Positions 1-64,000 of a stretch of 64,000 nt of DNA are shown here, one piece after another. The notes below the pieces were generated by a model. The model made no database searches and was not told where the DNA came from. It worked only from the letters and a program-made list of their open reading frames with translations. The stretch comes from Gymnothorax reevesii (taxonomy: Eukaryota > Chordata > Actinopteri > Anguilliformes > Muraenidae): NCBI GenBank assembly GCA_029721435.1, contig CM056583.1, positions 94,059,575 to 94,123,574 of the forward strand. The letters are read 5' to 3'. Both the position numbers and the translations under genes were made by a program. The stretch's first letter is position 1. Every line of letters begins with the position of its first letter.

Positions 1-59
1 ATGCGAACACCAACGGGTCCTCATATGTAAGCGCGTTTCCGCTCCTCCGAATTTAGCAC

Positions 60-1500
60 TGCAGCGGATGTGAGTGGGTGGAGCAATGGGCTTTCCTTGA
101 CGTCTGTCTGTTTAACATTACAAACGAAGCCAAATCGGTGAAGTGAGCTGGCCAGCCACGGAGCATATGTATTGAGCGACAAAAGAAACGCAAGTTAAAT
201 AAATGCAAACCGGAAAATAAGTTTGCGCGTAATTATTTTAAATCAAATTTATTACTAGCGTGGGCGCATTTATACTCGTTTTATCAACCTTTTCTTTGTT
301 TTGCGATAATTATGAGTACCCAGATAGCAAGCTCCTCCGCTCCGGATTTGCCTTGGCTCTGGAGCCAGGGCAGATCCGGAGCGGAGGTGCTTGCAATCTG
401 GGTAACCATAAGAGCACATTAACTAACTAAGTTAGCTAACTTGCGTTTCTTTTGTTGCTCAGTAAATTTTTGCCATTTTAATTGCTGAATGGCCGTAATA
501 CGTTATAATATGTTACTTAGCACCTCGATTGCTGCACTTCATGCAGCGCGAGAAAATGTACAGTAAGCTAAGGCAGCTGGTGTGACATCCTAGAACCATG
601 ACGCAGGCAACACTCACCTTACTTATTCAAATTAAAATGAAATGGTTAAATCCATGAATTGCATTGTGTATTGCCAGTACTTTGAATAGCACCAATTCGC
701 ATCACTCTATTCTGATGCTTTATGCTTAACGTGTCAGCTGAGTTGCATCTACCGCAACGTAATGTGCGTTTATAGCAGGAAATAAATTAATTTCGAACAC
801 TGCTTAGCGATCCATTTATCAGCCTAACCATTCTTCGTTGTTAAATTACTTACCGACCTTCATACATGATGACGAAACTTTTCGGCAACTTGTCTTGTGA
901 GATCCAAAATGAACTATTTTTGTTCATGATCCGAACCAAGTGGGTGGAACAACGCGCATTCCTTGCCGTCCGTCTGTGATGAACATTCTTTATGCGGCCA
1001 AGTCAATCAAGCGAGCCGGCGTTACGGTGCAAATATTTTATCCATTTTATTTTAATTGATGAATGGCCGTAATATACTCGATCGCCACACTCCCATTATG
1101 TAGTGCCACAAAATGTACAGTAAGCTAAGGCCGCTGTTGTGATATCCTAGAAGCATGTATACGCAGCTAACACTCACCTCACCTTTTCATTGTTCATGGT
1201 TATCATTGTAATGAGTTGTATATTTCCATTACTTTGAATAACACCAATTCACATGTCTGTATTTTGATTTGCGAACTGGTGATATCTTGACCGCAGTCAT
1301 CAACTGTCAGCTGTGTAGCATCTAAAGTAATGTCCATATGAGTGCATTTATTGCAATAGATAAATTCAGTTCGAACACTGCTTAGCAAACCATTTATTAA
1401 CCATTCTTCTGTCTAAAATGAATTACTGACTTTCATACTCGACGACGAAACTTTTCAGCAACTTGACAGATGACATCTAAAATTTTCATTTTTTGTGCAT
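60..1500. repeat. Diverged direct duplication (two units)
   Basis: Two collinear blocks, about 60-925 and 935-1500, share many matching stretches in the same order: a segment around 72-110 matches 940-977, 551-620 matches 1112-1183, and 780-915 matches 1350-1490. The second copy is shorter and diverged by substitutions and indels. No coding potential is visible. It is an old local duplication or two copies of an unrecognised repeat family. Confidence 0.6.
318..403. repeat. 86-bp near-perfect inverted repeat (hairpin)
   Basis: Arms 318-346 and 375-403 are reverse complements over 29 bp with two mismatches, and the centre (tgccttggctc / ggagccagggca) is also largely self-complementary, so nearly the whole block folds into one hairpin. 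It could be a tiny fold-back element. No source element was recognised. Confidence 0.75.
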
Positions 1501-2865
1501 GATCCGAATGTCCATGAAAGCACTGAACATGCATACACATTTTTTGCGGTACAGCCTTTATTAGATCGAAGTTTTGGGGAGGTGGAAACGTCAGAGTATA
1601 ATGAATCCGAACATCTAATGTTCGTGAGCAGCATCTGATATCAACCGGAGTGATGCAGGTAGATTCGACGGTGTGGCTGATTTTCATCTGAACGAAAATA
1701 AATACGAGATCTAAAAGAATGCAACAGTTGGTAGCGTATATGCACATTCTGTACCCCATGTCGGATGTAGCTGTCATCATCCATCTGCTCACCCCCACCA
1801 CCTGTCATATTTGTCACCCCCAAGGCATTATTTACATATATATATTAAAAATGTTTTCAAATAGATTTATTTTTGTTTTGTCAGTTTTTGATTTTTTTTG
1901 CCAGCTCTGCGTAACATTTGAAGATGAACTCAATCCTCAAAATCAAAAGGGGTTTAATGCTTAATTTTCGCAGAGCCGGCCATTATCATAAAATCTACCA
2001 CAAATACAATCGATGTTAACTCGCACTTGGAAATGAAACGTAGAGACGGTATTAAAATTATAACCGAGAAAGACTTTATTGGAAAGGGCTTTGGGGATGG
2101 ATAGAAAGGCACGGCCTCTGGTTCGCTGACATGCAGAAATTCATGGATGAAATGTTCAGTGCACTCCAAGAGGCTCAGATATCTGGGGAAGGACAGAAAA
2201 AAGGAGCTTTAAGGGGAAAATAACGCTGTACAACGTTCGTGACATTTCACGGTAGACCGATTATACTCCACGGAATGGTTATAAGTTACGTAAGCTAAAA
2301 GTAAATTAGCTTACCAGAATTTACACAAGTTTAACGCTCCTGACTTTAAAACATATCAGTTTATAAGGTAGGTGAAGTTCGTTGTGTTGTGTGTTCGGTT
2401 TATTGTCTTTAATCCGGAAAAAGATAATGGAATTCGCACGCAGACAAGTAAGAATTATCTGACTCCGATAATGTGGTTATTCGACGTTGAGCTAAAGAGA
2501 ACACGAGCCTGTGGCGTTTTTCCCAATAGCGTAGTTGCGGAAATTTATACGTCCATTCAGTCAGTGGTTCTAACTATGGAAGTCAGCATCTGTGACTTCG
2601 GGAAGCGCACCCCTGAGCAATGTCATATTAAAGTTACGCAACAGCAAGTCAACTATTTGGCCGAGATTTTTGAGTTGAAATCAATAGTATTACTTCCCTG
2701 TCAAGGTCGTTTTTAACATTTGTTATTGCATTTGTGTTTTAAAATAGAGTCTCAAACCATAATTAAACCTTTATCGGCGGCTATGCTTTGTGTTTCGTAC
2801 ATCAAGGTGCAGTCTGCAGTGGTCAGACTTCCATTTCCGGTGAAAAGTTATCGTGAACACGCACC
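1501..2865. other. No recognised gene or repeat
   Basis: AT-rich sequence with only short open frames. The longest, 2372-2716 (+, 114 codons), shows no motif I recognise and no gene context. I annotate nothing here. Confidence 0.5.
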
Positions 2866-3008
2866 CTAGGTCGGAGTTCCACGAGCCCGAGCCGTTGTCA
2901 TGGATACCTCGGATACCAGCGCGTTCATAAGCCCCACACTACGCATGTGTGAGCAAAAATCACACAGCGCATGTCCGCGTGGCTCCGGAAGCTTGGCCCC
3001 ATGTCGGC

Positions 3009-3178
3009 ACGCTGCGCCACTGAGCAATTTCCATTGAAATGAATGGGCGGCCATTTTCCAATTGTATATCCAGTGAAATATAAAACATCCTTGACGCTGC
3101 GCCACTGAGCAATTTCCATTGAAATGAATGGGCGGCCATTTTCCAATTGTATATCCAGTGAAATATAAAACATCCTTG
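3009..3178. repeat. Perfect 85-bp tandem duplication
   Basis: The 85-bp segment 3009-3093 is repeated exactly at 3094-3178. Identity suggests a recent slippage or unequal-exchange event, or an assembly duplication. Confidence 0.9.
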
Positions 3179-3467
3179 GTGCATCGTATGCACACTATTC
3201 ATACACAAATTGCCCAAGATGCAACGCGACGTAAACTGCCAAGAAAAAACTCGCGAGAAATAATAAGAAGCCACTTTAACTGCAAAACATCGGAACCTGT
3301 GGGAGACGACACGGCACCAGCTAGGAGCAGCGTCAATACAAACGTGAGTAAAATTCTTAATTTGTAATACGGGTCATATGTGGTAAAATAATATTCAGCT
3401 GAAGGTGTATTGAATGAATTATTTCAGAGTTGCAAAGATCGTTTCCGTCCGGTTATATACTGTCAGC

Positions 3468-3792
3468 ATGTTGGATCTAACTACGCGCATCTTGCTCGCT
3501 TGTCCGTTTCTTATAGGGGCAGATGAAGATACAGGGCGCCTCATCTCGTGGAGAGCCTGCAATGAGGCGCTCTTCCCAGTGGGGCTCAATGCGGCGGTCA
3601 GAGGATTTCAGTATGTAAACAATATTATCGGTGTATTGCAACGTTAGGAAATGCTTGTATTCAGTTAGGTCGATGTCGCCGATGTTATGTTTCTGTAGAA
3701 TGTTAATAAAGGACCATGGCCTGGAGGGCAAGGCGGAGCCACGGTGGATAAAACAGAAATGGGAGAACCTCAAACAGAAATATAAAGTAAGT
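3468..3792 (+). pseudogene. Harbinger-associated MYB/SANT-like protein remnant
   Basis: From the ATG at 3468 the frame reads as the start of a MYB/SANT-like DNA-binding protein (segments GADEDTGRLISWR and NEALF, then NAAVRGF). After a frame change, 3724-3786 encodes a WxxKWENLKQKYK motif typical of the third helix of such domains, followed directly by a splice-donor-like GTAAGT (3787-3792). PIF/Harbinger transposons carry a transposase and a separate MYB-like gene. The transposase remnant lies downstream on the opposite strand (about 5311-6230), which fits one element. The frame change shows it is not an intact ORF, unless an unseen intron explains it. Confidence 0.5.
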
Positions 3793-3799
3793 TGAAAAA

Positions 3800-4770
3800 T
3801 CATATGCACTGCAGTCAACACAAATGAAACAAGATGATGATGGGGATCGTGAGCTTAATCAAAATGTTAAAAAAAAATGCTTTTTGTATAATTCTGTTCT
3901 GAATTGGGAAAAAGTTAATAAAGTTGAGGGAAAAAGGCAGCGTTGTTGATTTTCCAAGTAATGAAAATGTAAGCGACAACAAGTGATATCAGAGTTGTGA
4001 CCAGCTGGTTTATTGCATGGTGTAATATCATATACTTTTACATTACTCTGGTCTGATTTTGCATAACAGCCTAGCACGAGAGAAAAAACTGTCAAGTACC
4101 ATGGAATACGCACACAAATTGCATTGCCTGAGAGAACCTAAATAATAATGGAAGGTGTTGCATCTGTTTTTTGCTCTGCAGAAATGTATTAAATATTGCA
4201 AGGGAACATGAAAAAGTGAAATATCAACCTGTTGACTAACTTCACTAAAAACCCCTCTTTTTCAGGTGGCAACGATCATACATGAATTGAGCAACTTCTT
4301 TTTAGCTGTCATTGTCCAGCACCATGTTTGATGGAGAGACCAATTGACTTCTACACTTAGCCATAGGTCTTCCAGCAATGTTTCTGTAATCATGACTTAT
4401 CCGCTTAGCAGGTCATTGGTTCACATAGTTTTAACAGAGCCCTGTTAGCCAGCGCGTTTCCAGGTAGATCAAGACGGGACTTCATGGTTATTGTAACAGC
4501 CCAGGTGGTTAAAGCACCCACTAAACCCACCCACTTCTCCCTGCCTGGCAGTCCTATACTTTACCTGTTTCCAGCTCTTATGACTCGGACGAGGGGTTGG
4601 ATTTTTAAGAGGCAATAATTAAAGAACTATAAGACAACTATGTACACCAGGGGTGAATCACTCTTAATATTTTAGATAAATCAGGAACTAAGAACTCCCT
4701 GGGCAGAGTAACACAAACCAAAAAAAAAAAAAAAAACTAACAAAAACCATGTTCTTGCAGCACTGCAATG
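3800..4770. other. Non-coding interior of the Harbinger remnant
   Basis: Between the MYB-like remnant and the minisatellite I see only short frames and a 15-20 bp A run near 4720. It is probably the decayed middle of the Harbinger element. Confidence 0.35.
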
Positions 4771-5310
4771 GGAACATCAGAAGCAAACACTTATGCTGCA
4801 AGTCTGTCCCTGAGGGTGTCCCCGGACCGCTGGAGTGGGAACATCAGAAGCGAACACTTATGCTGCTGGTCTGCCCCTGAGGGTGTCCCCGGACCGCTGG
4901 AGTGGGAACATCAGAAGCAAACACTTATGCTGCAAGTCTGTCCCTGAGGGTGTCCCCGGACCGCTGGAGTGGGAACATCAGGAGCAAACACTTATGCTGC
5001 AGCTCTGTCCCTGAGGGTGTCCCCGGACCGCTGGAGTGGGAACATCAGGAGCAAACACTTATGCTGCAAGTCTGTCCCTGAGGGTGTCCCCGGACCGCTG
5101 GAGTGGGAACATCAGGAGCAAACACTTATGCTGCTGGTCTGCCCCTGAGGGTGTCCCCGGACCGCTGGAGTGGGAACATCAGGAGCAAACACTTATGCTG
5201 CAAGTCTGTCCCTGAGGGTGTCCCCGGACCGCTGGAGTGGGAACATCAGGAGCAAACACTTATGCTGCAAGTCTGTCCCTGAGGGTGTCCCCGGACCGCT
5301 GGAGTGGCTC
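4771..5310. repeat. 67-bp minisatellite, about 8 copies
   Basis: The phrase ggaacatcag recurs every 67 bp from 4771 (4771, 4838, 4905, 4972 and so on) through about 5306. Copies differ at few sites, and two subtypes are visible (ctgcaagtctgtccc and ctgctggtctgcccc). The array runs straight into the C-terminal end of the Harbinger transposase frame on the minus strand, so the repeat seems to have grown from the gene's 3' end. Confidence 0.9.
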
Positions 5311-6230
5311 GTGGGCTTCAACATCATCAGTATCATCGCCATCATCCCCGTCATCCTCGTCTTTGACCTGAGGCTCCAAGACATCCCCATTTTCGAGGCA
5401 GACGTTGTGCAGGAAAAGGCAGGCACAGATGACCTCAGGCACAAACTCCACCTTCGCCTCCAGTGCCTTCAGGAAAATTAAGTGCCACCTGGTCTTGAGG
5501 ACCCCAATTGCCCTCTCCACCGCACACCGTGCCCTGGACAGCCTGGTGTTGTACCTGGTCTCCACAGGATTCCGGACAGGCTCCTGGAATGGCTCTGCCA
5601 AGCACGGGAATCCGCCATCGCTCAGCAGACACCATCCTGGAGGTGGGTACAGTTGGTGACCATACAAGGGGCTGCACCTCAGGACCCGGGCATCATGGAC
5701 GCAGCCAGGGAAGCCCACCACCACATCCAGAAAGCGACCCTTGTGGTTGCAGATGGCCATGAACTGGACCGAGTTGAACAGCTTCCTGTTATAATAGTCC
5801 ACTGCAAACCGCCCAGGTGGAACAATGTGGACATGGCAGCCATCAATGCTCCCACCCACCCAACCAAAGGCTGGGGAACCAGACAGCTGCTGGAACCCGG
5901 CTCCAATCTCCTGCAGCTTATCCGGGGTGGGGAGGTGGATGAGCCTCCTTGACCCGGTGGATCATGTCATGGCATGTGGTGCGGGGAATGTCAAAGGCCT
6001 CTGGCACGACCCGGTAGGACGTTCCGAAGGCCAGCCAGTACACAAACACCAGCACCTCTATCGACTTCCCCCATCCATGGTCGTTCTCTCCCAGGAGATG
6101 GATAAGGCTCTCCAGCAATGACCCTCATGGGCGAAAGTCCTTCCGCAGGTCACCTCCCTCAAAATACAGGCGCAACAGGGGACCCTGGGGATTCACCCTG
6201 CAGTGTGGCCCTCTCGAACCCAACTATAAA
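5260..6230 (-). pseudogene. PIF/Harbinger transposase (broken)
   Basis: The minus-strand frame from 5859 down carries the Harbinger DDE nuclease core: GSIDGCHV (first Asp), a GxxHDARVL-like block, LLSDGGFPC (second Asp) and RCAVERAIGVLKTRW (Glu), then an acidic tail. The N-terminal part is in another frame at 5918-6118 (EVLVFVYWLAFGTSYRVVPEAFDIPRTT spans a helix-turn-helix-like region), and a stop precedes it near 6120. So at least one frameshift and one stop interrupt the gene. The family cuts and pastes DNA using this nuclease plus a MYB-like partner, whose remnant sits at 3468-3792. The frame ends inside the 67-bp minisatellite. Confidence 0.8.
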
Positions 6231-6239
6231 GGACAATAT

Positions 6240-8272
6240 TTTAAATTATTAATTGGACTATGTATCGAATGTTGTTAAATAATTTCATATACATTGTTAA
6301 CTATTTAATGCAATTAGTTACAGAGCCATTTTCTTAAACTATATGATAATGTAATTATTTATTAAACTTTAAAGAAAAGTGATTGAAGTAATTTATTAAA
6401 TTTCTCATAGGAATATTTCTATGAAATTATTGCATTTTGACTGTTTTTTTAAAGATTAAATTCACATTTGCCATCTTATTATTTTGTATCTTATTTTAAT
6501 ACAGCTGAGCTCAAATGTTCCCCTTTATGCAGAATACAAATAAAGGAGTTTTTTTTCCCCTGTTGTGCAAGAGCTTAATTAATACTTCATCACTCAGTAT
6601 TTGTATTGCAGATACTGGCCAAAATGGTTCAATTGAAGTAAAACATTCAAAAATTCAATTACAGAATCAATTTAGCCATTACATTTCGGTATTCATGAAT
6701 TCAGGTGTATATAACTGCGCTAAGGTGTTAATGTGAATTGTGAATGTAGGCCACTTTTTCCCTACAATTTCATTTGCGGAGCATTTGGCGCGTTCTGCCC
6801 ATTATACGTAACTGTTTGGGTTTAAGTTTTGTTTCAAGTAGAAATACGAAAACATTATGCATGATAATTAACATTAAATGGTAATTTAAAGATTACTTTC
6901 TTCGTGGTCATTCTTTGGTTGACAACTGTTTTCTGGTTGAAGCCAGGTTAACATTTCACTCTCATCTGTTCACATCATCCACTGGGAGTAAGTAAACTGA
7001 GTGAAAGTAGAAACTTGTTTTTAAATGGTATCTTACCTATGATGAATATTCATAAGCGCACAGATGAAACGCTGACGGCGGGCCGATTGACTCCGTTTGT
7101 AGCAATGCCACATAATAATGTAGCTGATTCTCGGGGAGGCAGGAAGCTATTAGTTTCCATGCATTAAATTGCTATTATTAAAATTAGAAGTACTATCCTC
7201 CTTGTCATGGCTCCATTCTATATCGGTAGCCCCACAATTGTTATACCATCTTCCATTGCTATTTTCCGTTGTTTAACTGATTCTAGATCAGTTGGCTGTA
7301 AAATTGATCAGCGGACATTACGCACCATTCAGTAACAAATTGGATTCTGCCGCGAAGTAGGGATTTTCGGTTGGCATAAGGATATTTTCACTTTTGCTCC
7401 GGAGGTGTAAATATTTTGGACACTTGAAAGAACTGGATGCGGTAAAAGTGAAACCCGACTGACCGCACGGACTTATTTTTTTTTATTTTACGGAGCTGTA
7501 CTAAAGAAAGCGATTGCTTATTGCCTGTGAGGTTGGGTGTTGTGCAATATAGCGGTGTTACAAATATTCCTTGGTCTGCGCTGCATTTCTTCCGTTTTTG
7601 TTTTTTTTTTTTATTTTTAGGCGGTACTAAATCCACTTAATTGTTATGATCAAGCCCATGTTTTGTTTGTAACTTAAGCCAATATACGTTGGGGTGAATG
7701 TTACACGTTGTGTCCTTGGCCGCATCTTCAGCAGGTAAGGCATAACGGCGAAATGCCGGTCGGGGGGTCGAAAACTGCTATTTTAGGTTGGCTAAACATC
7801 CTGTTTCAATCCCCTCAAAACGAATACACATTTTCCCCCTTTGGTCTTCCGCGTATCGTTAGGTTAAGAGGACTTAGATCACAATGGAAAATATTAATTT
7901 CTCAAACGGGTTCATTCATAAATCATTATTTTATACCACACAGATGATGGCGGTAATACACAAATTGGTGTGTAATTCACCATACTATTCAAAAGAAGAA
8001 GAAGAAGGAAGGGTCCGCTCCTAGGGAGAACCGAGTAGTGCGACTAGTGTGGAGGGAAAGTAGTATGTAGACCGTAGAGCGCGGTTTCGAACACGGCCAT
8101 TGAATACTACTTGTGTACTACTTCAGTACACTTAAAGTGTACACTTTCTAAAAGTATACATTAAATATATTACTTTTTGTGCTTAATTTGCAAAAGTATA
8201 TTTGTAATAACTTTAGTATGCAACAAATATACTTTTAATATAATTAAGTGTAATACTTTTTCACCTGGGTTA
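6240..8272. other. AT-rich spacer, no recognised gene
   Basis: Strongly AT-rich from 6240 to about 6900. Around 7985-8010 there is a short AAG run, and 8095-8260 is rich in short inverted motifs (such as cttaaagtgtacac) that may be a decayed MITE. No supported coding frame. Confidence 0.4.
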
Positions 8273-9566
8273 TTCTCAACTTGCGCCGATCGGCCAAATC
8301 ATTACAACCAGCAGCGAGAGTAGGAAACGATTGACTTTTGTCCTGCACACTTGCCGGTGTTCGGGAAAATATGATGAATTGTGCATTAGTTTGCTAGCCA
8401 GCTAGTCAACTAGCTTGACCTCGTTCGTTAATTTTACGTACGTTTCGGTTTTCGAGTTTCCTTGTTCTCAACTTGCGCCGATCGGCCAAATCATTACAAC
8501 TAGCAGCGAGAGTAGGAAACGATTGACTTTTGTCCTCCACACTTGCCGGTACCAAGGAAAATAAGTTGAATTATGCATTAGTTGGCTAGCCAGCTAGTTA
8601 ACTAGCTTGGCCCTGTTAATTAATATTACGTGCGTTTCGGTTTTCGAGTTTCCTTGTTCTCAACTTGCGCCGATTAGCCAAATCGTTACAACCAGCAGCG
8701 AGAGTAGGAAACGATTGACTTTTGTCCTGCACACTTGCCGGTACCCAGGAAAATATGTTGAATTGTGCATTAGTTTGCTAGCCAGCTAGTTAACTAGCTT
8801 AGCCCTGTTAATTAATATTACGTGCGTTTCGGTTTTCGAGTTTCCTTGTTCTCAACTTGCGCCGATTAGCCAAATCATTACAACTAGCAGCGAGAGTAGG
8901 AAACGATTGACTTTTGTCCTCCACACTTGCCGGTACCAAGGAAAATAAGTTGAATTATGCATTAGTTGGCTAGCCAGCTAGTTAACTAGCTTGGCCCTGT
9001 TAATTAATATTACGTGCGTTTCGGTTTTCGAGTTTCCTTGTTCTCAACTTGCGCCGATTAGCCAAATCATTACAACTAGCAGCGAGAGTAGGAAACGATT
9101 GACTTTTGTCCTCCACACTTGCCGGTACCAAGGAAAATAAGTTGAATTATGCATTAGTTGGCTAGCCAGCTAGTTAACTAGCTTGGCCCTGTTAATTAAT
9201 ATTACGTGCGTTTCGGTTTTCGAGTTTCCTTGTTCTCAACTTGCGCCGATTAGCCAAATCATTACAACCAGCAGCGAGAGTAGGAAACGATTGACTTTTG
9301 TCCTGCACACTTGCCGGTACCCAGGAAAATATGTTGAATTGTGCATTAGTTTGCTAGCCAGCTAGTTAACTAGCTTAGCCCTGTTAATTAATTTTTCGTG
9401 CGTTTCGGTTTCCCTGTTCTCAACTTGCGCCGATCGGCCAAATCATTACAACCAGCAGTGAGACTTGGAAACGATTGACTTTTGTCCTGCACACTTGCCG
9501 GTACCCAGGAAAATATGTTGAATTGTGCATTAGTTCGCTAGCCAGCTTGTCAACTAGCTAGCGTTC
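8273..9566. repeat. 192-bp tandem satellite, 7 copies
   Basis: The phrase ttctcaacttgcgccgat recurs at 8273, 8465, 8657, 8849, 9041, 9233 and 9417, a 192-bp period (184 for the sixth interval, which has a short deletion). Each unit holds an internal palindrome-rich stretch (gctagccagctagttaac). Units fall into two subtypes, differing for instance at ggtacccagg versus ggtaccaagg. Short open frames at 8607 and 9183 are repeats of the same unit and are not credible genes. Confidence 0.92.
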
Positions 9567-10467
9567 ACTACAATGGATGTGGTTACCCTACACACAGCCC
9601 ATAAAATAAATTGTTCACTTTTTCTTGTGTGTTTATCGCTAATAGGCTACTGAAATAATGAGCAAGTTAGCAACATAGCTTACAACACAAAAGTGATATC
9701 GAACGTTGTAATGCAATAGCTAGCTAGGTAGATAGCCAACTGGTTATCTGGTTAAAAGGCTAAACTTCGCGGAGACTGAAATAGCGAGCTTAAAGTCTTG
9801 AAACAAAGGTAACCTAACAAGTCAGCTGAGCACTGAGCAGTTCGTTGCGCGCAGGGATATTTAGTGCTGCGGCCTGACATAGTGGGTTACAGTAGTTTTA
9901 TACCGGCATGGAACGCGGCTCAGCCAATCACATTTAAGGATGGGAAGTACCCGTTTTATAAAGAGTAATAAACTACAGAGGTGTACTTGTAGATAAAATT
10001 TCATAATATTTCTGAGTCTTCCGACTTGCAATGCTTAAAAAATAGTTGTTAGTGTTTGACGCAACCCCTTGTTGACCGTATCGTGGATTTTTAATCAAGC
10101 GGTGCCTTGTTATGTCACGTGATCCGGAATACAATAAAGTGATCCGGAACTGTCATAATGACACACAACATGTTTTATGACATTTCTCTCTGAAATTGTA
10201 AGTGTTTCAAGTGCTTCCTTTTGTGGTTATAAGATGAAACATTACTCAATCGGAATACAACATAAGTTTGGTTTATTTCCTTGGAGAAACCTATGCAGTC
10301 GATCTTTCGTTAGTGATCCGGAACGGTCACACTCACTGTACATGTACTGTACAGCTCTGTATGAAGATGTATCCCAAATCCCTTCATTGTACCAGTTTTC
10401 TCTAGAATCGGTGGCGAGATTCAGTAGGAAGATAACGGAAAATGATTCTGGTTCTGGCTGCGAATTT
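9567..10467. other. No recognised gene
   Basis: Unique-looking sequence. The motif gtgatccgga recurs at about 10119, 10140 and 10314. A 110-codon frame at 10177-10509 runs into the inverted repeat that follows and shows no recognisable motif. Confidence 0.4.
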
Positions 10468-10700
10468 CAAAAGGCAAATGGAGGAATGGAACACATCGTA
10501 CCAATCTAACGTAATTAAATCTTACAAACGCATTCTGACCTTTGCTAATTTCCCTATTCAACCTCAAAACCGATACTGCCCTCCATGCGTGTTCACTGTA
10601 GTATCGGTTGCGAGATTGAATAGGGAAATTAAAAACACATTCCGACCATTGCTATGAGTCTTTCACGCTAGATTGGAACAATGTGTTACATTCCTCTATC
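10468..10700. repeat. Imperfect inverted repeat of about 230 bp
   Basis: Outer arms about 10470-10500 and 10667-10698 are reverse complements with mismatches. Inner arms 10547-10580 (aatttccctattcaacctc) and about 10602-10636 are also complementary. The block looks like a fold-back or MITE-type element, diverged from palindromy. Confidence 0.65.
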
Positions 10701-11258
10701 ACTATGGACTCTCACAACCGCTACCAAAGAAAATAAGCGTGGAGGACTGAAACAAACCGAACCAATGAAGAGTGAAAGATTAGCCTAATAATTGTCGGAT
10801 TGTGCTCATAATCCAAAATTGAATGGAACTTTTTAAAAGACCGGGATGCTAGCTAGGGCGAGCGCAGCATATGCATCCGCTATACTATGATTTCTATTGA
10901 ACCCATTAGACTGTCGGCCTCAAAGTTATATTCAAACCCTGTACGACTTTCTGACACGTACACACTAGGGCTGTCAATCTTCCCCTTAGATCAGATTAGA
11001 ATTTCTAATGTTTCTTAAGTTAAATATTCAAATTTAATGTTTTTTTAAGCTCATTATGTACACTCATTCCAGGTATTACCAGCTTATTATTATATCCCGC
11101 TTCCACCAGAGGGCACTCTAACCAAATGTGTTCTGTAACTATTGCAACAAGTTTTCCCAACTCAATATAAAACTTCATGACGGGAAATCGAAATATTGTA
11201 AGGCCAGAGAAATATATATAGATATAAGGCCAAAAATGTACATTTAATAAATGCATAG

Positions 11259-11300
11259 TAGGGCTGTCGGAACAAATTCGCTATTCGAATAGAAACAGTC
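11259..11300. repeat. hAT-like terminal inverted repeat (left end)
   Basis: Begins tagggctgtcgg and includes a gctattcgaatagaa block. The reverse complement of the same end (tagggctgtt, then cgctattcgaatagaa) lies at about 29075-29116. The two could be the ends of one hAT-like element split by about 17 kb of nested insertions, or ends of two elements of one family. No convincing 8-bp target duplication was found. Confidence 0.5.
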
Positions 11301-11336
11301 GAGCAAGTTATGCAAAAACGAGGTTATTCATGGCTG

Positions 11337-11531
11337 CTATAACCGGGGCGCCTCTTCGCCCCCTGTTAACAGTTCCGCGTACTCCGAGTAATGCATTAAA
11401 TGGGGGTGTGCGCTCGGGTTGCTCGTGGTCGAGTGGTACTTAAATGACGCCTTGCATAACTTGCAAATGACAGTTTCACTTATTTTCAGTTTTTTTTTTT
11501 TTTTTATGATGGAAAGCCAAACACTTTCCAC
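11337..11531 (-). pseudogene. hAT transposase BED zinc-finger fragment
   Basis: The frame encodes VICKLCKASFKYH, TSN and HPHLMH, matching the CxxC ... TSN ... HxxxxH layout of BED zinc fingers at the N-terminus of hAT transposases. Only about 60 codons remain and the rest of the transposase is not visible. It lies next to the hAT-like end at 11259, which suggests an internally deleted element. Confidence 0.5.
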
Positions 11532-11659
11532 ACGACGCTTTTTAGGTTTTCAGGAGTTGTGATCTCCTGCTCCCTTGCTTCTGGTGCGCTGCATGCCAAC
11601 AGCAATTGTTCCATTTTTCCACTCCCTGCCAAAATCATGCCAAAAAAAGAGTTAGTGTT

Positions 11660-12830
11660 TTTTTGGTTTTTCGAGTGAAGCACTGGTGAATGTGAGTATT
11701 TTTTTTGTTGTCTTTTCAATATGAAGTTCAGAGATGCTGTAAAAACCATCAAGAATAACAGAAAACCAGAATTTAACAGTTGCTTTTCCAGGCATCTCGA
11801 AGCCATGTGGGTATCCAAGAAGCAATGTTCTGGAATGAATCTTCATGCAAGGAAATCTCCCCGCAGCTTGTGTTCTTGCATGTTGGAATTGACTTGATCC
11901 CGGACGAAAGTCACCCTGGTCCTTTCCTGCTGCAAACCCAGGACCATGAAGATATTCTACATTTTTACTGAATGTTTGATCATGGAAACAGTTGAAATTA
12001 AGTAGAAATAGAAGGTTTTGAGGCTGGAGACAACAAATATTCTGTATTAGGTCAGATGGCATGACTTTGAATGTTGTGGCTCAGGAACCTGATGTCGTTG
12101 GACAAAAATTTTAGGGTGCAGATAGGGCCAATGTTTGAGGGTCTTGCTGTTTTTATATCTGTTTGGCATTGGTTTTACATGAGGATCCATTTCTTCTGAT
12201 CATTCTGCAAAAAACAGCTTCTTAATTGATGGACAGATGGCAGAGCTGTGCCATTCTAAAAACTGAGGCCGAGCGGAGAAAACGTGTTTGTGATGCAATG
12301 CATTTTCTATTGAAGTTTGGATGTTTGGCGCCACCTATCGCAGAAAATAGATTCATTTGCATAGATTCAACTGTTGTTTCTGTTAGCTTTTTGCCCCAAA
12401 ATCCATATACAAAATATTGGAAAAAAGTCCATTTTGACCCTGCAACAATTTTTACCACCAGTTTCTGACATGCGACCTTAAACGAATAAACAGAATAAAT
12501 TGGCATGCTCCAAACTTGGAATTATTGAGGACAGGTCTACCTTAGCTAACATTGTAATCTCTGATTTACAATAAACCGACTTACTTTAGTGAAGATATCA
12601 CTTAATATTTCACTGAATGACCAGAATAAATTGTCAAACGCAATCACGGAAGCAAGGCATGACAGAGGTAGAATAGCTGACGTCTGTATGCTGCATTTGA
12701 ATTTGATTAAAATTATTCCGCAATTGGATCCTTTTCTGAGTGCTGGTTAACTTTTTACATTAAATAGCTCACGAAATGAATTTATACCAACAAAAAAGGA
12801 CATTAGGAAATTACTCGACAGTATACGGGG
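11660..12830. other. Unassigned sequence inside the hAT/Tc1 nest
   Basis: Only short frames occur, on both strands. A 95-codon frame at 12222-12506 overlaps an 80-codon frame on the other strand, which is typical of chance. Nothing supportable. Confidence 0.35.
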
Positions 12831-13079
12831 GCTGTACAAAATGTTGGAATCACCTGCATAACGTGATGTCCTGTAATAGTGAGAAGGTCTGCTCTCTGCC
12901 TTGCAAATTCTGATTACGATTTCTGTGCTGTGCAAAGCGGGCAAGTGACCCATTCTTCAAGGATAGTTTCCAGATTTTAAGAACGAAAGAGGAGATCTGT
13001 CGGAATTTAGCGCTCCAGAACTCTCCACAGTCTCATTTAAGTTTAGATTCGGTAGTTGTACTGGTCATGGTAATATGAC

Positions 13080-13213
13080 TTTAACCTTGTGTTCTAAGAA
13101 TACTTTTTAAAATGTTTTCAGCTGTGTGTTTGGAGGCATTATCATCATGTTGGAATATAAAACATTAGGGGACATAAACCAATCCAGATGAAGAAAAAGT
13201 AAGGTCCAACCAT
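13080..13213 (-). pseudogene. Tc1/mariner transposase fragment
   Basis: Read on the minus strand, this matches the segment at 28798-28917 almost base for base. That segment encodes a Tc1-type FQHDNASKHTAKSIL motif around the second catalytic Asp. This copy has small indels and stops. Weaker similarity to the same element may continue toward 12830. Confidence 0.6.
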
Positions 13214-13711
13214 AAATACCTATGCGTGCAAGTCGAAAAAAGCACGTAGCTACGCGCCTTTCAGCCTAAGTGTATTCTCCCCACGACTTAGGTCTGTGCA
13301 TTATGCGTCTCAAAGGCAGTTGCGCTTGGGGCGGAGCAAGGCCAAAATCGGGGCGTTTCTCATGCAAACACATACGTGTATTCTCCCCCTGGCTTAAGCG
13401 CTTTTTCTGTTAAGCGCTTTGGAGAGCTGTATTAAGGTCAAGCGCCAACATAAGGCAAAATGGAATATTGCGTTTAATGTCGGTTATAGGCCGAATTTTA
13501 ACATTAATTTTATTTTATTTAACGTGGTTAAGGTTGCGACATTCAATTTTCGATTGTTTTTCCTTATTTCTAAACTAATTTCTCATAGCCATAATAAATT
13601 ATCAAACGAATTCATCACATGATATTGCGCAACAGCCTCTTCTCCAAGTAGTTCAATTACAAACGCATAGCAATTAATTAATATGAGTATACATAAGACC
13701 ATCATTCTACC

Positions 13712-14085
13712 ATGCCCTCAAAATCTAAAACCAAAATGCCAGTCCTGCATTTGCTTGTACTCTTGCGTGATTGGGAAAGAGTAAGAGGAGCGCGCCGAGT
13801 GCAGAGGCGACCACGCATATATCGGCTTCGTTTGGACATCCCGGGACTAACAAACACCAAGTGCATCCAGCCCTTTCGTCTGGACCGTGCATGAGGCAAT
13901 CACCTATCTTTGCCGACTTTTGGATGAACAGCTAGCCAGGCGCAGCAATCGCCCACAAAACGTACCCGTGGTCATCAAGGTCCCAATTGCGCTATTGGTC
14001 CTGGCATCTGGGTCGTTCCAGAGAGTGGCTGGTGATGTCATACACATCACAGGCGTCTGTGTCAAGGAGTCTGATGCAGTTCGTT
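13712..14085 (+). pseudogene. Harbinger transposase N-terminal fragment
   Basis: Two overlapping frames (13712-13894 and 13887-14087) together read like the N-terminal region of a Harbinger transposase: YRLRLDIPGLT, then ITYLCRLLDEQL, then ALLVLASGSFQRVAGDV. They are separated by a frame change near 13890. The catalytic DDE part is absent. Confidence 0.55.
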
Positions 14086-14306
14086 GACGCTCCAACTTCT
14101 TCTCCACGCACTTCCACTGCAGAAAGAGTGGATGCCATCCCCTCCTCTAGTGCAGTGAAATGCACAGGGGATGATGGTTGCCCATCACCTGTTGCATGTA
14201 CACTTCTCCGGTGTGCAGAGAGCCTGGCTTTTCCAGCGCCCCGCAGATTTCTCCATTTATGCTTTAAATCGGGGATACTGCGCTTACATCTCCCCACCGA
14301 AGCCAC
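13992..14306 (-). pseudogene. MYB/MADF-like Harbinger accessory protein fragment
   Basis: Contains DLKHKWRNLRGAGKARL followed by AHRRSVHATGDG, close to the KKW..LK...KxxxAHRR..xxTGGG pattern of MYB-like proteins encoded by Harbinger elements. It overlaps the + strand transposase fragment, so an internal deletion has probably fused the two genes. The frame beyond about 14110 is probably not original. Confidence 0.5.
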
Positions 14307-15906
14307 ATCCAGAACGATTTGCAGCTTTCTTCCTCGGATCAGCCTTCAGTGCCCGCTTGCCATACAACATCAACATCTGTGAAATTTGGTTTTTGGCTTT
14401 GGCCCGACGTTGCCATCATTGTCTTCATGTTCTATTAACAAATGCGACTGCCCTATATGTTCGTGATAATCTAAAAAGTTGTGATATTCTCACAAGTGAG
14501 GAGATTGATTTTCTAATTGAGGATATCTGCATTAACTAACTCGTGTCTTTACATTTTTTTTTTGCCATTGATAATACTGTGTTTTTTAATGTGTGAATAA
14601 AGATCTTATTAAATAGGCCTCTCTAGATTGAGCCCTACCCTGGCCAATACCAAAGCACTACCCATTTGCTAATCAATTTTAGCCAATAAAGAATAGCTGA
14701 CATTGGAAGAATCATTATCAGTAAATGGGATAATTGATTATAATAAAATATTAGGCACAAGTTCAAGTGAATGTGTCGCTCAAATCAAATGGGACATAAT
14801 AGGCTACAGATATGGAATTGTGTGATTGCTGAGGCGGTTTCGGGGCGGGGGGATGACCGCGTGTGGGGTAAGAATCCTTGTTAAAGCGTTTCCATGTCCT
14901 TTAGTTGCAAACCTGACATCGGAGTGGTTTGAGATTTCAGGTGCGCAATTTCTAAATGAGATCATATAAACTGTCTTTGATTGTCATTTTTGTGTGACTA
15001 GAATGTTCCCTTTATTTGTCTTCTTCCACAGCACAAACAGGCTGGTGTAGGAGGGACACATTTTCAATGATCTGATTGCGCTGGTTGAGAAGTGCTAATT
15101 TCTTTTTCATTATCGCAGCAATTTCTTTGTTTGCATGGCGTTAATGCCATGGTGGCTAGAGTAAGAAATAAAAAAGGAGAAGTCTGCAATACTTCTTGTA
15201 ATTGGCACAGACATACTTAGGCCTACTATGACAGCTGCATATCGTGGGCCTGCTGATTCAAGGTTTTATCTTAGAATGATAAACTTCACAGGAAAATAAA
15301 TAAACAAAAAATAAAGAATATCTATAAACTGATTAATTTAAAATATAAATAAAATAAAACCTGTTTAATTCTGCATGTAAGAATAGTGGACATGCAAGTT
15401 TTTGTTTATTATCAGTTTGGAGATACGAGGTTTTATCAGCAGGCCTGGTTTGCGTTTTCCATGGACCACAACTGCATTTTCATGGTTAAGAAAATCCTTG
15501 TTCCATGTTTTCCTGATAGCCATAATCAATGAGCTTTGTACAAAGCCTGCCTCTTTTGGATCAGTCACATCTCTTTCATAAGGCCACCTAAATTCTAAAA
15601 TTAAGCGCTGTGGGCGTGATTGAAGCGAGTAGGGGAGAATACGCGTAACTCAAAGTCGCTTAACTCGAATCGCGTAAAAAAGGACTTGCGCGCTAATGGG
15701 AGAATAGACCCCGTACTGTTGGAACAGTGGACTCAACCTATGTGCAATATCAACATTAGAGGTACATGTCAAGACAAACAAAGCAGTCATAAGTCATGAG
15801 TCATAATTAAACCCCCCCCCCCCCGCCCCTGTTTTCTCATAAGAAGCACAGGTAGATCCAAGATTCCCAAACTAAAATGTAGACAGAAACTGCAACTGCA
15901 CTAAGT

Positions 15907-17120
15907 TGTGGAGACAATAGTGCCAAAATTGAAAATGATAAAATTGTGGCAACATTAATTTTCCCATAATTCCACTCCCCCCAGATGTTATGAATGTAAT
16001 GGACTGAAACTCCTAAAGAACTTGACTGTAGATGTAAAGGATGAGAAATGGAGGAGTGGGGTAAAATTTTGGCAATATGAATTTTCCCACTTGCCAAAAT
16101 TCCACTCCCCCCTGAACTTTTTAATGCAGCACTGATGGACTTCAGATACACAGCTGTTACGTGTCCCAGCAGCAAGACTAAAATAACAGAAGAACTTGAC
16201 TGTGGAGGAAACGGATCAGAAATGGAGGGGGGGGGGGGGGGGAGTGATTTTTTGGCAGCAGCAATTTTCCCCCTTAACAAAATTCCAGTCCCCCCAGATC
16301 TTTTTAATGCATGCACTGATGGACTCCAGATTCCCAGCAGTAACCCCTCACAGCATGTAGACTACATTTACCAAATAACCTGACTGCAGAAACAACATAT
16401 TAGAAATGGACAAAGGAGTGAAATTTTGGCAGCATGAATTTTCCTTCCTGCCATAATCCCACTCTCCCCTGTCTTTTTAATGCCATGACTGGTGTACTGC
16501 AGATTGGCCGAATGAACAAATACACAGGTGAAGATGGCAATAATGAAAGAAAGTGATTGCAGAGGCGGCATTTCAGGAATGATGAGGGGACTGAATTTAT
16601 GTCGGCATGAGTATTCAGGGCTTACCGGATCTACGGAAAATGTCCCACAAGGTACTGGGAAAACATTCCTAATGAAGTACAGTAACTATTAAGTAGACAT
16701 TTTCACAATCCTCATGTGAATTCCTTGTGTGTCTCCCCTGCCCTCAGCTACATCTCATTACATGCTTATCCTGTTAAGGTCAGACAGGAATTCATCCACT
16801 CTACTATGTGTGCAAGTTGCTGGATTGTTAAGTCAGCATTTTGCACGAAGATCCCCGTCAGTATTATTTGTGAAAACAATTGTCTTTGTTAAATGCAACA
16901 TGCACTGTCACTGCAGCATACTCAGAAAGCTCTAGTCGTGATCCGGTCATTGGGATTGAAGCAGAGTTTCCCTCAAGTTGCTCCATCCTCCTGCGGAACA
17001 GTACGGTGCTGGCAAAGTCTACACTTTACCTGCCAGTAATCATGGAAGTCACAGGCCAGCAATCGACAGCCCTGCTTCGTCTACAACATCTGAACTATAC
17101 TGTGCTATGATTATCGGGTT
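15907..17120. repeat. Left arm of a long inverted repeat
   Basis: The sequence from ttgtggagacaatagtgcc (15904) to about 17120 recurs in reverse complement at 21270-22668 with high identity. For example, the 68-codon frame 16729-16935 (+) recurs nearly unchanged at 21646-21852 (-). Inside the arm, a block of about 150 bp (ccactcccccc ... ttttaatgcac ... ccagat) is repeated four or five times in diverged form. It begins after a C run at 15810-15823. The frames have no recognised domains. Confidence 0.85.
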
Positions 17121-18176
17121 TCCGTCCTCACCTCTTTCTCCGGGGTTCCGTCCCCTCGGTATCGTATGGGTGTTAATAAACTACTTGTTGGATTGTACAC
17201 TGCCTCTGCCCTTGATTTTCTGGGCTGTACCCTAAAAAGATATACAACCCCAATTCCGAAATAGTTGGGACGAAGTGTAAATTTGGAATAAAATCAAAAC
17301 CCATTGACTTTCAAATCACACCAGACAGCATTTTATTCAGAATAGAACAGAGATAACGAATGTTGAAACTGAGAAATTTTATATTTTTATGCACAAAAAA
17401 AGCTCATTTCAAAGGATATATTTTCACGGTATAGGGAAAAATGCCCACAGCCCGATCAGAACAAGCTTTTGATATTATGAAACACATCTGGTAACTCTAC
17501 GGAAAAGAACTTTTATATGCCTGATTTGCATACAGGAAGTGAACTATGGCCCACTTAGTATATGCTCTATTTTTATGAGACAATGCTCAAAAAAAGTTCA
17601 TTTTTGACCATGTTAGCAAGTCCAAATATGTTCAATTATTAGTTTATTAGCTTCAGCAAGACCTTCCGCATATTTTGATACCAAATGCAAACCCAGAAAC
17701 CCCACAACAAAAAAGTTATAGGTGATTTACTCAAGAATTTGTCAATTTTATCACAAAATTTCAGAGAAATCTTATTTTTCTTTTGCTTATTTCAGTAGAT
17801 TCCCATTCTTGCCCACCTAAAATTTTTTGTAGAAACTTGCGCTAAAGTGTATAAATCCTGTCAAATTTTTTTGAACTTTCGAGACCAGTAACATTGATCC
17901 AGAGATCAATATATCAAAAGAACTCTCATTTGTAAGAAGAACGGTTTGTTTTAAATAGGATATGATTATCAACCTTTACCCAAAATAGTTAATGTACTCA
18001 AAATCATAAGCAATAACTAAAAAATAATGGTATTACGGCTTCAAAATGGTATGAATTCATTCTGGATCATTCTGGATCTTATCAACTAGCAAGCTGTAAT
18101 GGAGTCCTTCCATCTAATAGTGTGTGTCTATCCTGGTTAAAGACAAGAAAAATATTATCTATATGAATTTACAGCT

Positions 18177-18620
18177 TCAATTCTTGCATCCAGCGAGTTC
18201 ATGAGCACACATGCCAGCTGTTCTATTCCCTGCTGGACATGTGCAGTAGTGTCCTTTCACTGGATCATCAGACTCACTTATGTCGTATTGTACTATTAGT
18301 GAGAGATGAGCTTGTTTTGGTAACACAACACACTTGTCATTGTAACTTGTACAAATAGAACATTTTCGATGGGATGACGATCCATACATCAAATAGTCTA
18401 CACTTAAGCATGGTGGAACAACATTATCTGTGCTTAATGGCTCTTCGCCTCTAATTGCATCTTCCAGAAAACTTTGTTCTGAAGGTGATTCATCATGGTC
18501 ATCATCAAGAATATCATTCTCTTCTCGGGGATGCTTAAGCAATAAAGACCGATAACATTTCTGGCATAACCTATCACCTGACGAGATCTTCAAACCATTT
18601 TTGGAAATCAGAGGACATGA
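18177..18620 (-). CDS. SWIM-like zinc-finger ORF fragment of unknown origin
   Basis: The minus frame from 18668 begins in Tc1 transposase sequence read out of frame. It continues into a different protein with a CPLI...LCQKCYRSLL cysteine pair, an acidic Ser-rich stretch, and near the end CTCPAGNRTAGMCAH, which fits the CxC-xn-CxH SWIM zinc-finger pattern. It stops at 18177. SWIM fingers occur in transposase-derived and DNA- or protein-binding proteins. Whether this is a captured gene piece or part of another transposon cannot be told, and the frame is probably not expressed as written. Confidence 0.35.
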   Translation of the reverse strand, partial: SCPLISKNGLKISSGDRLCQKCYRSLLLKHPREENDILDDDHDESPSEQSFLEDAIRGEEPLSTDNVVPPCLSVDYLMYGSSSHRKCSICTSYNDKCVVLPKQAHLSLIVQYDISESDDPVKGHYCTCPAGNRTAGMCAHELAGCKN

Positions 18621-18645
18621 CGCCCATGATTTCCAACAAGAATGT

Positions 18646-18885
18646 CTAATTTGGACTCGTCTGACCACAGGACACTTTGCTGCAGTCCATTTTAAAGGAG
18701 CCTTGGCCCAAAGAACGCGGCAGCGCTACTGGATCATGCTCAACAATGGCTTCCTTTTTGCATGACAAGAGTTTTAGGTGGCATCTGTGGATGGCACGGC
18801 AGACTGTGTTTACAGACAGTGGCTTCTTGAAGTATTCCTGGGCCCATTTAGTAATTTCAATGACAGAATCATGCCGGTGAGTCAT
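18646..18885 (-). pseudogene. Tc1 transposase N-terminal half fragment
   Basis: Encodes ITKWAQEYFKKPLSVNTVCRAIHRC, the second helix-turn-helix of Tc1 transposases, followed by a diverged linker. The catalytic core is lost or frame-shifted. The family's conserved SDES motif (first catalytic Asp) is visible only in a different frame near 18650. Confidence 0.7.
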
Positions 18886-19479
18886 GCAGTGGCGTCTGAG
18901 GGCCCGAAGATTACAGGCATCCAGTAAAGGTCTTCAGGCTTGTCCCTTACGCACTGATTTTTTCGGTTTCTGTGAATATTTTGATGATGTCATGCTCTGT
19001 TAATGACACCTTCAAAGCCTTTGCAATTTGCTGTTGAGGAACATTGTTTTTAAAGTATTCCACAGTTTTTTTGTTTTTTTTTAATGCAAGCCTTCACAGG
19101 TTGGAGAGCCTCTGGCCATCTTTACTTCTGAGAGACTCAGCCTCTAAGACATCCCTTTAATAGCCAATCATGTTACACACCTGATGCCAGTTAACTTAAT
19201 TACTTGCTAAATGTTCTTTCAGCTGATTCTCTTTATTAATTGCTTTTTTTTCCCTTTTTTGCCTGCATCACAACTTTTTGGAGACCTATTGCGGCCATAA
19301 AATTTGAAATAAGCTCATTTTGTGGATAAAAAAATGTTAAATGTCTCAGTTTCAACATTTGAAATGTCATCTATGTTCTATTGCAAATAACATATTGGCT
19401 CGTGATTAGAAAGTCATTGCATTTTGATTTTATTCACAATGTATATTACGTCCCAACTATTTCGGGATTGGGGTTGTAA

Positions 19480-20450
19480 AATAATGTTTAAAATATACCA
19501 AAATGTATTACAAATGTTCAATGTAATTAGGAATAATTGTACAAACTTTACAAATGATTAAAATAATTCAGTTTAAATCTTCTGTGTCATGTAGTTAAAC
19601 AGCATGTCATTTGTAAAAAAGTTTGTCCACATAACATATTTTGTTTGTCTGCATGACGGATTCCATCATTTTTATTCCAAACAGGCAGTTGCATGGCCAC
19701 CTATTCACCACACTAACCTTGACCTTGACCTATAAACTTTAAATTTCATGTGTAAATCAGCATTTAGAAAATGTTCAACTCTATCAACACTTTTTTGACG
19801 TTGGACAAATCTCAACTCTGCGACACTTTGTATGACCCCTGGAAAAGGTGATACTAACTTAAATATAGGCACACATTTTTGAACTTTCCTCCAACTCTGG
19901 TTGTCCTCAGGGGTCCTCTGAGTGATGTCATCACAGGTCACAAGACTTGAGTCATAAATCTTAAGTACAAAATGGCTTCCAATCTTTGTTTTACTACATG
20001 ACATTGAGGGAAATCTGTCTCTGCGGAACAAAGTGATTTAGATATTAATGACATTTATTAAAGATATATCCTCTTAATACTTTGCAGTGCTTTTCTGTAC
20101 ACTATAAAAATATGCCAAAGACCAAAGTTGATGATTTTAAACATTTTTAATCATTTTAAAAGCAGTTGTCTTTTTTTGAAATTAAGTCACTCCCATTTTA
20201 CTGCATGACATTTAGCGCTTTAATGGTGTAAAAGTCTACCAATTTTGTATTTTTCATGCAAATATGAATAGTGAGGAGGGAGAATGATGCAAGATTTATG
20301 AATATAAACCATATCGAATTTATTTTATATAAGAACGTAATAGAAATTTCCCCTGGAAGCAAAAATCAGTGTGGCACATCACACACCCGTACCCGTTTAC
20401 ACGTGTAGATGTTGACACACCGAGTTTAAAGCCAAGAGTAAGACACTGAT
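19480..20450. other. No recognised gene
   Basis: AT-rich. One 108-codon minus frame (19705-20031) has no recognisable motif. Confidence 0.4.
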
Positions 20451-20466
20451 AAAGGTTGTAAGAGAA

Positions 20467-21245
20467 ATGCTCTTTGCCGACTACAGTGCTCTCGTTGCAC
20501 ATAGTGCAGAGGATATGCAATCTTTAGTAAAGAAATTTGCAAGAGCAGCGAGCAAATTCAGCCTCAAAATCAAGAAGAGAGAGTGCCTTTATCAACCGCC
20601 AAAGTTCCAGTTATCAACATCACTTCCAGAAGAGATCAGCATTAGTACAGGCCACTAGTCAAGTGCAAGACTTTCAAGTATCGAGGGAGTACTGTTTCAG
20701 ATAATGCTAGGCAGGAGGATGAACGATCTTTCAGAATGGGAAGAGCAAGCGCTGTGTTTGGAAACATGAGGAGGAGACTGTGGAACAATCGACAGGGGTC
20801 TATCTGTGCGAAATGCAAAGTGTAAAGAGTGACAGTACTGGCTACTCTATTGCATGGTGCTGAAACTTGGACTGTCTACATAGCGTAGGTAAAGAGACTC
20901 CATGCGTAAATGATGAGACACCTTCGAGCCATAATGAAAATCTCATGGAAAGACAAGATAACCAACATAGAAGTGTTGAAACAAGCTGGTCTACCATCAA
21001 TGGAGGACATGCTAATACAGATGAACCTGAGATGGCTCGGACATGTTGAGAAGATGAACCACCATCGTCTCCCTCGTCAGTTACTCTACTCACAGCTATG
21101 CGAGGGCAAACGCAATCAGGGTAGACCAAGGCTGAGATTTAAAGACACTATAAAAAGAAACTTGAACCTTGACAGAGACAGAAGTTCCTGGGATCAGAAG
21201 GCCAAGGACGGGGCTGCATGGAGGAATCTGATCAGATCTAAATGA
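20467..21245 (+). pseudogene. Non-LTR retrotransposon (LINE) reverse transcriptase 3' fragment
   Basis: The frame at 20467 reads MLFADYSALVAHSAEDMQ, the YADD-type active-site region (here FADY, a catalytic Asp changed to Tyr). It is followed by LKIKKRECLYQPP. A second frame, 20910-21245, carries RWLGHVEKMN and LPRQLLY, then GKRNQGRPRLRFKDT, a C-terminal signature common in LINE proteins. Stops and frame changes lie between. It is 5'-truncated and dead. Confidence 0.75.
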
Positions 21246-21269
21246 AATAGTCATTGTCGCCCACACAGA

Positions 21270-22668
21270 CTGCTATGATGATAGTTCAGATGTTGCAGAC
21301 GAAGCAGGGCTGTCAATTTCTGGCCTATGACTTCCATGATTACTGCCAGGTAAAGTGCAGACTTTGCCAACACCATAGTATTCCGCAGGAGGATGGAGTA
21401 ACTTGAGGGGAACTCTGCTCCAATCCCAATAACCGGATAAGGATTGGGAGCTTTTTCCAAACAAACCAGACAAAGAAATAGACTTGGAGGAATTAACGAG
21501 AACGTGGTCCCAAACCTGGACCCTGCTTAGGCTTGGAAGCTTGTTCCTATTAAACTGGTCTGACAAATTAACTAAAGCTGGGTTAACTTGAGCACGGTCC
21601 CAATCCTGAGGCCTAATTAGCACTAGAAGCTTGTTCAAATCACGACTAGAGCTTTCTGAGTATGCTGCAGTGACAGTGCATGTTGCATTTAACAAAGACA
21701 ATTGTTTTCACAAATAATACTGACGGGGATCTTCGTGCAAAATGCTGACTTAACAATCCAGCAACTTGCACACATAGTAGAGTGGATGAATTCCTGTCTG
21801 ACCTTAACAGGATAAGCATGTAATGAGATGTAGCTGAGGGCAGGGGAGACACACAAGGAATTCACATGAGGATTGTGAAAATGTCTACTTAATAGTTACT
21901 GTACTTCATTAGGAATGTTTTCCCAGTACCTTGTGGGACATTTTCTGTGGATCCGGTAAGCCCTGAATACTCATGCCGACATAAATTCAGTCCCCTCATC
22001 ATTCCTGAAATGCCGCCTCTGCAATCACTTTCTTTCATTATTGCCATCTTCACCGGTGTATTTGTTAATTCGGCCAATCTGCAGTACACCAGTCATAGCA
22101 TTAAAAAGATAGGGGAGAGTGGGATTATGGCAGGAAGGAAAATTCATGCTGCCAAAATTTCACTCCTTTGTCCATTTCTAATATGTTGTTTCTGCAGTCA
22201 GGTTATTTGGTAAATGTAGTCTACATTCTGTGAGGGGTTACTGCTGGGAATCTGGAGTCAATCAGTGCATGCATTAAAAAGATCTGGGGGGACTGGAATT
22301 TTGTTGAGGGGGAAAATTGCTGCTGCTAAAAAAAAAATCAATCCCCTCTCCATTTCTGATCCGTTTCCTCCACAGTCAAGTTCTTCTGTGATTTTAGTCT
22401 TGCTGCTGGGACACGTAACAGCTGTGTATCTGAAGTCCATCAGTGCTGCATTAAAAAGTTCAGGGGGGAGTGGAATTTTGGCAAGTGGGAAAATTCATAT
22501 TGCCAAAATTTTACCCCCCTCCACCATTTCTCATCCTTTGTATCTACAGTCAAATTCTTTAGGAGTTTCAGTCCATTACATTAATAACATCTAGGGAGAG
22601 TGGAATTATGGGAAAATTAATGTTGCCACAATTTTATCATTTTCAATTTTGGCACTATTGTCTCCACA
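21270..22668. repeat. Right arm of the long inverted repeat
   Basis: Reverse complement of 15907-17120. It carries about 200 bp (about 21438-21640) that the left arm lacks, at the point equivalent to about 16945 on the left, so one arm has an insertion or the other a deletion. Confidence 0.85.
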
Positions 22669-22735
22669 GCTGTTAGGGATCCTCAGATAAGATCCTTAAT
22701 GAGGCATATTCAGGTGCGTATTCAACCTTCTAATA

Positions 22736-24214
22736 TAGGGGTGGGTCGATTCTGAATCGCAATTTTTTTAAGGCGTAGTACCACCACCTGTTGCCGTGGG
22801 GCGAACATCCGAGCTTTCCCTCTTCCTTAATTAAACCAGACGCAGCCTTGAACGAAAGTGCCAAACATCAAAGGGCGTGAGAAATGCTTCCGGAAAAAAC
22901 TTGACTGACATCATTATTTTTCGGCTACGTGCTGAAAGGAGCCAAGCAAATGAAAACAGAATCATCTCCTATTAACCAATTAGGCAACTCGAAGAAAAGT
23001 AAACCTGTTCCCGTTTACTTTGCTTGATTAGCGATCAAATGTGGATTCGTTTACTCTGTAAGTTGAATGAGTAGAGCTGTTTATTAAGACATGTTTGATT
23101 GCTGCATTTAGAAATTTAAATGGCACAGATTTGCATAAACACAATTGCCATGGCCACACCATTTCGTGCGAGTGTGATAATTCATAGCGATCTCACGATC
23201 ATGTTTCATCTGCTTTTCCAGCCTGTGTATTTTTTAGAATCCAGGGCGATCTTTACAAATCTGTTTTAAATTCATCTTGAATAATGTCCTAAAATGCTAC
23301 AATGAGAGATGTAATTCAGAGGAAGATTTTTTTTCTAATTATTCAAATTATTGGCATTCTTTCAATCTAACAAGCCCAGTTAGGTTTTTCTGCTTTTCGC
23401 CATCACATCTTAATCTTTATAGGCTACTGAAATTGCTTGATTGTTATTTAAGCCAAGTACACGGGAGCAGATTTAGGGAAGGGAGGAGCGCCTGCAATTA
23501 GCGAAATCTAAACTCAGGCTTCTTCCCAACGGCATTTTAAATCGTTTAAGCCGCTTCAGGTGTGTGTTTCAAGAAATTACGTGTGACTGCCTACACACCC
23601 CATGACTGCAAGTGGTCTCATGACACTTAAAAAAGATCCTCGTCTTTTTAGAAGATCTATAATGATATAATAAAAATAAAGAAATTTATTTTCAGATCGC
23701 CCTGGATTTCAAGCATCAAAAAATACACAAGGTGGAAAACATTCTGCAATGCGGATGAAACGTGAATGGGAGAAATAAATTATGAAAATCATACCACAAA
23801 ATGGTATGGCAATGGCAATCGTGTTCATGCTGTGCTGTTCTATGTCCATTTAAATTTCATAATGTGGCAATCAAACATGCTGCCTTAATAAAGAGCTCTA
23901 GTCATCCAGCAAAGTAAATAAGTGAATCCCATGTTTGATTGCTAATTGAGCAAAGTAAACAGGGACATGATTAAAGTAGCCCAATTAGTGAAAAGGAGAC
24001 AGTTCTGTAGTCCTTTACTTGCTCCATGCAGCAAGTTTTTTTTTTTTTTTTCCGGAAGCACTTCTCACGCCCTTTGATGTTTGGCACCTTCGTTCAAGGC
24101 TGCGTCTGGTTTAATAAAGGAAGAGGGAAAGCTCGTATGTTCGCCCCACGGCAACAGGTGGTGGTACTACGCCTTAAAAAAATCGCGATTCCGAATCGAC
24201 CCACCCCTAAATAA
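22736..24214. mobile_element. Fold-back (long inverted-repeat) DNA element
   Basis: Ends begin taggggtgggtcgattc and close with its complement. The terminal ~175 bp (22736-22912) is reverse-complementary to 24036-24212, and complementarity continues inward: 22975-23050 with 23925-23990, 23080-23130 with 23860-23900, and 23217-23260 with 23695-23735. The centre is near 23480. It has no transposase, so it is non-autonomous. The end sequence resembles hAT-type MITEs, but no target duplication could be assigned. Confidence 0.75.
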
Positions 24215-24230
24215 CCAATATTTATGGTTG

Positions 24231-24235
24231 GACCT
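24231..24235. repeat. 5-bp target-site duplication (left)
   Basis: gacct directly before the 5' LTR. The same five bases follow the 3' LTR at 28793-28797. Confidence 0.85.
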
Positions 24236-24448
24236 TGTGTTGATAAGCAGTATGCATCAACAGCAATTACAAATGTGACCACCAGATGGACCTACCGAGA
24301 TATAATTAGAAGGTCACTGATATTGATAGTGTGGTAAGGAGTAGAAGAAGTGATGTTGAACATGCAAGCTACGAGTTCATTCATTAAAGTTTGAGCACAA
24401 GCTCATTGGTAATTTATAAGGTTCATGTCTGCGTTCATAAACAACACA
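24236..24448 (+). repeat. 5' LTR of Ty3/gypsy-type element
   Basis: 213 bp, starts TG and ends CA. I see no difference from the 3' LTR at 28580-28792. Near-identical LTRs mean a recent insertion. Confidence 0.93.
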
Positions 24449-24466
24449 TGGTACCAGGAGTAAAAC
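24449..24466 (+). promoter_or_regulatory. Candidate tRNA primer-binding site
   Basis: tggtaccaggag starts at the base after the 5' LTR. TGG is the complement of the tRNA CCA end, as expected of a primer site. The tRNA is not identified. Confidence 0.55.
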
Positions 24467-24495
24467 TTCGCATCGGGACAGTGGATTAATCGAAG

Positions 24496-27400
24496 ATGGA
24501 GACGCTAAGGCCACCGGAGGGACTAAAACTGACTGGAAATGTGGACAGCAACTGGCGGTCTTTCAAGCAGCAATTCGAGCTGTACCTGTCCGCCACGGGG
24601 ATGGACGATAAGCCAGAAGCAAGGAGGATTGCATTGCTACTTACGGTCGCGGGTTCCCAAGCCATCGAGGTCTTCAATACATTCGAGTTTGCCACGGCTG
24701 ATGATAAAGAGACGTACAGCAAAGTCATTGAGAAGTTCGAAGCATACTGCTCCCCGAAAAAGAACATTGTCTACGAGAGGTATGTGTTCCGCTCGCGAAT
24801 GCAACAAGCAGGTGAAACATTTGATAGCTTTGTGACTGATTTAAAACTGAAAGCACAGACATGTGATTTTGGGACTTTGAAAGATTCTATGGTCCGCGAT
24901 CAGATTGTTTATGGAATACATGATAAAAAGACGAGGGAGAGAATGCTAAGGGATGATAAGCTAACTTTGGATGAGGCGGAGAAAATATGCCATGCTAATG
25001 AGCTAGCACAACAGCATGCAAAGACGTTTGCTGACGCGAGTGCCTCCGTAGTGCACGAGAGTACTAAAGTAGCAATCGTCAGAAACAAAATGAAAAGAAA
25101 TGATCAACAGAAAACCAATAAAGACGTAATAGGCTGCAAACGATGTGGTGGAAAACATGAACCAAGGCAGTGCCCTGCGTATGGTAAAAAATGTGCAAAA
25201 TGCAATGGAAAAAATCACTTCGCCAAACAGCGTCTAACCAAAGAGAAAGCAAAGCCAGTGAGGGTAGTTGAAGAAACAGACCTGAGTGAGACTTTTTTCG
25301 TAGGCATGGTGTCATGTGAAAATGCAAAGAAAGGGCAAGCCACAGAGGCACATGAAAGACACATAGAAGATGATAACTGGATTGTGTCACTGCCAATAAA
25401 TGGAGCTTTGGTAGCACTAAGAATTGACACAGGCGCCCAAGCCAATTTGATCAGCATGACAGAAATCAGGGCAATGAAAGAAAAGCCAAAAATAATCAAG
25501 AAAGCAGTACAGCTGAAAGATTACAATGGAAAAGAAATAGAAAGCAAGGGTCAGTGCAGATTGAGAGTAACTGTGAAGAACAGAGAATACAATGTGTTGT
25601 TCTCTGTCGTGCCTGAGGGTTGTGAATCACTGTTAGGAGGGGACACCTCAAAGAAATTAAATCTGGTGAGAAGAGTCTACCAAATCAGCTGTTCAGAAGC
25701 AGTGAGGGCACACAAAGGCACAGTTGACTCCATAGTGCAACGCTTTCCTGCAGTATTCAAAGGACTGGGCTGCCTTCCCTACACATACACAATTCAACTG
25801 AAAGAGGATGCAAAACCAGTGATCCATGCACCAAGGAGAATCCCAGTACCGCTTAAGGAGCGCCTCAAGACAGAACTGGACAGAATGTGTGAGTTAAATG
25901 TCATCACAAAAGTTGAAGAACCTACAGAGTGGGTAAACTCAATGGTATGCGTGGATAAAAAGAACAAAAACAAAGAACTGAGGATTTGCATGGACCCAGG
26001 AGACTTAAACAGAAACATAAAACGTGAGCACTACCAGATACCGAAACGTGAGGAAATTGCAAGTGAAATGGCAGGTGCCAAGTATTTTTCAAAGTTGGAT
26101 GCAGCACAAGGATTCTGGCAAATTAAGCTAGATGAGAAAAGCTCAAAATACTGCACGTTCAATACGCCTTACGGGCGATACAGGTTCCTACGAATGCCGT
26201 TTGGCATAATCTCAGCATCTGAGATCTATCACCGTGCGATGGACAACATGCTTGAGGGGGTACGCTGCTACATCGATGATCTGGTTATCTGGGGGTCCAC
26301 CCTACAGGAGCACAACGAGAGACTGGCAAAAGTGCTGCAAAGGATATCTGACCATGGACTGAAACTAAACCGTGCAAAGTGTCAGTTTGGTGTGCAAGAA
26401 ATAACATTCCTCGGAGACAAGTTGTCTACTGAAGGCATTGAGCCAGATGACAACAAAATAAAGGCAATCCTTAGCATGCCACACCCAACAGACAAAAAAG
26501 GAGTTCTCAGAGTGATGGGCATGATCAACTTTATCGGTAAGTTTATACCCAACTTATCCGCGAAAACATCAGCACTGAGGGAACTACTGAAGGATTCCAC
26601 AGAGTTCAAGTGGACAACAAGAAATGAGCGCGAATGGAATGCTCTCAAGGAAACTCTGACCAAGTCCCCTGTGCTTGCGTATTATGATCCAACAAAGAGA
26701 CAGAAGATTTCAACAGATGCGTCAAAAGATGGCCTGGGAGCTGTCCTCCTGCAGGCAGAAGGAGATAGCTGGAAGCCAGTGGCCTACGCTTCGCGATCAA
26801 TGACTAAAACTGAAACTAAATATGCTCAAATAGAGCAAGAGTGCTTGGGATTAGCCTATGGACTAGAAAGATTCCACTGCTATGTCTACGGGCTTCCCAC
26901 ATTCACTGTCGAAACGGATCATCGCCCTCTGGTGTCAATCATCAAGAAGAATCTCAACGACATGTCGCCCAGGATCCAGCGACTCATCATGAAGCTACAG
27001 AGGTATGACTTTGAGTTAATTTACACACCAGGCAAACACTTAGTGTTAGCAGATGCGCTGTCACGAGCGCCTGTGATGAGTGAAGTGACTTCCACTGAAA
27101 AAGAAATTGAAAATCACGTCAACATGATAGTTGAGTCTCTGCCAGTATCTGATATCAAAGCAAAACAAATAAGTGAAGAATTGGACAAAGACAAAGAATT
27201 ACAAACAGTGATTGACAACATGCTCCGTGGATGGCCCAGGGGTTCCTGTCCAAAATACTATCACATCAGATCAGAGCTAAGTGTGGCAAATGGACTGTTA
27301 CTGAGAGACAATAGAATTGTCATCCCACACAGCCTTAGGCCAGAGATACTTAGACAGCTCCATGAGGGACACCTCGGAATTGAGAAATGCAAAAGGAGAG

Positions 27401-27507
27401 CCAGAAGCGCTGTGTATTGGCCTTGCATTAATAAGGACATTGAAAACATGATAAGAAAGTGTGAGACATGCAACAAGTACCGAGCAAGCAGGCAAGGGAA
27501 CCCATGA
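24496..27507 (+). CDS. Gag-Pol polyprotein, 1003 codons, ends prematurely in integrase
   Basis: Starts at an ATG 47 bp after the LTR. Residues 1-200 are gag-like. Near residue 212 is a CxxC...HxxxxC knuckle, followed by a second CxxCxxxxH whose final Cys is replaced by Arg (codon cgt near 25229). A DTGA retropepsin motif lies near 310, reverse transcriptase with YIDD near 591, and RNase H (TDAS, ETDHRP) at about 738-830. The integrase HHCC zinc region follows at about 955-995. It stops at 27505-27507. The integrase continues in another frame from about 27468, so a small indel near 27490 has broken the reading frame. Confidence 0.9.
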   Translation: METLRPPEGLKLTGNVDSNWRSFKQQFELYLSATGMDDKPEARRIALLLTVAGSQAIEVFNTFEFATADDKETYSKVIEKFEAYCSPKKNIVYERYVFRSRMQQAGETFDSFVTDLKLKAQTCDFGTLKDSMVRDQIVYGIHDKKTRERMLRDDKLTLDEAEKICHANELAQQHAKTFADASASVVHESTKVAIVRNKMKRNDQQKTNKDVIGCKRCGGKHEPRQCPAYGKKCAKCNGKNHFAKQRLTKEKAKPVRVVEETDLSETFFVGMVSCENAKKGQATEAHERHIEDDNWIVSLPINGALVALRIDTGAQANLISMTEIRAMKEKPKIIKKAVQLKDYNGKEIESKGQCRLRVTVKNREYNVLFSVVPEGCESLLGGDTSKKLNLVRRVYQISCSEAVRAHKGTVDSIVQRFPAVFKGLGCLPYTYTIQLKEDAKPVIHAPRRIPVPLKERLKTELDRMCELNVITKVEEPTEWVNSMVCVDKKNKNKELRICMDPGDLNRNIKREHYQIPKREEIASEMAGAKYFSKLDAAQGFWQIKLDEKSSKYCTFNTPYGRYRFLRMPFGIISASEIYHRAMDNMLEGVRCYIDDLVIWGSTLQEHNERLAKVLQRISDHGLKLNRAKCQFGVQEITFLGDKLSTEGIEPDDNKIKAILSMPHPTDKKGVLRVMGMINFIGKFIPNLSAKTSALRELLKDSTEFKWTTRNEREWNALKETLTKSPVLAYYDPTKRQKISTDASKDGLGAVLLQAEGDSWKPVAYASRSMTKTETKYAQIEQECLGLAYGLERFHCYVYGLPTFTVETDHRPLVSIIKKNLNDMSPRIQRLIMKLQRYDFELIYTPGKHLVLADALSRAPVMSEVTSTEKEIENHVNMIVESLPVSDIKAKQISEELDKDKELQTVIDNMLRGWPRGSCPKYYHIRSELSVANGLLLRDNRIVIPHSLRPEILRQLHEGHLGIEKCKRRARSAVYWPCINKDIENMIRKCETCNKYRASRQGNP

Positions 27508-28406
27508 TGATTCCAGATCTTCCCACTGCACCTTGGGAGAAAGTTGGAACTGACCTGTTCCATTACAATGGAAAGGACTATTTGCTAGTAATTGATTACT
27601 ATTCAAACTTCCCTGAAATCGCTCTGCTGTCAAGCACAACTGCCAGTACTGTCATTGCACATGTTAAGTCCATATTTGCCCGGCATGGAATACCAAAGAC
27701 TGTAGTGAGTGACAATGGTCCCTGTTACAACTGCAAAGAGTGGCAGCAGTTTGCGAGCCACTATGGCTTCAATCATGTCACATCCAGTCCTCAGCATGCA
27801 CAGGCAAATGGCAAAGCTGAAAAGGGGGTGCACATCATCAAACAGATTCTGAAAAAGACCACAGACAGCAAATCAGATCCTTACTTAGCTCTTCTAAGTT
27901 ACAGAGCTGCCCCGCTTGAATGTGGTTCATCCCCAGCAGAACTGTAAATGAATCGTAAATTACGCACAACCCTTCCCTGCTACACAGACATCAAGCACAA
28001 CACAGGGATACAGACAAAATTTGAGAACATGAAATGGAAACAAAAACAACGTTATGACAAGTCAACCAAGCCCCTCAGTCCACTTGCCAAGGATGACGTG
28101 GTGCGAATCCAGGATCAAGATGCATGGAACAGAAAAGCAGCTGTTCTCCAGGAGGTCGGACCTAGATCCTATGAAGTGATGACTGAGGAAGGAAATGTGC
28201 TCAGAAGGAACCGTCGCAGCCTTCTGAAAACAAAAGAGACTTTCACAGAGACTGAGAACGATTCTGATGGATGCAGTGCGGACGCAGCATCCAATGCAAA
28301 CAATGATGGACATTTGCAGGTGGACACGAGCAATGTTCAGACGGAATTACCTGTCCTGAGGAGATCTGGGCGTCAGATAAAAAGACCTGATAGACTGGAC
28401 TTGTAA
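27468..28406 (+). pseudogene. Integrase core and C-terminus, out of frame with an internal stop
   Basis: Carries the DDE integrase core: DLFHYNGKDYLLVIDYYSN with the first Asp, VSDNGPCY with the second, and QANGKAEKG with the Glu. A TAA at 27945-27947 interrupts the frame, which then continues (27948-28406) through the C-terminal domain. It is displaced from gag-pol by the frameshift near 27490. Two lesions inactivate it. Confidence 0.88.
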
Positions 28407-28579
28407 GAAACTGAACTGAATTTTGGTTCACAAAAAAAAAAAAAAAAAAAAAAGAAATGTTTTGTTAAAAAAAAAAAACAAAGAATGATTGTTTAAAACT
28501 GTTGATGTGTTGAATGTTTAGAGATGTTTAAGGTAAGCATCAGTATGTTAGATGAATATTAGATCTACAGAAAGGGGGA

Positions 28580-28792
28580 TGTGTTGATAAGCAGTATGCA
28601 TCAACAGCAATTACAAATGTGACCACCAGATGGACCTACCGAGATATAATTAGAAGGTCACTGATATTGATAGTGTGGTAAGGAGTAGAAGAAGTGATGT
28701 TGAACATGCAAGCTACGAGTTCATTCATTAAAGTTTGAGCACAAGCTCATTGGTAATTTATAAGGTTCATGTCTGCGTTCATAAACAACACA
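28580..28792 (+). repeat. 3' LTR of Ty3/gypsy-type element
   Basis: Matches the 5' LTR over its full 213 bp as far as I can read. Preceded by a purine tract and by A runs at 28430-28480. Followed by the gacct target duplication. Confidence 0.93.
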
Positions 28793-28797
28793 GACCT

Positions 28798-28917
28798 TAC
28801 TTTTTGTTCATCTGGATTGGTTTACGTCCCTAATAATGTTTTATATTCCAACATGATAATGCCTCCAAACACACAGCTAAAAGCATTTTAAAACGTATTC
28901 TTAGAACACAAGGTTAA
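28798..28917 (+). pseudogene. Tc1/mariner transposase fragment (right of the LTR element)
   Basis: Encodes FQHDNASKHTAKSILKRIL, the Tc1 second catalytic Asp region. It is the continuation of the target split by the LTR insertion. Confidence 0.7.
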
Positions 28918-28925
28918 ACACAAGG

Positions 28926-29116
28926 GTTTTGGCAGGGAGTGGAAAAATGGCACAACGCTAGCATCTTGTGAACATTGCCGTACATCGCGACGCAGGACGT
29001 TTATTTGCGTCATTGCGGAAGGCACAAGTTTGAACGTCTGTTTTCACATTCGAATGTTCTCTTTTTTTAGTAATTCGAATTCTATTCGAATAGCGAAGTT
29101 CGTTCTAACAGCCCTA
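28926..29116. repeat. hAT-like terminal region (right end)
   Basis: Ends with ttctaacagcccta, the complement of the left-type end at 11259, with a ttctattcgaatagcgaa block inside. A 24-bp stretch near 28926 (ttttggcagggagtggaaaa) is complementary to 11613-11636. Confidence 0.5.
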
Positions 29117-29381
29117 ATGTCTACAGACTTTTTTTTTTGTACGTCTGGGTATGATACATGTGTCTACCAAATTTTGTCCGCATACGACAAAGAACCCCAA
29201 TACGGAGGGTAATTTGAAAATTTGTAGGGGGAGCAATTGTGGCGTTTCGCGTCGACCATGAGCGAACGGCCAAAAATACGGAATTTCGTGTCAGGCTAGA
29301 CGATTGTGGAAAGTAAGATGCATTTTCACCACTGGGAAAGGGGCGAAATTGGGGCATGAAACGTGGCAAGAATAATAATAA

Positions 29382-29571
29382 TGGCCACGTTTCCCAGTTA
29401 AGAGCGTTCTTAAGGAGTTAAGAAGGCTCCAAAGAAGAGTTCAGCTTGGAGGGAGCCATCTTAGGCTTAGAAGGAATCTGGGAAACGCGTTTAATTCTTA
29501 CTGGAGCCTTATGAAGTATCTTAAGAAGCTCTTAGCGCCAAGATCATCTTAAGTGAATTTGGGAAACGTGG
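29382..29571. repeat. MITE of about 190 bp
   Basis: Starts tggccacgtttcccagttaag and ends with cttaagtgaatttgggaaac and gtggcca, giving terminal inverted repeats of at least 15 bp. The interior is rich in cttaag motifs and non-coding. Confidence 0.7.
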
Positions 29572-29579
29572 CCAATAAT

Positions 29580-30680
29580 AATAAACAGCACGATTACAAA
29601 AGGGTCCTCCGCCGACGACTTGCAGTTGGCTCGGGCCCTAATAATGTTTATTTGTATAGGGACAGGTATGAAGCAAGTGAACCGTTGCCCCACACTACAG
29701 CATTTATAGCTACAGCTAATTTGCAGTGTCCGTCCCTAGCTGGGCTTTCAAATACATTAAATTCCCAAATACACACAAACAATCACAGCAATAAACTGAC
29801 AATTTCACATAAAACAAGCATTACAAAGACCTAAAAATACAGAATCACTCAATAACATAACACTAGAAAGGACATGAATAAAACATCTTGCTGCAGAGTG
29901 AAACTGTTCTGCACTCAGCTCTTGCCCGACCGAAATGGAAAAACTCCTTCAACACACAATGCTATTGGGTGCCGAGAGTTAGCGATACTCAGACGATTAA
30001 ACTTACAAACTCCGGAAAAATAATCTCGTCATCCGACGAATTGAGCTCTGAAGAGGGTCACTCCACCTTCGGGTTGGATATGATGTTCGGGCGCCACTTG
30101 TAACGCATTGACTTGAAACTTGCAGACGAGCTCGTTGTCACTGACCATAAAAAACACCGGGCAATCAGACCGGCAGTACTAAAAGTTGCAGCTTTATTCA
30201 TTTTAGCACGGACCATCCCATACCTGGCGCCACGGCACACTAACCTTATCATACATGAACAGATTAGAGAAATAAAAGAGGGGCGAGAACCCGGACAAAC
30301 GGAGCCGTCGCTTCAGGATTAGTAAAAGAATTATATGCGCGAGCCAAGGGGCGTAGGAACACAGAGATGAGAAAACTAGAGTGGACGACGTGTGGGCTGG
30401 ACCAAAGCGGCAGAATAGCTTCGCCATCTTGTGTATGTATAAATGTCCGATGAGAGGCATGTAAACGGTAGGCTAAACATGGGTGTCGACAAATTAGAGA
30501 CTTTTTTTCCGTGAAAATGGACACGAATAAGGAATTGTAATCAAATAACAATATTTATTTTAAAAATATATATATTTTTAAATCCGGTATATTCGATGTT
30601 TATTTAATTGGAACTTCAGCTGGTGTCCAGAATGAGCGAGTTTTCGTTTTATACGAGCACGGTTTAGGCCAGTTATACTG
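29580..30680. other. No recognised gene
   Basis: Overlapping short frames on both strands only (for example 30113-30322 + and 30203-30460 -). No motif recognised. Confidence 0.4.
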
Positions 30681-30857
30681 CAGTTTCCATCTTCTTTCTT
30701 CTTCTTCTTCTTCTTCTTTGGGTTTAAAGACTCTCTGAAACAACCTTTAGGTGCACACCGCCACCTACTGCACTCGAGTGTGCAACAACATGCCCTTAAT
30801 TTCCTAAATTCTTCCTATCAAGGAAAGTAAAGAGCGCCCTCCTGACTGCTCTTACAC

Positions 30858-31338
30858 CATAGATATACATCAACACTAGATGGCTCAAGCACGCTGCGAG
30901 CCAATGTGAAGTAACGTCGTCACAGGGCGGCCATCTTGGGACAGGGCTGCTCGATCACTCATAACATTACAGCCAATGGAGCACGGACTTTGAAATAACT
31001 GTAAATTGCTCAACTCTCCCAAATTATCGACTGATTTTCAAACAAACGGCTTGGTTTGTCGGGTAAACATCAGAGATGTAGTTATTTAACTGCATTTTAA
31101 GAATAATTAAAACCATTGAATTAGATATAAAAAGTACATTAAGGTTTGTAATAACCCAATCCATTTGTAAATCCGTCAAGTATTCAGCGAGTTACGAGTA
31201 TTAAAGTGAGTAAATCATCCACCTTACCTCCGACTACAGCACAGCGCACCAGAGCAGTCCCCTGTCCTAAGATGGCCGACCAGTGACGACGCTGCCGACT
31301 CTGCCTTGAGCCATCTAGTGTTTATATATATATCTATG
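30858..31338. mobile_element. hAT-type MITE with 8-bp target duplication
   Basis: 481 bp, with ends catagatatacatcaacact and its diverged complement. It is flanked by perfect 8-bp direct repeats tcttacac (30850-30857 and 31339-31346), the target size of hAT transposons. It is inserted in the LINE 3' region. The inner part shows further inverted similarity (ggcggccatcttgggacag and gtcctaagatggccg). No transposase. Confidence 0.88.
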
Positions 31339-31346
31339 TCTTACAC

Positions 31347-31683
31347 CTTCTGCCTCTCCCTCTGTTCCCAGCAGTCCTGCCAAACTCCACTCGTGCCCTG
31401 CTGCTCTGACTCTCTCCTGGAGCAGCTCTCGCTCAGCTGCATACCTGCTACACTTCAACATCACATGCTCAACATGCTCACTCACTCCACACCCCTCACA
31501 CCAATCATTGTTCCTTTTCCCTGATATAAACAAAGTGTTATTTAACCCTGTATGTCCCACCCTGAGTCTCATTATGACCACTTCCTCCTTTCTCTTCTTT
31601 TCCTCAAAGGTCTTTGTTATTACCGTTCTTTGTATTTTGTATAAGCTCCTTCCTTTCTTGTCTTCTTCCCACATTTCTGCCAT
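31347..31683 (-). pseudogene. LINE C-terminal Cys/His-motif segment
   Basis: Encodes MRLRVGHTGLN, then CEGCGVSEHVEHVMLKC, a CxxC...H...C motif found after RNase H in I-type LINEs. Confidence 0.7.
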
Positions 31684-31705
31684 ATTTCAGTTCATTTCTT
31701 TTTAA

Positions 31706-32197
31706 TTACTGCTTTCCCCTCCCCTTCCCGAGAGGTATTTGCACTGTTATGTTCTTCTCCAGAGCCCCTTTTGCCAGTTTATCAGCCGCCTCGTTTCCTT
31801 TCACCCCCTGGTGTGCTGGTACCCAACGAAACTGCACCTCCACACCACCCCTGTGTAATCGCAGCAAGCTGTGCTGTATATCAATGAATAGATCTTTCCT
31901 TGAAGTTTTTGGATATTGAATGCTTTCTAGAAGAGCCACCGACTCAGTGCACACAACCACCCTGTCTGGCCTGACCTCCTCCACCCCCTGAAGGCTGATA
32001 ATTACAGCCACCATTTCTGCTGTGTACACCGATAATTGATCAGACAACCTTTTGGACATATTTATTCCAAATTCTGGTATATATACACGAGTTCCCACAT
32101 GCCCACTTGTGTTTTTAGACCCATCCGTATAGATTGTCAGGTAACTAAAATAGTTACTTCTCAGTTCTGATCCTCGCTGCAGGATTTTCTTCCCCAC
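31706..32197 (-). pseudogene. LINE RNase H domain
   Basis: Motifs in order: IYTDGSK (first Asp), YTAEMVAV (Glu), VCTESVALL (the usual Asp replaced by Glu), WVPAHQGVKGNEAADKLAK (His and last Asp). The frame is open but separated from RT by a frame change near 32190. Confidence 0.85.
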
Positions 32198-33271
32198 TTC
32201 CTTTCAACTTAGCCCAATAAACCAATGCCAGTTTCTCTCTCCTTATTTCCAGCGGAGTCTCTCTCGCTTCTATGAGTAAAGCGTTAATGGGGGTCGTTTT
32301 AATAGCACCTGTGCACACACGAAGGGCTCTATACTGTAATCTATCTAGTTTTTGTAGGACAGTCTTAGCTGCAGCATCATACACACAACTTCCATAATCT
32401 AATGTTAGCCTCATTAATGCCCTGTGTATGTCCATTAATGACTGTTTATCCGCCCCCAGTCAGATCCGGCTACAGCTCATAGTAACTGTTTACTTTTTTG
32501 CATTTTGTTTCCAAATGTTGCACAAGAGTTTTCCATAGATATTTGTAGTCTAGCCATAATCCTAGATACTTAAACTCTGTTACTCTTTCAAATGTCTGAC
32601 CATATAGTGAAAGATTCTCAATATCAATTTTTCATTTATTAGTGACCACCATGTAGCAGGATTTGCTCGTTGACATCTTAAACCCCTAGTTATATGACCA
32701 CTTCTCTACCTGATTTATTCCTGTCTTCATATTTCCCATCACATGAGATATATTTCTTCCTGTCATCCAAATGGCCCCATCATCTTCATACAGTGCTGAT
32801 TTAATACACCCCTCTAGGTTTGCAAAAATATTGTAATCATAATATTAAATAACAGGGCTGATTGCGCTCCCCTGCGGTGAGCCATTTTCCACCCTGAAAT
32901 CAGTTACTGGGGTTAGATGGGTTCTTCCCTGGTTTGTTTATTGGTAGTAAAATTGTTGTTTTCCACCAGCTCGATATAACCCCCTCACTCCAAATTCTAA
33001 TGAAAAGTTTTAACACTTTTTCCAACTTTGCATTTGGGAGCTGCCTAAACATGGCATAGCAAAATTTATCTTCTCCTGGGGCCCTGTGTCCCGTTCCCTT
33101 TAACGCAGATGTAAGCTCTGCCATATTTATTTCCATGTCTATACTTGATGATATATCTTCTCTCCTCTCCCTCACATTTTTGTTTTGCCTGAGCGCCTTT
33201 TCCTTCTGCTGTCCATGTTTGTCTCCAAGATGTTCTCCACTATGAACTGCAGCAAAGGCCTTGCCTAACAC
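32154..33271 (-). pseudogene. LINE reverse transcriptase, decayed
   Basis: The N-terminal part, 32900-33271, has HRAPGEDKFCYAMFRQLP and WWKTTILLPINKPGK. The C-terminal part, 32154-32435, has MRLTLDYGSCVYDAA, LQKLDRLQYRALRVCTGA and PLEIRREKLAL. The catalytic middle (32436-32899) is full of stops. Confidence 0.8.
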
Positions 33272-33342
33272 ATCCGCCTTTTCTTTATCTGATATAGCTA
33301 ATTCCTGACTGCAAATTAGTGTTGGTATTTTGTTATATATTG

Positions 33343-33668
33343 TTATGTTTCTTTCCCACTCATTTTCCTAAGCATAGACCAAATATCTTGTACTTCTGTG
33401 TCTTTGCTGAGGGTGGAACAAAATTCTCTCCAAGCTTTCTTTTTGGTATCTTTAATTATTCTTCGAGCAACCGCCCTTTTCCTTTTATAATCTATCAAAT
33501 TTTCTTGTGACATATTTTTCTTAAGAGTTCTCATTGCTTTATTCCGCTCTTTATTAGCTCTACTACACTCCCTATTCCACCAAGGGACCACCTTTCTTCC
33601 AACCTTTATCGTTTTCCTGGGGATACTCAAGCTTGCAGCACTCAAGATATGGCAAGTGATTTCCCTTG
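33343..33668 (-). pseudogene. LINE endonuclease-to-RT linker
   Basis: Encodes VVPWWNRECSRANKERNKAMR and KRAVARRIIKDTKKKAW, typical of the region between endonuclease and RT in I/Jockey-type LINEs. The endonuclease itself is missing, replaced by Tc1 sequence. Confidence 0.75.
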
Positions 33669-35113
33669 TACAAAACCCAAAACCAGTGAAGTTGGCACGT
33701 TGTGTAAATCGTAAATAAAAACAGAATACGATGATTTGCAAATCCTTTTCAACCTATATTCAATTGAATACACTGCAAAGACACGTTACTTAATGTTTGA
33801 ACAGGTAAACTTTGTAATTTTTTGGAAATATTAGCTAATTTGGAATTTGATGCCTGCAACATGTTTCAAAAAAGCTGGCACAAGTGGCAAAAAAGACAGA
33901 GTTGAGGAATGCTCATCAAACACTTATTTGGAACATCCCACAGGTGAACGGGCTAATTGGGAACAGGCGGGTGCCATGATTGGGTATAAAAGCAGCTTCC
34001 CTGAAATGCTCAGTCATTCACAAACAAGGATGGGGCGAGGGTCACCACTTAGTGAACAATGCGTTAGCTGATTGTCGAACAGTTTAAAAACAACATTCCT
34101 CAACGAGCTATTGCAAGAAATTTAGGGATTTCATCATCTATGGTCCGTAATATCGTCAAAAGGTTCAGAGAATCTGGAGAAATCACTGCACGTAAGCGAC
34201 AAGGCCGAAACCCAACATTGTATGCCCGTGACCTTCGATCCCTCAGGCGGTACTGCATCAAAAACCGACATCAGTGCGTAAAGGACATCACCACATGGGC
34301 TCAGGAACACTTCAGAAAACCACTGTCAGTAACTACAGTTCGTCGCTGAATCTGCAATCTGCAAGTGCAAGTTTAAACTCTACAATGCAAAGCGAAAGCC
34401 ATTTATCAACAGCACCCAGAAACGCCGCCGGCTCCGCTGGGCACAAGCTCTTCTAAGATGGACTGATGCAAAGTGGAAAAGTGTTCTGTGGTCTGACGAG
34501 TCCACATTTCAAATTGTTTTTGGAAACTGTGGACGTCGTGTCCTCCGGATCAAAGAGAAAAGAACCATCCGGACTGTCATAGGCGCAAAGTTCAAAAGCC
34601 AGCATCTGTGATGGTACGGGGGTGTATTAGTGCCCAAGGCATGGGCGACTTACACATATGTGAAGGCACCATTAATGCTGAAAGGTACATACAGGTTTTG
34701 GAGCAACATATGTTGCCATCCAAGCAACGTCTTTTTCATGGACGCCCCTGCTTATTTCAGCAAGACAATGCCAAGCCACATTCTGCACGTGTTACAACAG
34801 CATAGCTCCGTAGTAAAAGAGTGTGGGTACTAGACTGGCCTGCCTGTAGTCCAGACCTGTCTCCCATTGAAAATGTGTGGCGCATTATGAAGCATAAAAT
34901 ACAACAACGGAGACCCCGGACTGTTGAGCAACTTAAGCTGTACATCAAGCAAGAATGGGAAAGAGTTCCACCTGAAAAGCTTCAAAAATTGGTCTCCTCA
35001 GTTCCCAAACGTTTACTGAGTGTCATTAAAAGGAAAGGCGATGTAACACAGTGGTAAAAAGGCTCCTGTGCCAACTTTTTTGCAATGTGTTGCTGCCCTT
35101 AAATTCTAAGTTA
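33669..35113 (+). mobile_element. Tc1/mariner element, 3'-truncated
   Basis: The left end starts tacaaaacccaaaaccagtg and continues with the long terminal repeat typical of fish Tc1 elements (aacagaatac, gatttgcaaatcc). Transposase remnants follow. The right repeat begins (ccaacttttttgcaatgtg, about 35073) but breaks off near 35113, after which the sequence is unrelated. It is the last recognisable element before the telomeric repeats. Confidence 0.85.
34062..35057 (+). pseudogene. Tc1 transposase (multiple lesions)
   Basis: Pieces lie in several frames: N-terminal helix-turn-helix (34140-34349, ITARKRQGRNPTL and CVKDITTWAQEHFRKPLSVTTVRR), a first-Asp block near 34490-34510, VRGCISAQGMGDLHICEG (34608-34805) with LFQQDNAKPHSARV holding the second catalytic Asp, and the C-terminus with DLSPIENVWRIMK (34821-35057) holding the third acidic residue. 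Frameshifts and stops lie between them. Confidence 0.88.
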
Positions 35114-35248
35114 ACCCCTTTCTGCAGATGTAGATGCCCGCGTCTATAGACCTGCAAATTGGAAGTACGCTGTTACTGTACTCGATCACTAGATAGCACC
35201 CCCGGATCAGTTATTGAATGTTCACAAGCAAGCAGACCTCGAACGCGG
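35114..35248. other. Last non-repetitive sequence before the telomeric array
   Basis: 135 bp between the truncated Tc1 and the first TTAGGG repeat, matching nothing else in the window. It may mark an ancestral chromosome end or a break point later capped by telomeric repeats. Confidence 0.5.
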
Positions 35249-35290
35249 TTAGGGTTAGGGTTAGGGTTAGGGTTAGGGTTAGGGTTAGGG
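35249..35290 (+). repeat. Telomeric repeat (TTAGGG)x7
   Basis: Seven perfect TTAGGG units with the G strand reading left to right, as at a chromosome end lying to the right. They run directly into the antisense 3' end of retroelement copy A (ttaggtttaggagag). Confidence 0.97.
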
Positions 35291-35426
35291 TTAGGTTTAG
35301 GAGAGTAATCTTCCTTTCCCAAGTTTCCCCTTATGAGGGCACCTTGGGAAAGAAAAGTTTGCACAGTCCATTCAGTGTACTGGAGCCTTTATATTGGAAG
35401 AATTTGGTCCCTTTTGTGGTGAAGTA

Positions 35427-37628
35427 TTAGGTGCGTTTGTTGAGTCCTCTTGGGAACAATGTGTTTAGCTTTGTGATCCAATGTTTTTCTGTCCTACGTC
35501 TGTCCTCCGGTGTCCAGTTGCTGTTCGTCTGAAGCCCGGATATTTCTAGTGCCTCAAGTCCATGGTGAAGGAAGTGAGCAACTAGATGTGTGTCTGTGTC
35601 TTTATGATTTCTAATGTTATATATGTGTTGAGCTAATCTAGTCCTGATCTTGTTACCCGTCTCTCCTATATATTTAACGTCACAATTGTTGCACCTAATG
35701 ACATATATGCAGTTCTTTGTATCGAGTGTGAGTGTTTGTTTGATTAGGTATGTTATGTTTGTTGTGTTGTTCTGGATTGTTGTGGCTTGTTTGTAAAACA
35801 CTGGGTCTTGTGCATGTACCGTGTTGATTTCTGGTAATTTGCTGTTAACCAGATGGTCCTTGAGGTTCTTTCCTTTTTTATATGCTGAGATGATTTTGTG
35901 GTCCTCGAGTATGTCCGTGTTTCGTAGGGATCTGTTTAAATTTATCTTAATTTTAATGTTTGCTGCTTGGCTGAATGCTGAGTAGGTGGTGATGAGTGGG
36001 ATTATTTTTCTCGGATCCTGTGGTCTCGTGGTTAGGAGGTTTTTCCGGATCCGTCTGAGGAATGATCTACTGTAACCCCTGGGTTTCAGTGCTTTGAAGA
36101 GGCTTTGGGTAGCCTCTTCAAAATCTGTTGCCTGTGTGCAGATTCTGTGGTACCTGAGCAATTGTGATTTGATCAGGCCTTTGAAAGTATGTTTTGGATG
36201 GAGACTGTTTTTGTGTAAAAGTGCGTGTGTGTCTGTGTCCTTAAAGAAGACCTTTGTGTCTAATGTGTGTGTCTGAGTAAATGAGGGTCCTTTATATGTG
36301 GTGGTGTCCAAGAAATCTATGTGTTCTTTATGTGTGGTGTATTTAACTGTGATTGTTCTGTGGTGTGTGTTCAGGATATGAATGAAGTTTTTGAAGTCCT
36401 CTAGGCTATGTGTCCATGTTCCCCATATGTCATCTAAGTATCTAAAGTAATTGGTGGGTAGTTTGGGGCATTTTTCAAAGACAGTCTCCTCCCAATGTGC
36501 CATGTAGATGTTGGCATAGGCTGGTGCAAATTTTTTTCCCATAGCTGTGCCACTGATTTGTAGAAAGAATTCCTTGTTGAATTCAAAATCATTTTTGGTG
36601 AGGCTGATTTCCAAGAGTTGCAGGAGAGATGAGTCCGGTCGATTGTCATCCGGATATTTTTCCATCCAGGCTTTTACCGCGGATAGTCCCGCCACTGTGT
36701 TTATGTTTGTGTAGAGACTGTCTATGTCTATTGTGAATAGGATAGCTTCCTGTGCTATTTTGGTGTTTTTTACTTTGTGTATAAAATCGTATGTGTCCTT
36801 AATGTAGCTGTCGTGTTTTGTGGATAGTGGAGTGAGGAAATAGTCTATATATTCAGCAATCCTGTAGGATTCACTGTTGCAGTCTGAGACAATGGGTCTC
36901 CCTGCTGGGATCTCATATGGTAGGGTCCAGGACTGTGGCGGTTTGTGTATTTTGGGGAGGAGGTAGAAAATCCTAGGTCTAGGATTGCCCTCTCCCCTGA
37001 GGTAAAAGCTTTGTTTTTTAGTGATCCGCTTGCTCTCTAAGAGTGTTTGTATTATGTTGTGTATTTCCTGGGCTGTGTCTGGATATATGGGTCTTGGTAA
37101 TTTTCTGTAGTGTGCTGTGTTATTTAGCTGTCTATTAGCCTCATGTATGTATTGTGCTCTGTCCATGATCACTATGGCACTCCCCTTATCTGCTGGCTTT
37201 AAGATGATTTGTTTGTTTTTTGCCAGCTGGTGTAGGGCTTGCCTCTCCCCTCTGCTGAGGTTGTTTTTGTCTTTGTAATTTTGTGGGTTCAGTGCCTTGA
37301 TCAGGGTATTGTTGTGTTTGATAATTTGTGTAATTTCCTCTGGAATTTGGTCAGTCCTTGGTTCCCAGGTGGACTTTGGGATGAATGGTGTGCATTGTGT
37401 GTCTTCCGCTCCCTCAAAGAAGGCCGCCAGTTTTAGTTTCCTGTGGAATTCCTGGGCTTCTCCCTTGAGGGTTTCTTTTTGTTTTTTGTGTGTGTTTGTG
37501 GTGGGTATAAATGATAAGCCTTTGTCCAAAAGGCTTAACTGGTCCTGTGTTGGTTTGTAGTTTCTGGCCAGAATTATTATGTTCTTATTCCCCTCCCTGT
37601 TTGTGTTTGGGTTTGTGGGGATCTTTAG
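35427..37628 (-). CDS. ORF2 copy A: reverse transcriptase with GIY-YIG endonuclease
   Basis: 700 codons from the TTG at 37529, plus an upstream extension in the same frame to the slip site at 37628. Domains are as in copy B. It is fully open despite the loss of ORF1's 5' part, so it can no longer be made as an ORF1 fusion. It differs from copies B-F at RKNLL (others RKNFL) and TIQNN (others TIKNN). Confidence 0.93.
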   Translation of the reverse strand, partial: LKIPTNPNTNREGNKNIIILARNYKPTQDQLSLLDKGLSFIPTTNTHKKQKETLKGEAQEFHRKLKLAAFFEGAEDTQCTPFIPKSTWEPRTDQIPEEITQIIKHNNTLIKALNPQNYKDKNNLSRGERQALHQLAKNKQIILKPADKGSAIVIMDRAQYIHEANRQLNNTAHYRKLPRPIYPDTAQEIHNIIQTLLESKRITKKQSFYLRGEGNPRPRIFYLLPKIHKPPQSWTLPYEIPAGRPIVSDCNSESYRIAEYIDYFLTPLSTKHDSYIKDTYDFIHKVKNTKIAQEAILFTIDIDSLYTNINTVAGLSAVKAWMEKYPDDNRPDSSLLQLLEISLTKNDFEFNKEFFLQISGTAMGKKFAPAYANIYMAHWEETVFEKCPKLPTNYFRYLDDIWGTWTHSLEDFKNFIHILNTHHRTITVKYTTHKEHIDFLDTTTYKGPSFTQTHTLDTKVFFKDTDTHALLHKNSLHPKHTFKGLIKSQLLRYHRICTQATDFEEATQSLFKALKPRGYSRSFLRRIRKNLLTTRPQDPRKIIPLITTYSAFSQAANIKIKINLNRSLRNTDILEDHKIISAYKKGKNLKDHLVNSKLPEINTVHAQDPVFYKQATTIQNNTTNITYLIKQTLTLDTKNCIYVIRCNNCDVKYIGETGNKIRTRLAQHIYNIRNHKDTDTHLVAHFLHHGLEALEISGLQTNSNWTPEDRRRTEKHWITKLNTLFPRGLNKRT

Positions 37629-37634
37629 TTTAAA
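37589..37634 (-). promoter_or_regulatory. -1 frameshift signal, copy A
   Basis: Heptamer at 37628-37634 with a stem 6 nt downstream, identical to copy B. Not functional as a fusion signal here, since ORF1 lacks its start. Confidence 0.7.
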
Positions 37635-38468
37635 TGGTGGAGCCAGTGGTCCAACATCTTGCTGGCTGTTCTGTCTGTCCAGTGGATGTTGTCCTGTGTT
37701 GTACGGAAGTCCCCCTCTGGAAGCTTTGGAATGTGTGGCATGTTCCGGCGGATGTGCTCGTTAATTTCCTCCAGGTTGGACTTCTGGCGGGGATCCAGGC
37801 TAGTGGAATAATTGATGATTGGGATCCAGATTTCTGCAGCAGGGAAGGTGGTTTTTGCAGCTCTCAGCATGGTTTGTAGTTGCTTGATTGCTGTCTTCTT
37901 TGGGTGCTGGTCCTTATTGTTGATTCCGAAGGACAAGACGACTCGCTGGATCTTGGAGTCTGTAGCCGTCTTTTCCAGGAGTCCCGCGGCATGGTAAAAT
38001 GTTGCCCCGGGGTAGCTGTCAATCTGGAGGTCTCCTCTGGAGTGGGATGGGATCCTGGAGAGGTTGGAGTCCCCCAAGATCACATTGCTGCCCGTGATGT
38101 TGATCCTCCATTCTTGGATCTTCCTGTTGGATCGCGGATGCCTTGTGGGGTGGAAGGTTCCATTTTCCTCTCTGGCCCCATGGGTGTGGGGTGGGGGAAC
38201 AGGTGTAAGTGGGTGAGTCGGGTTAGGTATAGGTGTGTAGTTAGGGTTAGCGGTGGAGTTAGGGTTAGGGGTGGGAGTGGGGTTAGGTGTGGGGTTTGTG
38301 TTAGGGTTAGGTGTGGGGTTAGGGTTAGGGTTAGGTGTGGGGTTGGGGTTGGGGTTAGGGTTAGGTGCGGGGCTGGGGTTAGGATTAGGGTTAGGGGCGG
38401 GGTTAGGATTATGGTTAGGGGCGGGGTTGGGGTTAGGGTTAGTGTTAGGTGTGGGTGCTGAGATGGGG
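37625..38468 (-). pseudogene. ORF1 copy A, C-terminal part with SGNH domain only
   Basis: Keeps part of the Asn-Pro repeat, the complete SGNH domain (GDS, GINN, DNIH) and the stop at 37625. The N-terminal half is missing. The frame stays open through the adjoining telomeric repeats, which also encode Asn-Pro, and into copy B's 3' region as far as 38614, but it has no ATG there. Confidence 0.9.
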
Positions 38469-38540
38469 TTAGGGTTAGGGTTAGGGTTAGGGTTAGGGTT
38501 AGGGTTAGGGTTAGGGTTAGGGTTAGGGTTAGGGTTAGGG
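38469..38540 (+). repeat. Telomeric repeat (TTAGGG)x12 between copies A and B
   Basis: Twelve perfect units fused on the left to the GGGG where copy A breaks off, and on the right to the 3' end of copy B. The GGGG-TTAGGG joint is what telomerase addition onto a broken end ending in G would give. Confidence 0.97.
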
Positions 38541-38563
38541 TTAGGTTTAGGAGAGTAATCTTC

Positions 38564-38602
38564 CTTTCCCAAGTTTCCCCTTATGAGGGCACCTTGGGAA
38601 AG
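38564..38602 (-). other. 3' UTR hairpin of the element
   Basis: On the sense strand CTTTCCCAAG pairs with CTTGGGAAAG (10 bp, perfect), with an inner CCCT/AGGG, ending about 23 nt before the telomere-like 3' terminus. The same hairpin is in every copy: 35314-35352, 43729-43767, 48898-48936, 54069-54107, 59238-59276. By analogy with other target-primed elements it may be the reverse transcriptase recognition site; this is inference. Confidence 0.75.
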
Positions 38603-38676
38603 AAAAGTTTGCACAGTCCATTCAGTGTACTGGAGCCTTTATATTGGAAGAATTTGGTCCCTTTTGTGGTGAAGTA

Positions 38677-40878
38677 TTAGGTGCGTTTGTTGAGTCCTCT
38701 TGGGAACAAAGTGTTTAGCTTTGTGATCCAATGTTTTTCTGTCCTACGTCTGTCCTCCGGTGTCCAGTTGCTGTTCGTCTGAAGCCCGGATATTTCTAGT
38801 GCCTCAAGTCCATGGTGAAGGAAGTGAGCAACTAGATGTGTGTCTGTGTCTTTATGATTTCTAATGTTATATATGTGTTGAGCTAATCTAGTCCTGATCT
38901 TGTTACCCGTCTCTCCTATATATTTAACGTCACAATTGTTGCACCTAATGACATATATGCAGTTCTTTGTATCGAGTGTGAGTGTTTGTTTGATTAGGTA
39001 TGTTATGTTTGTTGTGTTGTTCTTGATTGTTGTGGCTTGTTTGTAAAATACTGGGTCTTGTGCATGTACCGTGTTGATTTCTGGTAATTTGCTGTTAACC
39101 AGATGGTCCTTGAGGTTCTTTCCTTTTTTATATGCTGAGATGATTTTGTGGTCCTCGAGTATGTCCGTGTTTCGTAGGGATCTGTTTAAATTTATCTTAA
39201 TTTTAATGTTTGCTGCTTGGCTGAATGCTGAGTAGGTGGTGATGAGTGGGATTATTTTTCTCGGATCCTGTGGTCTCGTGGTTAGGAAGTTTTTCCGGAT
39301 CCGTCTGAGGAATGATCTACTGTAACCCCTGGGTTTCAGTGCTTTGAAGAGGCTTTGGGTAGCCTCTTCAAAATCTGTTGCCTGTGTGCAGATTCTGTGG
39401 TACCTGAGCAATTGTGATTTGATCAGGCCTTTGAAAGTATGTTTTGGATGGAGACTGTTTTTGTGTAAAAGTGCGTGTGTGTCTGTGTCCTTAAAGAAGA
39501 CCTTTGTGTCTAATGTGTGTGTCTGAGTAAATGAGGGTCCTTTATATGTGGTGGTGTCCAAGAAATCTATGTGTTCTTTATGTGTGGTGTATTTAACTGT
39601 GATTGTTCTGTGGTGTGTGTTCAGGATATGAATGAAGTTTTTGAAGTCCTCTAGGCTATGTGTCCATGTTCCCCATATGTCATCTAAGTATCTAAAGTAA
39701 TTGGTGGGTAGTTTGGGGCATTTTTCAAAGACAGTCTCCTCCCAATGTGCCATGTAGATGTTGGCATAGGCTGGTGCAAATTTTTTTCCCATAGCTGTGC
39801 CACTGATTTGTAGAAAGAATTCCTTGTTGAATTCAAAATCATTTTTGGTGAGGCTGATTTCCAAGAGCTGCAGGAGAGATGAGTCCGGTCGATTGTCATC
39901 CGGATATTTTTCCATCCAGGCTTTTACCGCGGATAGTCCCGCCACTGTGTTTATGTTTGTGTAGAGACTGTCTATGTCTATTGTGAATAGGATAGCTTCC
40001 TGTGCTATTTTGGTGTTTTTTACTTTGTGTATAAAATCGTATGTGTCCTTAATGTAGCTGTCGTGTTTTGTGGATAGTGGAGTGAGGAAATAGTCTATAT
40101 ATTCAGCAATCCTGTAGGATTCACTGTTGCAGTCTGAGACAATGGGTCTCCCTGCTGGGATCTCATATGGTAGGGTCCAGGACTGTGGCGGTTTGTGTAT
40201 TTTGGGGAGGAGGTAGAAAATCCTAGGTCTAGGATTGCCCTCTCCCCTGAGGTAAAAGCTTTGTTTTTTAGTGATCCGCTTGCTCTCTAAGAGTGTTTGT
40301 ATTATGTTGTGTATTTCCTGGGCTGTGTCTGGATATATGGGTCTTGGTAATTTTCTGTAGTGTGCTGTGTTATTTAGCTGTCTATTAGCCTCATGTATGT
40401 ATTGTGCTCTGTCCATGATCACTATGGCACTCCCCTTATCTGCTGGCTTTAAGATGATTTGTTTGTTTTTTGCCAGCTGGTGTAGGGCTTGCCTCTCCCC
40501 TCTGCTGAGGTTGTTTTTGTCTTTGTAATTTTGTGGGTTCAGTGCCTTGATCAGGGTATTGTTGTGTTTGATAATTTGTGTAATTTCCTCTGGAATTTGG
40601 TCAGTCCTTGGTTCCCAGGTGGACTTTGGGATGAATGGTGTGCATTGTGTGTCTTCCGCTCCCTCAAAGAAGGCCGCCAGTTTTAGTTTCCTGTGGAATT
40701 CCTGGGCTTCTCCCTTGAGGGTTTCTTTTTGTTTTTTGTGTGTGTTTGTGGTGGGTATAAATGATAAGCCTTTGTCCAAAAGGCTTAACTGGTCCTGTGT
40801 TGGTTTGTAGTTTCTGGCCAGAATTATTATGTTCTTATTCCCCTCCCTGTTTGTGTTTGGGTTTGTGGGGATCTTTAG
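38677..40878 (-). CDS. ORF2 copy B: Penelope-like reverse transcriptase + GIY-YIG endonuclease
   Basis: Copies element RNA into DNA and cuts target DNA. Residues are numbered from the TTG codon at 40779. The conserved LPKIHKP block of Penelope-like RTs lies near 190, followed by [10 protein letters not shown]. The motif A region is [12 protein letters not shown], and [16 protein letters not shown] and FRYLDD (catalytic Asp-Asp 366-367) follow. The C-terminus has a GIY-YIG nuclease: CIYVIRC near 607, [10 protein letters not shown] with YIG at 620-622, Arg 629, His 635, Glu 681 and Asn 689, plus a CxxC pair. The frame has no ATG before about residue 120 but stays open upstream past 40878. The region before residue 1 ([10 protein letters not shown]) resembles the N-terminus of other Penelope RTs. 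It is therefore probably made only by -1 frameshifting from ORF1. Confidence 0.96.
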   Translation of the reverse strand, partial: LKIPTNPNTNREGNKNIIILARNYKPTQDQLSLLDKGLSFIPTTNTHKKQKETLKGEAQEFHRKLKLAAFFEGAEDTQCTPFIPKSTWEPRTDQIPEEITQIIKHNNTLIKALNPQNYKDKNNLSRGERQALHQLAKNKQIILKPADKGSAIVIMDRAQYIHEANRQLNNTAHYRKLPRPIYPDTAQEIHNIIQTLLESKRITKKQSFYLRGEGNPRPRIFYLLPKIHKPPQSWTLPYEIPAGRPIVSDCNSESYRIAEYIDYFLTPLSTKHDSYIKDTYDFIHKVKNTKIAQEAILFTIDIDSLYTNINTVAGLSAVKAWMEKYPDDNRPDSSLLQLLEISLTKNDFEFNKEFFLQISGTAMGKKFAPAYANIYMAHWEETVFEKCPKLPTNYFRYLDDIWGTWTHSLEDFKNFIHILNTHHRTITVKYTTHKEHIDFLDTTTYKGPSFTQTHTLDTKVFFKDTDTHALLHKNSLHPKHTFKGLIKSQLLRYHRICTQATDFEEATQSLFKALKPRGYSRSFLRRIRKNFLTTRPQDPRKIIPLITTYSAFSQAANIKIKINLNRSLRNTDILEDHKIISAYKKGKNLKDHLVNSKLPEINTVHAQDPVFYKQATTIKNNTTNITYLIKQTLTLDTKNCIYVIRCNNCDVKYIGETGNKIRTRLAQHIYNIRNHKDTDTHLVAHFLHHGLEALEISGLQTNSNWTPEDRRRTEKHWITKLNTLFPRGLNKRT

Positions 40879-40884
40879 TTTAAA
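40839..40884 (-). promoter_or_regulatory. -1 programmed ribosomal frameshift signal (copy B)
   Basis: On the sense strand ORF1 ends CAT TTA AAC TAA, which contains U UUA AAC (40884-40878) in the correct phase, directly before the stop. A -1 slip continues with CTA AAG ATC into ORF2. Six nucleotides (UAAAGA) separate it from UCCCC (40871-40867), which can pair with GGGGA (40843-40839), with an inner CCC/GGG. Heptamer, spacer and stem match known -1 frameshift signals. The stem or pseudoknot strength is not computed. Confidence 0.85.
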
Positions 40885-42665
40885 TGGTGGAGCCAGTGGT
40901 CCAACATCTTGCTGGCTGTTCTGTCTGTCCAGTGGATGTTGTCCTGTGTTGTACGGAAGTCCCCCTCTGGAAGCTTTGGAATGTGTGGCATGTTCCGGCG
41001 GATGTGCTCGTTAATTTCCTCCAGGTTGGACTTCTGGCGGGGATCCAGGCTAGTGGAATAATTGATGATTGGGATCCAGATTTCTGCAGCAGGGAAGGTG
41101 GTTTTTGCAGCTCTCAGCATGGTTTGTAGTTGCTTGATTGCTGTCTTCTTTGGGTGCTGGTCCTTATTGTTGATTCCGAAGGACAAGACGACTCGCTGGA
41201 TCTTGGAGTCTGTAGCCGTCTTTTCCAGGAGTCCCGCGGCATGGTAAAATGTTGCCCCGGGGTAGCTGTCAATCTGGAGGTCTCCTCTGGAGTGGGATGG
41301 GATCCTGGAGAGGTTGGAGTCCCCCAAGATCACATTGCTGCCCGTGATGTTGATCCTCCATTCTTGGATCTTCCTGTTGGATCGCGGATGCCTTGTGGGG
41401 TGGAAGGTTCCATTTTCCTCTCTGGCCCCATGGGTGTGGGGTGGGGGAACAGGTGTAAGTGGGTGAGTCGGGTTAGGTATAGGTGTGTAGTTAGGGTTAG
41501 CGGTGGAGTTAGGGTTAGGGGTGGGAGTGGGGTTAGGTGTGGGGTTTGTGTTAGGGTTAGGTGTGGGGTTAGGGTTAGGGTTAGGTGTGGGGTTGGGGTT
41601 GGGGTTAGGGTTAGGTGCGGGGCTGGGGTTAGGATTAGGGTTAGGGGCGGGGTTGGGGTTAGGATTAGGGTTAGGGGCGGGGTTGGGGTTAGGGTTAGGT
41701 GTGGGGTTGGGGTTAGGATTAGGGTTAGGTGCGGGGTTGGGGTTCGGGTTAGGGTTAAGTGCGGGGTTGGGGTTAGGATGAGGGTTAGGGGCGGGGTTGG
41801 GGTTAGGGTTAGGTGTGCGGTTGGGGTTAGGATTAGGGTTAAGCGCGGGGTAGGAGATAGGGGTAGGGCTAGGTGCGGGGGTGGGGGTAGGGTGAGGGGT
41901 AGGGGGGGGGGCTGAGATGGGGCCAGAGACGTCCTGGTGCCGTCTGTGTCTGGTTTTCTGGGGTCTCTGTGGGCGTGGCTCTGGTTCCCAGTCTCTGTGG
42001 CCTCTTGGGGTTTCCTCGTCTCTTCTTCCACCCAGTTTGCGTGCTGCTCCCTGTGGTAGATGGGTCCCCCCGGTGTGCCTGGTTGTTGTTCCACTCCTGC
42101 TGGAGTGGGCCTGTCCCAGTGTTGGCCACTCTTCCTGGGATTGGGTTCGGTCCCGCGGCGTCGCGGGGGCAGTCCCCCACGCTGTTCGCGGGGGTGGTGG
42201 AGAATCCGCCAGGGCCGCGAACCTGTTGTTTGTTGTAATTCGGGTTGTGGGTGTTCTGGCTCCGAGGATGGGGGTTACTGTCTCCTTTGCAATGTTTAGG
42301 GTAGCCGGGTGCAGTCGTCTGCCAAACTTCTTTCTGGCCCATCTGCTCGCCACCTGGAATGCCTCCTGCCAGTTAGTTAGTCGTATCCTCTCCAGTTTCC
42401 CGGTAAGGATTTTCAGGCTGTCCAGGTAGTGTTCCTCCAGAATCTGCATGCTTGTGTGGAGCCAGTTGAGGGCATTTCCTGCGAGTCTCCTCATCGTCTC
42501 CTGCGTTGGAGCGGCGGGTCTCACTAGGGTGGCTAGCTCCTGCATTTTCTTATGTAAGCTTGCTGGTGGTGTTGTTCTGGCTCCTGATACTGCGGTGTTC
42601 TGTAGGTGGTGTGTTGTCTGGATGATCCTGAAGAGGATCCTGGTCGCTTCCGGGAAAGCCGCCAT
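40875..42665 (-). CDS. ORF1 copy B: Gag-like protein with Asn-Pro repeat and SGNH hydrolase domain (596 aa)
   Basis: Starts at an ATG in good context (A at -3, G at +4). Residues 1-150 are mostly helical and basic and may bind RNA. About 150-245 is basic and Pro/Arg-rich. About 245-395 is an Asn-Pro repeat encoded by telomere-like hexamers. The last ~160 residues form an SGNH hydrolase domain (details under copy C). In this copy the repeat start is diverged (PPPTPHPTPTP), from changes near 41850-41916. ORF1 esterase domains are known in CR1-type LINEs. The role here is unknown: lipid or protein ester cleavage, or particle assembly. Confidence 0.9.
   Translation of the reverse strand: MAAFPEATRILFRIIQTTHHLQNTAVSGARTTPPASLHKKMQELATLVRPAAPTQETMRRLAGNALNWLHTSMQILEEHYLDSLKILTGKLERIRLTNWQEAFQVASRWARKKFGRRLHPATLNIAKETVTPILGARTPTTRITTNNRFAALADSPPPPRTAWGTAPATPRDRTQSQEEWPTLGQAHSSRSGTTTRHTGGTHLPQGAARKLGGRRDEETPRGHRDWEPEPRPQRPQKTRHRRHQDVSGPISAPPPTPHPTPTPAPSPTPISYPALNPNPNPNRTPNPNPNPAPNPHPNPNPALNPNPNPNPAPNPNPNPNPTPNPNPNPAPNPNPNPNPAPNPNPNPSPAPNPNPNPNPTPNPNPNPTPNPNTNPTPNPTPTPNPNSTANPNYTPIPNPTHPLTPVPPPHTHGAREENGTFHPTRHPRSNRKIQEWRINITGSNVILGDSNLSRIPSHSRGDLQIDSYPGATFYHAAGLLEKTATDSKIQRVVLSFGINNKDQHPKKTAIKQLQTMLRAAKTTFPAAEIWIPIINYSTSLDPRQKSNLEEINEHIRRNMPHIPKLPEGDFRTTQDNIHWTDRTASKMLDHWLHHLN
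41470..41916 (+). repeat. Telomere-like hexamer repeat inside ORF1 (copy B)
   Basis: On the plus strand a continuous run of hexamers: TTAGGG, TTGGGG, TTAGGA, TTCGGG, TGCGGG, TGTGGG. On the sense strand these read as Pro-Asn, Pro-Ala and Pro-Thr pairs of ORF1, and length changes are in multiples of six, so the frame holds. Equivalent blocks: 38220-38468 (A, short), 46635-47088 (C), 51804-52257 (D), 56975-57428 (E), 62144-62597 (F). Confidence 0.9.
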
Positions 42666-42806
42666 GATTTTTGGTGTGTGTTGTGTGTTGGAAAAAATGT
42701 AGTCTAGTGTTTTTTTTATGTATTTTTAGTGCAAACGGCGGTGTAGGGTTCGACTGATCGATAGCGTGCTGTCAACTCAAGGTTGACGCTTCTCAATGCA
42801 GTCTAT

Positions 42807-42812
42807 ACTTAC
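42807..42812 (-). other. Possible 5' UTR splice donor
   Basis: Sense TTG|GTAAGT lies between the hammerhead-like motif and ORF1. Penelope-like elements are known to carry introns. No clear branch point, and an acceptor before the ORF1 ATG (after the U-rich stretch near 42700) is only possible. The other copies carry it at the matching place. Confidence 0.3.
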
Positions 42813-43017
42813 CAAGACTGTTATCCTGTGGCTTTGTTGGCACCGTTAGGTTTCCACCACAGGATAGTACAGTCTGTGCAGGGTTGTCGCAGAACTCCTC
42901 CTGGGGTCCTCTTGCTAATGAGATCTGGAAAGTTTTGCTCTTTTAGGAATCAGCAGCGGGTGGATTGCTTCAGATAGTCGAAGGGATCCTGTCTCTGCTG
43001 CCCTCCAAAGCGCGCGT

Positions 43018-43063
43018 GGGTCGACACAACGTTTCGCCTTGTCTCAGGCTTCTTCAGGTGTGA
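43018..43063 (-). ncRNA. Hammerhead-ribozyme-like core (copy B)
   Basis: The sense strand has CUGAAGA (fits CUGANGA), a GCCU/AGGC stem, GAAAC and a GUC: the order of conserved parts in the small hammerhead ribozymes known from Penelope-like elements. Against it: one extra A before stem II, and helix I pairing is weak beyond one base pair. It may be degenerate or a fossil. Same place in other copies: 48189-48234, 53358-53403, 58529-58574, 63698-63743. Confidence 0.4.
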
Positions 43064-43273
43064 GTAAGTGAGTAATTTTTCTGGGTTTTATTAAGCCCCG
43101 AAGAGGACCTGTTTGAGACCACTTCTAGAGCTGATTTGATTGGTTCCCTGGCTGGTGCTGCAGTTCCCCCTGTCTTTTGTTCCCCCGACGGGCCTCCTTA
43201 ATGGTCCCGGGGTGTAGGCCATTAGCCTTTTGTTTTGCCTAATGAGTGGCTCTTTGTCATTTAAAGAAATTCT

Positions 43274-43705
43274 CTTTGCCTTGAATAAGGCCATTGAGAG
43301 TGCTGTTAGTCAGGAATGTGGTGCTTGTATTCCTTTTTTGTGATTCTGTTCCAGCAATTGGTAATCACTTAAGGCTCTGGCTGGTTTTTTTTGTCATTTT
43401 AAAAAATATTTTTATTTTTGTCTTGAATAATGCTATTGAGAGTGCTGTTAGTCAGGTCTGTAGTGTTTGCATTCCTTTTGGGTAATTCTGTTCCAGTAAT
43501 CAGTCATCATTTAAGTCTCTGGCTGGTTTTTTGCCATAGATTAAAAAAAAAAAAATAAATAAATAAAATAAAATAAAATAAATAAATTTTTTCTTTTTGC
43601 CTTGACTGAGGCTATTGAGAGTGCTGTTAGTCAGGTATATGGTGCTTGTGTTCCTTTTGTGTAATTCTATCCCAGCAATCAGTAATCACTGAAGGCTCTG
43701 GCCGG
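43274..43705 (-). repeat. Triplicated 5'-terminal repeat of the element (copy B)
   Basis: Three ~110-bp diverged repeats (about 43274-43390, 43419-43535, 43593-43705) share gagagtgctgttagtcagg and aattctgttccagcaatc, and are separated by A- or T-rich tracts, including an A13 and (AAAAT)n run. They form the sense 5' end, so they may hold the promoter. Other copies: 48445-48874, 53614-54045, 58785-59214, and the start only at 63954-64000. Confidence 0.8.
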
Positions 43706-43841
43706 TTAGGTTTAGGAGAGTAATCTTCCTTTCCCAAGTTTCCCCTTATGAGGGCACCTTGGGAAAGAAAAGTTTGCACAGTCCATTCAGTGTACTGGAG
43801 CCTTTATATTGGAAGAATTTGGTCCCTTTTGTGGTGAAGTA

Positions 43842-46043
43842 TTAGGTGCGTTTGTTGAGTCCTCTTGGGAACAAAGTGTTTAGCTTTGTGATCCAATGTT
43901 TTTCTGTCCTACGTCTGTCCTCCGGTGTCCAGTTGCTGTTCGTCTGAAGCCCGGATACTTCTAGTGCCTCAAGTCCATGGTGAAGGAAGTGAGCAACTAG
44001 ATGTGTGTCTGTGTCTTTATGATTTCTAATGTTATATATGTGTTGAGCTAATCTAGTCCTGATCTTGTTACCCGTCTCTCCTATATATTTAACGTCACAA
44101 TTGTTGCACCTAATGACATATATGCAGTTCTTTGTATCGAGTGTGAGTGTTTGTTTGATTAGGTATGTTATGTTTGTTGTGTTGTTCTTGATTGTTGTGG
44201 CTTGTTTGTAAAATACTGGGTCTTGTGCATGTACCGTGTTGATTTCTGGTAATTTGCTGTTAACCAGATGGTCCTTGAGGTTCTTTCCTTTTTTATATGC
44301 TGAGATGATTTTGTGGTCCTCGAGTATGTCCGTGTTTCGTAGGGATCTGTTTAAATTTATCTTAATTTTAATGTTTGCTGCTTGGCTGAATGCTGAGTAG
44401 GTGGTGATGAGTGGGATTATTTTTCTCGGATCCTGTGGTCTCGTGGTTAGGAAGTTTTTCCGGATCCGTCTGAGGAATGATCTACTGTAACCCCTGGGTT
44501 TCAGTGCTTTGAAGAGGCTTTGGGTAGCCTCTTCAAAATCTGTTGCCTGTGTGCAGATTCTGTGGTACCTGAGCAATTGTGATTTGATCAGGCCTTTGAA
44601 AGTATGTTTTGGATGGAGACTGTTTTTGTGTAAAAGTGCGTGTGTGTCTGTGTCCTTAAAGAAGACCTTTGTGTCTAATGTGTGTGTCTGAGTAAATGAG
44701 GGTCCTTTATATGTGGTGGTGTCCAAGAAATCTATGTGTTCTTTATGTGTGGTGTATTTAACTGTGATTGTTCTGTGGTGTGTGTTCAGGATATGAATGA
44801 AGTTTTTGAAGTCCTCTAGGCTATGTGTCCATGTTCCCCATATGTCATCTAAGTATCTAAAGTAATTGGTGGGTAGTTTGGGGCATTTTTCAAAGACAGT
44901 CTCCTCCCAATGTGCCATGTAGATGTTGGCATAGGCTGGTGCAAATTTTTTTCCCATAGCTGTGCCACTGATTTGTAGAAAGAATTCCTTGTTGAATTCA
45001 AAATCATTTTTGGTGAGGCTGATTTCCAAGAGCTGCAGGAGAGATGAGTCCGGTCGATTGTCATCCGGATATTTTTCCATCCAGGCTTTTACCGCGGATA
45101 GTCCCGCCACTGTGTTTATGTTTGTGTAGAGACTGTCTATGTCTATTGTGAATAGGATAGCTTCCTGTGCTATTTTGGTGTTTTTTACTTTGTGTATAAA
45201 ATCGTATGTGTCCTTAATGTAGCTGTCGTGTTTTGTGGATAGTGGAGTGAGGAAATAGTCTATATATTCAGCAATCCTGTAGGATTCACTGTTGCAGTCT
45301 GAGACAATGGGTCTCCCTGCTGGGATCTCATATGGTAGGGTCCAGGACTGTGGCGGTTTGTGTATTTTGGGGAGGAGGTAGAAAATCCTAGGTCTAGGAT
45401 TGCCCTCTCCCCTGAGGTAAAAGCTTTGTTTTTTAGTGATCCGCTTGCTCTCTAAGAGTGTTTGTATTATGTTGTGTATTTCCTGGGCTGTGTCTGGATA
45501 TATGGGTCTTGGTAATTTTCTGTAGTGTGCTGTGTTATTTAGCTGTCTATTAGCCTCATGTATGTATTGTGCTCTGTCCATGATCACTATGGCACTCCCC
45601 TTATCTGCTGGCTTTAAGATGATTTGTTTGTTTTTTGCCAGCTGGTGTAGGGCTTGCCTCTCCCCTCTGCTGAGGTTGTTTTTGTCTTTGTAATTTTGTG
45701 GGTTCAGTGCCTTGATCAGGGTATTGTTGTGTTTGATAATTTGTGTAATTTCCTCTGGAATTTGGTCAGTCCTTGGTTCCCAGGTGGACTTTGGGATGAA
45801 TGGTGTGCATTGTGTGTCTTCCGCTCCCTCAAAGAAGGCCGCCAGTTTTAGTTTCCTGTGGAATTCCTGGGCTTCTCCCTTGAGGGTTTCTTTTTGTTTT
45901 TTGTGTGTGTTTGTGGTGGGTATAAATGATAAGCCTTTGTCCAAAAGGCTTAACTGGTCCTGTGTTGGTTTGTAGTTTCTGGCCAGAATTATTATGTTCT
46001 TATTCCCCTCCCTGTTTGTGTTTGGGTTTGTGGGGATCTTTAG
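43842..46043 (-). CDS. ORF2 copy C: RT + GIY-YIG endonuclease
   Basis: 700 open codons from the TTG at 45944, continuing upstream to the slip site. Identical to copy B except LEVSGL (Val for Ile near residue 663), shared with copy E. All catalytic motifs are intact. Confidence 0.95.
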
Positions 46044-46049
46044 TTTAAA
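46004..46049 (-). promoter_or_regulatory. -1 frameshift signal, copy C
   Basis: Heptamer 46049-46043 (sense order), stop 46042-46040, spacer and stem as in copy B. Confidence 0.82.
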
Positions 46050-47836
46050 TGGTGGAGCCAGTGGTCCAACATCTTGCTGGCTGTTCTGTCTGTCCAGTGG
46101 ATGTTGTCCTGTGTTGTACGGAAGTCCCCCTCTGGAAGCTTTGGAATGTGTGGCATGTTCCGGCGGATGTGCTCGTTAATTTCCTCCAGGTTGGACTTCT
46201 GGCGGGGATCCAGGCTAGTGGAATAATTGATGATTGGGATCCAGATTTCTGCAGCAGGGAAGGTGGTTTTTGCAGCTCTCAGCATGGTTTGTAGTTGCTT
46301 GATTGCTGTCTTCTTTGGGTGCTGGTCCTTATTGTTGATTCCGAAGGACAAGACGACTCGCTGGATCTTGGAGTCTGTAGCCGTCTTTTCCAGGAGTCCC
46401 GCGGCATGGTAAAATGTTGCCCCGGGGTAGCTGTCAATCTGGAGGTCTCCTCTGGAGTGGGATGGGATCCTGGAGAGGTTGGAGTCCCCCAAGATCACAT
46501 TGCTGCCCGTGATGTTGATCCTCCATTCTTGGATCTTCCTGTTGGATCGCGGATGCCTTGTGGGGTGGAAGGTTCCATTTTCCTCTCTGGCCCCATGGGT
46601 GTGGGGTGGGGGAACAGGTGTAAGTGGGTGAGTCGGGTTAGGTATAGGTGTGTAGTTGGGGTTAGCGGTGGAGTTAGGGTTAGGGGTGGGAGTGGGGTTA
46701 GGTGTGGGGTTTGTGTTAGGGTTAGGTGTGGGGTTAGGGTTAGGGTTAGGTGTGGGGTTGGGGTTGGGGTTAGGGTTAGGTGCGGGGCTGGGGTTAGGAT
46801 TAGGGTTAGGGGCGGGGTTGGGGTTAGGATTAGGGTTAGGGGCGGGGTTGGGGTTAGGGTTAGGTGTGGGGTTGGGGTTAGGATTAGGGTTAGGTGCGGG
46901 GTTGGGGTTCGGGTTAGGGTTAAGTGCGGGGTTGGGGTTAGGATGAGGGTTAGGGGCGGCGTTGGGGTTAGGGTTAGGTGTGCGGTTGGGGTTAGGATTA
47001 GCGTTAGGCGCGGGGTTGGGGATAGGGTTAGGGCTAGGTGCGGGGGTGGGGTTAGGGTTAGTGTTAGTGTTAGGTGTGGGTGCTGAGATGGGGCCAGAGA
47101 CGTCCTGGTGCCGTCTGTGTCTGGTTTTCTGGGGTCTCTGTGGGCGTGGCTCTGGTTCCCAGTCTCTGTGGCCTCTTGGGGTTTCCTCGTCTCTTCTTCC
47201 ACCCAGTTTGCGTGCTGCTCCCTGTGGTAGATGGGTCCCCCCGGTGTGCCTGGTTGTTGTTCCACTCCTGCTGGAGTGGGCCTGTCCCAGTGTTGGCCAC
47301 TCTTCCTGGGATTGGGTTCGGTCCCGCGGCGTCGCGGGGGCAGTCCCCCACGCTGTTCGCGGGGGTGGTGGAGAATCCGCCAGGGCCGCGAACCTGTTGT
47401 TTGTTGTAATTCGGGTTGTGGGTGTTCTGGCTCCGAGGATGGGGGTTACTGTCTCCTTTGCAATGTTTAGGGTAGCCGGGTGCAGTCGTCTGCCAAACTT
47501 CTTTCTGGCCCATCTGCTCGCCACCTGGAATGCCTCCTGCCAGTTAGTTAGTCGTATCCTCTCCAGTTTCCCGGTAAGGATTTTCAGGCTGTCCAGGTAG
47601 TGTTCCTCCAGAATCTGCATGCTTGTGTGGAGCCAGTTGAGGGCATTTCCTGCGAGTCTCCTCATCGTCTCCTGCGTTGGAGCGGCGGGTCTCACTAGGG
47701 TGGCTAGCTCCTGCATTTTCTTATGTAAGCTTGCTGGTGGTGTTGTTCTGGCTCCTGATACTGCGGTGTTCTGTAGGTGGTGTGTTGTCTGGATGATCCT
47801 GAAGAGGATCCTGGTCGCTTCCGGGAAAGCTGCCAT
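46040..47836 (-). CDS. ORF1 copy C (598 aa) with SGNH hydrolase domain
   Basis: Reference copy for residue numbers. SGNH block I is ILGDSN with Ser 452. Block III is SFGINN with Asn 501. Block V is DNIHW with Asp 577 and His 580. So Ser, Gly, Asn and His of the SGNH set are all present. NNRFAALAD near residue 150 is a motif common in retroelement structural proteins. The Asn-Pro region has a copy-specific TNTNPNPTP start and PNANP. Confidence 0.92.
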
Positions 47837-49010
47837 GATTTTTGGTGTGTGTTGTGTGTTGGAAAAAATGTAGTCTAGTGTTTTTTTTATGTATTTTTAG
47901 TGCAAACGGCGGTGTAGGGTTCGACTGATCGATAGCGTGCTGTCAACTCAAGGTTGACGCTTCTCAATGCAGTCTATACTTACCAAGACTGTTATCCTGT
48001 GGCTTTGTTGGCACCGTTAGGTTTCCACCACAGGATAGTACAGTCTGTGCAGGGTTGTCGCAGAACTCCTCCTGGGGTCCTCTTGCTAATGAGATCTGGA
48101 AAGTTTTGCTCTTTTAGGAATCAGCAGCGGGTGGATTGCTTCAGATAGTCGAAGGGATCCTGTCTCTGCTGCCCTCCAAAGCGCGCGTGGGTCGACACAA
48201 CGTTTCGCCTTGTCTCAGGCTTCTTCAGGTGTGAGTAAGTGAGTAATTTTTCTGGGTTTTATTAAGCCCCGAAGAGGACCTGTTTGAGACCACTTCTAGA
48301 GCTGATTTGATTGGTTCCCTGGCTGGTGCTGCAGTTCCCCCTGTCTTTTGTTCCCCCGACGGGCCTCCTTAATGGTCCCGGGGTGTAGGCCATTAGCCTT
48401 TTGTTTTGCCTAATGAGTGGCTCTTTGTCATTTAAAGAAATTCTCTTTGCCTTGAATAAGGCCATTGAGAGTGCTGTTAGTCAGGAATGTGGTGCTTGTA
48501 TTCCTTTTTTGTGATTCTGTTCCAGCAATTGGTAATCACTTAAGGCTCTGGCTGGTTTTTTTTGTCATTTTAAAAAATATTTTTATTTTTGTCTTGAATA
48601 ATGCTATTGAGAGTGCTGTTAGTCAGGTCTGTAGTGTTTGCATTCCTTTTGGGTAATTCTGTTCCAGTAATCAGTCATCATTTAAGTCTCTGGCTGGTTT
48701 TTTGCCATAGATTAAAAAAAAAAAAAAATAAATAAAATAAAATAAAATAAATAAATTTTTTCTTTTTGCCTTGACTGAGGCTATTGAGAGTGCTGTTAGT
48801 CAGGTATATGGTGCTTGTGTTCCTTTTGTGTAATTCTATCCCAGCAATCAGTAATCACTGAAGGCTCTGGCCGGTTAGGTTTAGGAGAGTAATCTTCCTT
48901 TCCCAAGTTTCCCCTTATGAGGGCACCTTGGGAAAGAAAAGTTTGCACAGTCCATTCAGTGTACTGGAGCCTTTATATTGGAAGAATTTGGTCCCTTTTG
49001 TGGTGAAGTA

Positions 49011-51212
49011 TTAGGTGCGTTTGTTGAGTCCTCTTGGGAACAAAGTGTTTAGCTTTGTGATCCAATGTTTTTCTGTCCTACGTCTGTCCTCCGGTGTCCA
49101 GTTGCTGTTCGTCTGAAGCCCGGATATTTCTAGTGCCTCAAGTCCATGGTGAAGGAAGTGAGCAACTAGATGTGTGTCTGTGTCTTTATGATTTCTAATG
49201 TTATATATGTGTTGAGCTAATCTAGTCCTGATCTTGTTACCCGTCTCTCCTATATATTTAACGTCACAATTGTTGCACCTAATGACATATATGCAGTTCT
49301 TTGTATCGAGTGTGAGTGTTTGTTTGATTAGGTATGTTATGTTTGTTGTGTTGTTCTTGATTGTTGTGGCTTGTTTGTAAAATACTGGGTCTTGTGCATG
49401 TACCGTGTTGATTTCTGGTAATTTGCTGTTAACCAGATGGTCCTTGAGGTTCTTTCCTTTTTTATATGCTGAGATGATTTTGTGGTCCTCGAGTATGTCC
49501 GTGTTTCGTAGGGATCTGTTTAAATTTATCTTAATTTTAATGTTTGCTGCTTGGCTGAATGCTGAGTAGGTGGTGATGAGTGGGATTATTTTTCTCGGAT
49601 CCTGTGGTCTCGTGGTTAGGAAGTTTTTCCGGATCCGTCTGAGGAATGATCTACTGTAACCCCTGGGTTTCAGTGCTTTGAAGAGGCTTTGGGTAGCCTC
49701 TTCAAAATCTGTTGCCTGTGTGCAGATTCTGTGGTACCTGAGCAATTGTGATTTGATCAGGCCTTTGAAAGTATGTTTTGGATGGAGACTGTTTTTGTGT
49801 AAAAGTGCGTGTGTGTCTGTGTCCTTAAAGAAGACCTTTGTGTCTAATGTGTGTGTCTGAGTAAATGAGGGTCCTTTATATGTGGTGGTGTCCAAGAAAT
49901 CTATGTGTTCTTTATGTGTGGTGTATTTAACTGTGATTGTTCTGTGGTGTGTGTTCAGGATATGAATGAAGTTTTTGAAGTCCTCTAGGCTATGTGTCCA
50001 TGTTCCCCATATGTCATCTAAGTATCTAAAGTAATTGGTGGGTAGTTTGGGGCATTTTTCAAAGACAGTCTCCTCCCAATGTGCCATGTAGATGTTGGCA
50101 TAGGCTGGTGCAAATTTTTTTCCCATAGCTGTGCCACTGATTTGTAGAAAGAATTCCTTGTTGAATTCAAAATCATTTTTGGTGAGGCTGATTTCCAAGA
50201 GCTGCAGGAGAGATGAGTCCGGTCGATTGTCATCCGGATATTTTTCCATCCAGGCTTTTACCGCGGATAGTCCCGCCACTGTGTTTATGTTTGTGTAGAG
50301 ACTGTCTATGTCTATTGTGAATAGGATAGCTTCCTGTGCTATTTTGGTGTTTTTTACTTTGTGTATAAAATCGTATGTGTCCTTAATGTAGCTGTCGTGT
50401 TTTGTGGATAGTGGAGTGAGGAAATAGTCTATATATTCAGCAATCCTGTAGGATTCACTGTTGCAGTCTGAGACAATGGGTCTCCCTGCTGGGATCTCAT
50501 ATGGTAGGGTCCAGGACTGTGGCGGTTTGTGTATTTTGGGGAGGAGGTAGAAAATCCTAGGTCTAGGATTGCCCTCTCCCCTGAGGTAAAAGCTTTGTTT
50601 TTTAGTGATCCGCTTGCTCTCTAAGAGTGTTTGTATTATGTTGTGTATTTCCTGGGCTGTGTCTGGATATATGGGTCTTGGTAATTTTCTGTAGTGTGCT
50701 GTGTTATTTAGCTGTCTATTAGCCTCATGTATGTATTGTGCTCTGTCCATGATCACTATGGCACTCCCCTTATCTGCTGGCTTTAAGATGATTTGTTTGT
50801 TTTTTGCCAGCTGGTGTAGGGCTTGCCTCTCCCCTCTGCTGAGGTTGTTTTTGTCTTTGTAATTTTGTGGGTTCAGTGCCTTGATCAGGGTATTGTTGTG
50901 TTTGATAATTTGTGTAATTTCCTCTGGAATTTGGTCAGTCCTTGGTTCCCAGGTGGACTTTGGGATGAATGGTGTGCATTGTGTGTCTTCCGCTCCCTCA
51001 AAGAAGGCCGCCAGTTTTAGTTTCCTGTGGAATTCCTGGGCTTCTCCCTTGAGGGTTTCTTTTTGTTTTTTGTGTGTGTTTGTGGTGGGTATAAATGATA
51101 AGCCTTTGTCCAAAAGGCTTAACTGGTCCTGTGTTGGTTTGTAGTTTCTGGCCAGAATTATTATGTTCTTATTCCCCTCCCTGTTTGTGTTTGGGTTTGT
51201 GGGGATCTTTAG
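49011..51212 (-). CDS. ORF2 copy D: RT + GIY-YIG endonuclease
   Basis: Open over 700 codons from 51113 and upstream to the slip site. Protein identical to copy B as read. Motifs intact. Confidence 0.95.
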
Positions 51213-51218
51213 TTTAAA
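51173..51218 (-). promoter_or_regulatory. -1 frameshift signal, copy D
   Basis: Heptamer 51218-51212 (sense order), followed by the ORF1 stop, spacer and stem as in copy B. Confidence 0.82.
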
Positions 51219-53005
51219 TGGTGGAGCCAGTGGTCCAACATCTTGCTGGCTGTTCTGTCTGTCCAGTGGATGTTGTCCTGTGTTGTACGGAAGTCCCCCT
51301 CTGGAAGCTTTGGAATGTGTGGCATGTTCCGGCGGATGTGCTCGTTAATTTCCTCCAGGTTGGACTTCTGGCGGGGATCCAGGCTAGTGGAATAATTGAT
51401 GATTGGGATCCAGATTTCTGCAGCAGGGAAGGTGGTTTTTGCAGCTCTCAGCATGGTTTGTAGTTGCTTGATTGCTGTCTTCTTTGGGTGCTGGTCCTTA
51501 TTGTTGATTCCGAAGGACAAGACGACTCGCTGGATCTTGGAGTCTGTAGCCGTCTTTTCCAGGAGTCCCGCGGCATGGTAAAATGTTGCCCCGGGGTAGC
51601 TGTCAATCTGGAGGTCTCCTCTGGAGTGGGATGGGATCCTGGAGAGGTTGGAGTCCCCCAAGATCACATTGCTGCCCGTGATGTTGATCCTCCATTCTTG
51701 GATCTTCCTGTTGGATCGCGGATGCCTTGTGGGGTGGAAGGTTCCATTTTCCTCTCTGGCCCCATGGGTGTGGGGTGGGGGAACAGGTGTAAGTGGGTGA
51801 GTCGGGTTAGGTATAGGTGTGTAGTTAGGGTTAGCGGTGGAGTTAGGGTTAGGGGTGGGAGTGGGGTTAGGTGTGGGGTTTGTGTTAGGGTTAGGTGTGG
51901 GGTTAGGGTTAGGGTTAGGTGTGGGGTTGGGGTTGGGGTTAGGGTTAGGTGCGGGGCTGGGGTTAGGATTAGGGTTAGGGGCGGGGTTGGGGTTAGGATT
52001 AGGGTTAGGGGCGGGGTTGGGGTTAGGGTTAGGTGTGGGGTTGGGGTTAGGATTAGGGTTAGGTGCGGGGTTGGGGTTCGGGTTAGGGTTAAGTGCGGGG
52101 TTGGGGTTAGGATGAGGGTTAGGGGCGGGGTTGGGGTTAGGGTTAGGTGTGCGGTTGGGGTTAGGATTAGGGTTAGGCGCGGGGTTGTGGATAGGGTTAG
52201 GGCTAGGTGCGGGGTTGGGGTTAGGGTTAGGGTTAGTGTTAGGTGTGGGTGCTGAGATGGGGCCAGAGACGTCCTGGTGCCGTCTGTGTCTGGTTTTCTG
52301 GGGTCTCTGTGGGCGTGGCTCTGGTTCCCAGTCTCTGTGGCCTCTTGGGGTTTCCTCGTCTCTTCTTCCACCCAGTTTGCGTGCTGCTCCCTGTGGTAGA
52401 TGGGTCCCCCCGGTGTGCCTGGTTGTTGTTCCACTCCTGCTGGAGTGGGCCTGTCCCAGTGTTGGCCACTCTTCCTGGGATTGGGTTCGGTCCCGCGGCG
52501 TCGCGGGGGCAGTCCCCCACGCTGTTCGCGGGGGTGGTGGAGAATCCGCCAGGGCCGCGAACCTGTTGTTTGTTGTAATTCGGGTTGTGGGTGTTCTGGC
52601 TCCGAGGATGGGGGTTACTGTCTCCTTTGCAATGTTTAGGGTAGCCGGGTGCAGTCGTCTGCCAAACTTCTTTCTGGCCCATCTGCTCGCCACCTGGAAT
52701 GCCTCCTGCCAGTTAGTTAGTCGTATCCTCTCCAGTTTCCCGGTAAGGATTTTCAGGCTGTCCAGGTAGTGTTCCTCCAGAATCTGCATGCTTGTGTGGA
52801 GCCAGTTGAGGGCATTTCCTGCGAGTCTCCTCATCGTCTCCTGCGTTGGAGCGGCGGGTCTCACTAGGGTGGCTAGCTCCTGCATTTTCTTATGTAAGCT
52901 TGCTGGTGGTGTTGTTCTGGCTCCTGATACTGCGGTGTTCTGTAGGTGGTGTGTTGTCTGGATGATCCTGAAGAGGATCCTGGTCGCTTCCGGGAAAGCC
53001 GCCAT
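51209..53005 (-). CDS. ORF1 copy D (598 aa) with SGNH hydrolase domain
   Basis: Intact. Differs from E and F in the Asn-Pro region by one His (PNPIHNP, from a g-to-t change near 52188). SGNH residues conserved. Confidence 0.92.
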
Positions 53006-54181
53006 GATTTTTGGTGTGTGTTGTGTGTTGGAAAAAATGTAGTCTAGTGTTTTTTTTATGTATTTTTAGTGCAAACGGCGGTGTAGGGTTCGACTGATCG
53101 ATAGCGTGCTGTCAACTCAAGGTTGACGCTTCTCAATGCAGTCTATACTTACCAAGACTGTTATCCTGTGGCTTTGTTGGCACCGTTAGGTTTCCACCAC
53201 AGGATAGTACAGTCTGTGCAGGGTTGTCGCAGAACTCCTCCTGGGGTCCTCTTGCTAATGAGATCTGGAAAGTTTTGCTCTTTTAGGAATCAGCAGCGGG
53301 TGGATTGCTTCAGATAGTCGAAGGGATCCTGTCTCTGCTGCCCTCCAAAGCGCGCGTGGGTCGACACAACGTTTCGCCTTGTCTCAGGCTTCTTCAGGTG
53401 TGAGTAAGTGAGTAATTTTTCTGGGTTTTATTAAGCCCCGAAGAGGACCTGTTTGAGACCACTTCTAGAGCTGATTTGATTGGTTCCCTGGCTGGTGCTG
53501 CAGTTCCCCCTGTCTTTTGTTCCCCCGACGGGCCTCCTTAATGGTCCCGGGGTGTAGGCCATTAGCCTTTTGTTTTGCCTAATGAGTGGCTCTTTGTCAT
53601 TTAAAGAAATTCTCTTTGCCTTGAATAAGGCCATTGAGAGTGCTGTTAGTCAGGAATGTGGTGCTTGTATTCCTTTTTTGTGATTCTGTTCCAGCAATTG
53701 GTAATCACTTAAGGCTCTGGCTGGTTTTTTTTGTCATTTTAAAAAATATTTTTATTTTTGTCTTGAATAATGCTATTGAGAGTGCTGTTAGTCAGGTCTG
53801 TAGTGTTTGCATTCCTTTTGGGTAATTCTGTTCCAGTAATCAGTCATCATTTAAGTCTCTGGCTGGTTTTTTGCCATAGATTAAAAAAAAAAAAATAAAT
53901 AAATAAAATAAAATAAAATAAATAAATTTTTTCTTTTTGCCTTGACTGAGGCTATTGAGAGTGCTGTTAGTCAGGTATATGGTGCTTGTGTTCCTTTTGT
54001 GTAATTCTATCCCAGCAATCAGTAATCACTGAAGGCTCTGGCCGGTTAGGTTTAGGAGAGTAATCTTCCTTTCCCAAGTTTCCCCTTATGAGGGCACCTT
54101 GGGAAAGAAAAGTTTGCACAGTCCATTCAGTGTACTGGAGCCTTTATATTGGAAGAATTTGGTCCCTTTTGTGGTGAAGTA

Positions 54182-56383
54182 TTAGGTGCGTTTGTTGAGT
54201 CCTCTTGGGAACAAAGTGTTTAGCTTTGTGATCCAATGTTTTTCTGTCCTACGTCTGTCCTCCGGTGTCCAGTTGCTGTTCGTCTGAAGCCCGGATACTT
54301 CTAGTGCCTCAAGTCCATGGTGAAGGAAGTGAGCAACTAGATGTGTGTCTGTGTCTTTATGATTTCTAATGTTATATATGTGTTGAGCTAATCTAGTCCT
54401 GATCTTGTTACCCGTCTCTCCTATATATTTAACGTCACAATTGTTGCACCTAATGACATATATGCAGTTCTTTGTATCGAGTGTGAGTGTTTGTTTGATT
54501 AGGTATGTTATGTTTGTTGTGTTGTTCTTGATTGTTGTGGCTTGTTTGTAAAATACTGGGTCTTGTGCATGTACCGTGTTGATTTCTGGTAATTTGCTGT
54601 TAACCAGATGGTCCTTGAGGTTCTTTCCTTTTTTATATGCTGAGATGATTTTGTGGTCCTCGAGTATGTCCGTGTTTCGTAGGGATCTGTTTAAATTTAT
54701 CTTAATTTTAATGTTTGCTGCTTGGCTGAATGCTGAGTAGGTGGTGATGAGTGGGATTATTTTTCTCGGATCCTGTGGTCTCGTGGTTAGGAAGTTTTTC
54801 CGGATCCGTCTGAGGAATGATCTACTGTAACCCCTGGGTTTCAGTGCTTTGAAGAGGCTTTGGGTAGCCTCTTCAAAATCTGTTGCCTGTGTGCAGATTC
54901 TGTGGTACCTGAGCAATTGTGATTTGATCAGGCCTTTGAAAGTATGTTTTGGATGGAGACTGTTTTTGTGTAAAAGTGCGTGTGTGTCTGTGTCCTTAAA
55001 GAAGACCTTTGTGTCTAATGTGTGTGTCTGAGTAAATGAGGGTCCTTTATATGTGGTGGTGTCCAAGAAATCTATGTGTTCTTTATGTGTGGTGTATTTA
55101 ACTGTGATTGTTCTGTGGTGTGTGTTCAGGATATGAATGAAGTTTTTGAAGTCCTCTAGGCTATGTGTCCATGTTCCCCATATGTCATCTAAGTATCTAA
55201 AGTAATTGGTGGGTAGTTTGGGGCATTTTTCAAAGACAGTCTCCTCCCAATGTGCCATGTAGATGTTGGCATAGGCTGGTGCAAATTTTTTTCCCATAGC
55301 TGTGCCACTGATTTGTAGAAAGAATTCCTTGTTGAATTCAAAATCATTTTTGGTGAGGCTGATTTCCAAGAGCTGCAGGAGAGATGAGTCCGGTCGATTG
55401 TCATCCGGATATTTTTCCATCCAGGCTTTTACCGCGGATAGTCCCGCCACTGTGTTTATGTTTGTGTAGAGACTGTCTATGTCTATTGTGAATAGGATAG
55501 CTTCCTGTGCTATTTTGGTGTTTTTTACTTTGTGTATAAAATCGTATGTGTCCTTAATGTAGCTGTCGTGTTTTGTGGATAGTGGAGTGAGGAAATAGTC
55601 TATATATTCAGCAATCCTGTAGGATTCACTGTTGCAGTCTGAGACAATGGGTCTCCCTGCTGGGATCTCATATGGTAGGGTCCAGGACTGTGGCGGTTTG
55701 TGTATTTTGGGGAGGAGGTAGAAAATCCTAGGTCTAGGATTGCCCTCTCCCCTGAGGTAAAAGCTTTGTTTTTTAGTGATCCGCTTGCTCTCTAAGAGTG
55801 TTTGTATTATGTTGTGTATTTCCTGGGCTGTGTCTGGATATATGGGTCTTGGTAATTTTCTGTAGTGTGCTGTGTTATTTAGCTGTCTATTAGCCTCATG
55901 TATGTATTGTGCTCTGTCCATGATCACTATGGCACTCCCCTTATCTGCTGGCTTTAAGATGATTTGTTTGTTTTTTGCCAGCTGGTGTAGGGCTTGCCTC
56001 TCCCCTCTGCTGAGGTTGTTTTTGTCTTTGTAATTTTGTGGGTTCAGTGCCTTGATCAGGGTATTGTTGTGTTTGATAATTTGTGTAATTTCCTCTGGAA
56101 TTTGGTCAGTCCTTGGTTCCCAGGTGGACTTTGGGATGAATGGTGTGCATTGTGTGTCTTCCGCTCCCTCAAAGAAGGCCGCCAGTTTTAGTTTCCTGTG
56201 GAATTCCTGGGCTTCTCCCTTGAGGGTTTCTTTTTGTTTTTTGTGTGTGTTTGTGGTGGGTATAAATGATAAGCCTTTGTCCAAAAGGCTTAACTGGTCC
56301 TGTGTTGGTTTGTAGTTTCTGGCCAGAATTATTATGTTCTTATTCCCCTCCCTGTTTGTGTTTGGGTTTGTGGGGATCTTTAG
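54182..56383 (-). CDS. ORF2 copy E: RT + GIY-YIG endonuclease
   Basis: Open over 700 codons from 56284. Carries the LEVSGL variant of copy C. Motifs intact. Confidence 0.95.
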
Positions 56384-56389
56384 TTTAAA
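56344..56389 (-). promoter_or_regulatory. -1 frameshift signal, copy E
   Basis: Heptamer 56389-56383 (sense order), stop, spacer and stem as in copy B. Confidence 0.82.
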
Positions 56390-58176
56390 TGGTGGAGCCA
56401 GTGGTCCAACATCTTGCTGGCTGTTCTGTCTGTCCAGTGGATGTTGTCCTGTGTTGTACGGAAGTCCCCCTCTGGAAGCTTTGGAATGTGTGGCATGTTC
56501 CGGCGGATGTGCTCGTTAATTTCCTCCAGGTTGGACTTCTGGCGGGGATCCAGGCTAGTGGAATAATTGATGATTGGGATCCAGATTTCTGCAGCAGGGA
56601 AGGTGGTTTTTGCAGCTCTCAGCATGGTTTGTAGTTGCTTGATTGCTGTCTTCTTTGGGTGCTGGTCCTTATTGTTGATTCCGAAGGACAAGACGACTCG
56701 CTGGATCTTGGAGTCTGTAGCCGTCTTTTCCAGGAGTCCCGCGGCATGGTAAAATGTTGCCCCGGGGTAGCTGTCAATCTGGAGGTCTCCTCTGGAGTGG
56801 GATGGGATCCTGGAGAGGTTGGAGTCCCCCAAGATCACATTGCTGCCCGTGATGTTGATCCTCCATTCTTGGATCTTCCTGTTGGATCGCGGATGCCTTG
56901 TGGGGTGGAAGGTTCCATTTTCCTCTCTGGCCCCATGGGTGTGGGGTGGGGGAACAGGTGTAAGTGGGTGAGTCGGGTTAGGTATAGGTGTGTAGTTAGG
57001 GTTAGCGGTGGAGTTAGGGTTAGGGGTGGGAGTGGGGTTAGGTGTGGGGTTTGTGTTAGGGTTAGGTGTGGGGTTAGGGTTAGGGTTAGGTGTGGGGTTG
57101 GGGTTGGGGTTAGGGTTAGGTGCGGGGCTGGGGTTAGGATTAGGGTTAGGGGCGGGGTTGGGGTTAGGATTAGGGTTAGGGGCGGGGTTGGGGTTAGGGT
57201 TAGGTGTGGGGTTGGGGTTAGGATTAGGGTTAGGTGCGGGGTTGGGGTTCGGGTTAGGGTTAAGTGCGGGGTTGGGGTTAGGATGAGGGTTAGGGGCGGG
57301 GTTGGGGTTAGGGTTAGGTGTGCGGTTGGGGTTAGGATTAGGGTTAGGCGCGGGGTTGGGGATAGGGTTAGGGCTAGGTGCGGGGTTGGGGTTAGGGTTA
57401 GGGTTAGTGTTAGGTGTGGGTGCTGAGATGGGGCCAGAGACGTCCTGGTGCCGTCTGTGTCTGGTTTTCTGGGGTCTCTGTGGGCGTGGCTCTGGTTCCC
57501 AGTCTCTGTGGCCTCTTGGGGTTTCCTCGTCTCTTCTTCCACCCAGTTTGCGTGCTGCTCCCTGTGGTAGATGGGTCCCCCCGGTGTGCCTGGTTGTTGT
57601 TCCACTCCTGCTGGAGTGGGCCTGTCCCAGTGTTGGCCACTCTTCCTGGGATTGGGTTCGGTCCCGCGGCGTCGCGGGGGCAGTCCCCCACGCTGTTCGC
57701 GGGGGTGGTGGAGAATCCGCCAGGGCCGCGAACCTGTTGTTTGTTGTAATTCGGGTTGTGGGTGTTCTGGCTCCGAGGATGGGGGTTACTGTCTCCTTTG
57801 CAATGTTTAGGGTAGCCGGGTGCAGTCGTCTGCCAAACTTCTTTCTGGCCCATCTGCTCGCCACCTGGAATGCCTCCTGCCAGTTAGTTAGTCGTATCCT
57901 CTCCAGTTTCCCGGTAAGGATTTTCAGGCTGTCCAGGTAGTGTTCCTCCAGAATCTGCATGCTTGTGTGGAGCCAGTTGAGGGCATTTCCTGCGAGTCTC
58001 CTCATCGTCTCCTGCGTTGGAGCGGCGGGTCTCACTAGGGTGGCTAGCTCCTGCATTTTCTTATGTAAGCTTGCTGGTGGTGTTGTTCTGGCTCCTGATA
58101 CTGCGGTGTTCTGTAGGTGGTGTGTTGTCTGGATGATCCTGAAGAGGATCCTGGTCGCTTCCGGGAAAGCTGCCAT
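56380..58176 (-). CDS. ORF1 copy E (598 aa) with SGNH hydrolase domain
   Basis: Intact. Protein identical to copy F as read, although the two copies belong to different DNA variants by the GCT/GCC and poly-A markers. Confidence 0.92.
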
Positions 58177-59350
58177 GATTTTTGGTGTGTGTTGTGTGTT
58201 GGAAAAAATGTAGTCTAGTGTTTTTTTTATGTATTTTTAGTGCAAACGGCGGTGTAGGGTTCGACTGATCGATAGCGTGCTGTCAACTCAAGGTTGACGC
58301 TTCTCAATGCAGTCTATACTTACCAAGACTGTTATCCTGTGGCTTTGTTGGCACCGTTAGGTTTCCACCACAGGATAGTACAGTCTGTGCAGGGTTGTCG
58401 CAGAACTCCTCCTGGGGTCCTCTTGCTAATGAGATCTGGAAAGTTTTGCTCTTTTAGGAATCAGCAGCGGGTGGATTGCTTCAGATAGTCGAAGGGATCC
58501 TGTCTCTGCTGCCCTCCAAAGCGCGCGTGGGTCGACACAACGTTTCGCCTTGTCTCAGGCTTCTTCAGGTGTGAGTAAGTGAGTAATTTTTCTGGGTTTT
58601 ATTAAGCCCCGAAGAGGACCTGTTTGAGACCACTTCTAGAGCTGATTTGATTGGTTCCCTGGCTGGTGCTGCAGTTCCCCCTGTCTTTTGTTCCCCCGAC
58701 GGGCCTCCTTAATGGTCCCGGGGTGTAGGCCATTAGCCTTTTGTTTTGCCTAATGAGTGGCTCTTTGTCATTTAAAGAAATTCTCTTTGCCTTGAATAAG
58801 GCCATTGAGAGTGCTGTTAGTCAGGAATGTGGTGCTTGTATTCCTTTTTTGTGATTCTGTTCCAGCAATTGGTAATCACTTAAGGCTCTGGCTGGTTTTT
58901 TTTGTCATTTTAAAAAATATTTTTATTTTTGTCTTGAATAATGCTATTGAGAGTGCTGTTAGTCAGGTCTGTAGTGTTTGCATTCCTTTTGGGTAATTCT
59001 GTTCCAGTAATCAGTCATCATTTAAGTCTCTGGCTGGTTTTTTGCCATAGATTAAAAAAAAAAAAAAATAAATAAAATAAAATAAAATAAATAAATTTTT
59101 TCTTTTTGCCTTGACTGAGGCTATTGAGAGTGCTGTTAGTCAGGTATATGGTGCTTGTGTTCCTTTTGTGTAATTCTATCCCAGCAATCAGTAATCACTG
59201 AAGGCTCTGGCCGGTTAGGTTTAGGAGAGTAATCTTCCTTTCCCAAGTTTCCCCTTATGAGGGCACCTTGGGAAAGAAAAGTTTGCACAGTCCATTCAGT
59301 GTACTGGAGCCTTTATATTGGAAGAATTTGGTCCCTTTTGTGGTGAAGTA

Positions 59351-61552
59351 TTAGGTGCGTTTGTTGAGTCCTCTTGGGAACAAAGTGTTTAGCTTTGTGA
59401 TCCAATGTTTTTCTGTCCTACGTCTGTCCTCCGGTGTCCAGTTGCTGTTCGTCTGAAGCCCGGATATTTCTAGTGCCTCAAGTCCATGGTGAAGGAAGTG
59501 AGCAACTAGATGTGTGTCTGTGTCTTTATGATTTCTAATGTTATATATGTGTTGAGCTAATCTAGTCCTGATCTTGTTACCCGTCTCTCCTATATATTTA
59601 ACGTCACAATTGTTGCACCTAATGACATATATGCAGTTCTTTGTATCGAGTGTGAGTGTTTGTTTGATTAGGTATGTTATGTTTGTTGTGTTGTTCTTGA
59701 TTGTTGTGGCTTGTTTGTAAAATACTGGGTCTTGTGCATGTACCGTGTTGATTTCTGGTAATTTGCTGTTAACCAGATGGTCCTTGAGGTTCTTTCCTTT
59801 TTTATATGCTGAGATGATTTTGTGGTCCTCGAGTATGTCCGTGTTTCGTAGGGATCTGTTTAAATTTATCTTAATTTTAATGTTTGCTGCTTGGCTGAAT
59901 GCTGAGTAGGTGGTGATGAGTGGGATTATTTTTCTCGGATCCTGTGGTCTCGTGGTTAGGAAGTTTTTCCGGATCCGTCTGAGGAATGATCTACTGTAAC
60001 CCCTGGGTTTCAGTGCTTTGAAGAGGCTTTGGGTAGCCTCTTCAAAATCTGTTGCCTGTGTGCAGATTCTGTGGTACCTGAGCAATTGTGATTTGATCAG
60101 GCCTTTGAAAGTATGTTTTGGATGGAGACTGTTTTTGTGTAAAAGTGCGTGTGTGTCTGTGTCCTTAAAGAAGACCTTTGTGTCTAATGTGTGTGTCTGA
60201 GTAAATGAGGGTCCTTTATATGTGGTGGTGTCCAAGAAATCTATGTGTTCTTTATGTGTGGTGTATTTAACTGTGATTGTTCTGTGGTGTGTGTTCAGGA
60301 TATGAATGAAGTTTTTGAAGTCCTCTAGGCTATGTGTCCATGTTCCCCATATGTCATCTAAGTATCTAAAGTAATTGGTGGGTAGTTTGGGGCATTTTTC
60401 AAAGACAGTCTCCTCCCAATGTGCCATGTAGATGTTGGCATAGGCTGGTGCAAATTTTTTTCCCATAGCTGTGCCACTGATTTGTAGAAAGAATTCCTTG
60501 TTGAATTCAAAATCATTTTTGGTGAGGCTGATTTCCAAGAGCTGCAGGAGAGATGAGTCCGGTCGATTGTCATCCGGATATTTTTCCATCCAGGCTTTTA
60601 CCGCGGATAGTCCCGCCACTGTGTTTATGTTTGTGTAGAGACTGTCTATGTCTATTGTGAATAGGATAGCTTCCTGTGCTATTTTGGTGTTTTTTACTTT
60701 GTGTATAAAATCGTATGTGTCCTTAATGTAGCTGTCGTGTTTTGTGGATAGTGGAGTGAGGAAATAGTCTATATATTCAGCAATCCTGTAGGATTCACTG
60801 TTGCAGTCTGAGACAATGGGTCTCCCTGCTGGGATCTCATATGGTAGGGTCCAGGACTGTGGCGGTTTGTGTATTTTGGGGAGGAGGTAGAAAATCCTAG
60901 GTCTAGGATTGCCCTCTCCCCTGAGGTAAAAGCTTTGTTTTTTAGTGATCCGCTTGCTCTCTAAGAGTGTTTGTATTATGTTGTGTATTTCCTGGGCTGT
61001 GTCTGGATATATGGGTCTTGGTAATTTTCTGTAGTGTGCTGTGTTATTTAGCTGTCTATTAGCCTCATGTATGTATTGTGCTCTGTCCATGATCACTATG
61101 GCACTCCCCTTATCTGCTGGCTTTAAGATGATTTGTTTGTTTTTTGCCAGCTGGTGTAGGGCTTGCCTCTCCCCTCTGCTGAGGTTGTTTTTGTCTTTGT
61201 AATTTTGTGGGTTCAGTGCCTTGATCAGGGTATTGTTGTGTTTGATAATTTGTGTAATTTCCTCTGGAATTTGGTCAGTCCTTGGTTCCCAGGTGGACTT
61301 TGGGATGAATGGTGTGCATTGTGTGTCTTCCGCTCCCTCAAAGAAGGCCGCCAGTTTTAGTTTCCTGTGGAATTCCTGGGCTTCTCCCTTGAGGGTTTCT
61401 TTTTGTTTTTTGTGTGTGTTTGTGGTGGGTATAAATGATAAGCCTTTGTCCAAAAGGCTTAACTGGTCCTGTGTTGGTTTGTAGTTTCTGGCCAGAATTA
61501 TTATGTTCTTATTCCCCTCCCTGTTTGTGTTTGGGTTTGTGGGGATCTTTAG
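59351..61552 (-). CDS. ORF2 copy F: RT + GIY-YIG endonuclease
   Basis: Open over 700 codons from 61453. Protein identical to copies B and D as read. Motifs intact. Confidence 0.95.
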
Positions 61553-61558
61553 TTTAAA
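61513..61558 (-). promoter_or_regulatory. -1 frameshift signal, copy F
   Basis: Heptamer 61558-61552 (sense order), stop, spacer and stem as in copy B. Confidence 0.82.
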
Positions 61559-63345
61559 TGGTGGAGCCAGTGGTCCAACATCTTGCTGGCTGTTCTGTCT
61601 GTCCAGTGGATGTTGTCCTGTGTTGTACGGAAGTCCCCCTCTGGAAGCTTTGGAATGTGTGGCATGTTCCGGCGGATGTGCTCGTTAATTTCCTCCAGGT
61701 TGGACTTCTGGCGGGGATCCAGGCTAGTGGAATAATTGATGATTGGGATCCAGATTTCTGCAGCAGGGAAGGTGGTTTTTGCAGCTCTCAGCATGGTTTG
61801 TAGTTGCTTGATTGCTGTCTTCTTTGGGTGCTGGTCCTTATTGTTGATTCCGAAGGACAAGACGACTCGCTGGATCTTGGAGTCTGTAGCCGTCTTTTCC
61901 AGGAGTCCCGCGGCATGGTAAAATGTTGCCCCGGGGTAGCTGTCAATCTGGAGGTCTCCTCTGGAGTGGGATGGGATCCTGGAGAGGTTGGAGTCCCCCA
62001 AGATCACATTGCTGCCCGTGATGTTGATCCTCCATTCTTGGATCTTCCTGTTGGATCGCGGATGCCTTGTGGGGTGGAAGGTTCCATTTTCCTCTCTGGC
62101 CCCATGGGTGTGGGGTGGGGGAACAGGTGTAAGTGGGTGAGTCGGGTTAGGTATAGGTGTGTAGTTAGGGTTAGCGGTGGAGTTAGGGTTAGGGGTGGGA
62201 GTGGGGTTAGGTGTGGGGTTTGTGTTAGGGTTAGGTGTGGGGTTAGGGTTAGGGTTAGGTGTGGGGTTGGGGTTGGGGTTAGGGTTAGGTGCGGGGCTGG
62301 GGTTAGGATTAGGGTTAGGGGCGGGGTTGGGGTTAGGATTAGGGTTAGGGGCGGGGTTGGGGTTAGGGTTAGGTGTGGGGTTGGGGTTAGGATTAGGGTT
62401 AGGTGCGGGGTTGGGGTTCGGGTTAGGGTTAAGTGCGGGGTTGGGGTTAGGATGAGGGTTAGGGGCGGGGTTGGGGTTAGGGTTAGGTGTGCGGTTGGGG
62501 TTAGGATTAGGGTTAGGCGCGGGGTTGGGGATAGGGTTAGGGCTAGGTGCGGGGTTGGGGTTAGGGTTAGGGTTAGTGTTAGGTGTGGGTGCTGAGATGG
62601 GGCCAGAGACGTCCTGGTGCCGTCTGTGTCTGGTTTTCTGGGGTCTCTGTGGGCGTGGCTCTGGTTCCCAGTCTCTGTGGCCTCTTGGGGTTTCCTCGTC
62701 TCTTCTTCCACCCAGTTTGCGTGCTGCTCCCTGTGGTAGATGGGTCCCCCCGGTGTGCCTGGTTGTTGTTCCACTCCTGCTGGAGTGGGCCTGTCCCAGT
62801 GTTGGCCACTCTTCCTGGGATTGGGTTCGGTCCCGCGGCGTCGCGGGGGCAGTCCCCCACGCTGTTCGCGGGGGTGGTGGAGAATCCGCCAGGGCCGCGA
62901 ACCTGTTGTTTGTTGTAATTCGGGTTGTGGGTGTTCTGGCTCCGAGGATGGGGGTTACTGTCTCCTTTGCAATGTTTAGGGTAGCCGGGTGCAGTCGTCT
63001 GCCAAACTTCTTTCTGGCCCATCTGCTCGCCACCTGGAATGCCTCCTGCCAGTTAGTTAGTCGTATCCTCTCCAGTTTCCCGGTAAGGATTTTCAGGCTG
63101 TCCAGGTAGTGTTCCTCCAGAATCTGCATGCTTGTGTGGAGCCAGTTGAGGGCATTTCCTGCGAGTCTCCTCATCGTCTCCTGCGTTGGAGCGGCGGGTC
63201 TCACTAGGGTGGCTAGCTCCTGCATTTTCTTATGTAAGCTTGCTGGTGGTGTTGTTCTGGCTCCTGATACTGCGGTGTTCTGTAGGTGGTGTGTTGTCTG
63301 GATGATCCTGAAGAGGATCCTGGTCGCTTCCGGGAAAGCCGCCAT
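61549..63345 (-). CDS. ORF1 copy F (598 aa) with SGNH hydrolase domain
   Basis: Intact, same protein as copy E. About 350 bp of leader separate its ATG from the hammerhead-like core at 63698-63743. Confidence 0.92.
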
Positions 63346-64000
63346 GATTTTTGGTGTGTGTTGTGTGTTGGAAAAAATGTAGTCTAGTGTTTTTTTTATG
63401 TATTTTTAGTGCAAACGGCGGTGTAGGGTTCGACTGATCGATAGCGTGCTGTCAACTCAAGGTTGACGCTTCTCAATGCAGTCTATACTTACCAAGACTG
63501 TTATCCTGTGGCTTTGTTGGCACCGTTAGGTTTCCACCACAGGATAGTACAGTCTGTGCAGGGTTGTCGCAGAACTCCTCCTGGGGTCCTCTTGCTAATG
63601 AGATCTGGAAAGTTTTGCTCTTTTAGGAATCAGCAGCGGGTGGATTGCTTCAGATAGTCGAAGGGATCCTGTCTCTGCTGCCCTCCAAAGCGCGCGTGGG
63701 TCGACACAACGTTTCGCCTTGTCTCAGGCTTCTTCAGGTGTGAGTAAGTGAGTAATTTTTCTGGGTTTTATTAAGCCCCGAAGAGGACCTGTTTGAGACC
63801 ACTTCTAGAGCTGATTTGATTGGTTCCCTGGCTGGTGCTGCAGTTCCCCCTGTCTTTTGTTCCCCCGACGGGCCTCCTTAATGGTCCCGGGGTGTAGGCC
63901 ATTAGCCTTTTGTTTTGCCTAATGAGTGGCTCTTTGTCATTTAAAGAAATTCTCTTTGCCTTGAATAAGGCCATTGAGAGTGCTGTTAGTCAGGAATGTG

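Follow-up and report, generated by a model that had tools for sequence, protein, structure and literature searches.

The reverse transcriptases (RTs) of Penelope-like elements (PLEs) are related to telomerase by common descent. The PLEs described at telomeres, in rotifers, fungi, protists, and plants, are endonuclease-less (PMC3846280). Athena and Terminon elements of bdelloid rotifers carry a PLE RT without a fused endonuclease, and at the 3' end they bear a reverse-complement telomeric stretch that follows an RNA fold, in this case a hammerhead ribozyme. Most copies are 5'-truncated by short telomeric repeats, the copies form head-to-tail arrays, and some carry GDSL esterases (PMC6431247, PMC3846280). 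Canonical endonuclease-bearing (EN+) PLEs, such as Penelope and Poseidon of Anolis, have the RT and a GIY-YIG endonuclease in one frame and occur as tandem or partial-tandem copies (PMC11167929). Poseidon cuts AT-rich DNA, and its reverse transcription starts internally on a multi-unit RNA at a site that is not homologous to the target (PMC11167929). SART1 and TRAS of the silkworm also insert into telomeric repeats. They belong to the non-LTR class and have a poly(A) 3' end, and short telomere-like words in their RNA can direct internal initiation (PMC7265360).

A vertebrate example is Tx1-1_ACar of the green anole, a telomere-specific LINE found in telomeric repeats, which is a Tx1 non-LTR element and not a PLE (cited in PMC10088271). 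In lake sturgeon, degraded GIY-YIG PLEs lie beside integrated acipenserid herpesvirus 3 on five contigs, bounded by telomere-like repeats; the authors take these PLEs as randomly placed and non-functional (PMC12031113). In frogs, it is LTR elements that are reported to be enriched at subtelomeres, and Penelope elements around centromeres and satellites (PMC10794172); telomeric location is therefore not general among PLEs. No description of a telomere-targeted vertebrate PLE was found in the openly licensed literature searched. An earlier note on this DNA had known of no described vertebrate case, which, within that literature, holds for a PLE but not for telomeric retroelements at large. Because Tx1-1_ACar was already known, the novelty lies in the PLE and not in a first vertebrate telomeric retroelement.

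The window, that is, the whole 64,000-bp stretch analysed, lies on contig C11 of Gymnothorax reevesii. From 35249 to 64000 it consists, in order, of (TTAGGG)7, a 5'-truncated antisense PLE copy, (TTAGGG)12, and five near-identical tandem copies. The perfect (TTAGGG)7 (35249-35290, plus strand) forms the centromere-side 3' junction of copy 1 (35291-38468), whose 5' truncation falls just past the Pro-Asn tract of its first open reading frame (ORF1) and has telomeric repeats on its 5' side. The perfect (TTAGGG)12 (38469-38540, plus strand) separates this truncated end from the 3' end of copy 2 (38541-43703). Copies 2 to 5 are complete units: copy 3 (43704-48872) joins copy 2 directly, the sense strand reading CCTAACC followed across the junction by GGCCAGAGCC, copy 4 (48873-54043, 5171 bp) served as the reference unit, and copy 5 spans 54044-59212. 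Copy 6 (59213-64000) is cut by the window edge only and continues for 383 further bases, to C11:94123957. All six copies are on the minus strand, and both the perfect TTAGGG repeats and the six co-oriented copies of the earlier note were thus confirmed. Its statement that the antisense strand continues the telomeric G strand holds with one refinement: every copy is antisense, and true TTAGGG is present at the 3' junction of only two of the six, the other four adjoining the 5' end of the preceding unit. To the left of (TTAGGG)7 the DNA is non-telomeric and by eye resembles the end of a Tc1-type transposon.

An alignment of copies 2-6 contains four variable sites outside the Pro-Asn tract. Three of them (columns 255 and 4128 and an indel at 5023-5024) alternate copy by copy, indicating that the window array was amplified locally; the fourth, at column 2955, is a variant private to copy 3. 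A reading of the window as six independent telomere additions was dropped because of this alternation.

What kind of element is it? An RT fused to a C-terminal GIY-YIG endonuclease is the protein type of PLEs. ORF2 (777 codons; 59351-61684 in copy 6, minus strand) is open at the same length in all six copies (for example, at 35427-37760 and 38677-41010), and Pfam, applied to two of the six, matched both domains in it: GIY-YIG above its cut-off (33.5 bits, E 5e-8, cut-off 22.6) and RVT_1 below its own (26.3 bits, E 7e-6, cut-off 29.6). On the basis of these fused domains, the element is assigned to the EN+ PLEs, as had been claimed. A protein search gave 1579 homologues; among the 120 listed, two are named, both from fish, and neither is called a PLE. 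The probable fish host of the earlier note fits the named close protein matches, which are from ray-finned fishes (Coilia grayii, Acipenser ruthenus, Synaphobranchus kaupii, Aldrovandia affinis, and others). A PLE protein from the sterlet shares 65% identity across 74% of the query and groups within the same clade of six rows (support 91). No relatives were found in viral contigs.

ORF1 (618 codons; 61549-63405, minus strand) has a conserved N-terminal domain, the Pro-Asn tract, and an SGNH/GDSL-like hydrolase domain with the motifs GDSN, GINN, and DNIH and a Pfam match under the curated cut-off. Among seven relatives scanned, the SGNH domain was matched below cut-off in three and not matched in four. 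The Pro-Asn tract is encoded by telomere-repeat-like DNA (62164-62583, minus strand); in other words, the degenerate TTAGGG-like blocks within each unit are coding. A U UUA AAC heptamer (61552-61558, minus strand) stands immediately before the ORF1 stop. It is present in all six copies, and its register, computed for copy 6, suits a -1 shift into ORF2.

How does this element compare with the described systems? It resembles Athena and Terminon in its PLE RT, in a 3' reverse-complement telomeric stretch after a predicted fold, in chromosome-end location with 5' truncations at telomeric repeats, in head-to-tail arrays, and in a GDSL-like domain. It differs from them in its fused GIY-YIG, its plain predicted hairpin with no hammerhead matched, and its vertebrate host with TTAGGG telomeres, and it also has interior copies and other 5' neighbours. 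With canonical EN+ PLEs it shares the RT and GIY-YIG in one frame and the tandem and partial-tandem copies, and internal initiation on a multi-unit RNA would fit it. In contrast to Poseidon, it matches its telomeric target at the 3' end and encodes an SGNH-like domain in a separate frame, ORF1. Like SART1 and TRAS it is inserted at telomeric repeats, but the endonuclease of the silkworm elements is of a type other than GIY-YIG, and poly(A) was absent at all 97 3' junctions of the fish element that were read.

These 97 element 3' ends make up a census of the window's own genome (2.17 Gb), read on its 21 chromosome-size contigs (C1-C21). A presumed 3' end at C5:7951160 lacked an end motif and does not enter the count, and a cluster at C7:5.06 Mb, which adjoins a 100-N gap, was counted as interior. 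Sixty-five of the 97 ends lie less than 200 kb from a contig end, and all 65 have the 5' end outward; for comparison, 100 kb at each of the 42 ends amounts to 0.2% of C1-C21. The 3' junctions of these 65 are telomeric or telomere-like in 35 cases (34 scored, one by eye) and formed with another unit in 30, with none of any other kind. Copies occur within 62 kb of 18 contig ends, close to half of the total, and a single orientation at all 18 is expected by chance with a probability of ~8e-6. The pattern that the earlier note had named as contrary to its reading, with most copies internal and lacking TTAGGG or in mixed orientation, is therefore not the one found. We regard it as probable that the telomeric (TTAGGG)n DNA of this ray-finned fish is the homing target of an active-looking EN+ PLE family. 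The narrower claim that the element adds to TTAGGG ends agrees with the end position, the outward orientation, and the telomeric junctions, but 32 of the 97 3' ends, about a third, lie in chromosome interiors, and we infer the addition to a natural tip.

Could the arrays instead be a product of assembly, with repeats collapsed or misplaced and unplaced PLE arrays hung on scaffold ends? Some scaffold ends do start with N or break off inside a unit, and the C7 cluster has its gap. However, no N interrupts the window between host DNA, (TTAGGG)7, and the array, the outward orientation is repeated at 18 ends, and PLEs bounded by telomere-like repeats are also present in PacBio HiFi contigs of lake sturgeon (PMC12031113). 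An artefact of this kind is very improbable.

The 32 interior 3' ends show that the element is not confined to chromosome ends. They point in both directions, and 30 of them are on same-strand telomere-like repeats, where junction repeat scores are 17-60 and those of the null reach 8 at the 99% level and 11 at most. Such copies are found on, among others, C1, C3, C4, C6, C8, C12, C13, C14, C15, C17, C18, C20, and C21. Homing thus targets telomere-like sequence and not tips as such. At C5:35.40 and C14:50.31 Mb, however, the flanking telomere-like repeats are of the opposite strand, which runs against telomeric homing. In agreement with homing to such repeats, an interstitial telomere-like satellite surrounds a young copy at C20:31.63 Mb, extending to either side of it; a copy at C20:31.57 Mb has the satellite on its 5' side alone. 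One possibility is that the element follows only a SART/TRAS-like route, in which GIY-YIG nicks existing double-stranded (TTAGGG)n anywhere and tips are hit since most TTAGGG is there, with no addition to natural ends. The endonuclease domain above its Pfam cut-off, the young copy with repeats on both sides, and the strand-specific orientation at interior arrays are in keeping with it. But after insertion into a long array, long repeats would be expected to remain on one side or both, whereas next to end copies the near-perfect TTAGGG runs are shorter than 20 units where measured (one reached the sequence edge at 19, and some go on as degenerate repeats), compared with ~1.1 kb of TTAGGG at the C5 tip. 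Nicking as the sole route is unlikely.

Further evidence for telomeric homing comes from the 3' ends themselves. The RNA 3' end (38541-38625, minus strand) is a predicted 14-bp hairpin followed by the telomere-complementary end CUCUCCUAAACCUAA(CC). A second, divergent PLE family has the same 3' behaviour, with 13 of 18 ends telomeric or telomere-like and five tandem in the available sequence, and in both families the RNA is predicted to finish with a hairpin followed by CCUAACC, a sequence complementary to telomeric DNA (predicted fold z of -3.3 for the first family, -2.4 and -2.1 for the second). The C7 and C8 high ends are layered, the first family being followed by 11-12 repeats and then the 3' end of the second. 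Two registers, CTCTCCTAAACCTAACCC and CTCTCCTAACCC, are seen at the 3' junctions, which is what pairing of the primer with different CCUAA words would produce. Rfam gave no hammerhead match in window positions 34000-64000, with a profile that could miss a minimal or degenerate motif, and none at a relaxed threshold in 42600-43800 and 38530-38900. A CTGAAGA...GAAAC stretch in the 5' region that looked hammerhead-like by eye had no Rfam match, and a weak match to vertebrate telomerase RNA (9.1 bits, E 3.5, gathering score 70) was taken as chance.

At the other end of the element, truncated 5' ends adjoin (CCCTAA)n at differing points of the unit (about 4153, 2923, 2550, 1667, and 1328, in addition to copy 1 of the window). 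Two observations run against telomeric homing: a truncated 5' end on C11 joins 5' sequence of the second family without telomeric repeats, and several 5' ends cut within the Pro-Asn tract are fused straight to the 3' end of the second family. Intact 5' ends on C1-C21 were at tandem junctions in 30 of 30 cases (40 of 42 candidates scored); tandem junctions are duplicates and therefore carry little independent weight. Could the arrays have spread passively, through one or a few chance landings copied between ends by subtelomeric exchange and break-induced replication, with no telomere preference today? Local amplification is clear from the alternation in the window and from array-specific periods (3316 bp at C19, ~5076 bp at C2), and at C12 88.9 Mb and C20 48.0 Mb both families are found next to each other, wrongly oriented, which a moved block would explain. 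However, 5' truncation points and 3' registers (two in all) differ between ends, two divergent families show the same 3' behaviour, and interior copies occupy telomere-like repeats on many chromosomes. These observations argue against passive spread, which we regard as improbable.

How would the element home to telomeric DNA? In the mechanism proposed here, the RNA would end in the hairpin and then the short telomere-complementary stretch CCUAAACCUAACC, which would pair with the G-rich strand, and the 3' end of that strand would prime reverse transcription. Priming from this end would place the antisense element in line with the G strand, with its 5' end toward the chromosome tip. The primer may be the natural 3' overhang at tips or, elsewhere, a 3' end opened by GIY-YIG in telomere-like DNA. 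Reverse transcription would frequently stop early, telomerase would cap the truncated 5' end with TTAGGG, and the new repeats could receive further elements of the first or second family. Tandem arrays would arise from copied multi-unit RNA together with local unequal exchange. The family is young (58 RT frames scored, printed identity 100% for all, one with a stop) and may be active at present.

Telomerase RBD exons are found at C11:32.68 Mb (gene sequence only), and the C5 and C16 high ends have TTAGGG tips; judged from these sequences, the element does not appear to have replaced telomerase in the manner of HeT-A. A young, intact EN+ family on TTAGGG in a genome that keeps its telomerase exons would offer a direct test of how a mobile RT finds chromosome ends, and would allow one to ask whether a PLE lengthens ends and how one end accommodates both telomerase and its mobile relatives. 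A more far-reaching reading, which we put forward only tentatively, is that two EN+ PLE lineages whose RNAs mimic telomerase RNA (fold and CCUAACC template) extend real tips beside a working telomerase and build part of the chromosome ends of a vertebrate, an old habit common to sturgeons and teleosts that may have been overlooked as assemblies stop inside arrays. Gaps at the chromosome ends of vertebrate assemblies may conceal retroelement arrays. Most element-carrying ends of this genome are incomplete, the C1, C2, C6, and C17 high ends stopping inside units and others beginning with N. The C19 high end does finish in TTAGGG, yet the first-family 3' end closest to the tip sits 12 kb inward, and both points count against the proposed mechanism.

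The C11 contig is 94,150,210 bp long, and the array of the first family, an endonuclease-bearing Penelope-like element (PLE), begins ~55 kb from its end. The earlier note described six co-oriented copies after perfect TTAGGG repeats, and this arrangement was borne out. A (TTAGGG)7 run starts at 35249 on the 3' side of copy 1, a minus-strand copy whose 3' end (sense ...GATTACTCTCCTAAACCTAACC) passes into it. Copy 1 is 5' truncated at 38468, where (TTAGGG)12 follows. Four full-length units (5163-5171 bp) come after this run, then a fifth that the window edge interrupts and the next locus completes. No TTAGGG run of two or more units was found in the left 35.2 kb of the window. The same stretch holds tandem arrays of 192-bp and 67-bp units (8273-9559 and 4769-5307) and a 1005-codon open frame (24490-27507) that by eye resembles the gag-pol of a Ty3-type LTR element.

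Copies 2-6 are mutually 99.7-99.9% identical. Outside the Pro-Asn tract four sites vary, and three of them alternate copy by copy, a pattern that marks a two-unit block duplication. Furthermore, first-family array periods are near-constant and array-specific (for example, ~5076 bp at C2 and 3316 bp at C19). Judged from these two features, array growth is therefore partly local.

The search covered a 2.174-Gb assembly of 421 contigs, in which the window occupies C11:94059575-94123574. A protein search found at least 58 copies (58 of 3889 candidates scored); 57 span residues 1-777 and one 2-777, with identity printed as 100%, and one has a stop. Chromosome-size contigs (C1-C21) hold 49 of the 58, and 45 of these lie within 62 kb of an end. 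A 21-base motif immediately internal to the 3' terminus, matched exactly, served to locate the 3' ends. It occurred 106 times; among 100 occurrences listed, 94 were on C1-C21 and six on C119. The 3' flank census comprised 97 sites, namely all 94 listed motif sites on C1-C21 plus three inexact sites, and left out the six C119 sites and six further occurrences. Scores were obtained for 96 flanks, and C5:138077168 was judged by eye. The telomeric cut was 8, the 99th percentile of 2000 random 60-mers from window positions 1-35000 (null maximum 11); flanks classed as telomeric scored 17-60.

The earlier note had taken mostly internal copies lacking TTAGGG, or mixed orientation, as the case against telomere targeting. 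What emerged was that 65 of the 97 3' ends lie no more than 200 kb from a contig end, and all 65 are outward, in other words with the element 5' end facing that contig end. Their 3' neighbors were telomeric or telomere-like (35) or another unit in tandem (30), with no other class. The remaining 32 were interior (13 outward, 19 inward); 30 abut telomere-like repeats of the same strand and two, by eye, those of the other strand. The family is present at 19 of 42 contig ends, 18 of which have copies within 62 kb.

Telomeric 3' junctions occur in two registers, the repeat being entered at the second or first CCTAA word of the element end. Near-perfect runs beside 3' ends were <20 units where measured (one reached its piece's edge at 19), and some go on as degenerate repeats. 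Several 5'-truncated copies adjoin CCCTAA repeats, at approximately unit positions 4153, 2923, 2550, 1667, and 1328 and in copy 1. One truncated C11 copy instead joins 5' sequence of a second PLE family, and several copies ending in the Pro-Asn tract join the 3' end of that family rather than CCCTAA repeats. All 30 intact 5' ends found on C1-C21 are at tandem junctions. This is expected because PLEs form partial tandems. The pattern also fits multi-unit RNA templates with internal initiation, as seen for an Anolis PLE in vitro (PMC11167929).

How might the element reach these sites? The first-family RNA end is complementary to the telomeric G strand. This complementarity would direct homing and priming, with chromosome tips providing the primer and telomerase adding TTAGGG caps. 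The copy at C20:31.63 Mb sits within a telomere-like satellite extending on both sides, and therefore nicking of internal telomere-like DNA by the endonuclease is probably a second route; the neighboring copy at 31.57 Mb has the same satellite on its 5' side only. Replacement of telomerase by the element is unlikely, because telomerase RBD exons are present in the genome. The C5 tip carries ~1.1 kb of telomeric repeat. At the C19 high end, whose sequence closes with TTAGGG, the outermost first-family 3' end lies 12 kb inside, and the very tip showed no element.

Rotifer Athena/Terminons have the same anatomy at chromosome ends (PMC6431247). The fish element differs in its fused endonuclease, in having no matched hammerhead, and in its host. 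Lack of an endonuclease defines Athena/Terminons; the fish element carries a fused GIY-YIG and therefore was not filed among them, though it appears to work like them. In lake sturgeon, PLEs have been reported between telomere-like repeats beside an integrated herpesvirus, a placement read there as random (PMC12031113). In light of the present result, the sturgeon PLEs may show the same telomeric habit. For frogs, Penelope enrichment near centromeres has been reported (PMC10794172).

ORF1 (616-618 codons) combines a conserved domain at the N terminus with a Pro-Asn tract and an SGNH/GDSL-like domain; RT and GIY-YIG are encoded by ORF2 (777 codons). The SGNH match was under the Pfam cut-off (23.4 of 32.9 bits) and absent in four of seven relatives scanned. 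In an alignment of 14 sequences, however, G470, G519, and H600 do not vary at all, and D471, S472, N473, N521, and D597 hardly do. The Pro-Asn tract DNA (62164-62583) is a degenerate telomeric repeat in the P-N frame, and the tract in copy 1 differs in length from the others. By eye, five of 19 ORF1-type proteins have such tracts (P0135, P0136, P0138, P0143, and P0180). A U UUA AAC heptamer (61552-61558, minus strand), identical in all six copies, lies in the ORF1 frame immediately ahead of its stop codon; from this register, a -1 shift would lead into ORF2, whose first Met is residue 199. Its position suggests ORF1-ORF2 fusion via frameshifting; the predicted downstream structure is weak (z -1.7). 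Named protein matches to the element indicate a ray-finned fish, those to ORF1 including two elopomorphs, Synaphobranchus and Aldrovandia (66-69% identity over ~30% of the query).

The second family, with its own RT and GIY-YIG, lies distal to the first at several ends. At the C7 and C8 high ends, the order from centromere to tip is first family, 11-12 TTAGGG, second family. Its 3' end is TATATTGAGA(G/C)CCTAACC, and of 18 such ends in first-family-centered sequence, 13 were telomeric or telomere-like and five tandem. In both RNAs a hairpin is predicted a short distance upstream of the CCUAACC end (z -3.3 in the first; -2.4 and -2.1 in the second). No open frame of 150 codons was found in the ~4 kb after the second-family RT/GIY-YIG; an ORF1-like start was seen by eye at C8. 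In a tree of 122 RTs, a single group of 12 rows, drawn open at support 89, contained both families, with other sequences between them. At C12:88.917 Mb and C20:48.049 Mb (loci L028 and L132), the two families are adjacent with TTAGGG and face inward 0.5-1 Mb from the contig end; they are either inverted pieces of a terminus, ends that fused long ago, or scaffolding errors. In small contigs C76, C154, C165, C197, C268, and C277, a GIY-YIG protein of 802 codons is repeated in tandem at a period near 7938 bp. These arrays are perhaps the second telomeric PLE family, and the contigs, being unplaced, are perhaps missing chromosome ends.
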